Of a stretch of DNA of 40,298 bases, positions 1 through 40,298 are shown piece by piece. A program made the translations under genes and the position numbers. The stretch comes from a virus, in the IMG/VR virus record IMGVR_UViG_3300033148_009356, positions 1 to 40,298 of that record; one strand, given 5' to 3'. The notes beneath the pieces are model-generated. The model was given only the letters and a program-made list of their open reading frames with translations. It was not told where the DNA came from and made no database searches. Positions within the stretch are counted from its first letter, which is position 1, and each line of letters begins with the position of its first letter.

Positions 1-180
1 AAAGTGATTCTCAAAAGGATTGAGTTTCATTTCACAAGGTCAAGAGGAGAAAGCTGGAAAGTTGAGAAGTTAAACTATATTGGGAAATATACTTTTTACA
101 TTTCGAACAGGCGGTATTTTAAAACTGAGGAAAAGGCAAGAAAGTTTTATGAGGAAAGATTGAAGGAGTTGAGAAAGTGA
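1..180 (+). CDS. hypothetical protein, 5' end outside window
   Basis: Frame 1 is open from the first base to a TGA at 178-180 and encodes about 59 residues that are rich in Lys, Arg, Glu and aromatic residues. A GTG at base 4 could be a start, but the frame is open to the edge, so the gene is probably truncated by the window. The stop overlaps the GTG start of the next gene (AAGTGA), the tight coupling seen all along this strand. The charged C-terminal half looks helical. I do not recognise a family. Confidence 0.55.
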   Translation, partial: KVILKRIEFHFTRSRGESWKVEKLNYIGKYTFYISNRRYFKTEEKARKFYEERLKELRK

Positions 181-407
181 AGTGGTTTGGTTTGCCTGAG
201 AAAGAAGCGAAGAAGTTGCCTGAAGAAATAAAAGGATTGTTGAAAGAGTGTGTTCTTAAAGAAGATTTTGAAAAGTCCCATAAACTCCAGATTTTTATGC
301 TAAAAAAGGAAAGAAAAGAAACCCAGAAAACAATCAAGCATTTACAAGACCAGATTGGTTTTTGGGTTGATAGAGAAGCAAGAAAACAAGCAGGTGGTAA
401 GGAATGA
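177..407 (+). CDS. small charged hypothetical protein
   Basis: A 76-residue protein read from a GTG that overlaps the upstream stop. It is strongly charged (Lys/Glu-rich) and predicted mostly helical, with a possible short coiled coil around residues 40-60. No family motif is recognised. It overlaps the next small gene at an ATGA junction and belongs to the same run of coupled small genes. Confidence 0.55.
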   Translation: MKWFGLPEKEAKKLPEEIKGLLKECVLKEDFEKSHKLQIFMLKKERKETQKTIKHLQDQIGFWVDREARKQAGGKE

Positions 408-517
408 AATATGTGTGTATTCTTTGTGATGAAAAATTTGGTTCTAAAAAGTCTTTGATTTCTCACTTAGAGGATGAGATTGATATGGCTCAAGAAGAAG
501 CAATGAACGCAGAATAG
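404..517 (+). CDS. 37-residue CxxC miniprotein
   Basis: The ATG overlaps the stop of the preceding gene (GGAATGAAA), and GGTGGTAAGG upstream can serve as ribosome site. The 37-residue product starts with a CILC pair followed by a SH about a dozen residues later, like the first half of a C2H2 finger, then an acidic tail. Only one His is present, so metal binding would need a partner or another ligand. Function unknown. Confidence 0.45.
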   Translation: MKYVCILCDEKFGSKKSLISHLEDEIDMAQEEAMNAE

Positions 518-589
518 CAAACTGACAAAAACAACAAAAAAACAGGTGGAAAAGAAATGAATCTTGATGAGAGTGAAAGAGGCGATTGA

Positions 590-844
590 ATGAGCAAAAC
601 TTTGAGAAAATATATTGATACTAAAAACAGAGAGCTATATGTTACTGCTTTTGTTGCAGGAGAATATGGCGCAGGTATTCAATTTACAACAGGCAAAAAT
701 GATTACTGTTGTTTATCCGAAAATCAAATAAAGGATTTAATCAAAGTTTTAGAAAACCGACTTAAAAGAAAGAGGGGATATAGGGCAACTGATTGGGGCG
801 AAGGAAAAGAAGTTCATCCAGAAATAACAGAGGCGGTTGAATGA
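590..844 (+). CDS. hypothetical protein, 84 aa
   Basis: An 84-residue protein with a GAGGCG ribosome site just before its ATG. The first half looks beta-rich and contains a CC pair, followed by a basic helix (NRLKRKRG) and an acidic tail. No family is recognised. The stop overlaps the ATG of the next gene (GAATGA), consistent with co-translation. Confidence 0.55.
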   Translation: MSKTLRKYIDTKNRELYVTAFVAGEYGAGIQFTTGKNDYCCLSENQIKDLIKVLENRLKRKRGYRATDWGEGKEVHPEITEAVE

Positions 845-1182
845 CTGAGAAGGTTTTTGTGTGCGAGTGCGGAAGCAAAAAGCATTATGCCAAAGGATTG
901 TGCCAAAAATGCTATGACCGTAAATATTTTCAAAAGCCTGAAGTTAAAGCAAGACGAAAAGAATATTTAAGAGAATATTTTCAAAGGCCTGAGAGTAAAG
1001 CAAAACTAAAAGAGTATCACAGAGAATATTATCAAAGGCCTGAGATTAAAGCAAAACAAAAAGAATATATGAGAGAATATTACCAAAGACCTGAGATTAA
1101 AGCAAGACGAAAAGTGTATTTGAGAGAGTATCGTCAAAGACCAGAAGTTAAAGCAAGACAAACCAAGAATATGAAAAAGTAA
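841..1182 (+). CDS. zinc-knuckle protein with 18-residue Y-QRPE-KAR repeats
   Basis: The N-terminus carries a four-Cys metal site (CECG near residue 8, then CQKCY near residue 21). It is followed by about five 18-residue repeats of the form YxQRPExKARxKEYxRE, coded by 54-base DNA repeats at about 930-1146. Strongly basic, so nucleic-acid binding is a reasonable inference. The last residues (TKNMKK) break the repeat pattern. In the -1 frame the same DNA reads NQEYEKVRKKIIE then stop, which fits the repeat and suggests that one A is missing from an A-run near 1158-1162. The 3' end is duplicated exactly (1136-1270). Related repeat proteins with a C-x2-C head occur in phage genomes; role unknown. 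Confidence 0.6.
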   Translation: MTEKVFVCECGSKKHYAKGLCQKCYDRKYFQKPEVKARRKEYLREYFQRPESKAKLKEYHREYYQRPEIKAKQKEYMREYYQRPEIKARRKVYLREYRQRPEVKARQTKNMKK

Positions 1183-1270
1183 GAAAAAAAATAATTGAAT
1201 AAAAGACCAGAAGTTAAAGCAAGACAAACCAAGAATATGAAAAAGTAAGAAAAAAAATAATTGAATAAAA
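1136..1270 (+). repeat. exact 66-base tandem duplication at a gene 3' end
   Basis: The segment starting at 1136 recurs identically 66 bases later, from 1202, and identity ends near 1270. It covers the last repeat unit and stop codon of the preceding gene plus the A-rich spacer. The second copy has no start codon of its own and lies in the 104-base gap before the glycosyltransferase gene at 1287. Either a recent tandem duplication or an assembly artefact. Confidence 0.85.
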
Positions 1271-1286
1271 AAAAGAGGTAAAAAAA

Positions 1287-2348
1287 ATGAAAATATGTTA
1301 CGTTATTCCAAGCGGTTTCGTCTGCGGAGGAAACAGAATAGTAGGAATTCACTGCAGGAAACTGGCAGAAAGAGGGCACGATATGTCAATTGCCTTGATT
1401 AATCCTTACATGTTTCCAAGGAATTGGATTCAAAAAATAGCAGGAGAAAAAGTCAACATAATCGGATTCAATTCCCCAAACATCAACTTCAAAGAATTTG
1501 ATGCAATAGTTGCAACATACTTTCAAACAGTCTTCAACATCAAGGAAATAGAGAACCGATTGTCAAACTCATGCGAAAAATATTACTTTGTTCAGCAATT
1601 AGAGAACAGAATGGTTGACCACCCGCTTGAAAAAGCAGCCGCAACCTACACTTATTCTTTGAAAGATTTCAGGTTGTTCACAGAAGCCAGGTGGATTCAA
1701 AAAGATTTAGAGGCTTGGGGCAGGGATGATGTTTCCCTTGTTCCAAACGCTCAAGAGCTTCCGAAAAAAGTGAAGTTGCTGCCACGTTCTAAGCGAAAGG
1801 TTGTGTTGATTGAAGGAAGTCTTGCTCCAAAGAAAGGGGTTGCAGATGGCTTGAGGGCTCTTGATGGGTTGGACTGTGACAAGTGGTTGTTAACTAATTC
1901 TCAGAAAGAACAATGCAGCGGGCTCGGTTTTGACAAAGTCTTCTCCCGGGTGTCATGGGTTGAAGCGCTTGAAGTAATCAAGACAGCTGACATCTTACTA
2001 AAACCTTCTTATTTGGAAGGTTCTCCTACTCCGCACATGGAAGCAATGGGTTTGGGAACTGCTTTGGTTTCCACCAACTGCACAGGTGTTGAAGAGTACT
2101 GTGTTGATAAGTTCAATTCCTTGTTATGCAATGTGGGAGATGTTGGCTGTATGCGTTCAAATATTAGGCGTTTGCTGTTGGATGATGAATTAAGAGGAAA
2201 ACTTGTTGCTAATGGCTTGAAGTCTGCGGAGGGTTTTTCTTCTTGGAAACCTTCTATTGACAAGCTTGCTGAGTTGTTTGATTGGAAAGAAGGCTTGTTT
2301 GGTTTTGTTAAAGAAACAAAAAAAGACAGGTGGGAAGATGAAGTGTGA
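1287..2348 (+). CDS. GT4-like (GT-B fold) glycosyltransferase
   Basis: A 353-residue protein with the layout of family 4 glycosyltransferases. The N-terminal Rossmann half opens with IPSGFVCGGNRIV and the RKLAERGHD helix. The C-terminal nucleotide-sugar half has GSLAPKKG near residue 178, the donor-binding EGSPTPHMEAMGLG near 244-257 (E-x7-E pattern), and TNCTGVEEY. It would transfer a sugar from an activated donor to a glycan or protein in the cytoplasm. It starts after an AAGAGGT ribosome site and opens the glycan cassette. It overlaps the DNA methyltransferase gene by 11 bases. Donor and acceptor cannot be read from sequence. Confidence 0.88.
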   Translation: MKICYVIPSGFVCGGNRIVGIHCRKLAERGHDMSIALINPYMFPRNWIQKIAGEKVNIIGFNSPNINFKEFDAIVATYFQTVFNIKEIENRLSNSCEKYYFVQQLENRMVDHPLEKAAATYTYSLKDFRLFTEARWIQKDLEAWGRDDVSLVPNAQELPKKVKLLPRSKRKVVLIEGSLAPKKGVADGLRALDGLDCDKWLLTNSQKEQCSGLGFDKVFSRVSWVEALEVIKTADILLKPSYLEGSPTPHMEAMGLGTALVSTNCTGVEEYCVDKFNSLLCNVGDVGCMRSNIRRLLLDDELRGKLVANGLKSAEGFSSWKPSIDKLAELFDWKEGLFGFVKETKKDRWEDEV

Positions 2349-3111
2349 TTTGATTCAGGGTAATTGTTTGGAAGAATTGAAGAAACTGCCTGATGAATCT
2401 ATTGACTTGGTGCTGACAGATCCGCCTTATAATATTAGTCAAGATGGAAAACAAATAACCAGAAATAATTTAAAATTTGGAGTTTATAAAAGAGATACTT
2501 CAATAAAACTTGATTTTGGAGAATGGGATAAGATGTCAGAAACAGATTATTTATCTTTTACTGAATGTTGGTTTGCTGAAGTAACAAGGACAATGAAACC
2601 AAAAGCGTGGATTTACATTTTTTTTGATAAGATGAGAATTGGTTATTTTGATTTGTTTCTGGCTAAGAAATATGGGATAAATCCTAAAACAATAATTGTG
2701 TGGAATAAAACAAATCCCACCCCACAATTTAGAAAAGCTAATTGGACATCTGCATCAGAGTTTATTTGGGCGGGAACAAAAGGAAAAGCAGGATTAAAAA
2801 ATTTTGGAAGACAAACTGAGATGAAATCTTATTTTTTAAGTCCAAATAAAAGTAGTTATGGCAAAACTTCTCACCCTACTGAAAAGCCAGTTGCATTGTG
2901 TGAATATTTAATCAAACCTTCAACTTTTGAAGGTGATGTTGTGTTGGATTGTTTTATGGGTTCTGGAACTACTGGTGTTGCGTGTATGCGACTTGGAAGA
3001 AAATTTATTGGAATTGAAAAAGAAAAAGAATACTTTGAAATTGCTGAAGCAAGAATCAAACCATTCAAAGAACAAACAAAATTAGCAAAAAAAGGAGTAG
3101 TGGTTAAATGA
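2338..3111 (+). CDS. DNA adenine-N6/cytosine-N4 methyltransferase
   Basis: A 257-residue amino-methyltransferase of DNA. The catalytic DPPY is at residues 28-31, HPTEKP at 179-184 and the SAM-binding FMGSGTTG at 206-213, so the catalytic motif precedes the SAM motif (class beta order). I chose the ATG at 2338 because it follows AGGTGGGAAG and leads directly into the family's usual N-terminus; an upstream in-frame ATG at 2257 would lie deep in the preceding gene. No restriction enzyme gene is adjacent, so this is probably a stand-alone viral methylase protecting against host restriction or marking the genome. The recognition site is not predictable. Confidence 0.93.
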   Translation: MKCDLIQGNCLEELKKLPDESIDLVLTDPPYNISQDGKQITRNNLKFGVYKRDTSIKLDFGEWDKMSETDYLSFTECWFAEVTRTMKPKAWIYIFFDKMRIGYFDLFLAKKYGINPKTIIVWNKTNPTPQFRKANWTSASEFIWAGTKGKAGLKNFGRQTEMKSYFLSPNKSSYGKTSHPTEKPVALCEYLIKPSTFEGDVVLDCFMGSGTTGVACMRLGRKFIGIEKEKEYFEIAEARIKPFKEQTKLAKKGVVVK

Positions 3112-4109
3112 AAACACTGGTTATAGGAGGCGCAGGATATGTTGGCTCTGTTTTAACAGAAAGGCTTGTTGGCAGGGGCTTTGATGTAAAAATCTTTGAC
3201 AACTTCCTGTTTGGAACAGAAGGACTAAACAATGTCAGGGACAGAATAGAGCTTGTTAAGGGAGATATGCGAACACCGCCTGAAGACTTGTTCAAAAACA
3301 TTGAATCAGTTATTTGTCTTGGCGGATATTCCAACGACCCAATGGCTGAGTTTGACAGAAAAAGAAATTTTGAACTCAACAGAGATGCGGTTCTTAAATG
3401 TGCGGGGATATCCAAGAAATTGGGAGTTAAAAAGTTTGTTTACGCTTCAACGTGCAGTATTTATGATGTTAGCGAGTTAAATGAAGATGTTGAGTTCACA
3501 GAAACAAGCAAAGTCAATCCAACATCATCTTATGGGCAGAGCAAACATGAGGCAGAGAAGGGCCTTAACAGGTTGGCTGACAAAAACTTTGAAATTGCTA
3601 TTCTCAGGAAAGGAACTGTGTTCGGTTGGAGCCCAAGAATGAGGTATGACCTTGTAGTCAATACTTTTGTAAAAGATGGGCTGGCAAAAGGCTGGATTTC
3701 TCTTTTCAATGGCGGGGAAATATGGCGACCTTTGATTCACATTAAAGATGCTGCTGATGCTTACATTCAGGCGATTTCTTCTGACTTCAAAGGAACTGTG
3801 AACATTGCTTATGACAACTATAGGATTTCAGAAGTTGCAATGCGGGTTTATGATATATTTAAAAGCCACAATCTTCCGCTTGATTTTAACCTGCAATATT
3901 CCAATATGCCTGTGAGAAACTATCGTGTGAACACAGACAAGATGAGAAACAAGCTTGGCTTCAAGCCAAGAATAGGAATCCAGGAAGGCGCTGCTGAAAT
4001 ACTTGAAAAAAGCAAAGAAATTAATACTTCCCGCCCGCTTTATTATAATATTGAATGGTTAAAGCTTGTGAGAAAAATTCAAAGTGAAATAGGAAACAGG
4101 GAGGTGTGA
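3108..4109 (+). CDS. NAD-dependent sugar epimerase/dehydratase (extended SDR)
   Basis: A 333-residue extended short-chain dehydrogenase. The NAD-binding GGAGYVG is at residues 7-13, the serine-region STC at 114-116 and the catalytic YGQSK at 142-146. The C-terminal half fits the sugar-nucleotide binding lobe of UDP-glucose 4-epimerase or dTDP-glucose 4,6-dehydratase relatives. It acts on a nucleotide sugar in the cytoplasm. The ATG overlaps the stop of the methyltransferase (AAATGA). With the RmlD- and RmlC-like genes downstream it could supply a deoxy-sugar precursor, but epimerase versus dehydratase activity is not separable here. Confidence 0.88.
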   Translation: MKTLVIGGAGYVGSVLTERLVGRGFDVKIFDNFLFGTEGLNNVRDRIELVKGDMRTPPEDLFKNIESVICLGGYSNDPMAEFDRKRNFELNRDAVLKCAGISKKLGVKKFVYASTCSIYDVSELNEDVEFTETSKVNPTSSYGQSKHEAEKGLNRLADKNFEIAILRKGTVFGWSPRMRYDLVVNTFVKDGLAKGWISLFNGGEIWRPLIHIKDAADAYIQAISSDFKGTVNIAYDNYRISEVAMRVYDIFKSHNLPLDFNLQYSNMPVRNYRVNTDKMRNKLGFKPRIGIQEGAAEILEKSKEINTSRPLYYNIEWLKLVRKIQSEIGNREV

Positions 4110-4111
4110 AA

Positions 4112-4285
4112 ATGAAATTGATGATGTCTAAAGAAGAAATGAAAAAAGCATTTTGCAAAGCGATTGATGAAAGTAAAAAGATAGTCAAATATGAAATATC
4201 TACTTTTGGAGAAAACAAAAAATACACAAGAGTAGAAATTGTGGTTGAAACAACAGAGTTTGAAAAATTTAAGGTGGAAGAATGA
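4112..4285 (+). CDS. small hypothetical protein, 57 aa
   Basis: A 57-residue ORF two bases after the epimerase stop, with a GGGAGGTG ribosome site before its ATG. The stop overlaps the start of the next gene (GAATGA). The N-terminus is a Lys/Met-rich helix and the C-terminus looks like two beta strands (YTRVEIVVETTEFEKF). No family is recognised. Its junctions with both neighbours argue that it is real. Confidence 0.55.
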   Translation: MKLMMSKEEMKKAFCKAIDESKKIVKYEISTFGENKKYTRVEIVVETTEFEKFKVEE

Positions 4286-5166
4286 AAATTCTAATAACTG
4301 GTGGGGAAGGACAACTTGCCTATGACTTAATCAAGGAACTTGAGAAAGACCACGAACTCGCTTGGTATTCAAAAGAAGGAATGGACATAACAAACAAAGA
4401 GCAATGTGAAAAAGTTATTGCAAAAGACAAGCCAGACATAGTCATTAACACTGCTGCTTTTCACAATGTTGATGAGTGCGAGAAGAATCCTCAGAAAGCG
4501 TTTGAAGTTAATGCTTTTGGGGTTAAAAAATTGGCTGAGATTTGCAAAAAGAGTAATACGAAACTTGTGCATGTTTCAACAGACTATGTGTTTGGAGATG
4601 GGCCTGCAATAGACCTTGCCGAACATTTTGTTCCAACCCCGATGAATGTGTATGGGTTGAGCAAATATTTGGGAGAACAATTTGTTGAAAGAATCCTCAA
4701 ATATAATAGGTTTTTAATTGTAAGAACATCTGGCTTATTTGGAGTTAAAGGACCAAGCGGAAAACCTTACAACTTCATTGACTTAATGTTAAAACTTGCA
4801 AAAGAAGGAAAACCAATCAAAGTTGTTAACGACCAACAGTTTTGCCCAACATTCACAGAAGACTTAGCAAAGATGTTGAAAAAAGCCATTGAAAACAAAG
4901 CCAATGGTTTTCTCCATTTAGCAGGGGGTGGTGATCCTTGCACTTGGTTTAAATTGGCGAAGTTTGCAATAAAACAAGCAGGGCTTGAAGCAGACATCAA
5001 ACCACAGACAACAGAAGAAAGCGGTGCTATTGCAATACGCCCAATTTATTCAGCTCTTACAACAAACCACGAAAAATATATACTTAGAGATTGGAAAGAA
5101 GCAGTAAAGGATTATTTAGTAAAAAAAGAAGAATATGAAGAAGCAAAAACATTCTTGGAGGAATGA
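4282..5166 (+). CDS. rmlD-like: dTDP-4-dehydrorhamnose reductase-like protein (RmlD family)
   Basis: A 294-residue RmlD/RfbD-type SDR. The cofactor motif GGEGQLA is at residues 7-13, NTAAFHNVDECE at 56-67, STDYVF at 99-104 and the catalytic YGLSK at 124-128. This family reduces dTDP-4-keto-6-deoxy-L-mannose to dTDP-L-rhamnose with NAD(P)H. The RmlC-like cupin follows after one tiny gene, giving the reduction/epimerisation pair. RmlA is absent, so the precursor would come from the host or from another sugar. Length and motifs are standard for the family. Confidence 0.9.
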   Translation: MKILITGGEGQLAYDLIKELEKDHELAWYSKEGMDITNKEQCEKVIAKDKPDIVINTAAFHNVDECEKNPQKAFEVNAFGVKKLAEICKKSNTKLVHVSTDYVFGDGPAIDLAEHFVPTPMNVYGLSKYLGEQFVERILKYNRFLIVRTSGLFGVKGPSGKPYNFIDLMLKLAKEGKPIKVVNDQQFCPTFTEDLAKMLKKAIENKANGFLHLAGGGDPCTWFKLAKFAIKQAGLEADIKPQTTEESGAIAIRPIYSALTTNHEKYILRDWKEAVKDYLVKKEEYEEAKTFLEE

Positions 5167-5170
5167 TATA

Positions 5171-5251
5171 ATGACTTATGGTAAACCAAAAAGAGATGGC
5201 TCAGGCAAAGGAGTCCGAGCAAACAGAAAAAGGAATCCAGCTTGTAAATAA
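5171..5251 (+). CDS. 26-residue basic Gly/Lys/Arg miniprotein
   Basis: An ATG five bases after the RmlD stop opens a 27-codon frame. The product begins MTYGKPKRDGSGKG and ends with a basic stretch and a single Cys (NPACK). Short basic proteins with a GKPKRDGSGKG-like start have, to my recollection, been seen in other viral genomes, but I cannot verify this. GAGGAATG upstream could serve as ribosome site. No function is known; nucleic-acid or glycan contact is only a guess. Confidence 0.5.
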   Translation: MTYGKPKRDGSGKGVRANRKRNPACK

Positions 5252-5269
5252 AAACGGAGGCGATGTAAA

Positions 5270-5722
5270 TTGGAACCAAAAGTAATTGATTTGGAAAGAC
5301 ATCAAGATGACAGAGGATACTTGTATGAGGTTATTCATGGCTCTGACAAGTTTATGGATAAGTTCGGGCAGGTGTATGTGGTTGGAAACCCAGTGAGAGG
5401 AATAGTGCGAGCATACCACAAGCACAAAGAATTATGGGACTACTTTCACATAATCAAGGGAAGTGCAAAGTTTGTAATATGGCATGAAAGTCAAGAAAAC
5501 ACAGAGTTAGATAAAGTAGATAAAAAAGTGTTTGTCCTATCAGATAGAAAACCACAACTTTTAATAGTCCCTGCAGGTTGGTATCATGGGTGGCAATCGC
5601 TTGAAGATGACACAATCCTTGTTTCAACCGCAAACAGAGAATACAATCATTCAAATCCTGATGAGAAACGAATAGACCCATACTGTCTTGGGGCTGACAT
5701 TTGGGAGGTTGAGTATAAATGA
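5270..5722 (+). CDS. rmlC-like: RmlC-like cupin, sugar 3,5-epimerase family
   Basis: A 150-residue cupin. DDRGYLYEV is at residues 13-21, RAYHKHKELWDYF at 47-59, PAGWYHGW at 101-108 and NPDEKRIDPY at 129-138, which together match the dTDP-4-dehydrorhamnose 3,5-epimerase family (RmlC). His50 or His52 would be the general base. The start is a TTG with a clear GGAGG ten bases upstream; no in-frame ATG precedes the conserved region. It probably works on the substrate of the RmlD-like enzyme just upstream. Related 3-epimerases or isomerases of keto-deoxy sugars are the alternative. Confidence 0.85.
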   Translation: MEPKVIDLERHQDDRGYLYEVIHGSDKFMDKFGQVYVVGNPVRGIVRAYHKHKELWDYFHIIKGSAKFVIWHESQENTELDKVDKKVFVLSDRKPQLLIVPAGWYHGWQSLEDDTILVSTANREYNHSNPDEKRIDPYCLGADIWEVEYK

Positions 5723-6174
5723 AACTTGACTTGGGATGCGGGAAAAACAAGCACGAAGGATTCATAGGAGTGGACAAAAGAGACATTCCGGGAGTAGACA
5801 TCATTCAAGACCTTGAACAAGGACTGCCCAACATCGCTTCAAACTCTTGCAGTGAAATCCTCGCATCCCACGTAATGGAACACATTCACGACATCTTTCC
5901 TCTAATGAAAGACTGCCACAGGGTGTTGAGAAACGAAGGAAAAATGACTATTTTAGTTCCTTCACCTAAATCCCCCTACTTCTTTGGAGACCCGACTCAT
6001 GTCAAGTTTTATGGTTTAAGCAGTTTTTCAACCTTTTTTGGGCATGAAGGAAAAGGAATGGAAAGAGCTGATTATGGCGTGGATTACAAATTCAAAACAG
6101 TTGAAAACACAGAACAAGAAAACGAGTTTGACAAAACCATTGAAATCAAAACTGTGCTGGAGGCGATGAAGTGA
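5719..6174 (+). CDS. SAM-dependent methyltransferase (class I)
   Basis: A 151-residue Rossmann methyltransferase. The SAM motif LDLGCGKN is at residues 3-10, the acidic ribose contact at GVDKRD, the motif II region ASHVMEHI near 50, and CHRVLRNEGKM near 74, typical of methyltransferase type 11. The protein is shorter than usual and begins almost directly at motif I. Placed between sugar genes, it may O- or N-methylate a glycan. The start overlaps the cupin stop (AAATGA) and the stop overlaps the next GTG start. Confidence 0.85.
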   Translation: MKLDLGCGKNKHEGFIGVDKRDIPGVDIIQDLEQGLPNIASNSCSEILASHVMEHIHDIFPLMKDCHRVLRNEGKMTILVPSPKSPYFFGDPTHVKFYGLSSFSTFFGHEGKGMERADYGVDYKFKTVENTEQENEFDKTIEIKTVLEAMK

Positions 6175-7577
6175 CTTTCTTCTCAGTAGTGATTCCTGTT
6201 TACAACAGGTATGAACAACTTGAAGTGGCTTTGGATTCAGTTAGAAATCAAAGCTTTAAAGATTTTGAAATAATAGTAATAGACGACGGCTCAGACAACA
6301 ATGAGAAAATCCAAGCAATATGCACTAAATTCGGAGCAAAATACAAAGCCATAAGGCATTCGGGAATATCAGTAGCAAGGAATGCTGGGACTTCTCAGGC
6401 AGAAGGAAAGTATATTGTGGTTCTTGACTCTGATGATGCAATGCTTCCAGACAGGTTAATGATTACAAAGCAGGCAATTGACTTGTCAAAAGCAGACTGG
6501 ATTTATGGGGATTCATTAGGAGCTTCAGAAATAGGCGGGTTCAGAGAATTCAACAGCAGAGCAATTAGCTTAGAAAGGCTCATGACAGGAGAAACTACCC
6601 ATGTTTCATGGGCGGTTAAAAAAGACACATTGGAAAAAGTAGGCGGGTATGATAAAAGACCAAAAGTAAACTACAGGGGAGGAGACGATTTTGAGCTTTC
6701 TCTTCGGTTGTACAAAGCAGGTACAAGCTCTTTTTGCATTGATTTGCCTTTAACTTGGAGAACTCTCGTTGGAAACGACAGGATAACTAAAACCAATCTC
6801 ATGAAAAGATATGCTATTGTAAAAGAACTAAGAATAGATTTTTTAAAAAAACTCGGACACAGGCAAAGATTTAAAGTGTTGGAAAATATTGGCATTAATG
6901 AGGGTGTGAAGAAAAGGCAGGAAAAATTAGGAAATGTAATTTCAGTGATTTCAACGGTTTATAAGGACAGAATAAAAGACGTTAAAAGATTCATAGAATT
7001 TTATGATAAAGAAGAATATCCTTTTTTTGAAGTGGTTCTTGTTTCAGATGTTCCAATCGAGTTTAGAAGAGACTGGTTGATAAACATAATCAGCGATTAC
7101 CCTGATCAACCAAGGGCTTCCATGAAAAATGACGCATTAAAACTGTGTTCCGGAGACTTAATTTTGTTCCAAGACATTGATGTTTTCCCAGAAAATCTTC
7201 AAGCGATAATCCAGTCAACGAAAAGGTTTCCTGAACGAGGAATAATTCATTCAAAAATATCCCAAAAAAAAGATGGTTCTTGGGGAACCACTGATGATGA
7301 GTGGAGGCTGAAAAAAATCAGCAACAACGAACCTGTATGGAAGTTAATGGGCGGGGGAACATTCAGCATTCCAAGAGATTTGATTACTGTTAAATGGGAT
7401 GAAAGGTTTGATGGTGCTTGGGGGCTTGAAGATAATGATTTTGGACTGCAATTGTCTGAAAAAGGAGTGAACCTTGTTTATGATGAAAAATCTGTGTTCA
7501 GGCATTACTGGCATCCTGAAAAAAGAGACATATCTAACAATCTAAAAAAATTTGAAAGAAAATGGGGTTGCGTATGA
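6171..7577 (+). CDS. two-domain glycosyltransferase (GT2 + GT7C-like)
   Basis: A 468-residue protein with two GT-A folds. Domain 1 (about 1-230) starts FFSVVIPVYNRYEQ, has the metal-binding DSDD at 86-89 and a GGDDFELSLRL motif near 170-180. Domain 2 (about 255-460) has FQDIDVFPE at 333-341 and WGLEDNDFG at 417-425, the latter resembling the catalytic region of galactosyltransferase-7/chondroitin-polymerase relatives. Two active sites in one chain suggest a polymerase that adds two sugars in turn. The start is a GTG overlapping the methyltransferase stop. Sugar specificity is unknown. Confidence 0.88.
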   Translation: MTFFSVVIPVYNRYEQLEVALDSVRNQSFKDFEIIVIDDGSDNNEKIQAICTKFGAKYKAIRHSGISVARNAGTSQAEGKYIVVLDSDDAMLPDRLMITKQAIDLSKADWIYGDSLGASEIGGFREFNSRAISLERLMTGETTHVSWAVKKDTLEKVGGYDKRPKVNYRGGDDFELSLRLYKAGTSSFCIDLPLTWRTLVGNDRITKTNLMKRYAIVKELRIDFLKKLGHRQRFKVLENIGINEGVKKRQEKLGNVISVISTVYKDRIKDVKRFIEFYDKEEYPFFEVVLVSDVPIEFRRDWLINIISDYPDQPRASMKNDALKLCSGDLILFQDIDVFPENLQAIIQSTKRFPERGIIHSKISQKKDGSWGTTDDEWRLKKISNNEPVWKLMGGGTFSIPRDLITVKWDERFDGAWGLEDNDFGLQLSEKGVNLVYDEKSVFRHYWHPEKRDISNNLKKFERKWGCV

Positions 7578-8635
7578 AAAATATAACATTAATAACCGGA
7601 GTGTCCTGTTCTGGAAAGGAAGAAACATTGAGAAACATGATGCGTTTCAAAACACATGATTACTGGTTGTCTGCAGAAGCTTTCAACATTGAAAGGGAAA
7701 ATTATTGGGAAAAAACAATTGCTTTTGTAAAAGACACTATTGGAGGAAACTATTTAATAGAGGGTTTTCCAACATGGAACAAGCAAGCAATGGAAGAATT
7801 GAAAAAAGCATCAACAAGAATCAGTTTTATAGTAACTTATGCCCCTGATTTTCTGCTGAAAGAAAGACAGGCACATCAAAACCTTAACGTCCCAATAAGC
7901 GAAGACAACCATTATTTTTACAAAGACCTGATGGAAACATACAAAAACAGTTCATTTGGCTTTATAGGTTTTATAAACACAGGAAAATCATTTGAAATAA
8001 AGACATTCAATTCCTTTGAAGAGTTTGAAAAGGAACTGAACGAAATCAACAGGCTGCCAACAAGAACAGATATTACTGAATTTATAAGCACTTGCCCTAA
8101 AGACCAGTATAACGACATAGAATTACCACACTACAAAGTAAATGGTTGCGTTCCCTGCAAAATGTCTTGGAAAAAAATAACTGAAATGGGTGTGAACTTC
8201 AAAGACAAAACAGTGGTTGACATCGGCTGCAACGAAGGATACTTCTTGTTCAAAGCAAAGAAAGCAGGAGCAAAAAGATGCATTGGGTTTGACAACAACA
8301 AGAAATGCATTAAAAATGGAAAAAAGATTGCTTGGCTGACACAAACTCCTGTTGACTTTCTTTTAAGAAACGTAAACTACCAAGCCCTCAGAATCAAAAG
8401 AGACATCACACTATGTTTGAACATGCTGCACTATACGGGTGGAAAAGCCCTGTTTAATGTATTCGATTCAACAAAAGAAGCAGTGTTCGAAATCAACAAA
8501 GAACAAGAGAAAGAAGTTGAAGAAGAAGCAAGCAAAATGAAATTTCAATTAGTTAAAAAAATAGAAGGAAGAAAAAACAGGTGGATTTTATGGTACAAAA
8601 AAGATTTAATAAAAGATGAAAAGGTGGTTAAATGA
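7574..8635 (+). CDS. fusion of P-loop kinase-like domain and methyltransferase
   Basis: A 353-residue protein. The N-terminal domain (1-150) opens ITLITGVSCSGKEET, a Walker A of nucleotide/small-molecule kinase type. The C-terminal domain (from about 170) has CVPCK, then VVDIGCNEGYF near 214-224 and GFDNN, a class I SAM methyltransferase. I start at the ATG at 7574, which overlaps the upstream stop (GTATGA); another ATG lies four codons upstream at 7562. The kinase part resembles adenylate kinase/zeta-like proteins only in its P-loop. In this cassette it may phosphorylate and methylate a sugar, but substrates are unknown. Confidence 0.75.
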   Translation: MKNITLITGVSCSGKEETLRNMMRFKTHDYWLSAEAFNIERENYWEKTIAFVKDTIGGNYLIEGFPTWNKQAMEELKKASTRISFIVTYAPDFLLKERQAHQNLNVPISEDNHYFYKDLMETYKNSSFGFIGFINTGKSFEIKTFNSFEEFEKELNEINRLPTRTDITEFISTCPKDQYNDIELPHYKVNGCVPCKMSWKKITEMGVNFKDKTVVDIGCNEGYFLFKAKKAGAKRCIGFDNNKKCIKNGKKIAWLTQTPVDFLLRNVNYQALRIKRDITLCLNMLHYTGGKALFNVFDSTKEAVFEINKEQEKEVEEEASKMKFQLVKKIEGRKNRWILWYKKDLIKDEKVVK

Positions 8636-9534
8636 CTGATAAAATAAAAGTTGGCTTTGCAGGAAACATGCATTACTTTGAATGCACTTTGCCTTTCGGA
8701 AGCAAGCGAATAGACTTCAAGCAATTTGATGTGCGGGGAGACTTAACCGACCCGGAAAGATACAAGTTTGTCCTCGACCACAAAAACGAGTTTGATGCCT
8801 GGATATTTTTCAGAGGAGAGTTCTTGTCTCCAAAGTATGCTCAGGAATTAAAGGGAGTGAAAATAAACATTTCAACCGAGCCAGTGGAAAGAAGCGACAC
8901 ACTCTATTGCCTGCAGCAGTTGAAAGGAATTCCTTTCGACAAATTCTTTCACTATGACAAGACACACATGAACTTCATCAAGGCAAAAACAGGGATTGAA
9001 ATGCAGGAATTTCAACTTCCAGTGGACTTGACAACTTTCAAACCATTGCCAGTGCGAAACAACCCAAGCTGGGACGTGGGTTTCTTAGGGCGTTCAACAG
9101 ACGCCAGGGAAAGGCACTTTGACTTGCTGACTCCAAGAAGAGAAGCTTACATGGGTTGCCTGAAAAACAATTATCATTTCCTGCATATTGCTCACGGAAT
9201 GCATGGAAGCGAGTTGAATGCTTTGCTGAACAGAACAGCTATTTCCCTGAACATTCACATCGGAGCCTACAACCAGCTGGAAAACAGGGTTCAAAAACTC
9301 TTAGCAGCAGGTTGCTTCGTGTTATCTGAGAAACTGACTCATGAAACAGACCTTGTTCCACACAAGCACTTTGTTCCATTCGGAAACGCTACAGATTTAA
9401 GGGACGAGATAGCTTATTACTTGGAGAATAAAGAAGAAAGGGAAAAGATTGCTGATGCAGGCCGTGCTCGGGTTGAAGAAAGGTTTGATGCGGTTAAACA
9501 ATGGGAATATTTGCTTGAGGAGGCAGGATTATGA
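8632..9534 (+). CDS. GT-B glycosyltransferase, CgeB/DUF3880-like
   Basis: A 300-residue protein. It has VGFLGRST near residue 149, RREAYM, a helix rich in RTAISLNIH, the donor-site ENRVQKLLAAGCFVLSEK near 222-239, and HFVPFGNATDLRDEIAYYL followed by ARVEERFDA. These are the marks of the CgeB-type glycosyltransferase 1 group. It would attach a sugar from a nucleotide donor. It overlaps its neighbours by four bases at both ends, so it is translationally coupled inside the cassette. Confidence 0.8.
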   Translation: MTDKIKVGFAGNMHYFECTLPFGSKRIDFKQFDVRGDLTDPERYKFVLDHKNEFDAWIFFRGEFLSPKYAQELKGVKINISTEPVERSDTLYCLQQLKGIPFDKFFHYDKTHMNFIKAKTGIEMQEFQLPVDLTTFKPLPVRNNPSWDVGFLGRSTDARERHFDLLTPRREAYMGCLKNNYHFLHIAHGMHGSELNALLNRTAISLNIHIGAYNQLENRVQKLLAAGCFVLSEKLTHETDLVPHKHFVPFGNATDLRDEIAYYLENKEEREKIADAGRARVEERFDAVKQWEYLLEEAGL

Positions 9535-10436
9535 AAGCATTGGTTACAGGCGGAGCAGGCTTTATCGGCTCGCATTTAGTGGAGAAACTTTTAGAAGAAG
9601 GATGGGAAGTTACAGTAGTTGACAACCTGTCTGGAGAAAAAGAATACAATTACGATGGAAGAGAAAGAATAATTTTTGAATGGGTAAAAACTAAAGAAGA
9701 TTGCGCATTCAAACAACAAGACTATTCAAACGCAAAAGTCAAAGGATTCGACACAGTGTTTCACTTCGCAGCAAACAAAAACGTTCAAGAATCAATCAAA
9801 AACCCAGCACTCGCAATGCAGGAAATAGAGAAAGCAGGAGCATTCCTTGAAAAATGCGAACAAGCAGGAGTAAACAAGCTCGTGTATGCTTCAAGCGCTG
9901 CTGTGTACGGAAACGTTCAAAAACACCCGGTTGGAGAAGAAACAGCATGCAACCCCCTAAGCCCTTACGCAGTATCCAAATTAGCGATTGAAAAACTCTG
10001 CCAGTACTATGCCAAGCGAAGGAAAATGCTGGCAGTTTCTCTCAGGTTCTTCAACGTGTACGGGCCCCGCTGTACCGGAGATGTAACAACAGTTTTTGCA
10101 AAAAACATTTTAGAAGGAAAAGACTGTGAGATATACGGAGATCCAGAGAGAGATTTCGTGTTCGTGAAGGACGCAGTTAAAGCAGCTTACTTGGCAGCAC
10201 AAGACTCGAGTTATGGTGCGTTCAACATTGGCTCAGGGGATTGCGAAAGAATTAAGAACGTGTACTCGCAAATAGCTACTCTTCTGGATTCAAACAAGAT
10301 GGCGGTTCAAAAGCCACAGCGGTTAGAGCCACAGAAGTCGCAGGCAAAGATTTTGAAAGCTTACAGGGCTTGGAATTGGCTCCCAAAAACAAGCTTTGAA
10401 GAAGGTTTAAAAGAAACAGTGGAAGCGTTGAAATGA
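9531..10436 (+). CDS. galE-like: UDP-glucose 4-epimerase-like SDR
   Basis: A 301-residue extended SDR. GGAGFIGSH is at residues 7-15, VFHFAANKNVQES near 76-88, the SSA triad residues at 121-123, the catalytic YAVSK at 146-150, and RFFNVYGPR near 168-176. This set matches the GalE/WbpP group that interconverts UDP-hexoses at C4 with bound NAD. It is the third epimerase-type enzyme in the cassette. The ATG overlaps the upstream stop (TTATGA). Confidence 0.9.
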   Translation: MKALVTGGAGFIGSHLVEKLLEEGWEVTVVDNLSGEKEYNYDGRERIIFEWVKTKEDCAFKQQDYSNAKVKGFDTVFHFAANKNVQESIKNPALAMQEIEKAGAFLEKCEQAGVNKLVYASSAAVYGNVQKHPVGEETACNPLSPYAVSKLAIEKLCQYYAKRRKMLAVSLRFFNVYGPRCTGDVTTVFAKNILEGKDCEIYGDPERDFVFVKDAVKAAYLAAQDSSYGAFNIGSGDCERIKNVYSQIATLLDSNKMAVQKPQRLEPQKSQAKILKAYRAWNWLPKTSFEEGLKETVEALK

Positions 10437-10546
10437 AGAAAAAAATAATTATTCATTCAAAAGATAAGAAATGTCCAAAAATAATTAAAAATATTTTGCC
10501 AAAAGGATATGACGGCATTCTGAAAATAACAGTAGAGAATTTTTAA
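10433..10546 (+). CDS. small basic hypothetical protein, 37 aa
   Basis: The ATG overlaps the epimerase stop (AAATGA) and a 37-residue frame runs to TAA at 10546. The product is very basic (MKKKIIIHSKDKKC at the start), with a central Pro-Lys-Gly turn and a beta-like end (GILKITVENF). It is the last gene of the plus-strand cassette, converging on the minus-strand operon. No family is recognised. Confidence 0.45.
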   Translation: MKKKIIIHSKDKKCPKIIKNILPKGYDGILKITVENF

Positions 10547-10547
10547 A

Positions 10548-10586
10548 AAAATAAAAAAAAATATAGTGGCTTCAGGGAAGAAGCCA
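10548..10586 (-). terminator. hairpin plus T-run terminator of the minus-strand operon
   Basis: TGGCTTC (10567-10573) pairs with GAAGCCA (10580-10586) around a six-base loop. On the minus strand the hairpin is followed by CTATA and a run of T (10560 down to 10548, interrupted by one A). It spans the stop codon of the membrane protein gene, between two convergent operons. Both the T-run and the hairpin suit termination of the minus-strand transcript. Confidence 0.7.
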
Positions 10587-10814
10587 ACAAAACGCTTTGT
10601 AAAACAATGAATAGCATAACACAACTATGCCACCGCAAAGCAATAGCCAAAGCGAAACGCCTACAAAGTAAGCAAAAGCCAAGCCAAATCCCTCGTTTAC
10701 CAACATAAAGCAAACGGAAAGAAACAATCCGAGAACAAGCCAAGCTAAACAAGCTATGATAGACAGCAAAAAAATCTTAAAGCCATCAACCACAGACAAT
10801 TCAGGCAGTTTCAT
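10572..10814 (-). CDS. small membrane protein, two predicted TM helices
   Basis: An 80-residue protein. The chosen ATG (10814) has an excellent AAAGGAGGTG seven bases upstream; a longer frame to 10874 exists but would overlap the neighbour widely. Two or more hydrophobic segments are visible: FLLSIIACLAWLVLGLFLSV near residues 15-34 and FVGVSLWLLLCGGIVVLCYS near 50-70. It is last in the minus-strand operon. Possible roles are superinfection exclusion or membrane alteration, but nothing specific can be read. Confidence 0.7.
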   Translation of the reverse strand: MKLPELSVVDGFKIFLLSIIACLAWLVLGLFLSVCFMLVNEGFGLAFAYFVGVSLWLLLCGGIVVLCYSLFYKAFCWLLP

Positions 10815-11013
10815 CTTTTTCACCTCCTTTGAGTTTTTCTGCTTCTTCAGAAACAGAAACATTTGCCAACTCATGAAGTCTTTTCAGCTCTCGCTCTATT
10901 CCTTCATATCCTGCTGAATCAAGCAGTTGGGCTTTTATGGCAACCATAATGTCTTCAGACTCATAATTGCCAAGATTGACTTTTTTCTTCTGGGAAACAG
11001 TCAGCTCAATCAT
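10801..11013 (-). CDS. hypothetical protein, 70 aa
   Basis: A 70-residue protein opening MIELTVSQKKKVNLGNYES, a beta-rich start that resembles short phage proteins of unknown role, followed by a helical, acidic C-terminal half. The ATG overlaps the stop of the gene upstream on this strand (ATGA at 11010-11013), and its own end overlaps the membrane protein start. Function unknown. Confidence 0.6.
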   Translation of the reverse strand: MIELTVSQKKKVNLGNYESEDIMVAIKAQLLDSAGYEGIERELKRLHELANVSVSEEAEKLKGGEKDETA

Positions 11014-11225
11014 TCCAATACCTCTGCACGATTCCCCTTTAAAACAGCAATAGCATTTTTTAGCTTAGCCTCTGCTTCTTCCTTATTGGAAAAATTGCAG
11101 TAAACCTTTACCACTCCTGTTTTAGAGTTTCCAATTTCAACACTATCCTGAAACTGAAGCCCTTTATCCTGAAACTGAAGCCCTTTAATTAATTCTTCAA
11201 TTTCCTTCTGCAATTCTTTGTCCAT
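11010..11225 (-). CDS. hypothetical protein with duplicated GLQFQD segment, 71 aa
   Basis: A 71-residue acidic protein. The ATG at 11225 follows AAAGGAGTTG; a longer frame exists to 11279 but lacks this site. The product holds a perfect in-frame tandem of GLQFQDK/GLQFQDS coded by a 21-base DNA duplication, then a beta hairpin (GVVKVYCNFSNKEEAEAKL). No family is recognised. Confidence 0.6.
   Translation of the reverse strand: MDKELQKEIEELIKGLQFQDKGLQFQDSVEIGNSKTGVVKVYCNFSNKEEAEAKLKNAIAVLKGNRAEVLE
11145..11186 (-). repeat. 21-base tandem duplication inside a gene
   Basis: The 21 bases at 11145-11165 recur exactly at 11166-11186. The duplication keeps frame and adds seven residues to the overlapping small protein, so it is a recent in-frame slip. 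Confidence 0.9.
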
Positions 11226-11278
11226 TATACCAACTCCTTTTGGTTTTTTATGTATTCTGTGCCAACGGCACAATGGCA

Positions 11279-12400
11279 CTATTTGGCAGTGCCTCTTCTT
11301 TTATTCAACTTTTTTAAACAGCGGAAATAAGTCCGCCTGCTTAAGCCAAAATCTTCTTTGAATAACTCAATCTGTTCCTGCTTTGCTAAATCCGAATGGT
11401 CTAAAATCCACTGAAGGCGCTCATCAAAGGAAAGGATTTGGGAAAACAGCAACCGCCAGCGTTTTTCTGAATAAGAAACCATATCAAAGCCTTTAAACAG
11501 CGTGCGCAAAGAGATATTATTGCACGCTGGAGTCATGTTTTCTTTCAGGTATTTTACAACTGCCATTCTTTCCTTTGCTGTTGTGGTTTTATATTTCTGC
11601 TTTGCAATGATAAAAAACAATTCAAGCAATTCTTTGTGGGAAAAATCAAGCTCAAGTAAAAGAGGTCTGGATAATAACGCCCTTAAGGAAAGAGTGTTAT
11701 CGGGAAGCTCGTTTGTTGCAATAATAATAGAGCCTGTGTATTCAAATCTTTCAGGCACTCGCAGCCTCTCGCTTGTGGTCTGGTAATTAAGAAAACGCTT
11801 GCCTGCGACTTCCTGAAGTGCGGGCTTTAAAATTTCAACAGCTTTCGGGTTTTCAAAAATGCTTGAACCAACATCGTCAAGAAACAAAACCTTCCCGTTG
11901 TGCTTATAAAGCAAATGATATAGCCCAAGCGGTGTTATTGAACCGCTGAAATGCTCAAATTCAACGCCAGAAGTCCCGAGCTTCTGCATTATCCTGTGGG
12001 ATTTGCCTACTCCAAATGACCCATAAACAATAAGAGAATTGGAAAACCCGCCAGCAACCATTTCAACATAATCATCAAGCATCTGATAATATTTCTTAAT
12101 CTTTGGGTTTGCCTCTTTTACAATGCGCTCAATGTTTTCGGAAAACTCTTTTTCAGCATACTCAACAACAGAAGCAAGCTCTTCAACCTCTGCTTTTTTC
12201 TCTGCTTCAGGAAGATTAACGGGTGGAGAAACGCCAATAAGCTTAATCAAATTCTGCTTGTTTTCAGAATAAGTTAAAGAGGCATCAACTTCAGCAGTCC
12301 AATCAACAGCGTCTGGCTCAATACCACAATTAGATTTAAACCAATCCTGCAGTTTCTTAATCTGCAAGGTCTTATTCATCGGCTTATTTTTTTGAACCAT
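11279..12400 (-). CDS. AAA+ ATPase with C-terminal HTH (helicase or loader-like)
   Basis: A 373-residue AAA+ protein. Walker A is GSFGVGKS at 127-134, Walker B VLFLDD at 171-176, sensor 1 IIIATNE at 225-231, and possible arginine fingers are R240 and R245 (SLRALLSR). The C-terminus has a short helix-turn-helix, FGLSRRTYFRCLKKLNK, near 353-369. The start at 12400 has AGGAGTT upstream. The order resembles viral replication ATPases of the helicase/helicase-loader type. With the MCM-like protein on the plus strand, one may load the other. An N-terminal DNA-binding or partner domain (1-110) is unassigned. Confidence 0.7.
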   Translation of the reverse strand: MVQKNKPMNKTLQIKKLQDWFKSNCGIEPDAVDWTAEVDASLTYSENKQNLIKLIGVSPPVNLPEAEKKAEVEELASVVEYAEKEFSENIERIVKEANPKIKKYYQMLDDYVEMVAGGFSNSLIVYGSFGVGKSHRIMQKLGTSGVEFEHFSGSITPLGLYHLLYKHNGKVLFLDDVGSSIFENPKAVEILKPALQEVAGKRFLNYQTTSERLRVPERFEYTGSIIIATNELPDNTLSLRALLSRPLLLELDFSHKELLELFFIIAKQKYKTTTAKERMAVVKYLKENMTPACNNISLRTLFKGFDMVSYSEKRWRLLFSQILSFDERLQWILDHSDLAKQEQIELFKEDFGLSRRTYFRCLKKLNKRRGTAK

Positions 12401-12520
12401 CTTATAAACTCCTGTTCGCTGATGCCTCTTTTTTAATTAAGGTCTTTTTCTATTTGCTTTTTTTCACACTATTTGCCCCGTTTGGTATAGAGGTATTGAC
12501 TTATTTAGGTGCGAAAAACA

Positions 12521-13027
12521 TCATATTATTGAACCATCTTTTTTGAATTTATAATTATTCATCTCAAAAACATCTTTTAGAAACGCCTCGCCCCAATAAC
12601 AATCAATGACGCTATAACCATAATCTTCTGCTTTCTTACAAATCTCATCATATACTGCCCTAAACCTGTTAATTTCCTTCTCTACTATTGTATAATTTCC
12701 CTCTTTTGTTGTTGCGGAAATACGAACAGCTTGCGAGTGGAAATAACGCCCAATAGAAGTAATGAAATAAAAATTATCCCTCCACTCAAAACGCCCGACA
12801 AACTGAAACCCGTCGCCTTGCGAATGTGTTAGAGAATAATAAACCTCAAACGCTGAATCGTCAGCAATTTTTATGCCTTTGTCCGTAAGCTCTGCCTCAA
12901 CAAATTCTTTAAGGTCATCCTGCAAAAACTCAAAGTCTTCAGCATCTATAAAATCCTGCCTTGCCTTCTCTTTTGCTTCCTCACTCAATTCATTATAATC
13001 ATATACCCAAAAAAACCTTTTTTCCAT
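12521..13027 (-). CDS. phage-type 'ELSEEAKEKAR' protein, function unknown
   Basis: A 168-residue acidic protein. It begins with the signature ELSEEAKEKARQDF near residues 13-26, seen in a widespread group of phage proteins often labelled antitoxin-like without proof. The middle is beta-rich with the conserved-looking SLTHSQGDGFQFVGRF, and the end has a YDEICKKAEDYGYSVI helix. The ATG has GGAGTTGATGAT upstream. No toxin gene is adjacent, so the antitoxin label is not supported here. The 120 bases between its stop and the ATPase gene hold no ORF. Confidence 0.7.
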   Translation of the reverse strand: MEKRFFWVYDYNELSEEAKEKARQDFIDAEDFEFLQDDLKEFVEAELTDKGIKIADDSAFEVYYSLTHSQGDGFQFVGRFEWRDNFYFITSIGRYFHSQAVRISATTKEGNYTIVEKEINRFRAVYDEICKKAEDYGYSVIDCYWGEAFLKDVFEMNNYKFKKDGSII

Positions 13028-13031
13028 ATCA

Positions 13032-13226
13032 TCAACTCCGTTTATTTTCCCACAATTTTTTATTATCTAAAACACAAGAAATCCCTTCTAAAAATGCCAA
13101 AGTTTTTTCCGCATCTTTTAAACTTTCAGTATATATTGCAGTTTCACCCTTATATAGAAACCCATTTTTCACAATAATATTAAACTCTTTTAAATGTGCC
13201 TTGATTGTTTTGTTTATTAAATCCAC
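13032..13226 (-). CDS. hypothetical protein, 64 aa
   Basis: A 64-residue protein read from a GTG at 13226, with GGAGTTGATATT upstream as ribosome site. It has an alpha-beta-beta-alpha look: a basic helix, strands FNIIVKNGFLYKGETAIY, then an acidic helix (KDAEKTLAFLEGI). No motif is recognised. It lies four bases from the downstream gene on the same strand. Confidence 0.55.
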   Translation of the reverse strand: MDLINKTIKAHLKEFNIIVKNGFLYKGETAIYTESLKDAEKTLAFLEGISCVLDNKKLWENKRS

Positions 13227-13256
13227 AATATCAACTCCGTTTCTTTTTTGCTTTTT

Positions 13257-13691
13257 TTAAATCCTTTTCAACCTGTGTTTTAATCGTAAATGGACATCAA
13301 GGTTAAGGTATTTTTTATTGCACACTGGGCAATTCTCCCACTTCCTGCTATTGTTCACTTCCATAATCCTTTTTGTGCTGTTTTGAATAGCAGAAGCTGA
13401 TTTATAAACCCCATCATAAAGCTTGTGTCCCTTTTTGAAAGAAAAAGGGTTATTTCCGATGTGTAAATTTGCGAGGTATTTTTCCTTTTGTTCTTCAAAT
13501 CTTTCTTTTTTCTTAGCTTCAACAGCTGAAGAAATAAGGGAAAGGTTATGCGGAAAACCAAACCTTTCTTTATATGCGTTTGCCCGAATATTATGCTTGT
13601 GGAAAATATGGCTTCCCAAATGCTCAAACCTATGCCCGCAAATACGGCAAACTGTTCTGTCTTCTTCAGAAAAAGGGTGTTTTGAAGCCAT
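13257..13691 (-). CDS. zinc-finger protein, MucR/ROS-like
   Basis: A 144-residue basic protein with two metal sites. The N-terminal one is CRICGHRFEHLGSHIFHKH (C-x2-C then His pairs) followed by YKERFGFP, which resembles the MucR/ROS regulator core. The C-terminal one is CPVCNKKYLNLDVHLRLKH (C2H2). Proteins of this type bind DNA as regulators or sit next to HNH nucleases. The ATG overlaps the stop of the upstream gene by one base, and AGAGGGTAA precedes it. A role in early-gene regulation is the likeliest reading. Confidence 0.7.
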   Translation of the reverse strand: MASKHPFSEEDRTVCRICGHRFEHLGSHIFHKHNIRANAYKERFGFPHNLSLISSAVEAKKKERFEEQKEKYLANLHIGNNPFSFKKGHKLYDGVYKSASAIQNSTKRIMEVNNSRKWENCPVCNKKYLNLDVHLRLKHRLKRI

Positions 13692-13945
13692 TATTTACCC
13701 TCTTTCTTTTCTTCTTTCCTAAGCCCTTCGAGGAAGCTGACGGCTTCTGTTTGTAAATCCCCACAAATTAGTTCATCGCATTCAGGACAGAAAAACCCAT
13801 CTGCATCGAACCCTTCTTCAGAATCTGGGGAATCTGCAAACTCATACTCGCCGTTATTGTGCTTCTCAAAACGCCACCATTGAGCAACAATTTCTTTATG
13901 GAGTAAAAAGTTAATTTCTTTTTTACAATGCGGACATTGAACCAT
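13691..13945 (-). CDS. zinc-ribbon protein, 84 aa
   Basis: An 84-residue protein with CPHCKKEI at residues 4-11 and CPECDELIC near 53-61, a split four-Cys zinc ribbon separated by an acidic insert. The C-terminus is highly charged. The ATG is directly after the stop of the gene upstream on this strand. Likely a structural or nucleic-acid-binding ribbon; no specific role is visible. Confidence 0.65.
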   Translation of the reverse strand: MVQCPHCKKEINFLLHKEIVAQWWRFEKHNNGEYEFADSPDSEEGFDADGFFCPECDELICGDLQTEAVSFLEGLRKEEKKEGK

Positions 13946-14410
13946 TTATTTAGCCCCCTCTTTTTTTTCTTTTCCCTTTTCTTCTTCTTTTTCGTGAGCA
14001 TCTGAAAGGTCTGAAATTAATTCCTTGAGCAATTCCTCAACTCGATAATAAAGGTCTGAGCGGGTAGTAAAAAAAGCCTGCGTGGCAATGGCTTCTGCTG
14101 GCTCTTTTCCTTCCCAAAGCCCGGAATCTTCCTCAACGTTTCGGGAAAGGTCAAGAATCCGCGCGCAAGTAGTCAGCTCGCTGTCATAATCCCCTGCCCA
14201 ATCTTCACGAAGAAAACTATACCAAGCACCGTCAAGAAAGTTATGGAGTTTGTCGTATATATCCCAATCCTGATATATAGACTCGTCAAAAACATAGTTT
14301 TCATCCCAGCCTGCTTTTAGTTCCTCTTGTATTATTTTTTCAAGTTCTTCTTTCCATTCAGCTATAAAATCCTGTGCATATTCATCTATTGTTTCGCTAT
14401 ATGTTTTCAT
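13946..14410 (-). CDS. acidic hypothetical protein, 154 aa
   Basis: A 154-residue very acidic protein, mainly helical, with many Trp/Tyr (DGAWYSFLREDWAGDYDS). It has a conserved-looking segment, EDSGLWEGKEPAEAIATQA, then a Lys/Glu tail. Acidic phage early proteins of this kind can mimic DNA or bind host factors, but nothing proves that here. The ATG overlaps the stop of the upstream gene (ATGA at 14407-14410). Confidence 0.65.
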   Translation of the reverse strand: MKTYSETIDEYAQDFIAEWKEELEKIIQEELKAGWDENYVFDESIYQDWDIYDKLHNFLDGAWYSFLREDWAGDYDSELTTCARILDLSRNVEEDSGLWEGKEPAEAIATQAFFTTRSDLYYRVEELLKELISDLSDAHEKEEEKGKEKKEGAK

Positions 14411-14604
14411 TTTTTAGCCTCCATTATTTCTTTTTTCCTTTTTTTGTAATTCTCTAATTCTATTTTTAATTTTGCTCGCAATAATTGGAATTTCCGCAGG
14501 TCATCGGCAGCGAAAGAGCTTTCATAGCCTGCTTTTTTGTAATCCTCGATGAAAAAATCAAGGGCAAAAATAAGCCTTTTAAATTCGGCTATTGAAAGCT
14601 TCAC
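14407..14604 (-). CDS. helical hypothetical protein, 65 aa
   Basis: A 65-residue, helical, charged protein. I place the start at the GTG at 14604 because GGGGTGGTTGAA lies just upstream; a frame up to 14631 is open but begins inside a GC-rich stretch. The product reads MKLSIAEFKRLIFALDFFIEDY at the start (two short pieces of an amphipathic helix) and ends in basic Lys runs. No family is recognised. Confidence 0.55.
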   Translation of the reverse strand: MKLSIAEFKRLIFALDFFIEDYKKAGYESSFAADDLRKFQLLRAKLKIELENYKKRKKEIMEAKK

Positions 14605-14708
14605 TTCAACCACCCCGCAAGGCAACGGCACACCGTGAGCTGTGCATGCGCCTGCTTCCGCAGCTCAACACGCAACGGCAAAACCCTACACCTGCGCCAG
14701 TCATTCAT
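14601..14708 (-). CDS. possible 35-residue Arg/Cys-rich leader protein
   Basis: On the minus strand an ATG at 14708 opens 36 codons that end with a TGA overlapping the next GTG start (AAGTGA), a junction typical of this operon. It lies about 9 bases downstream of the start predicted from the TATA-like box at 14740-14747. The product (MNDWRRCRVLPLRVELRK and onward) is Arg/Cys-rich, unlike its neighbours, and the DNA is distinctly GC-rich. It may be a genuine leader peptide, or the segment may be an RNA element with GAGCTG/CAGCTC pairing. Confidence 0.35.
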   Translation of the reverse strand: MNDWRRCRVLPLRVELRKQAHAQLTVCRCLAGWLK

Positions 14709-14739
14709 GCCAAAAACCTATATAATTACGCTGTTCTCG

Positions 14740-14747
14740 TATATAAA
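14740..14747 (-). promoter_or_regulatory. TATA-like box for the minus-strand operon
   Basis: The minus strand reads GGTTTATATACGAG here. A start about 26 bases downstream (near 14717) leaves a leader of roughly ten bases before the ATG at 14708 and transcribes the whole minus-strand operon to 10572. No other strong box is seen near the operon head. Confidence 0.55.
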
Positions 14748-14918
14748 CCTTTGCCTAAAAAAAGGGAAAAACTCCCAAAACACAACAATATAAAAATAAC
14801 TAAACAAAATGAACGAAAAACAAGCAATACAAGCCCAAACAAGCCACAATTCGCAAAAAAAGCACAACTAAATTAACTTTGGAAAGTTTCCCCCGTGCGA
14901 AAAGTTATTTTTCACTGT

Positions 14919-14927
14919 CGTATTACG
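14919..14927. promoter_or_regulatory. CGTATTACG palindrome (site 1)
   Basis: An exact CGTA-T-TACG palindrome in the divergent region, followed by TTTTTGCG. There is no obvious TATA box beside it. It matches the sites listed at 15476, 15514, 17728, 33811 and 36578. Confidence 0.6.
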
Positions 14928-15056
14928 TTTTTGCGCAAAGAAAAATAAAAAAAAAAAAAACAGAATTTCTATATTTCCAACTCCTAAAACCCCTTATATC
15001 GCCGATTTAAGCCATTTTATGTTTTTGGTTTTCTCCCAAAACACCTCTTTTTCAAT

Positions 15057-15081
15057 CCACATAATTATGTTATTTATGTGG
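15057..15081. repeat. inverted repeat CCACATAA/TTATGTGG
   Basis: CCACATAA at 15057-15064 is the reverse complement of TTATGTGG at 15074-15081, with a nine-base spacer. T-rich DNA with a doubled GGGATTTTTTT follows. It could be an operator, an origin element or a terminator arm. Confidence 0.6.
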
Positions 15082-15225
15082 GTTTATTTTTGGGATTTTT
15101 TTGGGATTTTTTTCATATAAATTCTGTGTTTCTTTTTGCTCTTTCTCTGCTTTCTTTCATTTGACCATAGATTTTTTGAAAAGAGTTCATTTTTTTTCAC
15201 CTCTTATGGATATACTCTTTTGTTC

Positions 15226-15430
15226 TTTATATTTGTTTCGGTTGTTCGGGTTGGGTGCAGGGCGGCAGGGAACAGCCCGCCAGCTAATACACCCTATGCC
15301 TATGGCACTATGGCACTATTATGTAGCCACAATATACATAACAAATATGGGCAACAGGCAACCACACACAAAAAAACCTCTTCCCTCATACAAAAAAAAC
15401 CCCCCCTTGCACAAAAATAATTGAGGGGAG
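15226..15430 (+). ncRNA. candidate small structured RNA (TATA box plus stem-loop)
   Basis: A TATA-like TTTATATTT at 15226-15234 predicts a start near 15255. That is the start of a GC-rich stem: GGGTG (15253-15257) pairs with CACCC (15290-15294), and inside it GGCGG (15261-15265) pairs with CCGCC (15277-15281). A doubled TATGGCAC follows. CCCCTT/GAGGGG near 15405-15428 might end the transcript. The surrounding DNA is AT-rich, so the GC island stands out. No known RNA family is recognised and expression is not shown. Confidence 0.3.
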
Positions 15431-15475
15431 TTGGTAAATAAGGCATTTTTTCATTTCTTTGGATTTTTTTCAACT

Positions 15476-15484
15476 TGTATTACG
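15476..15484. promoter_or_regulatory. TGTATTACG motif (site 2)
   Basis: TGTATTACG followed by a T-run, 30 bases upstream of the matching site that precedes the ribbon-helix-helix gene. It differs from the palindrome by one outer base. The pair could allow cooperative binding. Confidence 0.5.
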
Positions 15485-15502
15485 TTTTTTTTGTTGTGTT
15501 GG

Positions 15503-15533
15503 GTTTAAATATCTGTATTACGTTGTTTATTGT
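15503..15533 (+). promoter_or_regulatory. leaderless promoter with TGTATTACG operator (site 3)
   Basis: GTTTAAATAT at 15502-15511 is a TATA-like box, TGTATTACG lies at 15514-15522, and the ATG of the ribbon-helix-helix gene is at 15534, about 28 bases from the box centre. A start at or beside the ATG is predicted, so the mRNA would be leaderless. The motif sits between box and start, where a bound repressor would block initiation. Confidence 0.6.
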
Positions 15534-15686
15534 ATGGCTAAAAGGACTTTTTCTTTTCGTGCTTCTGATGAGTTGCTTGGAAAGTTTATTGTTGGTTGCG
15601 AGGCGCAGGGGCTGAAGCCTTCTGTTGTTTGTAGGCGCATGGTTGAGGATTGGGTTAAGGAGTTGAGTGTTGATGGTTTTGATTGA
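15534..15686 (+). CDS. ribbon-helix-helix (CopG/Arc-like) DNA-binding protein
   Basis: A 50-residue protein. A short beta strand, KRTFSFRAS, is followed by helix 1 (DELLGKFIVGCEAQG) and helix 2 (KPSVVCRRMVEDWVKEL) with the turn between, the usual RHH pattern and size. It would bind DNA as a dimer of dimers. The ATG at 15534 fits the leaderless promoter just upstream. It is first in the packaging/structural operon, and a palindromic motif lies in its own promoter, so autoregulation is a good inference. Its end overlaps the next gene. Confidence 0.75.
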   Translation: MAKRTFSFRASDELLGKFIVGCEAQGLKPSVVCRRMVEDWVKELSVDGFD

Positions 15687-16167
15687 GAAGATTAGGGATG
15701 GTTCTTTGTTGGAGGAGTTTTTGTTGGATAGGGCTGCTCTTGGGGTTGAGGCTCGTGATTTGGCTGAGCTTGTTTCTGAGCAGCTTGATATTCCTGTTTC
15801 CGCACACGATGTTGATTTGTTTTTGAGTGAGGCTCATGATAGGATTGATGCTCGCAGGGCTGAGTTGAAGCAGGAGATTTTAGAGTCTTCCCCTTCTGTT
15901 TTGCGCAGGCTTGAGGATATTAATTTGAGGATTTTTGACAAGCTTGAGGAAGCAGACTTGGATCAGTTTCCGAAGGTTGTTAATCAGTATCATAAAAATC
16001 TTGAGCTTATTGCTCGTTTGCTTGGTGAGCTTAAGGAATCTCGCGAGGTTTCTTTTCGTGCTTCTTCTTTTCTTGAATCCCTTGAAGGTCTTTTGTTCTT
16101 GGAATCTAAGGGTTTGCTTAAATTGAATGATAGAGAGAAGCTTGAGTTATTATTGCGTGAGGGTTAG
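15673..16167 (+). CDS. terS-like: putative terminase small subunit
   Basis: A 164-residue, almost all-helical acidic protein. Its N-terminal third (IEKIRDGSLLEEFLLDRAA) looks like a DNA-binding segment, the middle is coiled-coil-like (HDRIDARRAELKQEILESS), and the C-terminus is leucine-rich. Family motifs are weak, so the call rests on its place directly before the large subunit. I start at the ATG at 15673, with AAGGAGTTG upstream; a GTG two codons earlier is open too. Small subunits recognise viral DNA and hand it to TerL. Confidence 0.6.
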   Translation: MVLIEKIRDGSLLEEFLLDRAALGVEARDLAELVSEQLDIPVSAHDVDLFLSEAHDRIDARRAELKQEILESSPSVLRRLEDINLRIFDKLEEADLDQFPKVVNQYHKNLELIARLLGELKESREVSFRASSFLESLEGLLFLESKGLLKLNDREKLELLLREG

Positions 16168-16177
16168 GTTGGTTATT

Positions 16178-16294
16178 ATGGTTTTGTCTGAAGGGGATGC
16201 TTCTAAAGGCGGTTCGTTTGCCCATATTGGCTACGACTATCACAAGGGAAATAAGGGAAAACTGAAAGGTTTTTTGAAACCTCGTTTGAAGTAG
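16178..16294 (+). CDS. 38-residue basic miniprotein
   Basis: An ATG eleven bases after the small-terminase stop opens a 39-codon frame ending TAG at 16294. The product starts MVLSEGDASKGGSFAHIGYD and ends in a Lys/Arg-rich tail (FLKPRLK). It fills the gap between the two terminase genes exactly, and codon use matches theirs. There is no recognised family. It may be a packaging accessory or simply a spurious frame. Confidence 0.45.
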   Translation: MVLSEGDASKGGSFAHIGYDYHKGNKGKLKGFLKPRLK

Positions 16295-16301
16295 TTTTAA
16301 A

Positions 16302-17723
16302 ATGGTTTTTTCTATGTCTGGAGAAGAATCTAAAGGTGCAACTGTTAGTTTTTCTGGTCTTAATCACCGCTTGCTTGAATCTTCTTTTGAATTTTTTTCT
16401 TCTTCTCTTCTTAATAATTTTGTCGCTGATTTCCACAGGGAAATAATTTCTTTGGTTTCTCCACAGGCGGAGAATAATCGCTTGTGTTTTGTTGCTCCTC
16501 GTGGGCATGGAAAGTCTGAGCTTCTTGGTGTTGGTTTTCCTTTGTGGCGGGCTTTTCATTCTAAAACCCCTTTGAATATTTTGATAGTTTCAGCAACTGA
16601 GAAGCAGGCTGTTCATTTGCTTGACAGGGTAAAGTTTTATGTTGAGTCTGTTCCTCTGTTGCGTGATGTTCTTCGCCCTAATAATGTCCACCAAACTAAG
16701 TGGGGCGGGACAGAGATTCGTTTCAAGAACGGGTGTCGGGTGGCGGCTTACGCTTTGGGACCTTCTATCAGGCACGAGCATCCTGACCTGATTGTTTGTG
16801 ATGATATTTTGCGTGATGAAATTGGTTCTAATGCTTCTACTAAAAATATTTTTTATGAGGTTGTTGTCCCTGCTGCTGATGCTGCGCAGCTTGTTGTGAT
16901 TGGAACTCCCCAATCTTTCATTGACTTGTTGTCTGAATTAAAAGGGAATGATTCTTGGGTTTCAAGGACTTGGCGGGCTGTTGAAGTTGATGAAGCCACT
17001 GGGAAGCGCACTGCTTTGTTTCCGGAACTTTTGCCTTTGGAAAAGCTTGATGAAATCAAGGCTTCTATTCCTTCTGTTTCTTGGTCTAAGGAATATTTAT
17101 GCGAACCTATTTCAAGCGGTTCTTCTTTATTCCCCTGGGCTTTGATTGAGAAAAGTATTGATAAGTCTTTAACAAACATGGAAGAGGGGAAGAAATCAAA
17201 AGATTATTTTCTTGGGGTTGATGTTGCTTTATCTGATGCTGATTCTGCTGACAGGACTGTGTTTGTTGTTGGAGAAGAAACCAGCAAGGGCCTTGTTGTT
17301 CGCAAGGTTGAAGTTCGCAAGGGTTGGTCTTCCGACAGGATTTTTCAGCGTTGCCTTGACCTTCATTCCAAGTTTGTTTTTAAGCGTGCTCTTGTTGAGC
17401 AGGTTGGTTTGTCTTATGACCTTGCGAATGAGTTGATGAAGCATCCACTAACTCGCAGTTCTTTTGAGGGATTTAAAACTTCACGCACTTCTAAAGAGAA
17501 TATTCTTGGTGGGTTGGAAATTGTTTTTAGAAATGGTGCCTTGTCTATTCCTAAGCACGATATTTTGATTGAAGAACTATTATCTTTTGGTGTTAAAGAA
17601 CATTCTACAGGCAAGCAGACTTTTGAGGCTTTGGGTGCACACGATGACACTGTTAGTGCCCTTGCGTTGATGGTTGAAGCTTCTAAAGGCCAAAGAGGGA
17701 CTGTTTCCCTTATTACTGTATAA
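16302..17723 (+). CDS. terL: terminase large subunit
   Basis: A 473-residue packaging motor. The ATPase domain has the Walker A-like APRGHGKS at 65-72, Walker B LIVCDD at 163-168 and the coupling motif GTPQS at 201-205. The RNase H-like nuclease domain has the first catalytic Asp in LGVDVALSDAD (D307), an acidic VEQVG at 365-369 and AHDDTVSAL at 446-454. Both halves are intact, so it should cut concatemers and pump DNA into proheads. The ATG at 16302 is eight bases after the small gene; another Met follows four codons in. A CGTATTACG site lies just after its stop. Confidence 0.95.
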   Translation: MVFSMSGEESKGATVSFSGLNHRLLESSFEFFSSSLLNNFVADFHREIISLVSPQAENNRLCFVAPRGHGKSELLGVGFPLWRAFHSKTPLNILIVSATEKQAVHLLDRVKFYVESVPLLRDVLRPNNVHQTKWGGTEIRFKNGCRVAAYALGPSIRHEHPDLIVCDDILRDEIGSNASTKNIFYEVVVPAADAAQLVVIGTPQSFIDLLSELKGNDSWVSRTWRAVEVDEATGKRTALFPELLPLEKLDEIKASIPSVSWSKEYLCEPISSGSSLFPWALIEKSIDKSLTNMEEGKKSKDYFLGVDVALSDADSADRTVFVVGEETSKGLVVRKVEVRKGWSSDRIFQRCLDLHSKFVFKRALVEQVGLSYDLANELMKHPLTRSSFEGFKTSRTSKENILGGLEIVFRNGALSIPKHDILIEELLSFGVKEHSTGKQTFEALGAHDDTVSALALMVEASKGQRGTVSLITV

Positions 17724-17727
17724 CAAT

Positions 17728-17736
17728 CGTATTACG
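17728..17736. promoter_or_regulatory. CGTATTACG palindrome (site 4)
   Basis: An exact CGTATTACG five bases after the terminase stop and about 60 bases before the portal start. It is followed by CTATATTTTTTGCG, similar to the TTTTTGCG after site 1. Confidence 0.6.
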
Positions 17737-17764
17737 CTATATTTTTTGCGTTTCAGAGGGGTGG

Positions 17765-17797
17765 TTTTTTATATGAGTTCCTTATGTATATTTACGC
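17765..17797 (+). promoter_or_regulatory. leaderless promoter of the portal gene
   Basis: TTTTTTATAT at 17765-17774 is a TATA-like box about 28 bases before the ATG at 17798. The bases just before the ATG read TTATGTATATTTACG (17782-17796). The same 15 bases precede the prohead protease start at the same distance from a TATA box. No Shine-Dalgarno is present, so a leaderless mRNA is expected. Confidence 0.65.
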
Positions 17798-19396
17798 ATG
17801 GCTATTGACTCTTCTCCTAAAAAAACAAGCGTTGGACTGCATTTAGTTGAAGGCGGTGCAAGCGAGTTTGGAGCCTTTGGAAACATTCATAATAGTTCTC
17901 GTGGGAAGGCTTTGGATTATGAAGATATGTATAATTTTTTAAAGATGTCTCCTGAGGTTATGGGAATTACTCAAGCTGTTTGTGATGATTTAATGGGTGG
18001 TGGGCCTGTTGAATGGACTGGATCTGATTCTGCTGTGAAGGCTGCAAAGGAATGGTCAAAGCGCAATCACTTCAAGAAAAGATTGTACTCTGGGTTGCAG
18101 GATTATGTGCTTACTGGAGATGGTTATCTTGGCACCACTGTTTTAACTCAGAAAAAGTTTCTTCAAATTTTTGACGGGCTTCGGAAAGCTTATGGTTTAA
18201 CGAGTCCGAACAGGTTGTTTCACAAAATTCGCTCACGAGACAATTCTTTTCTTTATCCCCGAGAACTGTTTGTATTGAAGACAACCACGATTACTATTGA
18301 TTATGACAAGCACGGGAGGATTAAATGGTTTGTTCAAAAAGTTCCTGGAATTTCTCAACCTGTAAAGTTTTCTCCCGATGAAGTTATTCACTTGTCTTTG
18401 AATAATTTGGGACATGATGTTTATGGAAACTCTCCTTTTTGGAGTTGTTTGAATGAGATGGCTTCTTTGTGGTATGCAAAGGATTATGCCGGAATGTTTT
18501 TTCAAAACGATGGGACGCCGGATAAGATTTATAAGTTTCCTGATGAGAACCCGAAGTCTGCTAATGTTAAAAAGTTTGTTCGTCAGTTGAAGGAATTTAA
18601 AAAGGCTAAGAAAAAGCATTCTTCAATGGTGATTACTGGAAATGTGGGAATTGAATCATTGAATGATTTTAATAAGGACTTGGAATTTCCAAGTCTTATT
18701 TCTGTTTTTACTGAGAGGCTTATGATGGCTTGGAACATGCCCCCTACTCGCTTGGCTTCTCTTTCAGGGAACTATCGTTCTGCGCTGGAAGCTACGGATG
18801 GGTATTATAAGAAAATCAACAGGATACAGTCGGAATTAGAGGAAACTTTAAACAATGAGTTGTGGTGGAGATTTGGAAATGTTGAAATGCGCTTTCCAAG
18901 AGTTTATAAAAGAGATGAATCAAGAGAAGCAGATATTGTTTCCCGTCTTGTCGGCAGGCCTGTTTGGACAGGCAATGAAGGCAGAGAATATCTTGGAGGT
19001 AAGCCCATTAAGGATCCGTCAATGGATGTTGTTGCTGAGAAAGCAAGCAAGGCTCTTGGTCGTTCACAAGAAGACAAGTTGCCTGAAGAAACAGGAAACC
19101 AGTTTATGTCATCTGCTGAAAAAAAGATGTTTTCAAAAGATGGAAGTTTGCTTGTAAATAATTTTGACCAGTTTATTGCAATAGTTGAACAGACAGACAT
19201 TCCATTTAATAGGGCAAAAGTTTTTGTTGATGAGCTTGAGGATTCTTTTGTGTTTTATTTTTCTGATGATATTTGGGCTTATCGTTGCGAATTAAAGAAA
19301 AGAGATAAATCTTTATATTCTGTAAATGATGAGGATTTTTACCAAAAGTTTTTGTCTGGAGCCATTAAGGTAAAGGGTAATTTTGGTGGGAGGTGA
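17798..19396 (+). CDS. portal protein
   Basis: A 532-residue portal. Motifs include MYNFLKMSPEVMGITQAVCD near 45-64 (in two parts), the stem-region HLSLNNLGHDVYGNSPFWS near 200-218, ARD-like YAKDYAGMFFQNDGTPDK and MMAWNMPPTRLASLSG near 310-325, all usual for SPP1/PBSX-type portals. Portals form the dodecameric ring at one capsid vertex that DNA passes through. It follows terL, and the length is normal. The C-terminal part (about 440-532) has a beta-rich segment that could bind scaffold or connector. Transcribed from its own leaderless promoter. Confidence 0.92.
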   Translation: MAIDSSPKKTSVGLHLVEGGASEFGAFGNIHNSSRGKALDYEDMYNFLKMSPEVMGITQAVCDDLMGGGPVEWTGSDSAVKAAKEWSKRNHFKKRLYSGLQDYVLTGDGYLGTTVLTQKKFLQIFDGLRKAYGLTSPNRLFHKIRSRDNSFLYPRELFVLKTTTITIDYDKHGRIKWFVQKVPGISQPVKFSPDEVIHLSLNNLGHDVYGNSPFWSCLNEMASLWYAKDYAGMFFQNDGTPDKIYKFPDENPKSANVKKFVRQLKEFKKAKKKHSSMVITGNVGIESLNDFNKDLEFPSLISVFTERLMMAWNMPPTRLASLSGNYRSALEATDGYYKKINRIQSELEETLNNELWWRFGNVEMRFPRVYKRDESREADIVSRLVGRPVWTGNEGREYLGGKPIKDPSMDVVAEKASKALGRSQEDKLPEETGNQFMSSAEKKMFSKDGSLLVNNFDQFIAIVEQTDIPFNRAKVFVDELEDSFVFYFSDDIWAYRCELKKRDKSLYSVNDEDFYQKFLSGAIKVKGNFGGR

Positions 19397-19399
19397 TTT

Positions 19400-19549
19400 A
19401 TGAGTGCGCCTGATTCTCGAGAGCATGAGATTGATTCTAAAACGAAGCGTGTTCGCTTGTTTGGAGTAACTTCTGCTGGAGAAATTTTGCCTGTTAAGGT
19501 TGTGGATGATGGAAACGGCTACGGAAAGCTTTCTTGCTCTGTGGAGTAG
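19400..19549 (+). CDS. 49-residue N-terminal fibre-like protein or fragment
   Basis: A 49-residue frame with a very good GGGAGGTGA ribosome site before the ATG at 19400. The product reads DSREHEIDSKTKRVRLFGVT then SAGEILPVKVVDDGNG, and resembles the N-terminal segment of phage fibre or decoration proteins that normally continues. It ends at TAG (19547). The next frame encodes SDLDDRYVNVSGDTMSGDL, the usual fibre continuation, from about 19564. So it may be the broken 5' part of the fibre gene rather than a separate gene. Confidence 0.5.
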   Translation: MSAPDSREHEIDSKTKRVRLFGVTSAGEILPVKVVDDGNGYGKLSCSVE

Positions 19550-19611
19550 TTTTGCCCGATTAAGTCGTTTTCGATTCAAGTTCCATTTATTCTGATTTAG
19601 ATGATAGGTAT

Positions 19612-20655
19612 GTGAATGTGTCTGGCGACACAATGTCTGGTGACTTAAACATAGATGCTGATTTAGATGTTTCAGGTCACATGGCTCTTGGAGCTGATGC
19701 TTCTGTTGATTCAGACCTTGTGCTAAACATAGTTGAAAACCTTTCTTTCGTGAATAAGACCAATACTTTGATGGGGTTTAAATCAACTTGGACTCCTTCT
19801 GAGCTTCTTTCGGAAACTTCTCACTTTTTTGGTTTGAGCGTAGAGGGATATTATGATGATGCTGGAGCAGGATATGACCATGGTGCTGGGCGTGCAGGAA
19901 TATTATATCCTTTTCGGTCTGATGCAGTAATTACTGGAACAACAACAGGAAATTTTTACAGGGAAAGTGCTTACAGAGGCGGGTCCTATAACCGTGGTTC
20001 AGGGAATATTTTTATTGCTGAAGGATTTTACGGCTTGATTGTAAATGATGATAGTGAAGGGAATGATACGGGGGATATTACCAATGCTTATGGTGCAAGA
20101 GTGGAAGCACGTAATGGCAAAGCAACTGGTGTGATTGAAAACTATTATGGGATGTATGTTGGAACTCCGCAGGGAGGAGGCAGTTTTACAAATGTTTATG
20201 GTTTTTATATATCTGATTTAGATGTAACTGGTGTGACTAATAGTTATGGAATTTATTTTGAGGGAACGGGAACAGGTAATGGAATTAGTTGGGCTGGGAA
20301 CACAAACCTTTATCAATCTGAAGCTAATGTTTTGAAGACAGATGACAAGTTTGAGTGTACTAATGCAGATATAGGGGACGGAACAAACTACACAGAAATC
20401 AAATCAGATGGCTCGCTTGTTTTTCATGGAACTGCAAGAACAAAGAAAAGTATTTGGATTCAAGCAGAAAGCTTGAGAGCACCCGGAACAAATGGAGCAA
20501 CATTCACAGACGCAGGAATAACGGGAGCGTGGGAGTTTGCAGATAATGTTACAAGATATGTGGTCTGCAAGTTTCCGCTCAGAACAGACATTGACAGAAC
20601 AGAAGATATTGAACTTGTATTGGGCGTTTTCGTCAGCTACAACAGGAAATTGTAA
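19612..20655 (+). CDS. fibre/decoration-like protein, apparently frame-broken
   Basis: A 347-residue frame from a GTG with weak ribosome site. The fibre motif SDLDDRYVNVSGDTMSGDL begins before this GTG, and the frame is open back to 19564, so the annotated start is probably not the true N-terminus. The body is Gly/Tyr/Asn-rich beta repeats (YGMYVGTPQGG, VYGFYISDLD, SYGIYFEGTG), typical of trimeric fibres. The end (ELVLGVFVSYNRKL) loses similarity to its expected course. The continuation YWAFSSATTGNCKWQIEY lies in the next frame, so a +1 shift near 20612-20625 is inferred. A fibre between portal and protease is an unusual position. Confidence 0.6.
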   Translation: MNVSGDTMSGDLNIDADLDVSGHMALGADASVDSDLVLNIVENLSFVNKTNTLMGFKSTWTPSELLSETSHFFGLSVEGYYDDAGAGYDHGAGRAGILYPFRSDAVITGTTTGNFYRESAYRGGSYNRGSGNIFIAEGFYGLIVNDDSEGNDTGDITNAYGARVEARNGKATGVIENYYGMYVGTPQGGGSFTNVYGFYISDLDVTGVTNSYGIYFEGTGTGNGISWAGNTNLYQSEANVLKTDDKFECTNADIGDGTNYTEIKSDGSLVFHGTARTKKSIWIQAESLRAPGTNGATFTDAGITGAWEFADNVTRYVVCKFPLRTDIDRTEDIELVLGVFVSYNRKL

Positions 20656-20935
20656 ATGGCAAATAGAATATCTGTTGCGGGGCGAAGATGAGGATATGAC
20701 TGCTGTAGCTGAAAGTACTGAAACAGAAACAGTTGCTTCATCTGGAACTGCTAATGGTTTGGTTCTTACAACTTTCACAATACCATCTGAAAACATATCA
20801 GAAACAGACCATTGCGTTTTAATCAGAATTGCAAGAGTTGGAGGAGATGCGGCTGATACTATGAGTGCTTCTGCTTTGCTATCGGGTTTATGTTTTCAGT
20901 TTACTTCTGACAAAATAGGGGGTGTAATGATATGA
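20537..20935 (+). CDS. C-terminal part of the fibre-like protein in another frame
   Basis: The coding signal begins about 20615, where this frame reads NLYWAFSSATTGNCKWQIEY then LLRGEDEDMTAVAEST. The earlier part (20537-20610) is the out-of-frame shadow of the fibre gene. The domain ends LIRIARVGGDAADTMSASA and LLSGLCFQFTSD, like the terminal beta-sandwich of some phage structural proteins. It has no credible start or ribosome site of its own near 20615. So it is best read as the 3' end of the gene at 19612, joined by a one-base shift (error, decay or recoding). Confidence 0.55.
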   Translation: MQIMLQDMWSASFRSEQTLTEQKILNLYWAFSSATTGNCKWQIEYLLRGEDEDMTAVAESTETETVASSGTANGLVLTTFTIPSENISETDHCVLIRIARVGGDAADTMSASALLSGLCFQFTSDKIGGVMI

Positions 20936-21162
20936 TTGTAGAAATAGAATTGCCAAAAGAGTTGGAAAAATATAAAGACGATTTTGTCGCTTACGCAATG
21001 GAAGCGATTGAAATCAAAAAGGCAGAAGATGACACAAAAGTGGATAATAAAGCAGTTAAGAAAGCTGTAAAGGAAAAAGTAGAAGAAGTGAAAATAGACG
21101 GCAAAACATGGGGGAAAATCATGGAAGAGAAAAAAGCAAAAGAATTAGAGGAGATAGAATGA
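20932..21162 (+). CDS. Lys/Glu-rich helical protein, 76 aa
   Basis: A 76-residue charged protein (MIVEIELPKELEKYKDDF at the start), helical and coiled-coil prone, with many Lys-Glu pairs. The ATG overlaps the end of the preceding frame (GATATGA). It lies between structural genes and may be a minor head or scaffold part, but no family is recognised. Confidence 0.6.
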   Translation: MIVEIELPKELEKYKDDFVAYAMEAIEIKKAEDDTKVDNKAVKKAVKEKVEEVKIDGKTWGKIMEEKKAKELEEIE

Positions 21163-21344
21163 ACGAAAAAGAAGAGAAAAGCATAAAGGAAAGAATAAAG
21201 GAACTGGAAAAAGAAACAGAAGTAAAACAACAGACATTGCAACAAGCGCAAAGAGTTCTACAGCAATCTCAAGCTGATTTAATAGGTTTGCAGGGTGCGT
21301 TGTTTGAATTGAAAAAGCTTGTTGGCAAGAAAAAGAAGGCTTAA
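21159..21344 (+). CDS. coiled-coil protein, 61 aa
   Basis: The ATG at 21159 overlaps the stop of the preceding gene (GAATGA), with GAGGAGATAG as ribosome site. A longer frame back to 21108 lies inside the neighbour. The product is one long amphipathic helix rich in Glu, Lys and Gln (QQTLQQAQRVLQQSQADL) with a Lys tail, a typical coiled coil. Possibly a scaffold or chaperone for the head. Confidence 0.6.
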   Translation: MNEKEEKSIKERIKELEKETEVKQQTLQQAQRVLQQSQADLIGLQGALFELKKLVGKKKKA

Positions 21345-21366
21345 CCCCTCTTTTCTTTCAGATGGG

Positions 21367-21397
21367 TTTTTATAGCACTTTATTATGTATATTTACG
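21367..21397 (+). promoter_or_regulatory. leaderless promoter of the prohead protease gene
   Basis: TTTTTATA (21367-21374) is a TATA-like box 27 bases before the ATG at 21398, with TTATGTATATTTACG at 21383-21397 right against the start codon. It is nearly a copy of the portal promoter, and this decides the start: the in-frame ATG at 21362 lies upstream of the box itself. Confidence 0.65.
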
Positions 21398-22633
21398 ATG
21401 CCTAAAGATGAAAATTTTCAAATGTTCGTAGAGTTCACAAAAGTGGATGAAGACAATAAAATGGTTTATGGATACGCTACTACTGATTCTCTTGACTCTC
21501 AAAATGAAGTGATTGAATGGGACGCAACAGCCAATGCTGTTGAAGACTATGCTGATTGGAGAACACTTAAAGAAATGCACAAACCCGAGACTGCAGCAGG
21601 AACTGTTCCAACACTTACGATGGACGAAGTTGGCTTGTTTGCCGGGGCAGAGGTTGTTGACGACAAGGCTTGGGAAAAGGTTCAAAAAGGAGTTTATAAA
21701 GGCTTTTCAATCGGTGGAAGAATCCTTGAAAAAGAAGTGAAGCATGATAGCCTTTTAGGCAAGGATATTGGTTACATCAAAGCCTATGAACTGGATGAAA
21801 TTTCTCTGGTTGACAAGGGCGCCAATCCAGATTCTGATTTTTCTCTTGCAAAAATTGACAGGAGTGCAATTAATTTTGAAGAAGAAATGAAAAAAGCCAA
21901 GATAACTGCAATGGAAAAGAAAAGGAAGCAACTCGGAAAAACAGCAGGCGAGTTTTATGCGGTTCCAAAAGAACCTCCGAGTGATTCCAAGTTACCAATT
22001 TTTGATGCTTCTCACGTTAGAAACGCAATGTCCAGATTCAATCAAACAGACTTCAGTAATGACAAGGAAAAGGCAACAGCCAAACGAAAAATAATTGCGG
22101 CTGCTAAAAAATTTGGCATTAACGTGGATGAGTTTAAAAAGCGCTACGGAGGTGTAGATATGCCGAAACTCAAGAAAGGAGATGAAGAGGAAGAGGTTAA
22201 AGACACCCCTAAGTCAGAAGGCAAGGAAAAAACAGAGGAAAAACCTAAAGAAAAAGAAGAAGCCGATAAATCTCCGGAGGAAGCACTTGCTGAAAAGCTT
22301 GGGGTTTCCGTTGGCGATTTAAACAAGGCTTTAAAGCCTTTGACAAAGGTGGAGGATTCAAGCTCGGACCTTGAAAAGAGAGTAAGTGAACTTCAGGAAA
22401 CTGTTGAAAAGCTTGCTAAAGCAAATGAAGAAATGAAGAAAAAAGAAGAAGTTGAAGAAAGGGTTGCTGAAACCATTTCTAAAGCTTTCAGCGACAAGAG
22501 ACTTGTTGAAAAAATAAAGAAAGAAGACAAGTTTTCAATGGGAGAAGCTTTCTTTGAAGATGAGAACTGGAACCAATTTGGAAAACCAGCCGAAAGAGAA
22601 GGAAAGGCAGATGATAAAGGGGGTGACGAATAA
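21398..22633 (+). CDS. prohead protease with scaffold-like tail (XkdF/HK97 type)
   Basis: A 411-residue protein. The protease core has a likely catalytic His in KEMHKPETAAG (H61), Ser in KGFSIGGRI (S104) and an acidic partner in YELDEISLVDKGANP (130-143), the HK97-type serine protease order. Next comes a small domain, LPIFDASHVRNAMSRFNQT near 205-223, then AAAKKFGINVDEF, a module seen in XkdF-like phage proteins. The C-terminal 150 residues are a charged coiled coil suited to scaffold duty. It would cut capsid and scaffold during maturation. It directly precedes the capsid gene. Confidence 0.85.
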   Translation: MPKDENFQMFVEFTKVDEDNKMVYGYATTDSLDSQNEVIEWDATANAVEDYADWRTLKEMHKPETAAGTVPTLTMDEVGLFAGAEVVDDKAWEKVQKGVYKGFSIGGRILEKEVKHDSLLGKDIGYIKAYELDEISLVDKGANPDSDFSLAKIDRSAINFEEEMKKAKITAMEKKRKQLGKTAGEFYAVPKEPPSDSKLPIFDASHVRNAMSRFNQTDFSNDKEKATAKRKIIAAAKKFGINVDEFKKRYGGVDMPKLKKGDEEEEVKDTPKSEGKEKTEEKPKEKEEADKSPEEALAEKLGVSVGDLNKALKPLTKVEDSSSDLEKRVSELQETVEKLAKANEEMKKKEEVEERVAETISKAFSDKRLVEKIKKEDKFSMGEAFFEDENWNQFGKPAEREGKADDKGGDE

Positions 22634-23542
22634 ATGGTTGACATAAGAAAAGCCCTTGCAGAAGGTGCTGCAGGAACTGGTGGTTCTTTTGTTCCAACAG
22701 AGTATGCGAAGCGCTTTCTTGAACTTGTTCAAGCAAACTCTACAGCAATTCCTCTGTGTGAAAATCTCACTATGAAGTATGATGAGATGAAGATTCCTTC
22801 AGTGACTGCTGGAAACACAGCGTACTGGGTGGATGAGAATGCGACAATCACTTCAAGTGATTTGACCACAAGCTCAATCACTCTCACTGCAAAAAAAGTT
22901 GCTGCTTTGACTCAGATTTCAACAGAACTAATGGAGGATTCCGATCCTGCAATAGGACAGGTTGTAACTGACCAGCTTGCAAAAGATGTTGCTTTGAAAG
23001 TGGATGACGAGATCTACAACAGCACAAACTCTACTTTTGAAGGATTCAGGGACACAACGAACAACACAGACATCAACACAGTTGACGGTGACAATGCTGC
23101 AATCGAATACGACGATATCATAGACCTTCAGTCTGAAATTCAGACAGATAACTTTGATGGTGGATCCCATATAGTCATGCACCCTAAAGAGCTTGGAATG
23201 ATTCGAAAGCTCAAAGATGCACAGAGCAGACCGTTGTTTGATGAGGCAACTTTTGGAAGCCCGCTTCTAAGAGAAGCTCCTAAAACAATCGGAACCATTC
23301 TTGGACTAAGAGTTGTGTTAAGTACCCAGATTCCGGTAACAACTGGAACAGGCGCTTCAACAGATGTGCTTGTCATAACACAAGGAACAAGTGCAATTTA
23401 TGGGGTAAGAAGGCTCGCAAGGTTCCACAGAGAATATCAGATTGAAACAGACAACTGGAAAATCCAGACAAATCTGCGTTCAGCATTCAGTATGAAGTAT
23501 GAGAAGTCTTGTGGAGTAATCCAGAACGTTACAACTTCATAG
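22634..23542 (+). CDS. HK97-fold major capsid protein
   Basis: A 302-residue protein. It starts with a short Gly/Ala-rich arm (GAAGTGGSFVPTEYAKRFLE), then AYWVDENATITSSDLTTSSI near 57-76 and LTAKKVAALTQISTELMEDS near 78-97, where ISTELMEDS is the classic HK97 E-loop/spine junction. A P-domain helix (AKDVALKVDDEIYN) and an A-domain with SHIVMHPKELGMIRKLKD follow. Little N-terminal extension remains, which fits a separate scaffold in the protease tail. GGGGGTGA gives a strong ribosome site, as expected for the most abundant virion protein. Confidence 0.93.
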   Translation: MVDIRKALAEGAAGTGGSFVPTEYAKRFLELVQANSTAIPLCENLTMKYDEMKIPSVTAGNTAYWVDENATITSSDLTTSSITLTAKKVAALTQISTELMEDSDPAIGQVVTDQLAKDVALKVDDEIYNSTNSTFEGFRDTTNNTDINTVDGDNAAIEYDDIIDLQSEIQTDNFDGGSHIVMHPKELGMIRKLKDAQSRPLFDEATFGSPLLREAPKTIGTILGLRVVLSTQIPVTTGTGASTDVLVITQGTSAIYGVRRLARFHREYQIETDNWKIQTNLRSAFSMKYEKSCGVIQNVTTS

Positions 23543-23552
23543 TTGTAGCGTT

Positions 23553-23567
23553 ATCCCCTTTGGGGAT
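23553..23567 (+). terminator. hairpin after the capsid gene
   Basis: ATCCCC and GGGGAT form a perfect six-pair stem with a TTT loop, starting 11 bases after the capsid stop. There is no long T-run, so it may stabilise the capsid mRNA 3' end or weaken read-through rather than end transcription fully. Confidence 0.4.
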
Positions 23568-23581
23568 TTAGGTGGTTAAGG

Positions 23582-24124
23582 GTGACAACAAGATATGCTT
23601 CAGCAGACCAGTTTCGTGCCGAAACAAATGTGCAGTCTGGAGAATATTCTGATTCTGATTTGGAGCAGTTTCTTGATGCTGCAACTGTTTTAATTGACAA
23701 TCGTACTGGTCGGACTTGGCAAGGAATTCAAACAGTGACTGACGAATATTATGATGGAAATGGTGAAACTTTTCTTTTCTTGGATAATGTTGATTTAACG
23801 AGCTTGGATGCTCTTTCAATTAATGAAGATTTTGATGGAACTTACACAAGCGTAACGCTTGATTACACTCGCTATTATTCTGCTACTGGGCGCATTGAAT
23901 TGGATGTTGAGAATTCTGATTCAAAAATTGAAGTTGATGCTTTCATCAAGGGCCCGAAAACAGTTAAGGTTTCTTACAAGTATGGGCACGCTGCTCCTAC
24001 CGAAGAGATTACTGAATTGTGCATTTTGATTGTGGAGTATAGGTTAAATCCTACTGCTGCTTTAAGAAGCGATATTGATCGGAGGATTCGTGAACTGAAG
24101 GCGGATGGTGTTGAAGAAATTTAA
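23582..24124 (+). CDS. head-tail connector, gp6-like
   Basis: A 180-residue acidic protein from a GTG at 23582, with GGTGGTTAAGG as ribosome site. It has the connector pattern: YASADQFRAETNVQ, then DLEQFLDAATVLIDNRTGRT near 28-47, a beta-rich middle, VKVSYKYGHAAPTEEITE and a final helix ending in RRIRELKADG. It would sit below the portal as the adaptor ring. Position directly after the capsid supports this. Confidence 0.8.
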   Translation: MTTRYASADQFRAETNVQSGEYSDSDLEQFLDAATVLIDNRTGRTWQGIQTVTDEYYDGNGETFLFLDNVDLTSLDALSINEDFDGTYTSVTLDYTRYYSATGRIELDVENSDSKIEVDAFIKGPKTVKVSYKYGHAAPTEEITELCILIVEYRLNPTAALRSDIDRRIRELKADGVEEI

Positions 24125-24164
24125 ATACATATTTACACATATGTGTGAATTTGAAACTGCGTAA
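24121..24164 (+). promoter_or_regulatory. internal promoter with 12-base palindrome and 7-codon leaderless ORF
   Basis: TTTAAATA overlaps the end of the connector gene (about 24120-24127) and a perfect palindrome ACACATATGTGT lies at 24135-24146. The ATG in the palindrome opens a tiny frame, MCEFETA then stop (24141-24164), just before GGGTGAG and the next true start at 24177. A start near 24149 or slightly upstream is predicted. The layout suggests a second tail-operon promoter, possibly controlled by a repressor. Confidence 0.4.
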
Positions 24165-24176
24165 GCGGGTGAGAAC

Positions 24177-24611
24177 ATGACTGGATATTCAGAAATTTTA
24201 GATGGATTGCAAAGTAGTCTTCACACAATAATTAGTGGAGATGCTACGGTTACTTCCTATACAACAAACATTGTTGATGGTTTGCCTTATTCTCAAATGA
24301 TGAGAGGAAAAGGATTTCCTTATGTTCAGGTTCCTATCGGGACTTTTTCAGAATCTCAATTCACTTCGACAAAGAAAAGAGTTTTGGTTGACACTACAAT
24401 AACAGTCTTCGATAGGATTGCATCAAATACAAGAAAAATAACAGACGCAGTAAGAAATGCAATAGAAACAGCTAATTCTACAACACGCACGAATGGTTTT
24501 TATAACCCAAAATTTGTTTCATCGTCTATGACTTCTTCCCTTTTACCAGATGAAAAACCATTGTATGAATATCGCTTTACTCTGCGATATGAATGGAGGG
24601 GAGCTGTATGA
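24177..24611 (+). CDS. tail terminator/completion-like protein
   Basis: A 144-residue alpha/beta protein: a helix (YSEILDGLQSSLHTII), central strands (FPYVQVPIGTFSESQFTSTK, VLVDTTITVFD), a helix (ITDAVRNAIETANS) and closing strands (YEYRFTLRYEWRGAV). This matches the fold order of tail terminator/minor tail proteins, which cap the tail tube. It sits between the connector and gp10-like genes, the normal place. GGGTGAG precedes the ATG. Confidence 0.65.
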   Translation: MTGYSEILDGLQSSLHTIISGDATVTSYTTNIVDGLPYSQMMRGKGFPYVQVPIGTFSESQFTSTKKRVLVDTTITVFDRIASNTRKITDAVRNAIETANSTTRTNGFYNPKFVSSSMTSSLLPDEKPLYEYRFTLRYEWRGAV

Positions 24612-25060
24612 ATGTTGTTGTTGATGATAAAGCACTTAGAAAGTTTGTTCAAGACCTTGAGATTAACATTCCAACTCGTGTTGCTGACAAGTCTGGGGAT
24701 TTTATTGCACAGAGAGCAAGAGAAAACTTGTCCGGAGTTCATTGGAATGGTGAGTTGGAAGACAGTATTTCAAAACCACCAGCTATGAATAAGACTTGTG
24801 TTGTTGAAGCAACAGCGCCTTATGCTTGGCGGTTTGAAGAAGGTTGGACTGGGTGGGAGCCACAATCTGCTTTGCTTTTAAAATGGGCTGATTATAGGGC
24901 AGGCAGAAAGCTTGTTTCAAGGATTTTAGCAGAAAAAGGAATTAATGTTGACTATTCTGAAAAAGGCAGGGCAACAGAATTTATGGGAAAAGCTTCTCGG
25001 TCGCTTGATGAAAACAAAGCAGCCACTTATGTAGAAGAAAGCATAAAGGAGGTGACATAA
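24608..25060 (+). CDS. HK97 gp10-like head-tail joining protein
   Basis: A 150-residue protein. The start ATG at 24608 overlaps the upstream stop (GTATGA); an earlier in-frame ATG at 24593 would overlap more. Family marks are VDDKALRKFVQDLE, DFIAQRARENLSGVHWNGEL near 33-52, and APYAWRFEEGWTGW near 75-88, typical of HK97 gp10 proteins (the A-P-Y-A/H motif). It likely joins tail to head. Confidence 0.8.
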   Translation: MNVVVDDKALRKFVQDLEINIPTRVADKSGDFIAQRARENLSGVHWNGELEDSISKPPAMNKTCVVEATAPYAWRFEEGWTGWEPQSALLLKWADYRAGRKLVSRILAEKGINVDYSEKGRATEFMGKASRSLDENKAATYVEESIKEVT

Positions 25061-25062
25061 AC

Positions 25063-25650
25063 ATGGCAGTTGAAGGATGGTTTGGAAAAGACGCGAGAGT
25101 TACAATGGAACTCAAAGGTGGTGGAAACACTACTGAGATTCATGGAAGCATTACTTCCTACAGTGAAAGCGGAGCCAAAAAAGAAACAGAATCCATTCCT
25201 GTATTTGGCGGTGGAAACATACCTAAAGAAATGGTTCAAGAAGATCTTGAAGTAACATTCGAAGTCGTTCCAACAGACTTGACTTTTTTCGAACCGCTGA
25301 GTGGAGAAGCGGTAACGGAAACAGTTGAAGTAGTTAAATCAACTTCTTCCTCAGCAGAAGATTACAGAGTAACTATTACTTGGGGAGAAGGATTCAGTGG
25401 AACTCCAGAGGAACCGAATACTGGAGAAGCATTAAGGTACACTTTTGTGAACTGCAATGCTACAACAGTAGAGTGTTCGGATGATGCTGATGGAGAGCTT
25501 GTTGCAACAGTTACATTCAAGCTTGCACCAACAGACTCGTCAGGGAATCCTCAGATTTTCAGAGAAAGAACACCAGATGCTTCAGCAACACCGTTTCCAG
25601 ATCCATATGGTGATGCGGCAGTACGACAAGCATTTGATAGTTACGCATAA
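25063..25650 (+). CDS. major tail tube protein
   Basis: A 195-residue beta-rich acidic protein with a strong GGAGGTGA ribosome site. It shows IHGSITSYSESGAKKETESI near 24-43, VFGGGNIPKEM, DLEVTFEVVP near 65-74 and a long C-terminal strand set. The composition (Gly/Thr/Ser/Glu, Ile-Gly-Ser type strands) and the place before the tail chaperone genes mark a siphovirus tube protein. It forms the hexamer stack of the tail. Confidence 0.75.
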   Translation: MAVEGWFGKDARVTMELKGGGNTTEIHGSITSYSESGAKKETESIPVFGGGNIPKEMVQEDLEVTFEVVPTDLTFFEPLSGEAVTETVEVVKSTSSSAEDYRVTITWGEGFSGTPEEPNTGEALRYTFVNCNATTVECSDDADGELVATVTFKLAPTDSSGNPQIFRERTPDASATPFPDPYGDAAVRQAFDSYA

Positions 25651-25664
25651 AGGAGGTAAGAAAT

Positions 25665-25937
25665 ATGAGTGAGAAGGAAATTTTGGATGGAAAGAAATCC
25701 AAATCTTTCAGGAACTTTATGATTTTCCAAATGGAAGAAAATCAGTATAAGCGCTTTGAAAGGTTTTGTGCAGTGGAGGGATTGAACTTTGCTCCGGCAA
25801 TAACAATGTTGCTGAATTCTTGGGACAATGTTCACGCTTACTCTGAATTGCATGAGCGTTTAGAGAACTTGGAGAATTCGCTAAAAGAAAAAGAGCAAGA
25901 ACCGAAAGGAAAGAAAACATGGGGTGGAAAAAAATGA
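25665..25937 (+). CDS. small helical protein, 90 aa
   Basis: A 90-residue protein with AAAGGAGGTAAG before its ATG. A short strand (FMIFQMEENQYKRF) leads into two helices, FCAVEGLNFAPAITMLLNSW, like a ribbon-helix-helix, followed by a Glu/Lys coiled coil and a Gly/Lys tail. It lies between tube and tail chaperone genes, where a DNA-binding regulator would be unusual; a tail-assembly role is the other option. Its stop overlaps the next ATG. Confidence 0.55.
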   Translation: MSEKEILDGKKSKSFRNFMIFQMEENQYKRFERFCAVEGLNFAPAITMLLNSWDNVHAYSELHERLENLENSLKEKEQEPKGKKTWGGKK

Positions 25938-26431
25938 AGATAGATGCAGTAATGAAGAAACTGGAAAAGTTTCACGGAAAATCAAAAGAAATCAAAGTAA
26001 AGAATGATGATGGCGAAGACATTGTTTTCAAAATCTATCAGCTTCCAATGAAGTATATGCCTTTGTTTACTAAGATTCAAATGTTCAATCAAAAGCTTGG
26101 CATAAAAGAACCAGAGAAAGGAGAGGAAAGACAGGATCCTGATTTATCTTTGTTGAATAAAGAGGAATTAACCGAATATGCAAACAGTATGAAGGACTTG
26201 GTTTTAACAAGCCTGGCTTTTTCCATTTGCGTGGACGAAGGTTTGATTACTTATAATGATGTAGAAAAAGGAATGCCGGCAGACGTAGTAGATAAAGTTA
26301 AGGGTGGGGTTGAATTAATGGGCCTTTCTTTCGTGAACAGGTTTGCTGAGGCAATCTTTGAACAAAGTGCTATGGAAGACGAAGAGGGTGGTGACTCAAA
26401 AAAGTCAAGCGGGAAGTCAGAGAGAAAATGA
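25934..26431 (+). CDS. tail assembly chaperone, upstream frame (gpG-like)
   Basis: A 165-residue acidic-to-basic protein: KIDAVMKKLEKFHGKSKEI, the strand VFKIYQLPMKYMPLFTKIQM, then a helical middle. The ATG at 25934 overlaps the preceding stop; a frame from 25919 is also open. It sits between tube and tape measure, the place of lambda gpG. Near the 3' end a canonical slippery A AAA AAG (26398-26404) lies in the zero frame, so a -1 shift would fuse it to the next ORF. Confidence 0.75.
   Translation: MKIDAVMKKLEKFHGKSKEIKVKNDDGEDIVFKIYQLPMKYMPLFTKIQMFNQKLGIKEPEKGEERQDPDLSLLNKEELTEYANSMKDLVLTSLAFSICVDEGLITYNDVEKGMPADVVDKVKGGVELMGLSFVNRFAEAIFEQSAMEDEEGGDSKKSSGKSERK
26398..26404 (+). other. predicted -1 ribosomal frameshift site A AAA AAG
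   Basis: The zero-frame codons are TCA AAA AAG. Slipping back one base gives AAA AAA then GTC AAG CGG, which stays open straight into the downstream ORF (ATG at 26428). The fused product would be 248 residues. In lambda and many siphoviruses the gpG/gpGT pair works the same way. No clear stimulatory hairpin was seen downstream. Confidence 0.7.
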
Positions 26432-26679
26432 GGAAAGCATTCGGAATTGTAAATCCTTCAAAGCAAAGGTCTTACAAGCTCTTGACTGCGAACGATCTGA
26501 TTTCCACTTATGAAGTTGTAATGGAACAGTATGGGTGGACTTATTGGGAGTTAATGAGTACGCCTATTCCAGTCTTTGTTGAAATTACAGAGGCAATGAT
26601 TAGAAGGTTCAAGAAACAAGAAAAAGGAATAAAGAATGAAAACAAAGGAAAAGGTTGGAAAGGAAAAAGCAAAAGGTGA
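26428..26679 (+). CDS. tail assembly chaperone, downstream frame (gpT-like)
   Basis: An 83-residue frame with an ATG overlapping the upstream stop (AAATGA). The start MRKAFGIVNPSKQRSY is basic, then ISTYEVVMEQYGWTYWELMS and a helix, EITEAMIRRFKKQEKG, with a Lys/Gly tail. It is most likely made as a -1 frameshift extension of the preceding chaperone (the frame is open back to 26404), although direct initiation cannot be ruled out. The extended chaperone binds the tape measure encoded next. Confidence 0.75.
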   Translation: MRKAFGIVNPSKQRSYKLLTANDLISTYEVVMEQYGWTYWELMSTPIPVFVEITEAMIRRFKKQEKGIKNENKGKGWKGKSKR

Positions 26680-26685
26680 ATTGAG

Positions 26686-28647
26686 ATGGCTGTTGTTCCA
26701 GTAACGGTTAGTATTAATGTCCTGATGAAAGGGTTAGATCAAGTCAAGGGACTGCAGAAGATGATGAACAAGTTGAGCACAGGTGCTTCTAAAACCATTG
26801 GAAAGAACATGTCTCAAATGGCTGTCGCCACCAAAAAAGGATTGGGTTCTGTTCAACAAACGAACTCAGAGCTTTATGAATCTCTTATTAAAAATACTCA
26901 GAAGATAGCTTATGCTCAGCAGACAGGAATTGACACTCAGAAAGTAATGACTAATGAAATTCTTGAGTCAAACAATGCAGCCATGATTTTGAAGAGCAGG
27001 GGAGTTGCAGGGGTTGATAAAGCAATCAGGCAAACAACCGCTTCTGCTCGGGGCTTTAAAATGGAATTCCTTTCCATAATGTTTTTTGGAATGTTTCTGC
27101 AACGTGTTTTTGGTGGCTTGTTGAAAGGAATGATGAATGCTTTCAACAAAATTGACAAGAAAGGAGTCATGCCATTGTCTCGTTCCCTCACAAGGCTGAA
27201 AGCTGCTTGGACTTTTTTGCAGTTTTCAATTGTTCAAGCAAGCGAGGGCTTGCTTACAGGGCTTATTACTAAGGCTGTTGAATTGCTTGACTGGTTCTCT
27301 GCTCTTCCAGAGGGCTGGCGACAACTGATTTTTGTAGCCGCTGGTTTTTTGGCTTTGCTTGGAACGATTGCTTTTACTGTTGGAACATTGAAGCTTGCAT
27401 TTGGGGGAATAGGAACCATTCTTGCAAAACTTGGGATTCCTGCAACTTTGAGTGGAAGCTTAACAGCCATAAGTAGTTTATTGGTTAAATTAATGATTGC
27501 GATTGTTATTTTAAAATCAATATGGGAATCCAATTTTGGAGATATTCAAGAAATTGTTGAAAGTTTGGCTGATAACATTTCCATTAAATTTAGAAACCTG
27601 TTTGGAACAGATTTGCCAAATATTGTTTCTGGGTTTGGTGGACTATTAAAAGGAATACTTGGTGGTGATTTAGATGAAGCAGGAGAAAGCTTTAACACTT
27701 TTGCGAAAGGGGCTATCATGGCTTTTGTGAGAATTGTTTTAGCTGTTGCAGCCATAATGGCAGGAATTGTTTCTTTTGTTTCTCAAGGAGTCGCACAATT
27801 ATTGCTTACTTTTGAAGAACTTGCTACTCGGAGTGGACTGGCTGTTGCAAAAGCTTTTGGAGACCAATCTAAAATTAAGGCTTTTGAGCTTGAAATAAGT
27901 GGAATAAAAAATAGGCGTAAAGATGTTGCGGGGTTATCAAAAGATATGTTTGTAGGAATTTCTTCTGTTTTAACTAATATGGAATCTGGAGCTGAAGCTC
28001 TTACAAACGAACTTTTCAAATCTAATAAACCAATAACTGATATGGAAACAAAAACTTCTAAAGTCGTAGGACATTGGGATTTAATTAATCAGAAAATTAA
28101 AGAAAGTAATGAAACTCTTAAATTATCTTCTCAAGTAGGGGCTTCTTTTGGGGAACTTCCTATTATGATGGGTAAAGGATTTGAAGCGAATATGCCTGAA
28201 TTAGAGAAAAAAATAAATACTGCGCTTGAAAAAGCCAGCGCATACTTTCCTGCATCTGCTCCGAAAGCAGGTCCGTTTTCAAACCCGACTCCTTTTGTTC
28301 GAGGGCAGTTGCTAATCCTACAGTTTAGTTCAGGAATACTTGAAAAAGCTGGTTTGCTGAAAACAGTTTTAACCACTGTTTTCGAAGAAGCAATGCAGTC
28401 TGCTTACAATGCTTTCCATTTCTGGATTGATGCAATGGTTTCAGAGGTTAACAGAATGATTTCAGCAATCAGAGCACTGCAGGCAGTAAGAGCGGCTGGC
28501 TATGGTGGTGGCACGAGTACTGTTTCAATTGCTCAAACAGTAAATGTGAATGGGGCAAGAGACGTTGAAAGTGTGAGAACTGCTGTGAAAAACGAGTTAG
28601 ACAAGGTTGCTCAATCTATTAAAAGACAAACAGGAGGCAGACTATGA
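26686..28647 (+). CDS. tape measure protein
   Basis: A 653-residue protein after the chaperones. The N-terminal 120 residues are helical and basic; then hydrophobic blocks FLSIMFFGMFLQRVFGGLL (about 127-145), LIFVAAGFLALLGTIAFTV (about 218-236) and IVLAVAAIMAGIVSFVSQGV (about 350-369) follow, as usual in tape measures that line the tail and insert in membranes. The end carries a Gln/Val strand (QTVNVNGARDVESV). At roughly 0.15 nm per residue (general tape measure relation) the tail would be near 100 nm. Confidence 0.85.
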   Translation: MAVVPVTVSINVLMKGLDQVKGLQKMMNKLSTGASKTIGKNMSQMAVATKKGLGSVQQTNSELYESLIKNTQKIAYAQQTGIDTQKVMTNEILESNNAAMILKSRGVAGVDKAIRQTTASARGFKMEFLSIMFFGMFLQRVFGGLLKGMMNAFNKIDKKGVMPLSRSLTRLKAAWTFLQFSIVQASEGLLTGLITKAVELLDWFSALPEGWRQLIFVAAGFLALLGTIAFTVGTLKLAFGGIGTILAKLGIPATLSGSLTAISSLLVKLMIAIVILKSIWESNFGDIQEIVESLADNISIKFRNLFGTDLPNIVSGFGGLLKGILGGDLDEAGESFNTFAKGAIMAFVRIVLAVAAIMAGIVSFVSQGVAQLLLTFEELATRSGLAVAKAFGDQSKIKAFELEISGIKNRRKDVAGLSKDMFVGISSVLTNMESGAEALTNELFKSNKPITDMETKTSKVVGHWDLINQKIKESNETLKLSSQVGASFGELPIMMGKGFEANMPELEKKINTALEKASAYFPASAPKAGPFSNPTPFVRGQLLILQFSSGILEKAGLLKTVLTTVFEEAMQSAYNAFHFWIDAMVSEVNRMISAIRALQAVRAAGYGGGTSTVSIAQTVNVNGARDVESVRTAVKNELDKVAQSIKRQTGGRL

Positions 28648-29159
28648 GTTTTAACTGGGTTTATTTAAAGGATACTGGAAAGGCAAAGATTTCTGATGGG
28701 GATGAAATAACAAGCTATTCAAAAGTGAACAATGGGAATGAAATAAGGCTTAATGTTACGGATGAGTCTATGTCGATTACGAAAGCTGTTGAGCAACAGC
28801 CTTCTCTTTCAGAAAAGGATGCTACCCAGTTTTTCAAAGAAGCAGAGGTTAACAGGAACACTGTTGAAAATAGAGAATTCAGTATTTCTGGAGAGCTTAA
28901 TTTTAACAAGTCTGCTGATAGGACAATATTTGCAAACTTGATTTCTGCAGTTCGAAGCCCTGCTGTTTTTGCTTTCTCAAGTGATTTCACAAGATATGAT
29001 GAGAATCCAGTTAACTCTTCTTACAATGACTTGGATAATGGGAACTTTGACGAGAACCTGTTTGTTTATGTGATTGTGAAAGGATTTACTCCTTCCAAAG
29101 AGTCAACAAATTCAAACATTGTGAGTTATACATTGGACATGGTGTACACGCAGGAATGA
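28644..29159 (+). CDS. tail tip protein, distal-tail type
   Basis: A 171-residue beta-rich acidic protein beginning FNWVYLKDTGKAKIS, with EFSISGELNFNKSADR near 89-104 and AFSSDFTRYDEN near 120-131. The ATG overlaps the tape measure stop (CTATGA). Location between tape measure and baseplate hub is that of distal tail proteins. Family motifs are not clear, so the role rests on position. Confidence 0.6.
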   Translation: MSFNWVYLKDTGKAKISDGDEITSYSKVNNGNEIRLNVTDESMSITKAVEQQPSLSEKDATQFFKEAEVNRNTVENREFSISGELNFNKSADRTIFANLISAVRSPAVFAFSSDFTRYDENPVNSSYNDLDNGNFDENLFVYVIVKGFTPSKESTNSNIVSYTLDMVYTQE

Positions 29160-29166
29160 TGGTTTT

Positions 29167-30552
29167 ATGGGATTGCATGATATGTACTTGATTCATAATG
29201 GGGCTAATGACATTACGTCTGATGTGATTAATGTGATTGCTTCAAAAGGTTTGGATACAACAGCCGGCACTCTTCAATTACAATTTAAAGCAAACGATAC
29301 TTGGAATGGTTTTTTCACAGAGTCTGACAAAATAGAAGCTTACTTCAAGAATGGTTGGATTGACACTGCAAACCCTTCAACTGACGACTTGATTATTTCT
29401 GCAAACGTTAAAGACCTTGTTTACAATGCGCTTGATGGAACGGAAATACTGACTGTTGATTGTATTGATAGAACAGCTATTTTCAACAACCAGTTGCTTG
29501 GAAAGTCTTTCAGGGAAACAACAGGTTATTATGTAGCAAAGAGTGCTGATGATGGTGGAAATGAAAACAATTCAATTGTTCATTGGATAGTGAACCAGAT
29601 AAACTATGCAAACAGGGAGAACGCAAACTGGGAAGACATTAAAATGGGAACGATTGACACAACATCTCTTCCTGAAGACATGTCTGGAGTAGAATATGCA
29701 GTTGCTTACAAAACATATGGAGAGGTTTTGAAAGAACTTGCTCAAGGGCGTTACACTAATGGAGAAATTTACTATTTTAACATTGATTCTCAAAACAAAT
29801 TTAATTGGATTAGAAAAGCTGCAAACGCTTCCGGAACGATTGCAGAGGGAACTGACAAGATTACAGCTTACAAGATTTCTAAAGAAGTTTATGATATAGT
29901 TAATGCGGCTGTGTTCAATGCGGGTGTTGACTTGGATGGGCAGGGAATTTGGTGGTATGCTATCAATGAGGTTTCTGCTTCCGACATTGGTTTCAAGTGG
30001 GCTTTCTATTCTGATGTGAGATTGTCTGATAATTGGATTGACTCTATTTACGAGGTTGACTCAACTGGTTATGGAAGCGGTTCAACTTGGACTGATTCAA
30101 CAGCATCTTGGACACCAGACGAACACATTGATTCTTATCTTGTTGTTAATGGTGCAACCAGGGGCTTTAAGATTTTAGACAATGATTCAACAACCTTGAC
30201 TGTTGCAGGAGAACCAAACTTTGGGGACTCTTCAAACAAGGTTGGTTATAAAATTTATAATGGGGGAAATGCGCAGTACAGAACTGATGTGAAGAATGCT
30301 GCGAAGTCACAGGTTACTGACATGCTGAGAGCCACTGCAAAGCTCAGGTACAAGGGAACTATTTCCTTGAAAGGAACAAATTCTATTGTTGCAGGGCAGG
30401 TTTGGAACACTGAAATTGACAACCTGTCTTGGTCGTCAAGTGCTCCAAAGAAACTGAGAGTTACTGATGTTGACCATACGATTTCTCCGGGTGGCTGGAC
30501 TACTCAAATAAGCTTGAAGGAAGATGAGGGAACAGAGGGTGTGGCTGTATGA
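29167..30552 (+). CDS. baseplate hub-like tail protein with inserted domain
   Basis: A 461-residue protein. It has strand-rich N-terminal parts (GTEILTVDCIDRTAIFNNQL near 91-110) and the later hub domain (KLRVTDVDHTISPGGWTTQI near the C-terminus), which fits the gp27/gpD-like hub fold. Residues about 298-365 hold an inserted module, GYGSGSTWTDSTASWTPDEH then SYLVVNGATRGFKILDNDST, a small beta domain seen in other viral proteins. The start is ATG 29167 with AGGAATGATGG upstream; ATG 29182 is possible. Confidence 0.65.
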   Translation: MGLHDMYLIHNGANDITSDVINVIASKGLDTTAGTLQLQFKANDTWNGFFTESDKIEAYFKNGWIDTANPSTDDLIISANVKDLVYNALDGTEILTVDCIDRTAIFNNQLLGKSFRETTGYYVAKSADDGGNENNSIVHWIVNQINYANRENANWEDIKMGTIDTTSLPEDMSGVEYAVAYKTYGEVLKELAQGRYTNGEIYYFNIDSQNKFNWIRKAANASGTIAEGTDKITAYKISKEVYDIVNAAVFNAGVDLDGQGIWWYAINEVSASDIGFKWAFYSDVRLSDNWIDSIYEVDSTGYGSGSTWTDSTASWTPDEHIDSYLVVNGATRGFKILDNDSTTLTVAGEPNFGDSSNKVGYKIYNGGNAQYRTDVKNAAKSQVTDMLRATAKLRYKGTISLKGTNSIVAGQVWNTEIDNLSWSSSAPKKLRVTDVDHTISPGGWTTQISLKEDEGTEGVAV

Positions 30553-30743
30553 AATGTTTTTGGTGTGAAACAGAAATTGGGTTGAATGAAAAGAAAGTTG
30601 AAAGCGGAGGGCTTTCTTTTCACAAGGGCTGTTTTAAAGAGGCTTTTGACAAGCTAAAGCAGTTGGCTTTGGAGAGAACTGGAAAGGCAAACGATTTAAA
30701 GGAGAAAATCCATAGTTTAAGGGGGAAACAGCATGCCGTCTGA
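30549..30743 (+). CDS. LIM-like zinc miniprotein, 64 aa
   Basis: A 64-residue protein with CFWCETEIG at residues 3-11 and a FHKGCF near 25-30, a C-x2-C...H-x2-C arrangement like half a LIM or zinc-ribbon fold, then a basic helix (KLKQLALERTGKANDLKEK). The ATG overlaps the hub stop (GTATGA), and its end overlaps the next gene. Such small fingers are common in tail modules of related viruses, role unknown. Confidence 0.6.
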   Translation: MKCFWCETEIGLNEKKVESGGLSFHKGCFKEAFDKLKQLALERTGKANDLKEKIHSLRGKQHAV

Positions 30744-31020
30744 GTTTGAAAACGAGTTGATTGCCCAGCGAAAGAAAGATCAGGAACTCGAACGACAGCT
30801 TGGCAGCCTGCCGGATGTTATCGGTATCCTTCACGATTTTACCGCAAACCTTTACTGGAAGGTTAAAAGAGTTGTTGTGCGAAAGAGAAGCATTACTGCG
30901 GGAAATGAATACTTTATTTTAAGCCATCCAAGTTATGGAAAGCTTTCTGTGAACAAGCTTGGTTCAAAGCTTGCTGCTTTCGATGCTTGGACGACAGAAT
31001 ATGACTCGGGGGAATTGTAA
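30733..31020 (+). CDS. small tail-module protein, 95 aa
   Basis: A 95-residue protein: helix (ENELIAQRKKDQELERQLG), strands (YWKVKRVVVRKRSITAGN, FILSHPSYGKLSVNKLG) and an acidic end. It lies in the baseplate region with overlaps at both ends (start inside the previous gene; its stop shares a base with the next ATG). Probably a minor baseplate protein; no family is recognised. Confidence 0.55.
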   Translation: MPSEFENELIAQRKKDQELERQLGSLPDVIGILHDFTANLYWKVKRVVVRKRSITAGNEYFILSHPSYGKLSVNKLGSKLAAFDAWTTEYDSGEL

Positions 31021-31403
31021 TGGTTTTCTTGAACAAGGGGTTGGAAGAAGTGAAAAACTGGCTGTATGGCAGGACAGCAGGAGTGCCTTCTGAAATAATT
31101 CTTGGAGAAGGCGGAACTGCTCCAACAGAGTCTGATACTTCTCTTGAGTCTGCTGTTGACTCTACTTCAAAAGTGTTTTCTTCAAAAGATGAGACAACAT
31201 ACACTATTACTTTTGAACACACGCTTGGAATTTCTGAGGGAAACGGTTTTGCGTTTAGAGAATATGGTTTGGTTTGTCCGACTGCTGGAACTGGTGGCGC
31301 AAGCACTGTTTTGTTCACGAGAAATGTTGCGCCAGTTATTAATAAGTCTGAGGATGAAGAAATGGAGACAACAATCAAGGTTGAGATTGATAATGAGGTG
31401 TAA
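31020..31403 (+). CDS. tail-fibre-adaptor-like protein, 127 aa
   Basis: A 127-residue protein with a basic helix (KGLEEVKNWLYG), then PSEIILGEGGTAPTESDTSL, which looks like the repeated start of tail-collar/fibre adaptor proteins (the glycine-rich I-x-G-x-G/P-T-x-x-D-T pattern), and beta strands. It sits between the baseplate and the receptor-binding gene. The frame shares its first base with the previous stop. Confidence 0.6.
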   Translation: MVFLNKGLEEVKNWLYGRTAGVPSEIILGEGGTAPTESDTSLESAVDSTSKVFSSKDETTYTITFEHTLGISEGNGFAFREYGLVCPTAGTGGASTVLFTRNVAPVINKSEDEEMETTIKVEIDNEV

Positions 31404-31439
31404 TGGTTTTAAGTAAAACAAAAGGAGTTGTAATACACT

Positions 31440-32321
31440 ATGGCTGGAAAAGAATTTGTTAATGATGAAGTTTTGATGGCTTGTTCAATAGATAATTTGA
31501 AAGAGTCTGGAAAGGGTAATGTGGTTGTTAGTGGTTGTGAGGTTACTGCAAACGCCACTCCAGATATGTTTGTTAATGTTTCAAGTGGGGAAATTATTAT
31601 TAATGGACTTCCTGTGGCTATTTCTGCTGTTGACAATCAAGCGATTACTGCCGCTCACGCTACTCTTGACAGATATGATATTATTTGTGTTGGGAGCAAT
31701 GGAACTGTTGATTATATTTCTGGAACTGCTGCTTCTGAACCTAAGCCCCCTAATCTTACTGCAGACCATGTTTTGCTTGCTATAATTACTGTTGGAGCAG
31801 GAGTAACTTCTATTGATTCTGGAGATATTTCTGATGAGAGAATAATTAATGCTAATCCATATAGGAAAAAAGGAATGTTTTTGAAAGCATCTTATTCAGG
31901 TTCAGTTGATAACCTTACATCAACAGGAACCACAATTCAAACAATTTCTTTTGCAGCAGGAGAACTTAACCACGATGATTTAGTTATTATTGAAATGAGG
32001 GGTTCCAAAAAAGGTGGAACTGGAAATCCAACGGTGCATTTTGATGTTGATGGAGTTGAGTCAAGCTCTTGGACTATGTCAGGAAACACTTGGATTACTA
32101 CAAAAATAGGAGAACGACAAACAGGAACTAGTGGGTGTCTTATTCGAACACATGGGATTTATGACACTGAATCATTGTTACAAGATTTAGATTCTGGTTC
32201 TCCTGATGGTGGGGATGACTGGTTTACTGAAGCTTGGGATTTACTTTTGGTTGGAGTTGGCGCAAACAATGATGAAGATTTGTATTATAAAATATCAGTT
32301 TATGTTTTGAGGGGAGAATAA
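31440..32321 (+). CDS. tail fibre / receptor-binding protein
   Basis: A 293-residue beta-rich acidic protein. N-terminal features are NVSSGEIIINGLPVAIS near 46-62, TLDRYDIICVGSNGTVDYIS near 75-94 and GDISDERIIN near 128-137, the usual start of a phage fibre. The C-terminal beta domain has VDGVESSSWTMSGNTWITTK and may form the receptor-binding tip. An AAAGGAGTTG ribosome site precedes the ATG; TTTTAAGT upstream may be a weak TATA-like box. Host glycans or cell-surface proteins would be the target. Confidence 0.65.
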   Translation: MAGKEFVNDEVLMACSIDNLKESGKGNVVVSGCEVTANATPDMFVNVSSGEIIINGLPVAISAVDNQAITAAHATLDRYDIICVGSNGTVDYISGTAASEPKPPNLTADHVLLAIITVGAGVTSIDSGDISDERIINANPYRKKGMFLKASYSGSVDNLTSTGTTIQTISFAAGELNHDDLVIIEMRGSKKGGTGNPTVHFDVDGVESSSWTMSGNTWITTKIGERQTGTSGCLIRTHGIYDTESLLQDLDSGSPDGGDDWFTEAWDLLLVGVGANNDEDLYYKISVYVLRGE

Positions 32322-33151
32322 TGTGTTTGGAAAAGATTTTTTGCAAGCGAGTTCAAAAAGAGTCTGATGAATGGAGAACCAAGTCGCTTGCTTGTGCAAC
32401 CGCTCTTGGAAACTGTCAGAGGGAAAGAGATGGTGCAAAGCGTGCACTTGAAACAGCAAATGAGGAATTGAACAGGCAGAGAGCTAAAGTGGAAAAACTT
32501 GAAGAAAGGTTGAACGAGCCGAGTGAGGAGGAAAAGCTTTGGGAAGAGTATTGGAATTCAAAGTATCCAAAGAAGGTCATTAAGTATTCTGGAAGAGTGT
32601 TTCCAAGCAATCCAAAGTCAAGTTATTCTATTGATGTACGCTATTTTTTCACATGTTCTCGCCCACTTATTGAGTTAGTGGAATCCAACAAGCTGAATAC
32701 TGGCTCCTATGATGAGAGGGCTTTAAAGTGCTTGAAGTGGGTTAGGGCAAACATCAAGTATGCGTCTGACCAGTCTACTTTTGGAGCAGGAGAATACTGG
32801 AGTTTTCCACCAGAAACACTTTATACCAAGAAAGGCGATTGTGACTCTGGTGCAATTCTTTTAGCCAACTTAATGATGGCAGCAAAAGTACCATACTGGA
32901 GAATTCGATTGAACGCAGGGAGTGTGAAAGGAGGAGGTCATGCGTATGTTACATACTGCAGGGAATCAGACAACAAGTTTGTTGTCATGGACTGGTGCTA
33001 TTGGTACAATTCAAAACAGCCAGCTGACAGGAAACTGCATTCTGAAAAGAAAGATTATTATGGCATCTGGTTCAGTTGGAACAGGCAATTTGCTTTTGGA
33101 AAGATGCAAACAATGAAAGGAAAGCCACGAGAATTCAAGGTGGGAAAATGA
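32321..33151 (+). CDS. transglutaminase-like cysteine peptidase with coiled-coil N-terminus
   Basis: A 276-residue protein. Residues 1-70 form a charged coiled coil (RALETANEELNRQRAKVEKL). The C-terminal domain has the transglutaminase-like triad: Cys174 in KKGDCDSGAIL, His207 in GGGHAYVTYC and Asp224 in FVVMDWCYW. This family cuts peptide bonds or cross-links. Next to the fibre gene and small membrane proteins it may be a viral lysin or entry enzyme for a proteinaceous or peptidoglycan-like layer; no signal peptide is seen. Its substrate is unknown. Confidence 0.75.
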   Translation: MCLEKIFCKRVQKESDEWRTKSLACATALGNCQRERDGAKRALETANEELNRQRAKVEKLEERLNEPSEEEKLWEEYWNSKYPKKVIKYSGRVFPSNPKSSYSIDVRYFFTCSRPLIELVESNKLNTGSYDERALKCLKWVRANIKYASDQSTFGAGEYWSFPPETLYTKKGDCDSGAILLANLMMAAKVPYWRIRLNAGSVKGGGHAYVTYCRESDNKFVVMDWCYWYNSKQPADRKLHSEKKDYYGIWFSWNRQFAFGKMQTMKGKPREFKVGK

Positions 33152-33429
33152 ATACTCCAAAAGAATTAATTTCAGATGGAAATGGAGGGCACTTGTGGAA
33201 AGGAAAAATGGATAGTTTTCAGGGATATACTGCGGCAAAACTTGATTCTATACATGAAGATATTCAAAACATGAATAAAGAAATTAAAGAAAACACAAAG
33301 ATGTGCACTGAGAATAAGTCGGAAATCAAGTCAATAAAAGCAATAGCCGGAGTGATAGGGGCTGTGTTTGGGTTTATTGCTTCAGGGCTGTTTGCATTTA
33401 TTGGTTTTTTAAACGGAGGGTTAAAATGA
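33148..33429 (+). CDS. XhlA-like coiled-coil membrane protein
   Basis: A 93-residue protein; the ATG at 33148 overlaps the upstream stop (AAATGA), chosen over the in-frame ATG at 33076. The N-terminal half is a charged coiled coil (LDSIHEDIQNMNKEIKENT), then one hydrophobic helix, AIAGVIGAVFGFIASGLFAF, and a short Gly-rich end. This arrangement resembles XhlA-type proteins that help holins and lysins at the membrane. It follows the transglutaminase-like gene. Confidence 0.65.
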   Translation: MNTPKELISDGNGGHLWKGKMDSFQGYTAAKLDSIHEDIQNMNKEIKENTKMCTENKSEIKSIKAIAGVIGAVFGFIASGLFAFIGFLNGGLK

Positions 33430-33587
33430 CTGTGAAGAAAGATTTGACTTTGGATGGAGCGGCAATAATCCTGATTGCTCTTGGAATTGACGCAGTGCAA
33501 GCAGGAGATGCTTTAACAGGAGCAGGGCTTGTTGTGCTTGGGCTTGGAGTAATTGCTGTTAAATATTTCACAAGACAGCCTATTTAA
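33426..33587 (+). CDS. small membrane protein, 53 aa, holin-like
   Basis: A 53-residue protein whose ATG overlaps the upstream stop (AAATGA). A short charged start (MTVKKDLTLDG) is followed by hydrophobic segments AAIILIALGIDAVQAG and GAGLVVLGLGVIAVKYF, split by a polar turn, with a basic tail (TRQPI). Small size, two hydrophobic stretches and place beside lysis-type genes suggest a holin or channel protein. Confidence 0.6.
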   Translation: MTVKKDLTLDGAAIILIALGIDAVQAGDALTGAGLVVLGLGVIAVKYFTRQPI

Positions 33588-33604
33588 AGCCATTGCAATA
33601 GCGT

Positions 33605-33650
33605 GGTTTTAAATTAGTTAGTGACAGGAAATTAACTCAAAGGGGGTGAA
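33605..33650 (+). promoter_or_regulatory. promoter-like element and strong ribosome site
   Basis: GTTTTAAATT (33606-33615) may be a TATA-like box; AGTTA...TAACT form a short inverted repeat around 33616-33636; then AAAGGGGGTGAAG (33640-33650 and just before) is a strong ribosome site for the ATG at 33656. This suggests that the 31-residue peptide has its own high-level expression. Confidence 0.4.
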
Positions 33651-33655
33651 GTCAC

Positions 33656-33751
33656 ATGGATGTTGTTGACGCATTAGTAAAAGTTGGACCAGCCATTACT
33701 GCAATGGTAGCTATAGTGGTTGTTGTTCAAGCAGCTCTTGGTGCACTTTAA
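33656..33751 (+). CDS. 31-residue single-span membrane peptide
   Basis: The ATG follows a very strong AGGGGGTGA site. The product reads MDVVDALVKVGPAITAMVAI then VVVVQAALGAL, one hydrophobic span from about residue 9 to the end with an acidic start. It resembles small single-pass holin/antiholin or alpha-helical coat-like peptides. It follows two other membrane proteins, so an exit role is possible. It is short, but the ribosome site and spacing argue that it is real. Confidence 0.55.
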   Translation: MDVVDALVKVGPAITAMVAIVVVVQAALGAL

Positions 33752-33802
33752 ATCGCACAACGGGGAGTTCATCGGAAAGGTGCTCTCTCCACCCTCTTAT
33801 TA

Positions 33803-33827
33803 TTTAAAGACGTATTACATTATTTAT
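33803..33827 (+). promoter_or_regulatory. promoter with CGTATTACA site (site 5)
   Basis: TTTAAA at 33803-33808, CGTATTACA at 33811-33819, then TTATTTATATGG, so an ATG at 33828 lies about 23 bases from the box centre. The order is the same as at 15503 and 36568: box, palindrome, TTTAT-ATGG. It probably drives the Lsm/MCM replication genes. Confidence 0.6.
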
Positions 33828-33905
33828 ATGGTAATTGAAAAAGCAGGTCTGGTTTTTGAAGGCAAATCAGCTTCCTGCTTTCAATTATCGTTGGTAGGTT
33901 GGTAG
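33828..33905 (+). CDS. possible 25-residue leaderless peptide
   Basis: The ATG falls where transcription should begin from the promoter just upstream, and the frame runs 25 codons to TAG (MVIEKAGLVFEGKSASCFQL to LVGW), three bases before the next gene. It may be a true leader peptide that couples translation, or chance. No family. Confidence 0.35.
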   Translation: MVIEKAGLVFEGKSASCFQLSLVGW

Positions 33906-33908
33906 GAA

Positions 33909-34106
33909 ATGAAATTGCTTAAGAACATTATCGGAAAAAAAGTAGCTGTTTATTATAATGATATTTCTAATTCTGTTGCCAAAATAGAAGGCGTGTTAAT
34001 CGACTTTGATGAAACAGAGCTTCAAATCAAAGAAGAAAACAAACACAGCTCTTCTCTTACAATTATTCCAAAGTCAAAGTATATTCGCTTAGAGGTGAGG
34101 GAATGA
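33909..34106 (+). CDS. Sm/Lsm-like small beta-barrel protein
   Basis: A 65-residue protein. LLKNIIGKKVAVYYND (residues 3-18), AKIEGVLIDFDETELQIKEE (24-43) and LTIIPKSKYIRLEV (50-63) match the strand order of an Sm fold, including a G-V-L-x-D-F-D Sm1-like piece and the last I-R-L-E strand. Lsm proteins bind RNA as rings; archaeal hosts carry them, but viral copies are uncommon. It precedes the MCM-like helicase with a four-base overlap. The fold call rests on pattern only; a small OB/SH3-like barrel is the alternative. Confidence 0.5.
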   Translation: MKLLKNIIGKKVAVYYNDISNSVAKIEGVLIDFDETELQIKEENKHSSSLTIIPKSKYIRLEVRE

Positions 34107-36103
34107 CTTGGACCTATTTCCAACAGCAAATTCACCCAGTCCTCGAGTACGCAAGCCAAAGAAATAAAGGTTCAACAGACCTTGTGAAACGAAGCAGGAT
34201 AACAAAAGAACTGAAAAAAGAATACGATGAACAAAACTTTGACGAACTGAAAAAAAAACTCAAAATACTCAGTCCAGAAGCAGACTTGGAAAAAGTATTC
34301 CAATATATTGACTTGCTAAAAATGGATATCTCAAAACAAAACACAGCAGAAACCCAAATAATCCCAATACAAATAATAGAAGCAGTCATTCAAAAATGCA
34401 ATTCAGATCATCAGGTTGTAAAGCTTCCAAAAAACTATTCTTATGAAAATATGAAACTGCTTTCCAAAAAAGTGTTCGAAAACGAAGGAAAACAGAAACT
34501 TGCTTTTTTCATTTCAAGCGAACAAGAATGGAAAGGCAGAGTCACAACAGCACTTTATCCGAATGAAACAAAAAACGTTCCCCTAATAGAAGCGTTTGAA
34601 AGTGCTCGAGACGGAACTGTATGGCTTCGTTTCTTTGGAGAAAGAGCAACAAAATCCAAGCCGTTTGACGAGCTTCATCACAGGTTCTTTTTCTACAGGT
34701 TCAAGGTTGGAACAAAAACCTACATCTTGTTGTCTGAAAAACCTGTTGACTCTGGTTACTGCAAAATTGTTGGAATGAAAATAACTCAACCAGACAATGT
34801 GCGGGTAGGAGAAGACTTGAGAATACAGGTTAATCAGGATTTCATTTTTGCTTTCAAAGTTATTCCGGAAGATGAGAAAATTTCAAGAAAAGAAGTTGAA
34901 GAAAAAACAAGCGAGTGGAATGAAGAAAAGCTTGCTTGGCTTGTTTTTGGAAAACACAGGCATCCCCGATGGTTCGAATGGCTCGTGTACTCCTGGCTGT
35001 TTTCAGGAAAGTTTGACGGTTACCCGCTTCACTTGGCAATAATGGGCCCTGCCGGAACAGGAAAAACAAGAGGAATTCTAATACCTTTGACTTTTCAAAT
35101 CCCTGAACCAGAGCCAAAGTATTTTTTTGATGGAACAAAATCAACTATTAAAGGGCTTATTCCAAACTTTGGCGGCAGAGAATTTGATGAGGGATATTTT
35201 GCACAGTGCAGGAGAATTGCTTTGGTTGACGAGTTCTTAACTGCTTTGAAGAGGGCGCATACCCACAGTGGTATTCAGAACGCTCAGGAAACAGCGATGC
35301 TGACAACCTTGCTTGAGCATTTCCCTACTCCTGCTTCAAGCGGAAAAACCAAGCCTGTTAAGGTTACTTCAAGCGCAAAACTTTTGCTTACTACTAATCC
35401 AAAGCATGGTTTGAATGACTTGGTTGCTTGCGCTGACTCGCTTGATAATCCTTTCATGTCCAGATTGCTGTGGTATAATCAGAACAACAACCATATTGGC
35501 TTTGTTCAAAAGAATCAAACAAAAGTTGCTTCTCTTCCAGAGGAAGAAAAGTATGCGAAGCGAGATCCTTTGTTTACTCAGGTTTTTGACTATTTAAACG
35601 GATTCGTATTAAAGATTGACCTTGATTGGATTGATGAAAAAATTAAAGAGTATAAGTTGTTGATTCCAACTGCTTTGCAGGAAATTTACAATGCAAGGTA
35701 TTCCCATCATTTAATGTGCTTGGTTGATGGAATTGCTAAAACCAGATGGCTGTTGAAGAAAGGAAAGTTAGAGGTTGTGAAACAGGATTATGTTGTTGCT
35801 GAGGAAATTTTTTCAACTATTTTAATGAGCTGGGGTTTGAATGTGAACTTGAAAGCCGTGCCTTTACGAACCAGAGAACGTTATTTGAACCTGCCTCAGC
35901 AAAAGGTTTATGACTACGTTTGCAAGAGCGGTGCAATAGGAACAACTGAGTTGAATGAGTCAATGAAGACAGATGTTTCTGACGTGGTTTTGCAGTTATC
36001 CGAATTAGAATTGTTAAAGAAAGTGGGTGACAAATGGTTTCCTCATTGGCATGAGGCAACTAAAAACGACTTGGAGGTCGATACAGATGACGGAAAAGGA
36101 TGA
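34103..36103 (+). CDS. divergent MCM-like AAA+ replicative helicase
   Basis: A 666-residue protein. The AAA+ core has Walker A GPAGTGKT at 315-322, Walker B IALVDE at 372-377, sensor 1 LLTTNP near 428-433 and a possible Arg finger MSRLLW near 452-457. The C-terminus (about 610-655) is a winged helix (QQKVYDYVCKSGAIGTTELN). The N-terminal 300 residues are unassigned. This order matches MCM-type replicative helicases of archaea and their viruses, although spacing is divergent. It would unwind viral DNA at the fork, with the OB-like protein after it. Confidence 0.72.
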   Translation: MTWTYFQQQIHPVLEYASQRNKGSTDLVKRSRITKELKKEYDEQNFDELKKKLKILSPEADLEKVFQYIDLLKMDISKQNTAETQIIPIQIIEAVIQKCNSDHQVVKLPKNYSYENMKLLSKKVFENEGKQKLAFFISSEQEWKGRVTTALYPNETKNVPLIEAFESARDGTVWLRFFGERATKSKPFDELHHRFFFYRFKVGTKTYILLSEKPVDSGYCKIVGMKITQPDNVRVGEDLRIQVNQDFIFAFKVIPEDEKISRKEVEEKTSEWNEEKLAWLVFGKHRHPRWFEWLVYSWLFSGKFDGYPLHLAIMGPAGTGKTRGILIPLTFQIPEPEPKYFFDGTKSTIKGLIPNFGGREFDEGYFAQCRRIALVDEFLTALKRAHTHSGIQNAQETAMLTTLLEHFPTPASSGKTKPVKVTSSAKLLLTTNPKHGLNDLVACADSLDNPFMSRLLWYNQNNNHIGFVQKNQTKVASLPEEEKYAKRDPLFTQVFDYLNGFVLKIDLDWIDEKIKEYKLLIPTALQEIYNARYSHHLMCLVDGIAKTRWLLKKGKLEVVKQDYVVAEEIFSTILMSWGLNVNLKAVPLRTRERYLNLPQQKVYDYVCKSGAIGTTELNESMKTDVSDVVLQLSELELLKKVGDKWFPHWHEATKNDLEVDTDDGKG

Positions 36104-36485
36104 AAGTAAGCCTGTTGAACCAACAGACTATAATGAAAACAAGCCAGTTAGAGATGATGTGATAGAAACAGAAGTCGGAGCCAAAGAATTTGAATCTCCT
36201 TATCTTTCTTTCAAAGAGGGAGAGGAAGTTGAAATGGTTCTCGAGAAAGTGGTTAAGGTTGAGGGCAAGGATCCAGACTTTAATCTTTCAAATGTGAACT
36301 ACAACTACGAGCTTCGTTCCAAAGAAGGAAAGACTTTGACCATCAGCACTTGGGCTGCTTGGAAAGCATTCAGAGAAATGTTGAGAACAGTATCTGAGTC
36401 AATGGATCCAAAGGATTTGTATGGGAAGAAAATAAAGGGCTTTCACCCGAAGAGAGGAAAGTATTCTTTCGAGGTGATTGAATAG
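36087..36485 (+). CDS. putative OB-fold ssDNA-binding protein
   Basis: A 132-residue acidic protein. I start at ATG 36087, with GGAGGTCGATACAG upstream, not at 36027 inside the helicase gene. It has an acidic disordered start (about 1-45), then beta strands SFKEGEEVEMVLEKVVKVEG, YNYELRSKEGKTLTISTW and a final strand GKYSFEVIE, consistent with an OB-fold. The place after the helicase suits a single-strand binding or replication accessory protein. No signature residue proves it. Confidence 0.5.
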   Translation: MTEKDESKPVEPTDYNENKPVRDDVIETEVGAKEFESPYLSFKEGEEVEMVLEKVVKVEGKDPDFNLSNVNYNYELRSKEGKTLTISTWAAWKAFREMLRTVSESMDPKDLYGKKIKGFHPKRGKYSFEVIE

Positions 36486-36494
36486 TTGGGTTTT

Positions 36495-36559
36495 AAGTGG
36501 GGTGTGTAAAGAAAGACTGTTTTCCCAGAAGACTTCTTTCGCATCTTGCCCCACTTTTT
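36495..36559 (+). terminator. terminator after the replication module
   Basis: AAGTGGGG (36495-36502) pairs exactly with CCCCACTT (36549-36556), which runs into TTT. Inner GAAAGA/TCTTTC pairing and the palindrome AGAAGACTTCT lie inside the stem. It closes the MCM transcript and separates it from the next promoter. Confidence 0.6.
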
Positions 36560-36567
36560 CCGACTAA

Positions 36568-36596
36568 TTTAAATAAACGTATTACGTTTATATATG
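36568..36596 (+). promoter_or_regulatory. promoter with CGTATTACG site (site 6)
   Basis: TTTAAATA at 36568-36575, CGTATTACG at 36578-36586, then TTTATATATGG. Transcription would begin near 36596, so a short leader carries GGAG before the ATG at 36610. The first ATG (36594) opens a four-codon frame only. It repeats the box/palindrome order of the other two control points. Confidence 0.65.
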
Positions 36597-36609
36597 GAGT
36601 GGACTTAAA

Positions 36610-36885
36610 ATGGGTAATTTGAAAAAACTGGTTCAGAGGCTAATGGTTGAAGAAAATATTCCTCTGCATCGAATGCGGAGTCACTTGGAAGCTTGTGGCT
36701 ATGTCTTGTGTGATGTGCTTGCTCGTGGTGAAGCACTTCAAAAAGGGGTTCCTCAAAAGTATTCTCAAGAAGATGTTGAACAGGTTAAAAAGTTAAAGGA
36801 AGCTGGTTGGTCTTTGTCTGAGATTGCTGGCGAGACGAATGTTCCTGTTGGCTCTGTTTCTTATATTTTGGGGTTGAAAAGATGA
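36610..36885 (+). CDS. helix-turn-helix protein, 91 aa
   Basis: A 91-residue basic protein. The C-terminal part, EDVEQVKKLKEAGWSLSEIA then GETNVPVGSVSYILG, is a resolvase/sigma-type helix-turn-helix. The N-terminal half (LKKLVQRLMVEENIPLHRM) is a basic helical segment. It lies behind the site-6 promoter, so it is likely a regulator, perhaps of late right-arm genes. Its stop overlaps the next tiny gene (AGATGAG). Confidence 0.65.
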   Translation: MGNLKKLVQRLMVEENIPLHRMRSHLEACGYVLCDVLARGEALQKGVPQKYSQEDVEQVKKLKEAGWSLSEIAGETNVPVGSVSYILGLKR

Positions 36886-36965
36886 GTGAAGAAGCAGAAA
36901 TTTACTGGCTTGAGTTTGAAGCAGAGTTGTGGATGGAGTACGGGGGAATGATGGATGGAAACTAA
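36882..36965 (+). CDS. 27-residue acidic miniprotein
   Basis: The ATG overlaps the HTH stop, and the frame ends TAA at 36965, eleven bases inside the next gene. The product is acidic with Trp/Tyr (MSEEAEIYWLEFEAELWMEY). Overlaps at both ends suit this strand's coupling. Unknown function; it may be only a coupling ORF. Confidence 0.4.
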   Translation: MSEEAEIYWLEFEAELWMEYGGMMDGN

Positions 36966-37473
36966 AAAAAAGATTGCTGTCTGCATTCCACTGCAAGACC
37001 ATGTTTGTGGTGGGTTCTTTCAATCCTTTTTGGCTTTAACAGATTTTGCTCGTCAAGACTTTGACTTGAAAATTTTTGTTTCGGGAATAAAGCCGCTTGA
37101 CACTGCTCGAAATTCTCTTGTTTCCAATGCGCTTGAAAACGATTGCGATTACATTTTGTTTCTTGATACAGACCATTCTTTTGACTATGGGCTTCTTGAC
37201 AGGTTTGAAGACTTGAATGTTCCCATAGTTACTGCCCGTTATGCTTTGAAAGTTCCCCCTTTTAAGGAAATTTCCAATGGATTAGGTTTTGCTTTAATTA
37301 ACTCAAAGGTTTTTGAAGCAATTCCTTCTCCTTGGTTTTCTTTCAGGTTTGATGAACAGGGCAGGCTGTTGTGCGGAGAGGATGTGGGCTTTTTTAAAGA
37401 GTGTGAAAAAGCTGGGTTTGAGATTGTTTATGGTGCTGAAAAGATTAGGCATATTGGGGGTTTTGGAATATGA
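36955..37473 (+). CDS. small GT-A glycosyltransferase-like protein
   Basis: A 172-residue protein. AVCIPLQDHVCGGFFQSFLA starts the nucleotide-sugar fold, LDTARNSLVSNAL near 49-61 and CDYILFLDTDHSFDY near 64-78 give the DTD metal site, and GEDVGFFKECEKAGFEIVYG near 143-162 is the acceptor-side ED motif. It is short for the fold, but both key sites remain. It would add sugar to a glycan, protein or DNA. It begins the right-arm cassette. Confidence 0.72.
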   Translation: METKKKIAVCIPLQDHVCGGFFQSFLALTDFARQDFDLKIFVSGIKPLDTARNSLVSNALENDCDYILFLDTDHSFDYGLLDRFEDLNVPIVTARYALKVPPFKEISNGLGFALINSKVFEAIPSPWFSFRFDEQGRLLCGEDVGFFKECEKAGFEIVYGAEKIRHIGGFGI

Positions 37474-37781
37474 GAAGTGAGAAAGTAAAAAACTATTTTT
37501 GCAAATGTGGGTATGAATTGTTTTCAAACATTCATTTAGATATTCCAAACACTAATTTGGTTGCAGAGATAAGATTATGTTGCCCTAAATGTGGTAAGAT
37601 GAGTTCGTTTACTTTTAGAAATCTTGAAGGAGAGCCATATTATTCTGTTGCTGAACTGGAGAAGATTAGAACTTCCTTCAAATATGTTGAACATAATATG
37701 CTTACCCGTAAACATTTTTTTGATAACGATTTCATACATTTTCTTAAAGACAAAAAGACAGTGGAGGAGATATTGAAATGA
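37470..37781 (+). CDS. zinc-ribbon protein, 103 aa
   Basis: A 103-residue protein with CKCGYELF at 11-18 and CCPKCGKMSSF at 37-47, a complete four-Cys ribbon, then a helical charged part (KKTVEEILK end). The ATG overlaps the glycosyltransferase stop (ATATGA). It could bind DNA or RNA or be structural; role unknown. Confidence 0.6.
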   Translation: MRSEKVKNYFCKCGYELFSNIHLDIPNTNLVAEIRLCCPKCGKMSSFTFRNLEGEPYYSVAELEKIRTSFKYVEHNMLTRKHFFDNDFIHFLKDKKTVEEILK

Positions 37782-38047
37782 GTTGTGCTGGGCTTTTTTA
37801 CAGAGTGAATTCAATGAAAAACTTTGAAGCAATGGAAATGAAATCTAAGACATTGGATTTAAGATGGCAAATTGTTGTGGGAAAATATGGCCATGTTTGG
37901 ATTGTTGACAGAGCAGAAAACACGCAAACAATGTTGATGGAAGTTGGCTCAACTCCAGCAGCCTTGTTTTTGAAAACTTTAAAACAATCTGTTCCGGAGC
38001 GTTTCAGAGGAGATGTAATAGACTTTGTAGGTGGACTGAATGAATAA
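37778..38047 (+). CDS. hypothetical protein, 89 aa
   Basis: An 89-residue protein. Its ATG overlaps the upstream stop (AAATGA); a second ATG at 37814 gives a 77-residue form. The core reads DLRWQIVVGKYGHVWIVDRA near 28-47, two strands, then a helix (PAALFLKTLKQSVPERF). No family is recognised. Confidence 0.55.
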   Translation: MSCAGLFYRVNSMKNFEAMEMKSKTLDLRWQIVVGKYGHVWIVDRAENTQTMLMEVGSTPAALFLKTLKQSVPERFRGDVIDFVGGLNE

Positions 38048-38273
38048 CTTTTATAAAAAATGTATTGGAACTCTTCTATGCACTTTTGGATTTCACTCGT
38101 TGAAACCATTGATTAACTCTCCAATAGGTTCAAAGATTTGCACTCGCTGTGAAAAAATAGTTGTTCCCAAGTGGGCAGAAGCTGCAGATAAAAAGTTTTC
38201 TAAACTAAAGGATTTACCAGAGAACAAAGATAAGAGTTATTGTGAAATAGTTTATGGTGATTTGAATGGATAA
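38040..38273 (+). CDS. small Cys/His protein, 77 aa
   Basis: A 77-residue basic protein: CIGTLLCTFGFHSLKPL near 8-24 and ICTRCEKIVVPKW near 33-45. The H...C-x2-C set looks like a treble-clef or zinc-knuckle site. It begins within the end of the previous gene and overlaps the next by eight bases. Function unknown. Confidence 0.5.
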   Translation: MNNFYKKCIGTLLCTFGFHSLKPLINSPIGSKICTRCEKIVVPKWAEAADKKFSKLKDLPENKDKSYCEIVYGDLNG

Positions 38274-38523
38274 AATTCAACAAAAGCTATCAAAAAAAGG
38301 TTGGAAAGGGGACTATGACATTCAAACAGACACTTATACAATAACAAACAAAAAAGGACTAAAAATAAGTTTCTCTCGTATTTTAATAACTGGTGGAAAA
38401 TGTTATTCTGAAGATTCTGACACTGTTTTTGAAGTGAGTCCAATGCCGTTAAAAGAATTTATTAAATTATGTGAAGAAGAATTTGAAAGAATAGGGGGTA
38501 AAAAAAATGGGCAGAAAAATTAA
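38266..38523 (+). CDS. hypothetical protein, 85 aa
   Basis: An 85-residue protein with helix (DKIQQKLSKKGWKGDYDI), strands (TYTITNKKGLKISFSRILIT) and a helical acidic part (LKEFIKLCEEEFERIGG). The end overlaps the next glycosyltransferase start by 17 bases. No family is recognised. Confidence 0.5.
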   Translation: MDKIQQKLSKKGWKGDYDIQTDTYTITNKKGLKISFSRILITGGKCYSEDSDTVFEVSPMPLKEFIKLCEEEFERIGGKKNGQKN

Positions 38524-39541
38524 CATGCTGAAGCACGCAGTGTTCAACCCGTACAGGAAACGACTGTGGAGCATCAAGCAAAACCCGCCAACAATCCTTG
38601 TAGCGACATATATTCACGAGTACAAAGACTATTCTTTTAATGCTTGGACTGACAGAATGCTTGAAATAATCCAAAACTATAAGTCCTTTGTGAACAAGCC
38701 GGTTAAAATAGACCTGCTTGTGGTTGACAATTCTGATGGAGAAAAATACTTTGATTCAATCAAGAAAAGATTGAGAAAAAAACTTGACTGCATTGGAATT
38801 GGCTCGGATATTTGGGTGGAGAGAGTGAATGGTTTCAGGAACACTCGCAAAAAGCAATGGGCTTCTCAAAAACTAATCTGGGAGTTTTCCTTAAAGCACC
38901 ATTATGATTACCTTTTTCTGGTTGAGTCTGATGTGTTTCCACCAGCTCACGCTTTGCAGGAACTGTTAAAGTTCAACAAGCGAATTATTTCCGGAGTATA
39001 TTCTTTGAAGAACAAGGAAACCTATGAAGCACATAAAAAGTTTTTAGAAAAAGAAAAAGAACTGGGCAAATGGAGTGATGAAGAAATTGGTGACATTCTC
39101 TGTATTATTCCATACATGCCTAAGCGACCTATTCACAGAAAACGGTTTAATGAAATGGTTGAAAGGATTGAACGCAAGCAATATGGGCATTGCGTGAGAG
39201 TCTTTGCTTGCGGGCTTGGAGTTATTTTAATCAAACGAGAGGTTTTGCGAAAGGCTTTTCCTGAAACAACTGATAAGAATTTTTTAGATTGGTTGAAGAA
39301 ACTGAGGCAGGTTGCTCGAGGCACTGCTTTGGAACGCAAATTGAATGGTTTGGAGAATTATTTGATTAATGACTTGAATAACTTGATTAAGTCTCATCAA
39401 GTCATTTTGGATTCAAAGATTCATCCTGATACAAACTTTCATGTGAACTGTGAGCGCTTGGGCATTGCAAGGTTTGTGGACCCGTATTTGGATTGTTTTC
39501 ACTGGCGTTCTAATTGGAAGGATTGTCCGATTGACAGGTGA
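38507..39541 (+). CDS. GT-A glycosyltransferase (large)
   Basis: A 344-residue protein. PPTILVATYIHEYKDYSF near 27-44 and DLLVVDNSDGEKYFDS near 69-84 are the GT-A nucleotide side, DYLFLVESDVFPP near 130-142 the metal-binding site (ESD in place of DxD), and CGLGVILIKREVLRKAF near 237-253 the later strand. The ATG has GGGGGTAAA upstream. A 40-residue charged helical insertion (about 165-215) is unusual. Sugar and acceptor unknown. Confidence 0.72.
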   Translation: MGRKINMLKHAVFNPYRKRLWSIKQNPPTILVATYIHEYKDYSFNAWTDRMLEIIQNYKSFVNKPVKIDLLVVDNSDGEKYFDSIKKRLRKKLDCIGIGSDIWVERVNGFRNTRKKQWASQKLIWEFSLKHHYDYLFLVESDVFPPAHALQELLKFNKRIISGVYSLKNKETYEAHKKFLEKEKELGKWSDEEIGDILCIIPYMPKRPIHRKRFNEMVERIERKQYGHCVRVFACGLGVILIKREVLRKAFPETTDKNFLDWLKKLRQVARGTALERKLNGLENYLINDLNNLIKSHQVILDSKIHPDTNFHVNCERLGIARFVDPYLDCFHWRSNWKDCPIDR

Positions 39542-39569
39542 TTTGAATTGAAGTGGAAGAAAGGGAAGG

Positions 39570-39785
39570 TTGAGGGAAGTGAAAATTGATGCTAAGTGGT
39601 GCCCTAAGTGCCAAAGGATTGGTGTTGAAAAAGTACTGGACAATACTCCACAAAAGGTTGACATTTTTCATCAGTGCAGTTATTGTGGCGCCCAGTTTCA
39701 CTTGGATTCAAAAACTGGAAAGTTTGTGCCCAGAACTTCTTATCAGCAAGGCAGGGTTTACAGAGTTTGGAGGGGGCAAAGATGA
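39570..39785 (+). CDS. zinc-ribbon miniprotein, 71 aa
   Basis: A 71-residue protein with CPKCQRIGVEK at 11-21 and CSYCGAQFHLD near 36-46, a four-Cys ribbon, and a basic C-terminus (RVYRVWRGQR). There is no ATG: the frame begins TTG at 39570 with GGGAAGG upstream, or GTG at 39579. The next tiny frame overlaps its stop (AAGATGAG). Confidence 0.55.
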   Translation: MREVKIDAKWCPKCQRIGVEKVLDNTPQKVDIFHQCSYCGAQFHLDSKTGKFVPRTSYQQGRVYRVWRGQR

Positions 39786-39838
39786 GAGATAAAGTAAGTG
39801 CGTTGAGAGAAAAGAAAATGAAGGAGTTGGAAAAGTGA
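39782..39838 (+). CDS. 18-residue charged peptide
   Basis: The ATG overlaps the ribbon stop, and the frame (MRDKVSALREKKMKELEK) ends at a TGA that overlaps the next GTG start. It could be a short coupling ORF rather than a functional protein. Confidence 0.3.
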   Translation: MRDKVSALREKKMKELEK

Positions 39839-40298
39839 CAAAGTTTTTTGAAGAGGATTTGGTGTTAAAAAAAGACACTGTGTTTGAAGAAGGAATTGAG
39901 GTAAATGGAAATATCTATGGAAAAAATGGAGAGAAATATAATCTAACAGTAAGAGGGAATATTTCAGCAGGAGATATTTCAGCAGGAGATATTTCAGCAG
40001 GAAGCAAGGGATATTTCAGCACGGGATATTTCAGCACAGGATATTTCAGCAGGAGATATTTCAGCAGGAGATATTTCAGCAGGAGATATTTCAGCATTGG
40101 ATATTTCAGCATTGGATATTTCAGCAAAGAATATTTCAGCATGGGATATTTTTGCATTGGACATTTCAGCACGGGATATTTCAGCAAAGAATATTTCAGC
40201 ACAGGATATTTCAGCAGAAGATATTTCAGCATTGGATATTTCAGCAAAGAATATTTCTGCTAAAAAAATTAATTACTATGCTTTTTGCATTGCTTATG
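39835..40298 (+). CDS. bactofilin-like/pentapeptide-repeat protein, frame-shifted and cut by the window
   Basis: From the GTG at 39835 the first part (FFEEDLVLKKDTVFEEGIEV to NGNIYGKNGEKYNLTVRG) is a bactofilin-like beta start, then ISAGD repeats. In the annotated frame the repeat DNA from about 40010 reads YFSxG and stops at 40263. One base later it reads DISAx/NISAx for 16 units plus a closing NISAKKINYYAFCIAY, open to the window end. Third-position changes (TCA/TCT, GCA/GCT) and a fully variable x codon favour the DISAx frame, so a one-base insertion at 40001-40012 is inferred. The fold would be a beta-helix. Confidence 0.7.
39961..40260 (+). repeat. 15-base tandem repeats (ATTTCAGCAnnnGAT)
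   Basis: About twenty copies of a 15-base unit code pentapeptide repeats. The period is 15 bases throughout, except for a 22-base step between 39990 and 40012 that moves the codon phase by one base. Confidence 0.9.

Follow-up and report, generated by a model that had tools for sequence, protein, structure and literature searches.

A short dyad at the promoters of a tailed virus suggests a virus-wide regulon under a 50-residue RHH-like protein

The 40,298-nucleotide stretch of DNA analyzed here in full, which we refer to as the window, is a tailed virus record that encodes an HK97-type capsid protein (22634), a portal protein (17798) and TerL (16302). Curated gene calls leave 2537 bases, or 6.3% of the window, non-coding, and it is in these bases that a dyad of 7-9 bp, centered on a single base, recurs. 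The motif, YGTATTACR, takes the form CGTATTACG or variants with T/C at the first base and A/G at the last, and all seven copies in the window are non-coding. An earlier sequence-only reading had listed six of these sites; its coordinates are exact, and all six lie on the plus strand between genes. The seventh copy, at 31429, was absent from that list. The sites, with the genes and promoter elements around them, are as follows.

14919..14927, no strand assigned: CGTATTACG, within 900 bp of non-coding DNA that separates the leftward cluster from the RHH operon; without an evident TATA partner
15476..15484, plus strand: second operator at the RHH promoter, TGTATTACG, 38 bp 5' of the 15514 site
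15504..15511, plus strand: TATA box of the RHH operon, TTTAAATA, with the center of its TTTAAA 27 nt before the ATG
15514..15522, plus strand: operator TGTATTACG, directly past the TATA box and 11 bp 5' of the RHH ATG
15534..15686, plus strand: 50-residue ribbon-helix-helix-like (RHH-like) protein, encoded by the gene that opens the RHH-TerS-TerL operon; proposed binder
17718..17724, plus strand: degenerate operator GTATAAC, matching at 6/7 positions; the heptamer at 17729 follows 11 bp downstream
17728..17736, plus strand: portal operator CGTATTACG, which precedes the TATA box of that promoter by about 32 bp
17768..17773, plus strand: portal TATA box, TTTATA, centered 27 nt before the ATG at 17798
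31429..31437, minus strand: seventh site, reading TGTAATACA on the plus strand, in the SD-to-ATG interval of gene 31440
33803-33808: TTTAAA of the 33909 / 34103 promoter; 34103 is replication ATPase-like
33811..33819, plus strand: operator CGTATTACA of the 33909 / 34103 operon promoter, 2 bp past TTTAAA; orthologous to the G001 site at 24229
36568-36575: TTTAAATA of the HTH gene / right-arm promoter
36578..36586, plus strand: operator CGTATTACG of the HTH gene / right-arm promoter, 2 bp past TTTAAATA
36610..36885, plus strand: 91-residue HTH protein (resolvase/IclR-type HTH), rival binder candidate; its Pfam HTH_7 match (E=4e-4) does not reach the curated cut-off

Most of these sites accompany recognizable promoters. 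As had been claimed, the sites at 15514, 33811 and 36578 each follow a TTTAAA, here at distances of 4, 2 and 4 bp; three sites thus stand 2-4 bp from a TTTAAA, in the position beside TATA/BRE or start that characterizes RHH regulons of archaeal viruses. Since the portal gene has a TATA box, site 17728 is likewise part of a promoter, and its addition to the three TTTAAA sites gives four sites a clear promoter partner; 15476 is a second operator at the RHH promoter already counted among them. Four rightward starts in the window have a TATA-like box, namely 15534, 17798, 33909 and 36610, and every one of them carries an operator; this count leaves out TATA-like boxes 5 nt or less from the start codon. 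The promoter of the leftward cluster, with its TATA about 112 nt before 14631, was examined for the motif and carries no site. The sites at 14919 and 31429, which have no obvious TATA partner, are the least certain members of the family, and that at 31429 could be a chance occurrence. Matches to tRNAs and Rfam families account for none of the sites.

The motif also emerges when none is named beforehand. In a blind ranking of all 1709 non-coding 7-mers in the window, GTATTAC comes first, with 7 copies observed against 0.21 expected (p = 2.8e-9, dinucleotide model). No second-order Markov simulation out of 1500, run over the same gaps as in the window and with simple repeats filtered out, produced a best 7-mer as extreme, and GTATTAC itself never exceeded three copies in any of them. 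Seven of the eight bare heptamers in the window are non-coding, for which the binomial probability is 3e-8 given 6.3% of the sequence; the sole coding copy is at 4553. The only further one-mismatch match to the motif is the intragenic CGTATTACT at 4552. The sequence-only reading had called for a motif count against shuffled controls and would have given way had the motif been equally common in genes. The count is 10 strand-counted matches against 1.08 +/- 1.14 in the dinucleotide-shuffled window (maximum 5 in 100 shuffles), and the copies divide as seven non-coding to none coding.

Two related viruses, both on incomplete contigs, carry their own versions of this site family. G001 (IMGVR_UViG_3300033149_004029), from a capsid scan of IMG/VR, is 63% identical to the window in capsid, 60% in portal and 56% in TerL; G004 (IMGVR_UViG_3300029268_001371), found with a profile, has a capsid that is 48% identical. 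The same blind ranking places GTCTTAC, which differs from the window heptamer by one base, first of 1917 non-coding 7-mers in G001 (7 copies against 0.19 expected, equaled in 2 of 1500 simulations). Three GTCTTAC copies, with spacings of 12 and 22 bp, occupy the G001 divergent promoter between RHH-TerS-TerL and portal; another copy, at 13266, lies just 5' of the TATA box of a protease gene (13318), and at 24229 TTTAAATAggaaaaCGTCTTACT follows TTTAAATA upstream of gene 24282. This last gene is the orthologue of window gene 33909 (45% identical), and the two promoters have a common TATA-then-operator layout, the window version being TTTAAAgaCGTATTACA. In G004 the motif takes the form TGTATTACA: one such site (12283, beyond the 130 bases covered in our promoter survey) stands before the RHH operon, two sites 22 bp apart (15619 and 15641) precede portal, and one (3655) precedes gene 3688. 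The 9-bp form is intragenic in G004 only at 15619, where it overlaps the final bases of TerL. Taken alone, G004 is not significant in the de novo 7-mer test (65 of 1500 simulations), and its promoters repeat the split seen in the window, with operators at rightward promoters and none at the leftward one. The operons whose sites recur among these relatives are RHH-TerS-TerL, portal and 33909/replication.

More distant relatives, with portal or TerL below about 40% identity, show no enrichment of GTATTAC or GTCTTAC, and the nearest of them show no RHH gene before TerL. One candidate relative, G006 (L029), was discarded because its contig is bacteriophage-like and unrelated. The 7-mers enriched in L146 and L131 came from repeats in coding sequence whose ORFs had been poorly called. 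A scan of genome contigs with capsid and portal alignments found no provirus. As for the host, the TATA center lies 27 nt before the start codon of the RHH and portal genes in the window, 29 nt before that of G001 13318, and 25 and 26 nt before those of the portal and the leftward gene in G004. Because archaeal leaderless mRNAs would have TATA centers 25-29 nt before their ATGs, as several genes do here, the host is probably archaeal, and the RHH operon mRNA is predicted to be leaderless.

A motif that is intergenic only, ranks first de novo and is conserved at matching promoters of two diverged relatives strongly supports the idea, put forward in the sequence-only reading, that a common control site connects the structural, replication and right-arm operons, and there is good support for treating these sites as a genuine regulatory family. 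Which protein reads it is less directly indicated. The product of gene 15534 has a KRTFSFR strand pattern followed by predicted helices at residues 10-24 and 31-46 (AlphaFold2, pLDDT 68); in the AlphaFold2 monomer the N-terminus is unordered, and the strand would form only in a dimer. The earlier identification of this gene as an RHH gene fits the sequence pattern, but no profile above threshold backs it, the best match being the PHROG ‘Arc-like repressor’ at a sub-threshold E = 0.2. Pfam, NCBIfam and PDB sequences gave no match and Foldseek none below E=3, so the protein lacks the significant profile or solved-structure match that family membership would call for, and we therefore call it RHH-like rather than a proven RHH member. 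Syntenic RHH-like genes lie before TerS in both relatives (G001, L008:2687-2833, minus strand; G004, 12422-12589, plus strand). The three proteins have 48-55 residues and alternating ribbons, KRTFSFR in the window, MRVWNLR in G001 and RKVFAVR in G004, whose predicted DNA-facing residues are T, S, R, then V, N, R, then V, A, R; two helices are predicted in both of those modeled, yet the relatives' proteins are only 25% and 11% identical to that of the window in alignment. In all three viruses the RHH-like gene is directly behind motif sites.

RHH proteins (Arc/CopG/MetJ) are chains of about 45-60 residues in which an N-terminal strand precedes two helices. They bind one dimer per 7-8 bp site, with neighboring dimers cooperating about one helical turn apart. 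A 7-9 bp dyad would fit one RHH dimer, and the tandem sites here are 11-12 or 22 bp apart. Pattern, size, synteny and this operator geometry together suggest an RHH fold for the 15534 protein, and its position behind the sites, the size of the dyad and the tandem spacing point indirectly to it as the binder.

We consider it moderately probable that the YGTATTACR sites are operators of a virus-wide regulon, bound and repressed by the RHH-like protein of gene 15534. One dimer would occupy each dyad, inserting a two-stranded ribbon into the major groove, and cooperation between adjacent dimers would span one helical turn (11-12 bp) or two (22 bp). The bound protein would cover the DNA from TATA to start, or that just upstream of TATA/BRE, and may thereby block TBP, TFB and RNA polymerase, that is, assembly of the pre-initiation complex, as has been proposed for SvtR and F55 (PMC5569661). 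A dimer acting in this way on its own promoter means that the RHH gene would regulate itself, repressing the RHH-TerS-TerL operon. The portal/structural, replication and right-arm operons would be held down jointly until the level of the RHH-like protein drops, while the leftward cluster (10572-14631), whose promoter has no site, would be expressed independently and probably first. From this arrangement we infer repression and its timing, as well as any part that it may play in lysogeny. Operators stand downstream of TATA at 15514, 33811 and 36578 in the window, 24229 in G001 and 3655 in G004, and upstream of it at 17728 in the window, 13266 in G001 and 12283 and 15641 in G004. Because their position varies in this way, activation is possible at some promoters, namely those with upstream sites.

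The same variation bears on a different account, in which the motif is a virus-specific core promoter element or activator site of a temporal class, read by host TFB/RNA polymerase or by a virus activator. Three window promoters have the site 2-4 bp past TTTAAA in one orientation, and archaeal viruses do have repeated regulatory sequences at early promoters (PMC11065993). Against this, the site may stand as close as 2 bp downstream of TATA or as far as about 32 bp upstream of it, copies occur in tandem, and a dyad with a changed center in a relative suits a protein operator better. Positional freedom, the dyad and tandem copies (11, 12 and 22 bp) thus argue for a protein operator over a basal element, and we consider this account as a whole rather unlikely.

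If the motif is an operator, the HTH protein encoded at 36610-36885 could instead be its ligand, autoregulating the right arm and controlling the other operons. This protein is a real rival because its own promoter bears a site (TATA plus site, 36568-36586), and its HTH_7 match, although below the curated cut-off, makes it the better supported DNA-binding domain. However, a dyad of 7-9 bp around a single central base is short for an HTH dimer, which usually has two half-sites about one turn apart; no homologue was found on the incomplete contigs of G001 and G004, both of which bear the motif; and the constant neighbor of the sites in three of three viruses is the RHH-like gene, not the HTH gene. 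We judge the HTH protein an unlikely binder.

It is very improbable that the sites serve replication or partition, as iterons or centromere-like elements in the manner of RHH Omega/parS of pSM19035. RHH ParB proteins do recognize 7-bp repeats lying across several promoters (PMC9499535), and in L132, a distant relative, nine copies of GGTWACC share one region, many of them 11 or 22 bp apart, but the window sites are mostly single, spread over 21 kb, with one promoter each. Omega-type sites have at least four contiguous heptads; those of the window are single or paired. That the motif is a chance or compositional artefact, as its shortness and the two of seven sites without a promoter might suggest, is close to negligible given 0 of 1500 simulations, zero coding YGTATTACR copies and the fact that two relatives independently carry such sites at matching genes.

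The proposed RHH-like regulon resembles several known systems. F55 of Sulfolobus spindle-shaped virus 1 (SSV1) is a very small RHH repressor with short repeated sites at several viral promoters, its own included, that overlap TSS/BRE (PMC5569661). The window likewise combines a small RHH-like protein with short sites at several promoters, at its own (15476/15514) and at 17728, 33811 and 36578, as in systems of the F55 and SvtR type. Unlike the GTATTAC dyad, the F55 operator is a tandem ATAGATAG, and SSV1 is a fusellovirus rather than a tailed virus; F55 binding is demonstrated, whereas the window protein is a candidate binder from sequence. SvtR of SIRV1, again a small RHH protein, regulates its own gene and acts at the promoter of a structural gene, with TBP/TFB occlusion proposed (PMC5569661), but its consensus is long and imperfect (ATnnTTCAAnAnnnnnAAAATG), with four sites in total, and its virus is rod-shaped. 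AvtR of AFV6 is an RHH regulator with eight genomic sites, kept among relatives, that both activates and represses (PMC5569661); it differs in having two fused RHH motifs per chain and the consensus ATnnTnnTAnnACnTT. Omega (ParB) of pSM19035 places one RHH dimer on each 7-bp WATCACW heptad, at sites overlapping several promoters including its own (PMC9499535), and differs in its non-palindromic heptads, contiguous arrays, plasmid partition role and ParA partner. Among haloarchaeal tailed viruses, the Rep proteins of phiH and phiCh1 exemplify repressor-operator control (PMC4284463), but phiCh1 Rep is a winged-helix protein described for a single promoter region, as against the genome-wide site family here.

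To our knowledge, next to nothing is established about how uncultivated archaeal tailed viruses control their transcription. RHH regulons that extend across a whole virus have been described from spindle-shaped, rod-shaped and filamentous archaeal viruses (PMC5569661); the openly accessible literature yielded no such regulon with this motif for an archaeal tailed virus. Here sequence alone provided the operator and the operons that it targets, together with a candidate regulator and two related viruses. We tentatively raise the possibility of an archaeal tailed-virus family in which nearly all rightward transcription passes through one 50-residue repressor from the packaging operon, and in which operator and repressor co-diverge (GTATTAC to GTCTTAC), perhaps defining superinfection-immunity groups. 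Operators of this kind show where promoters lie and allow operon classes to be predicted for genomes without a cultured host. The most useful feature of the system is its natural one-base operator shift between relatives, which makes the specificity of the regulator testable with small synthetic parts.

In a related virus contig (IMGVR_UViG_3300033149_004029), the block encoding the ribbon-helix-helix (RHH)-like protein, TerS and TerL (L008:643-3051) is reversed relative to the portal, as compared with the window (15534-17798), and this inversion leaves a single divergent operator cluster in place of the window's two separate operator promoters. The window block is preceded by about 900 bp without convincing genes (14632-15533), which separate divergent leftward and rightward blocks and hold a single isolated operator (14919); the counterpart in a second relative, IMGVR_UViG_3300029268_001371, spans 600 bp. 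The window's region may act as a replication origin or a packaging site, or may encode a non-coding RNA.

Elsewhere, the window contains:

25665-25937, second small RHH-like protein in the window, within the tail-gene cluster
33826-33893, strong hairpin that falls in what is predicted to be the 5' leader of the 33909 operon
39835-40263, repetitive protein of YFSTGYFSRRYFS-type short repeats, at the contig's right end

The hairpin (MFE -25.7 kcal/mol for a 91-nt stretch, z = -3.9) lies just 3' of the 33811 operator, and may exert post-transcriptional control. The second RHH-like protein has a homologue at 30495-30611 of IMGVR_UViG_3300029268_001371 (44% over 39 residues), and other relatives encode look-alikes in the matching position.

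In L132 (IMGVR_UViG_3300033149_002979), a distant relative, nine GGTWACC (AGGTWACCT-like) sites, none inside genes, occupy 293-525 (p = 6e-15) at intervals mainly of 11, 22, 23 or 30 bp, with a small gene of ribbon-like type (573-803; MKTIKISDENYEWLL...) and one for a group II chaperonin downstream of them. A homologue of this ribbon-like gene in L126 (490-681) likewise has related repeats upstream.
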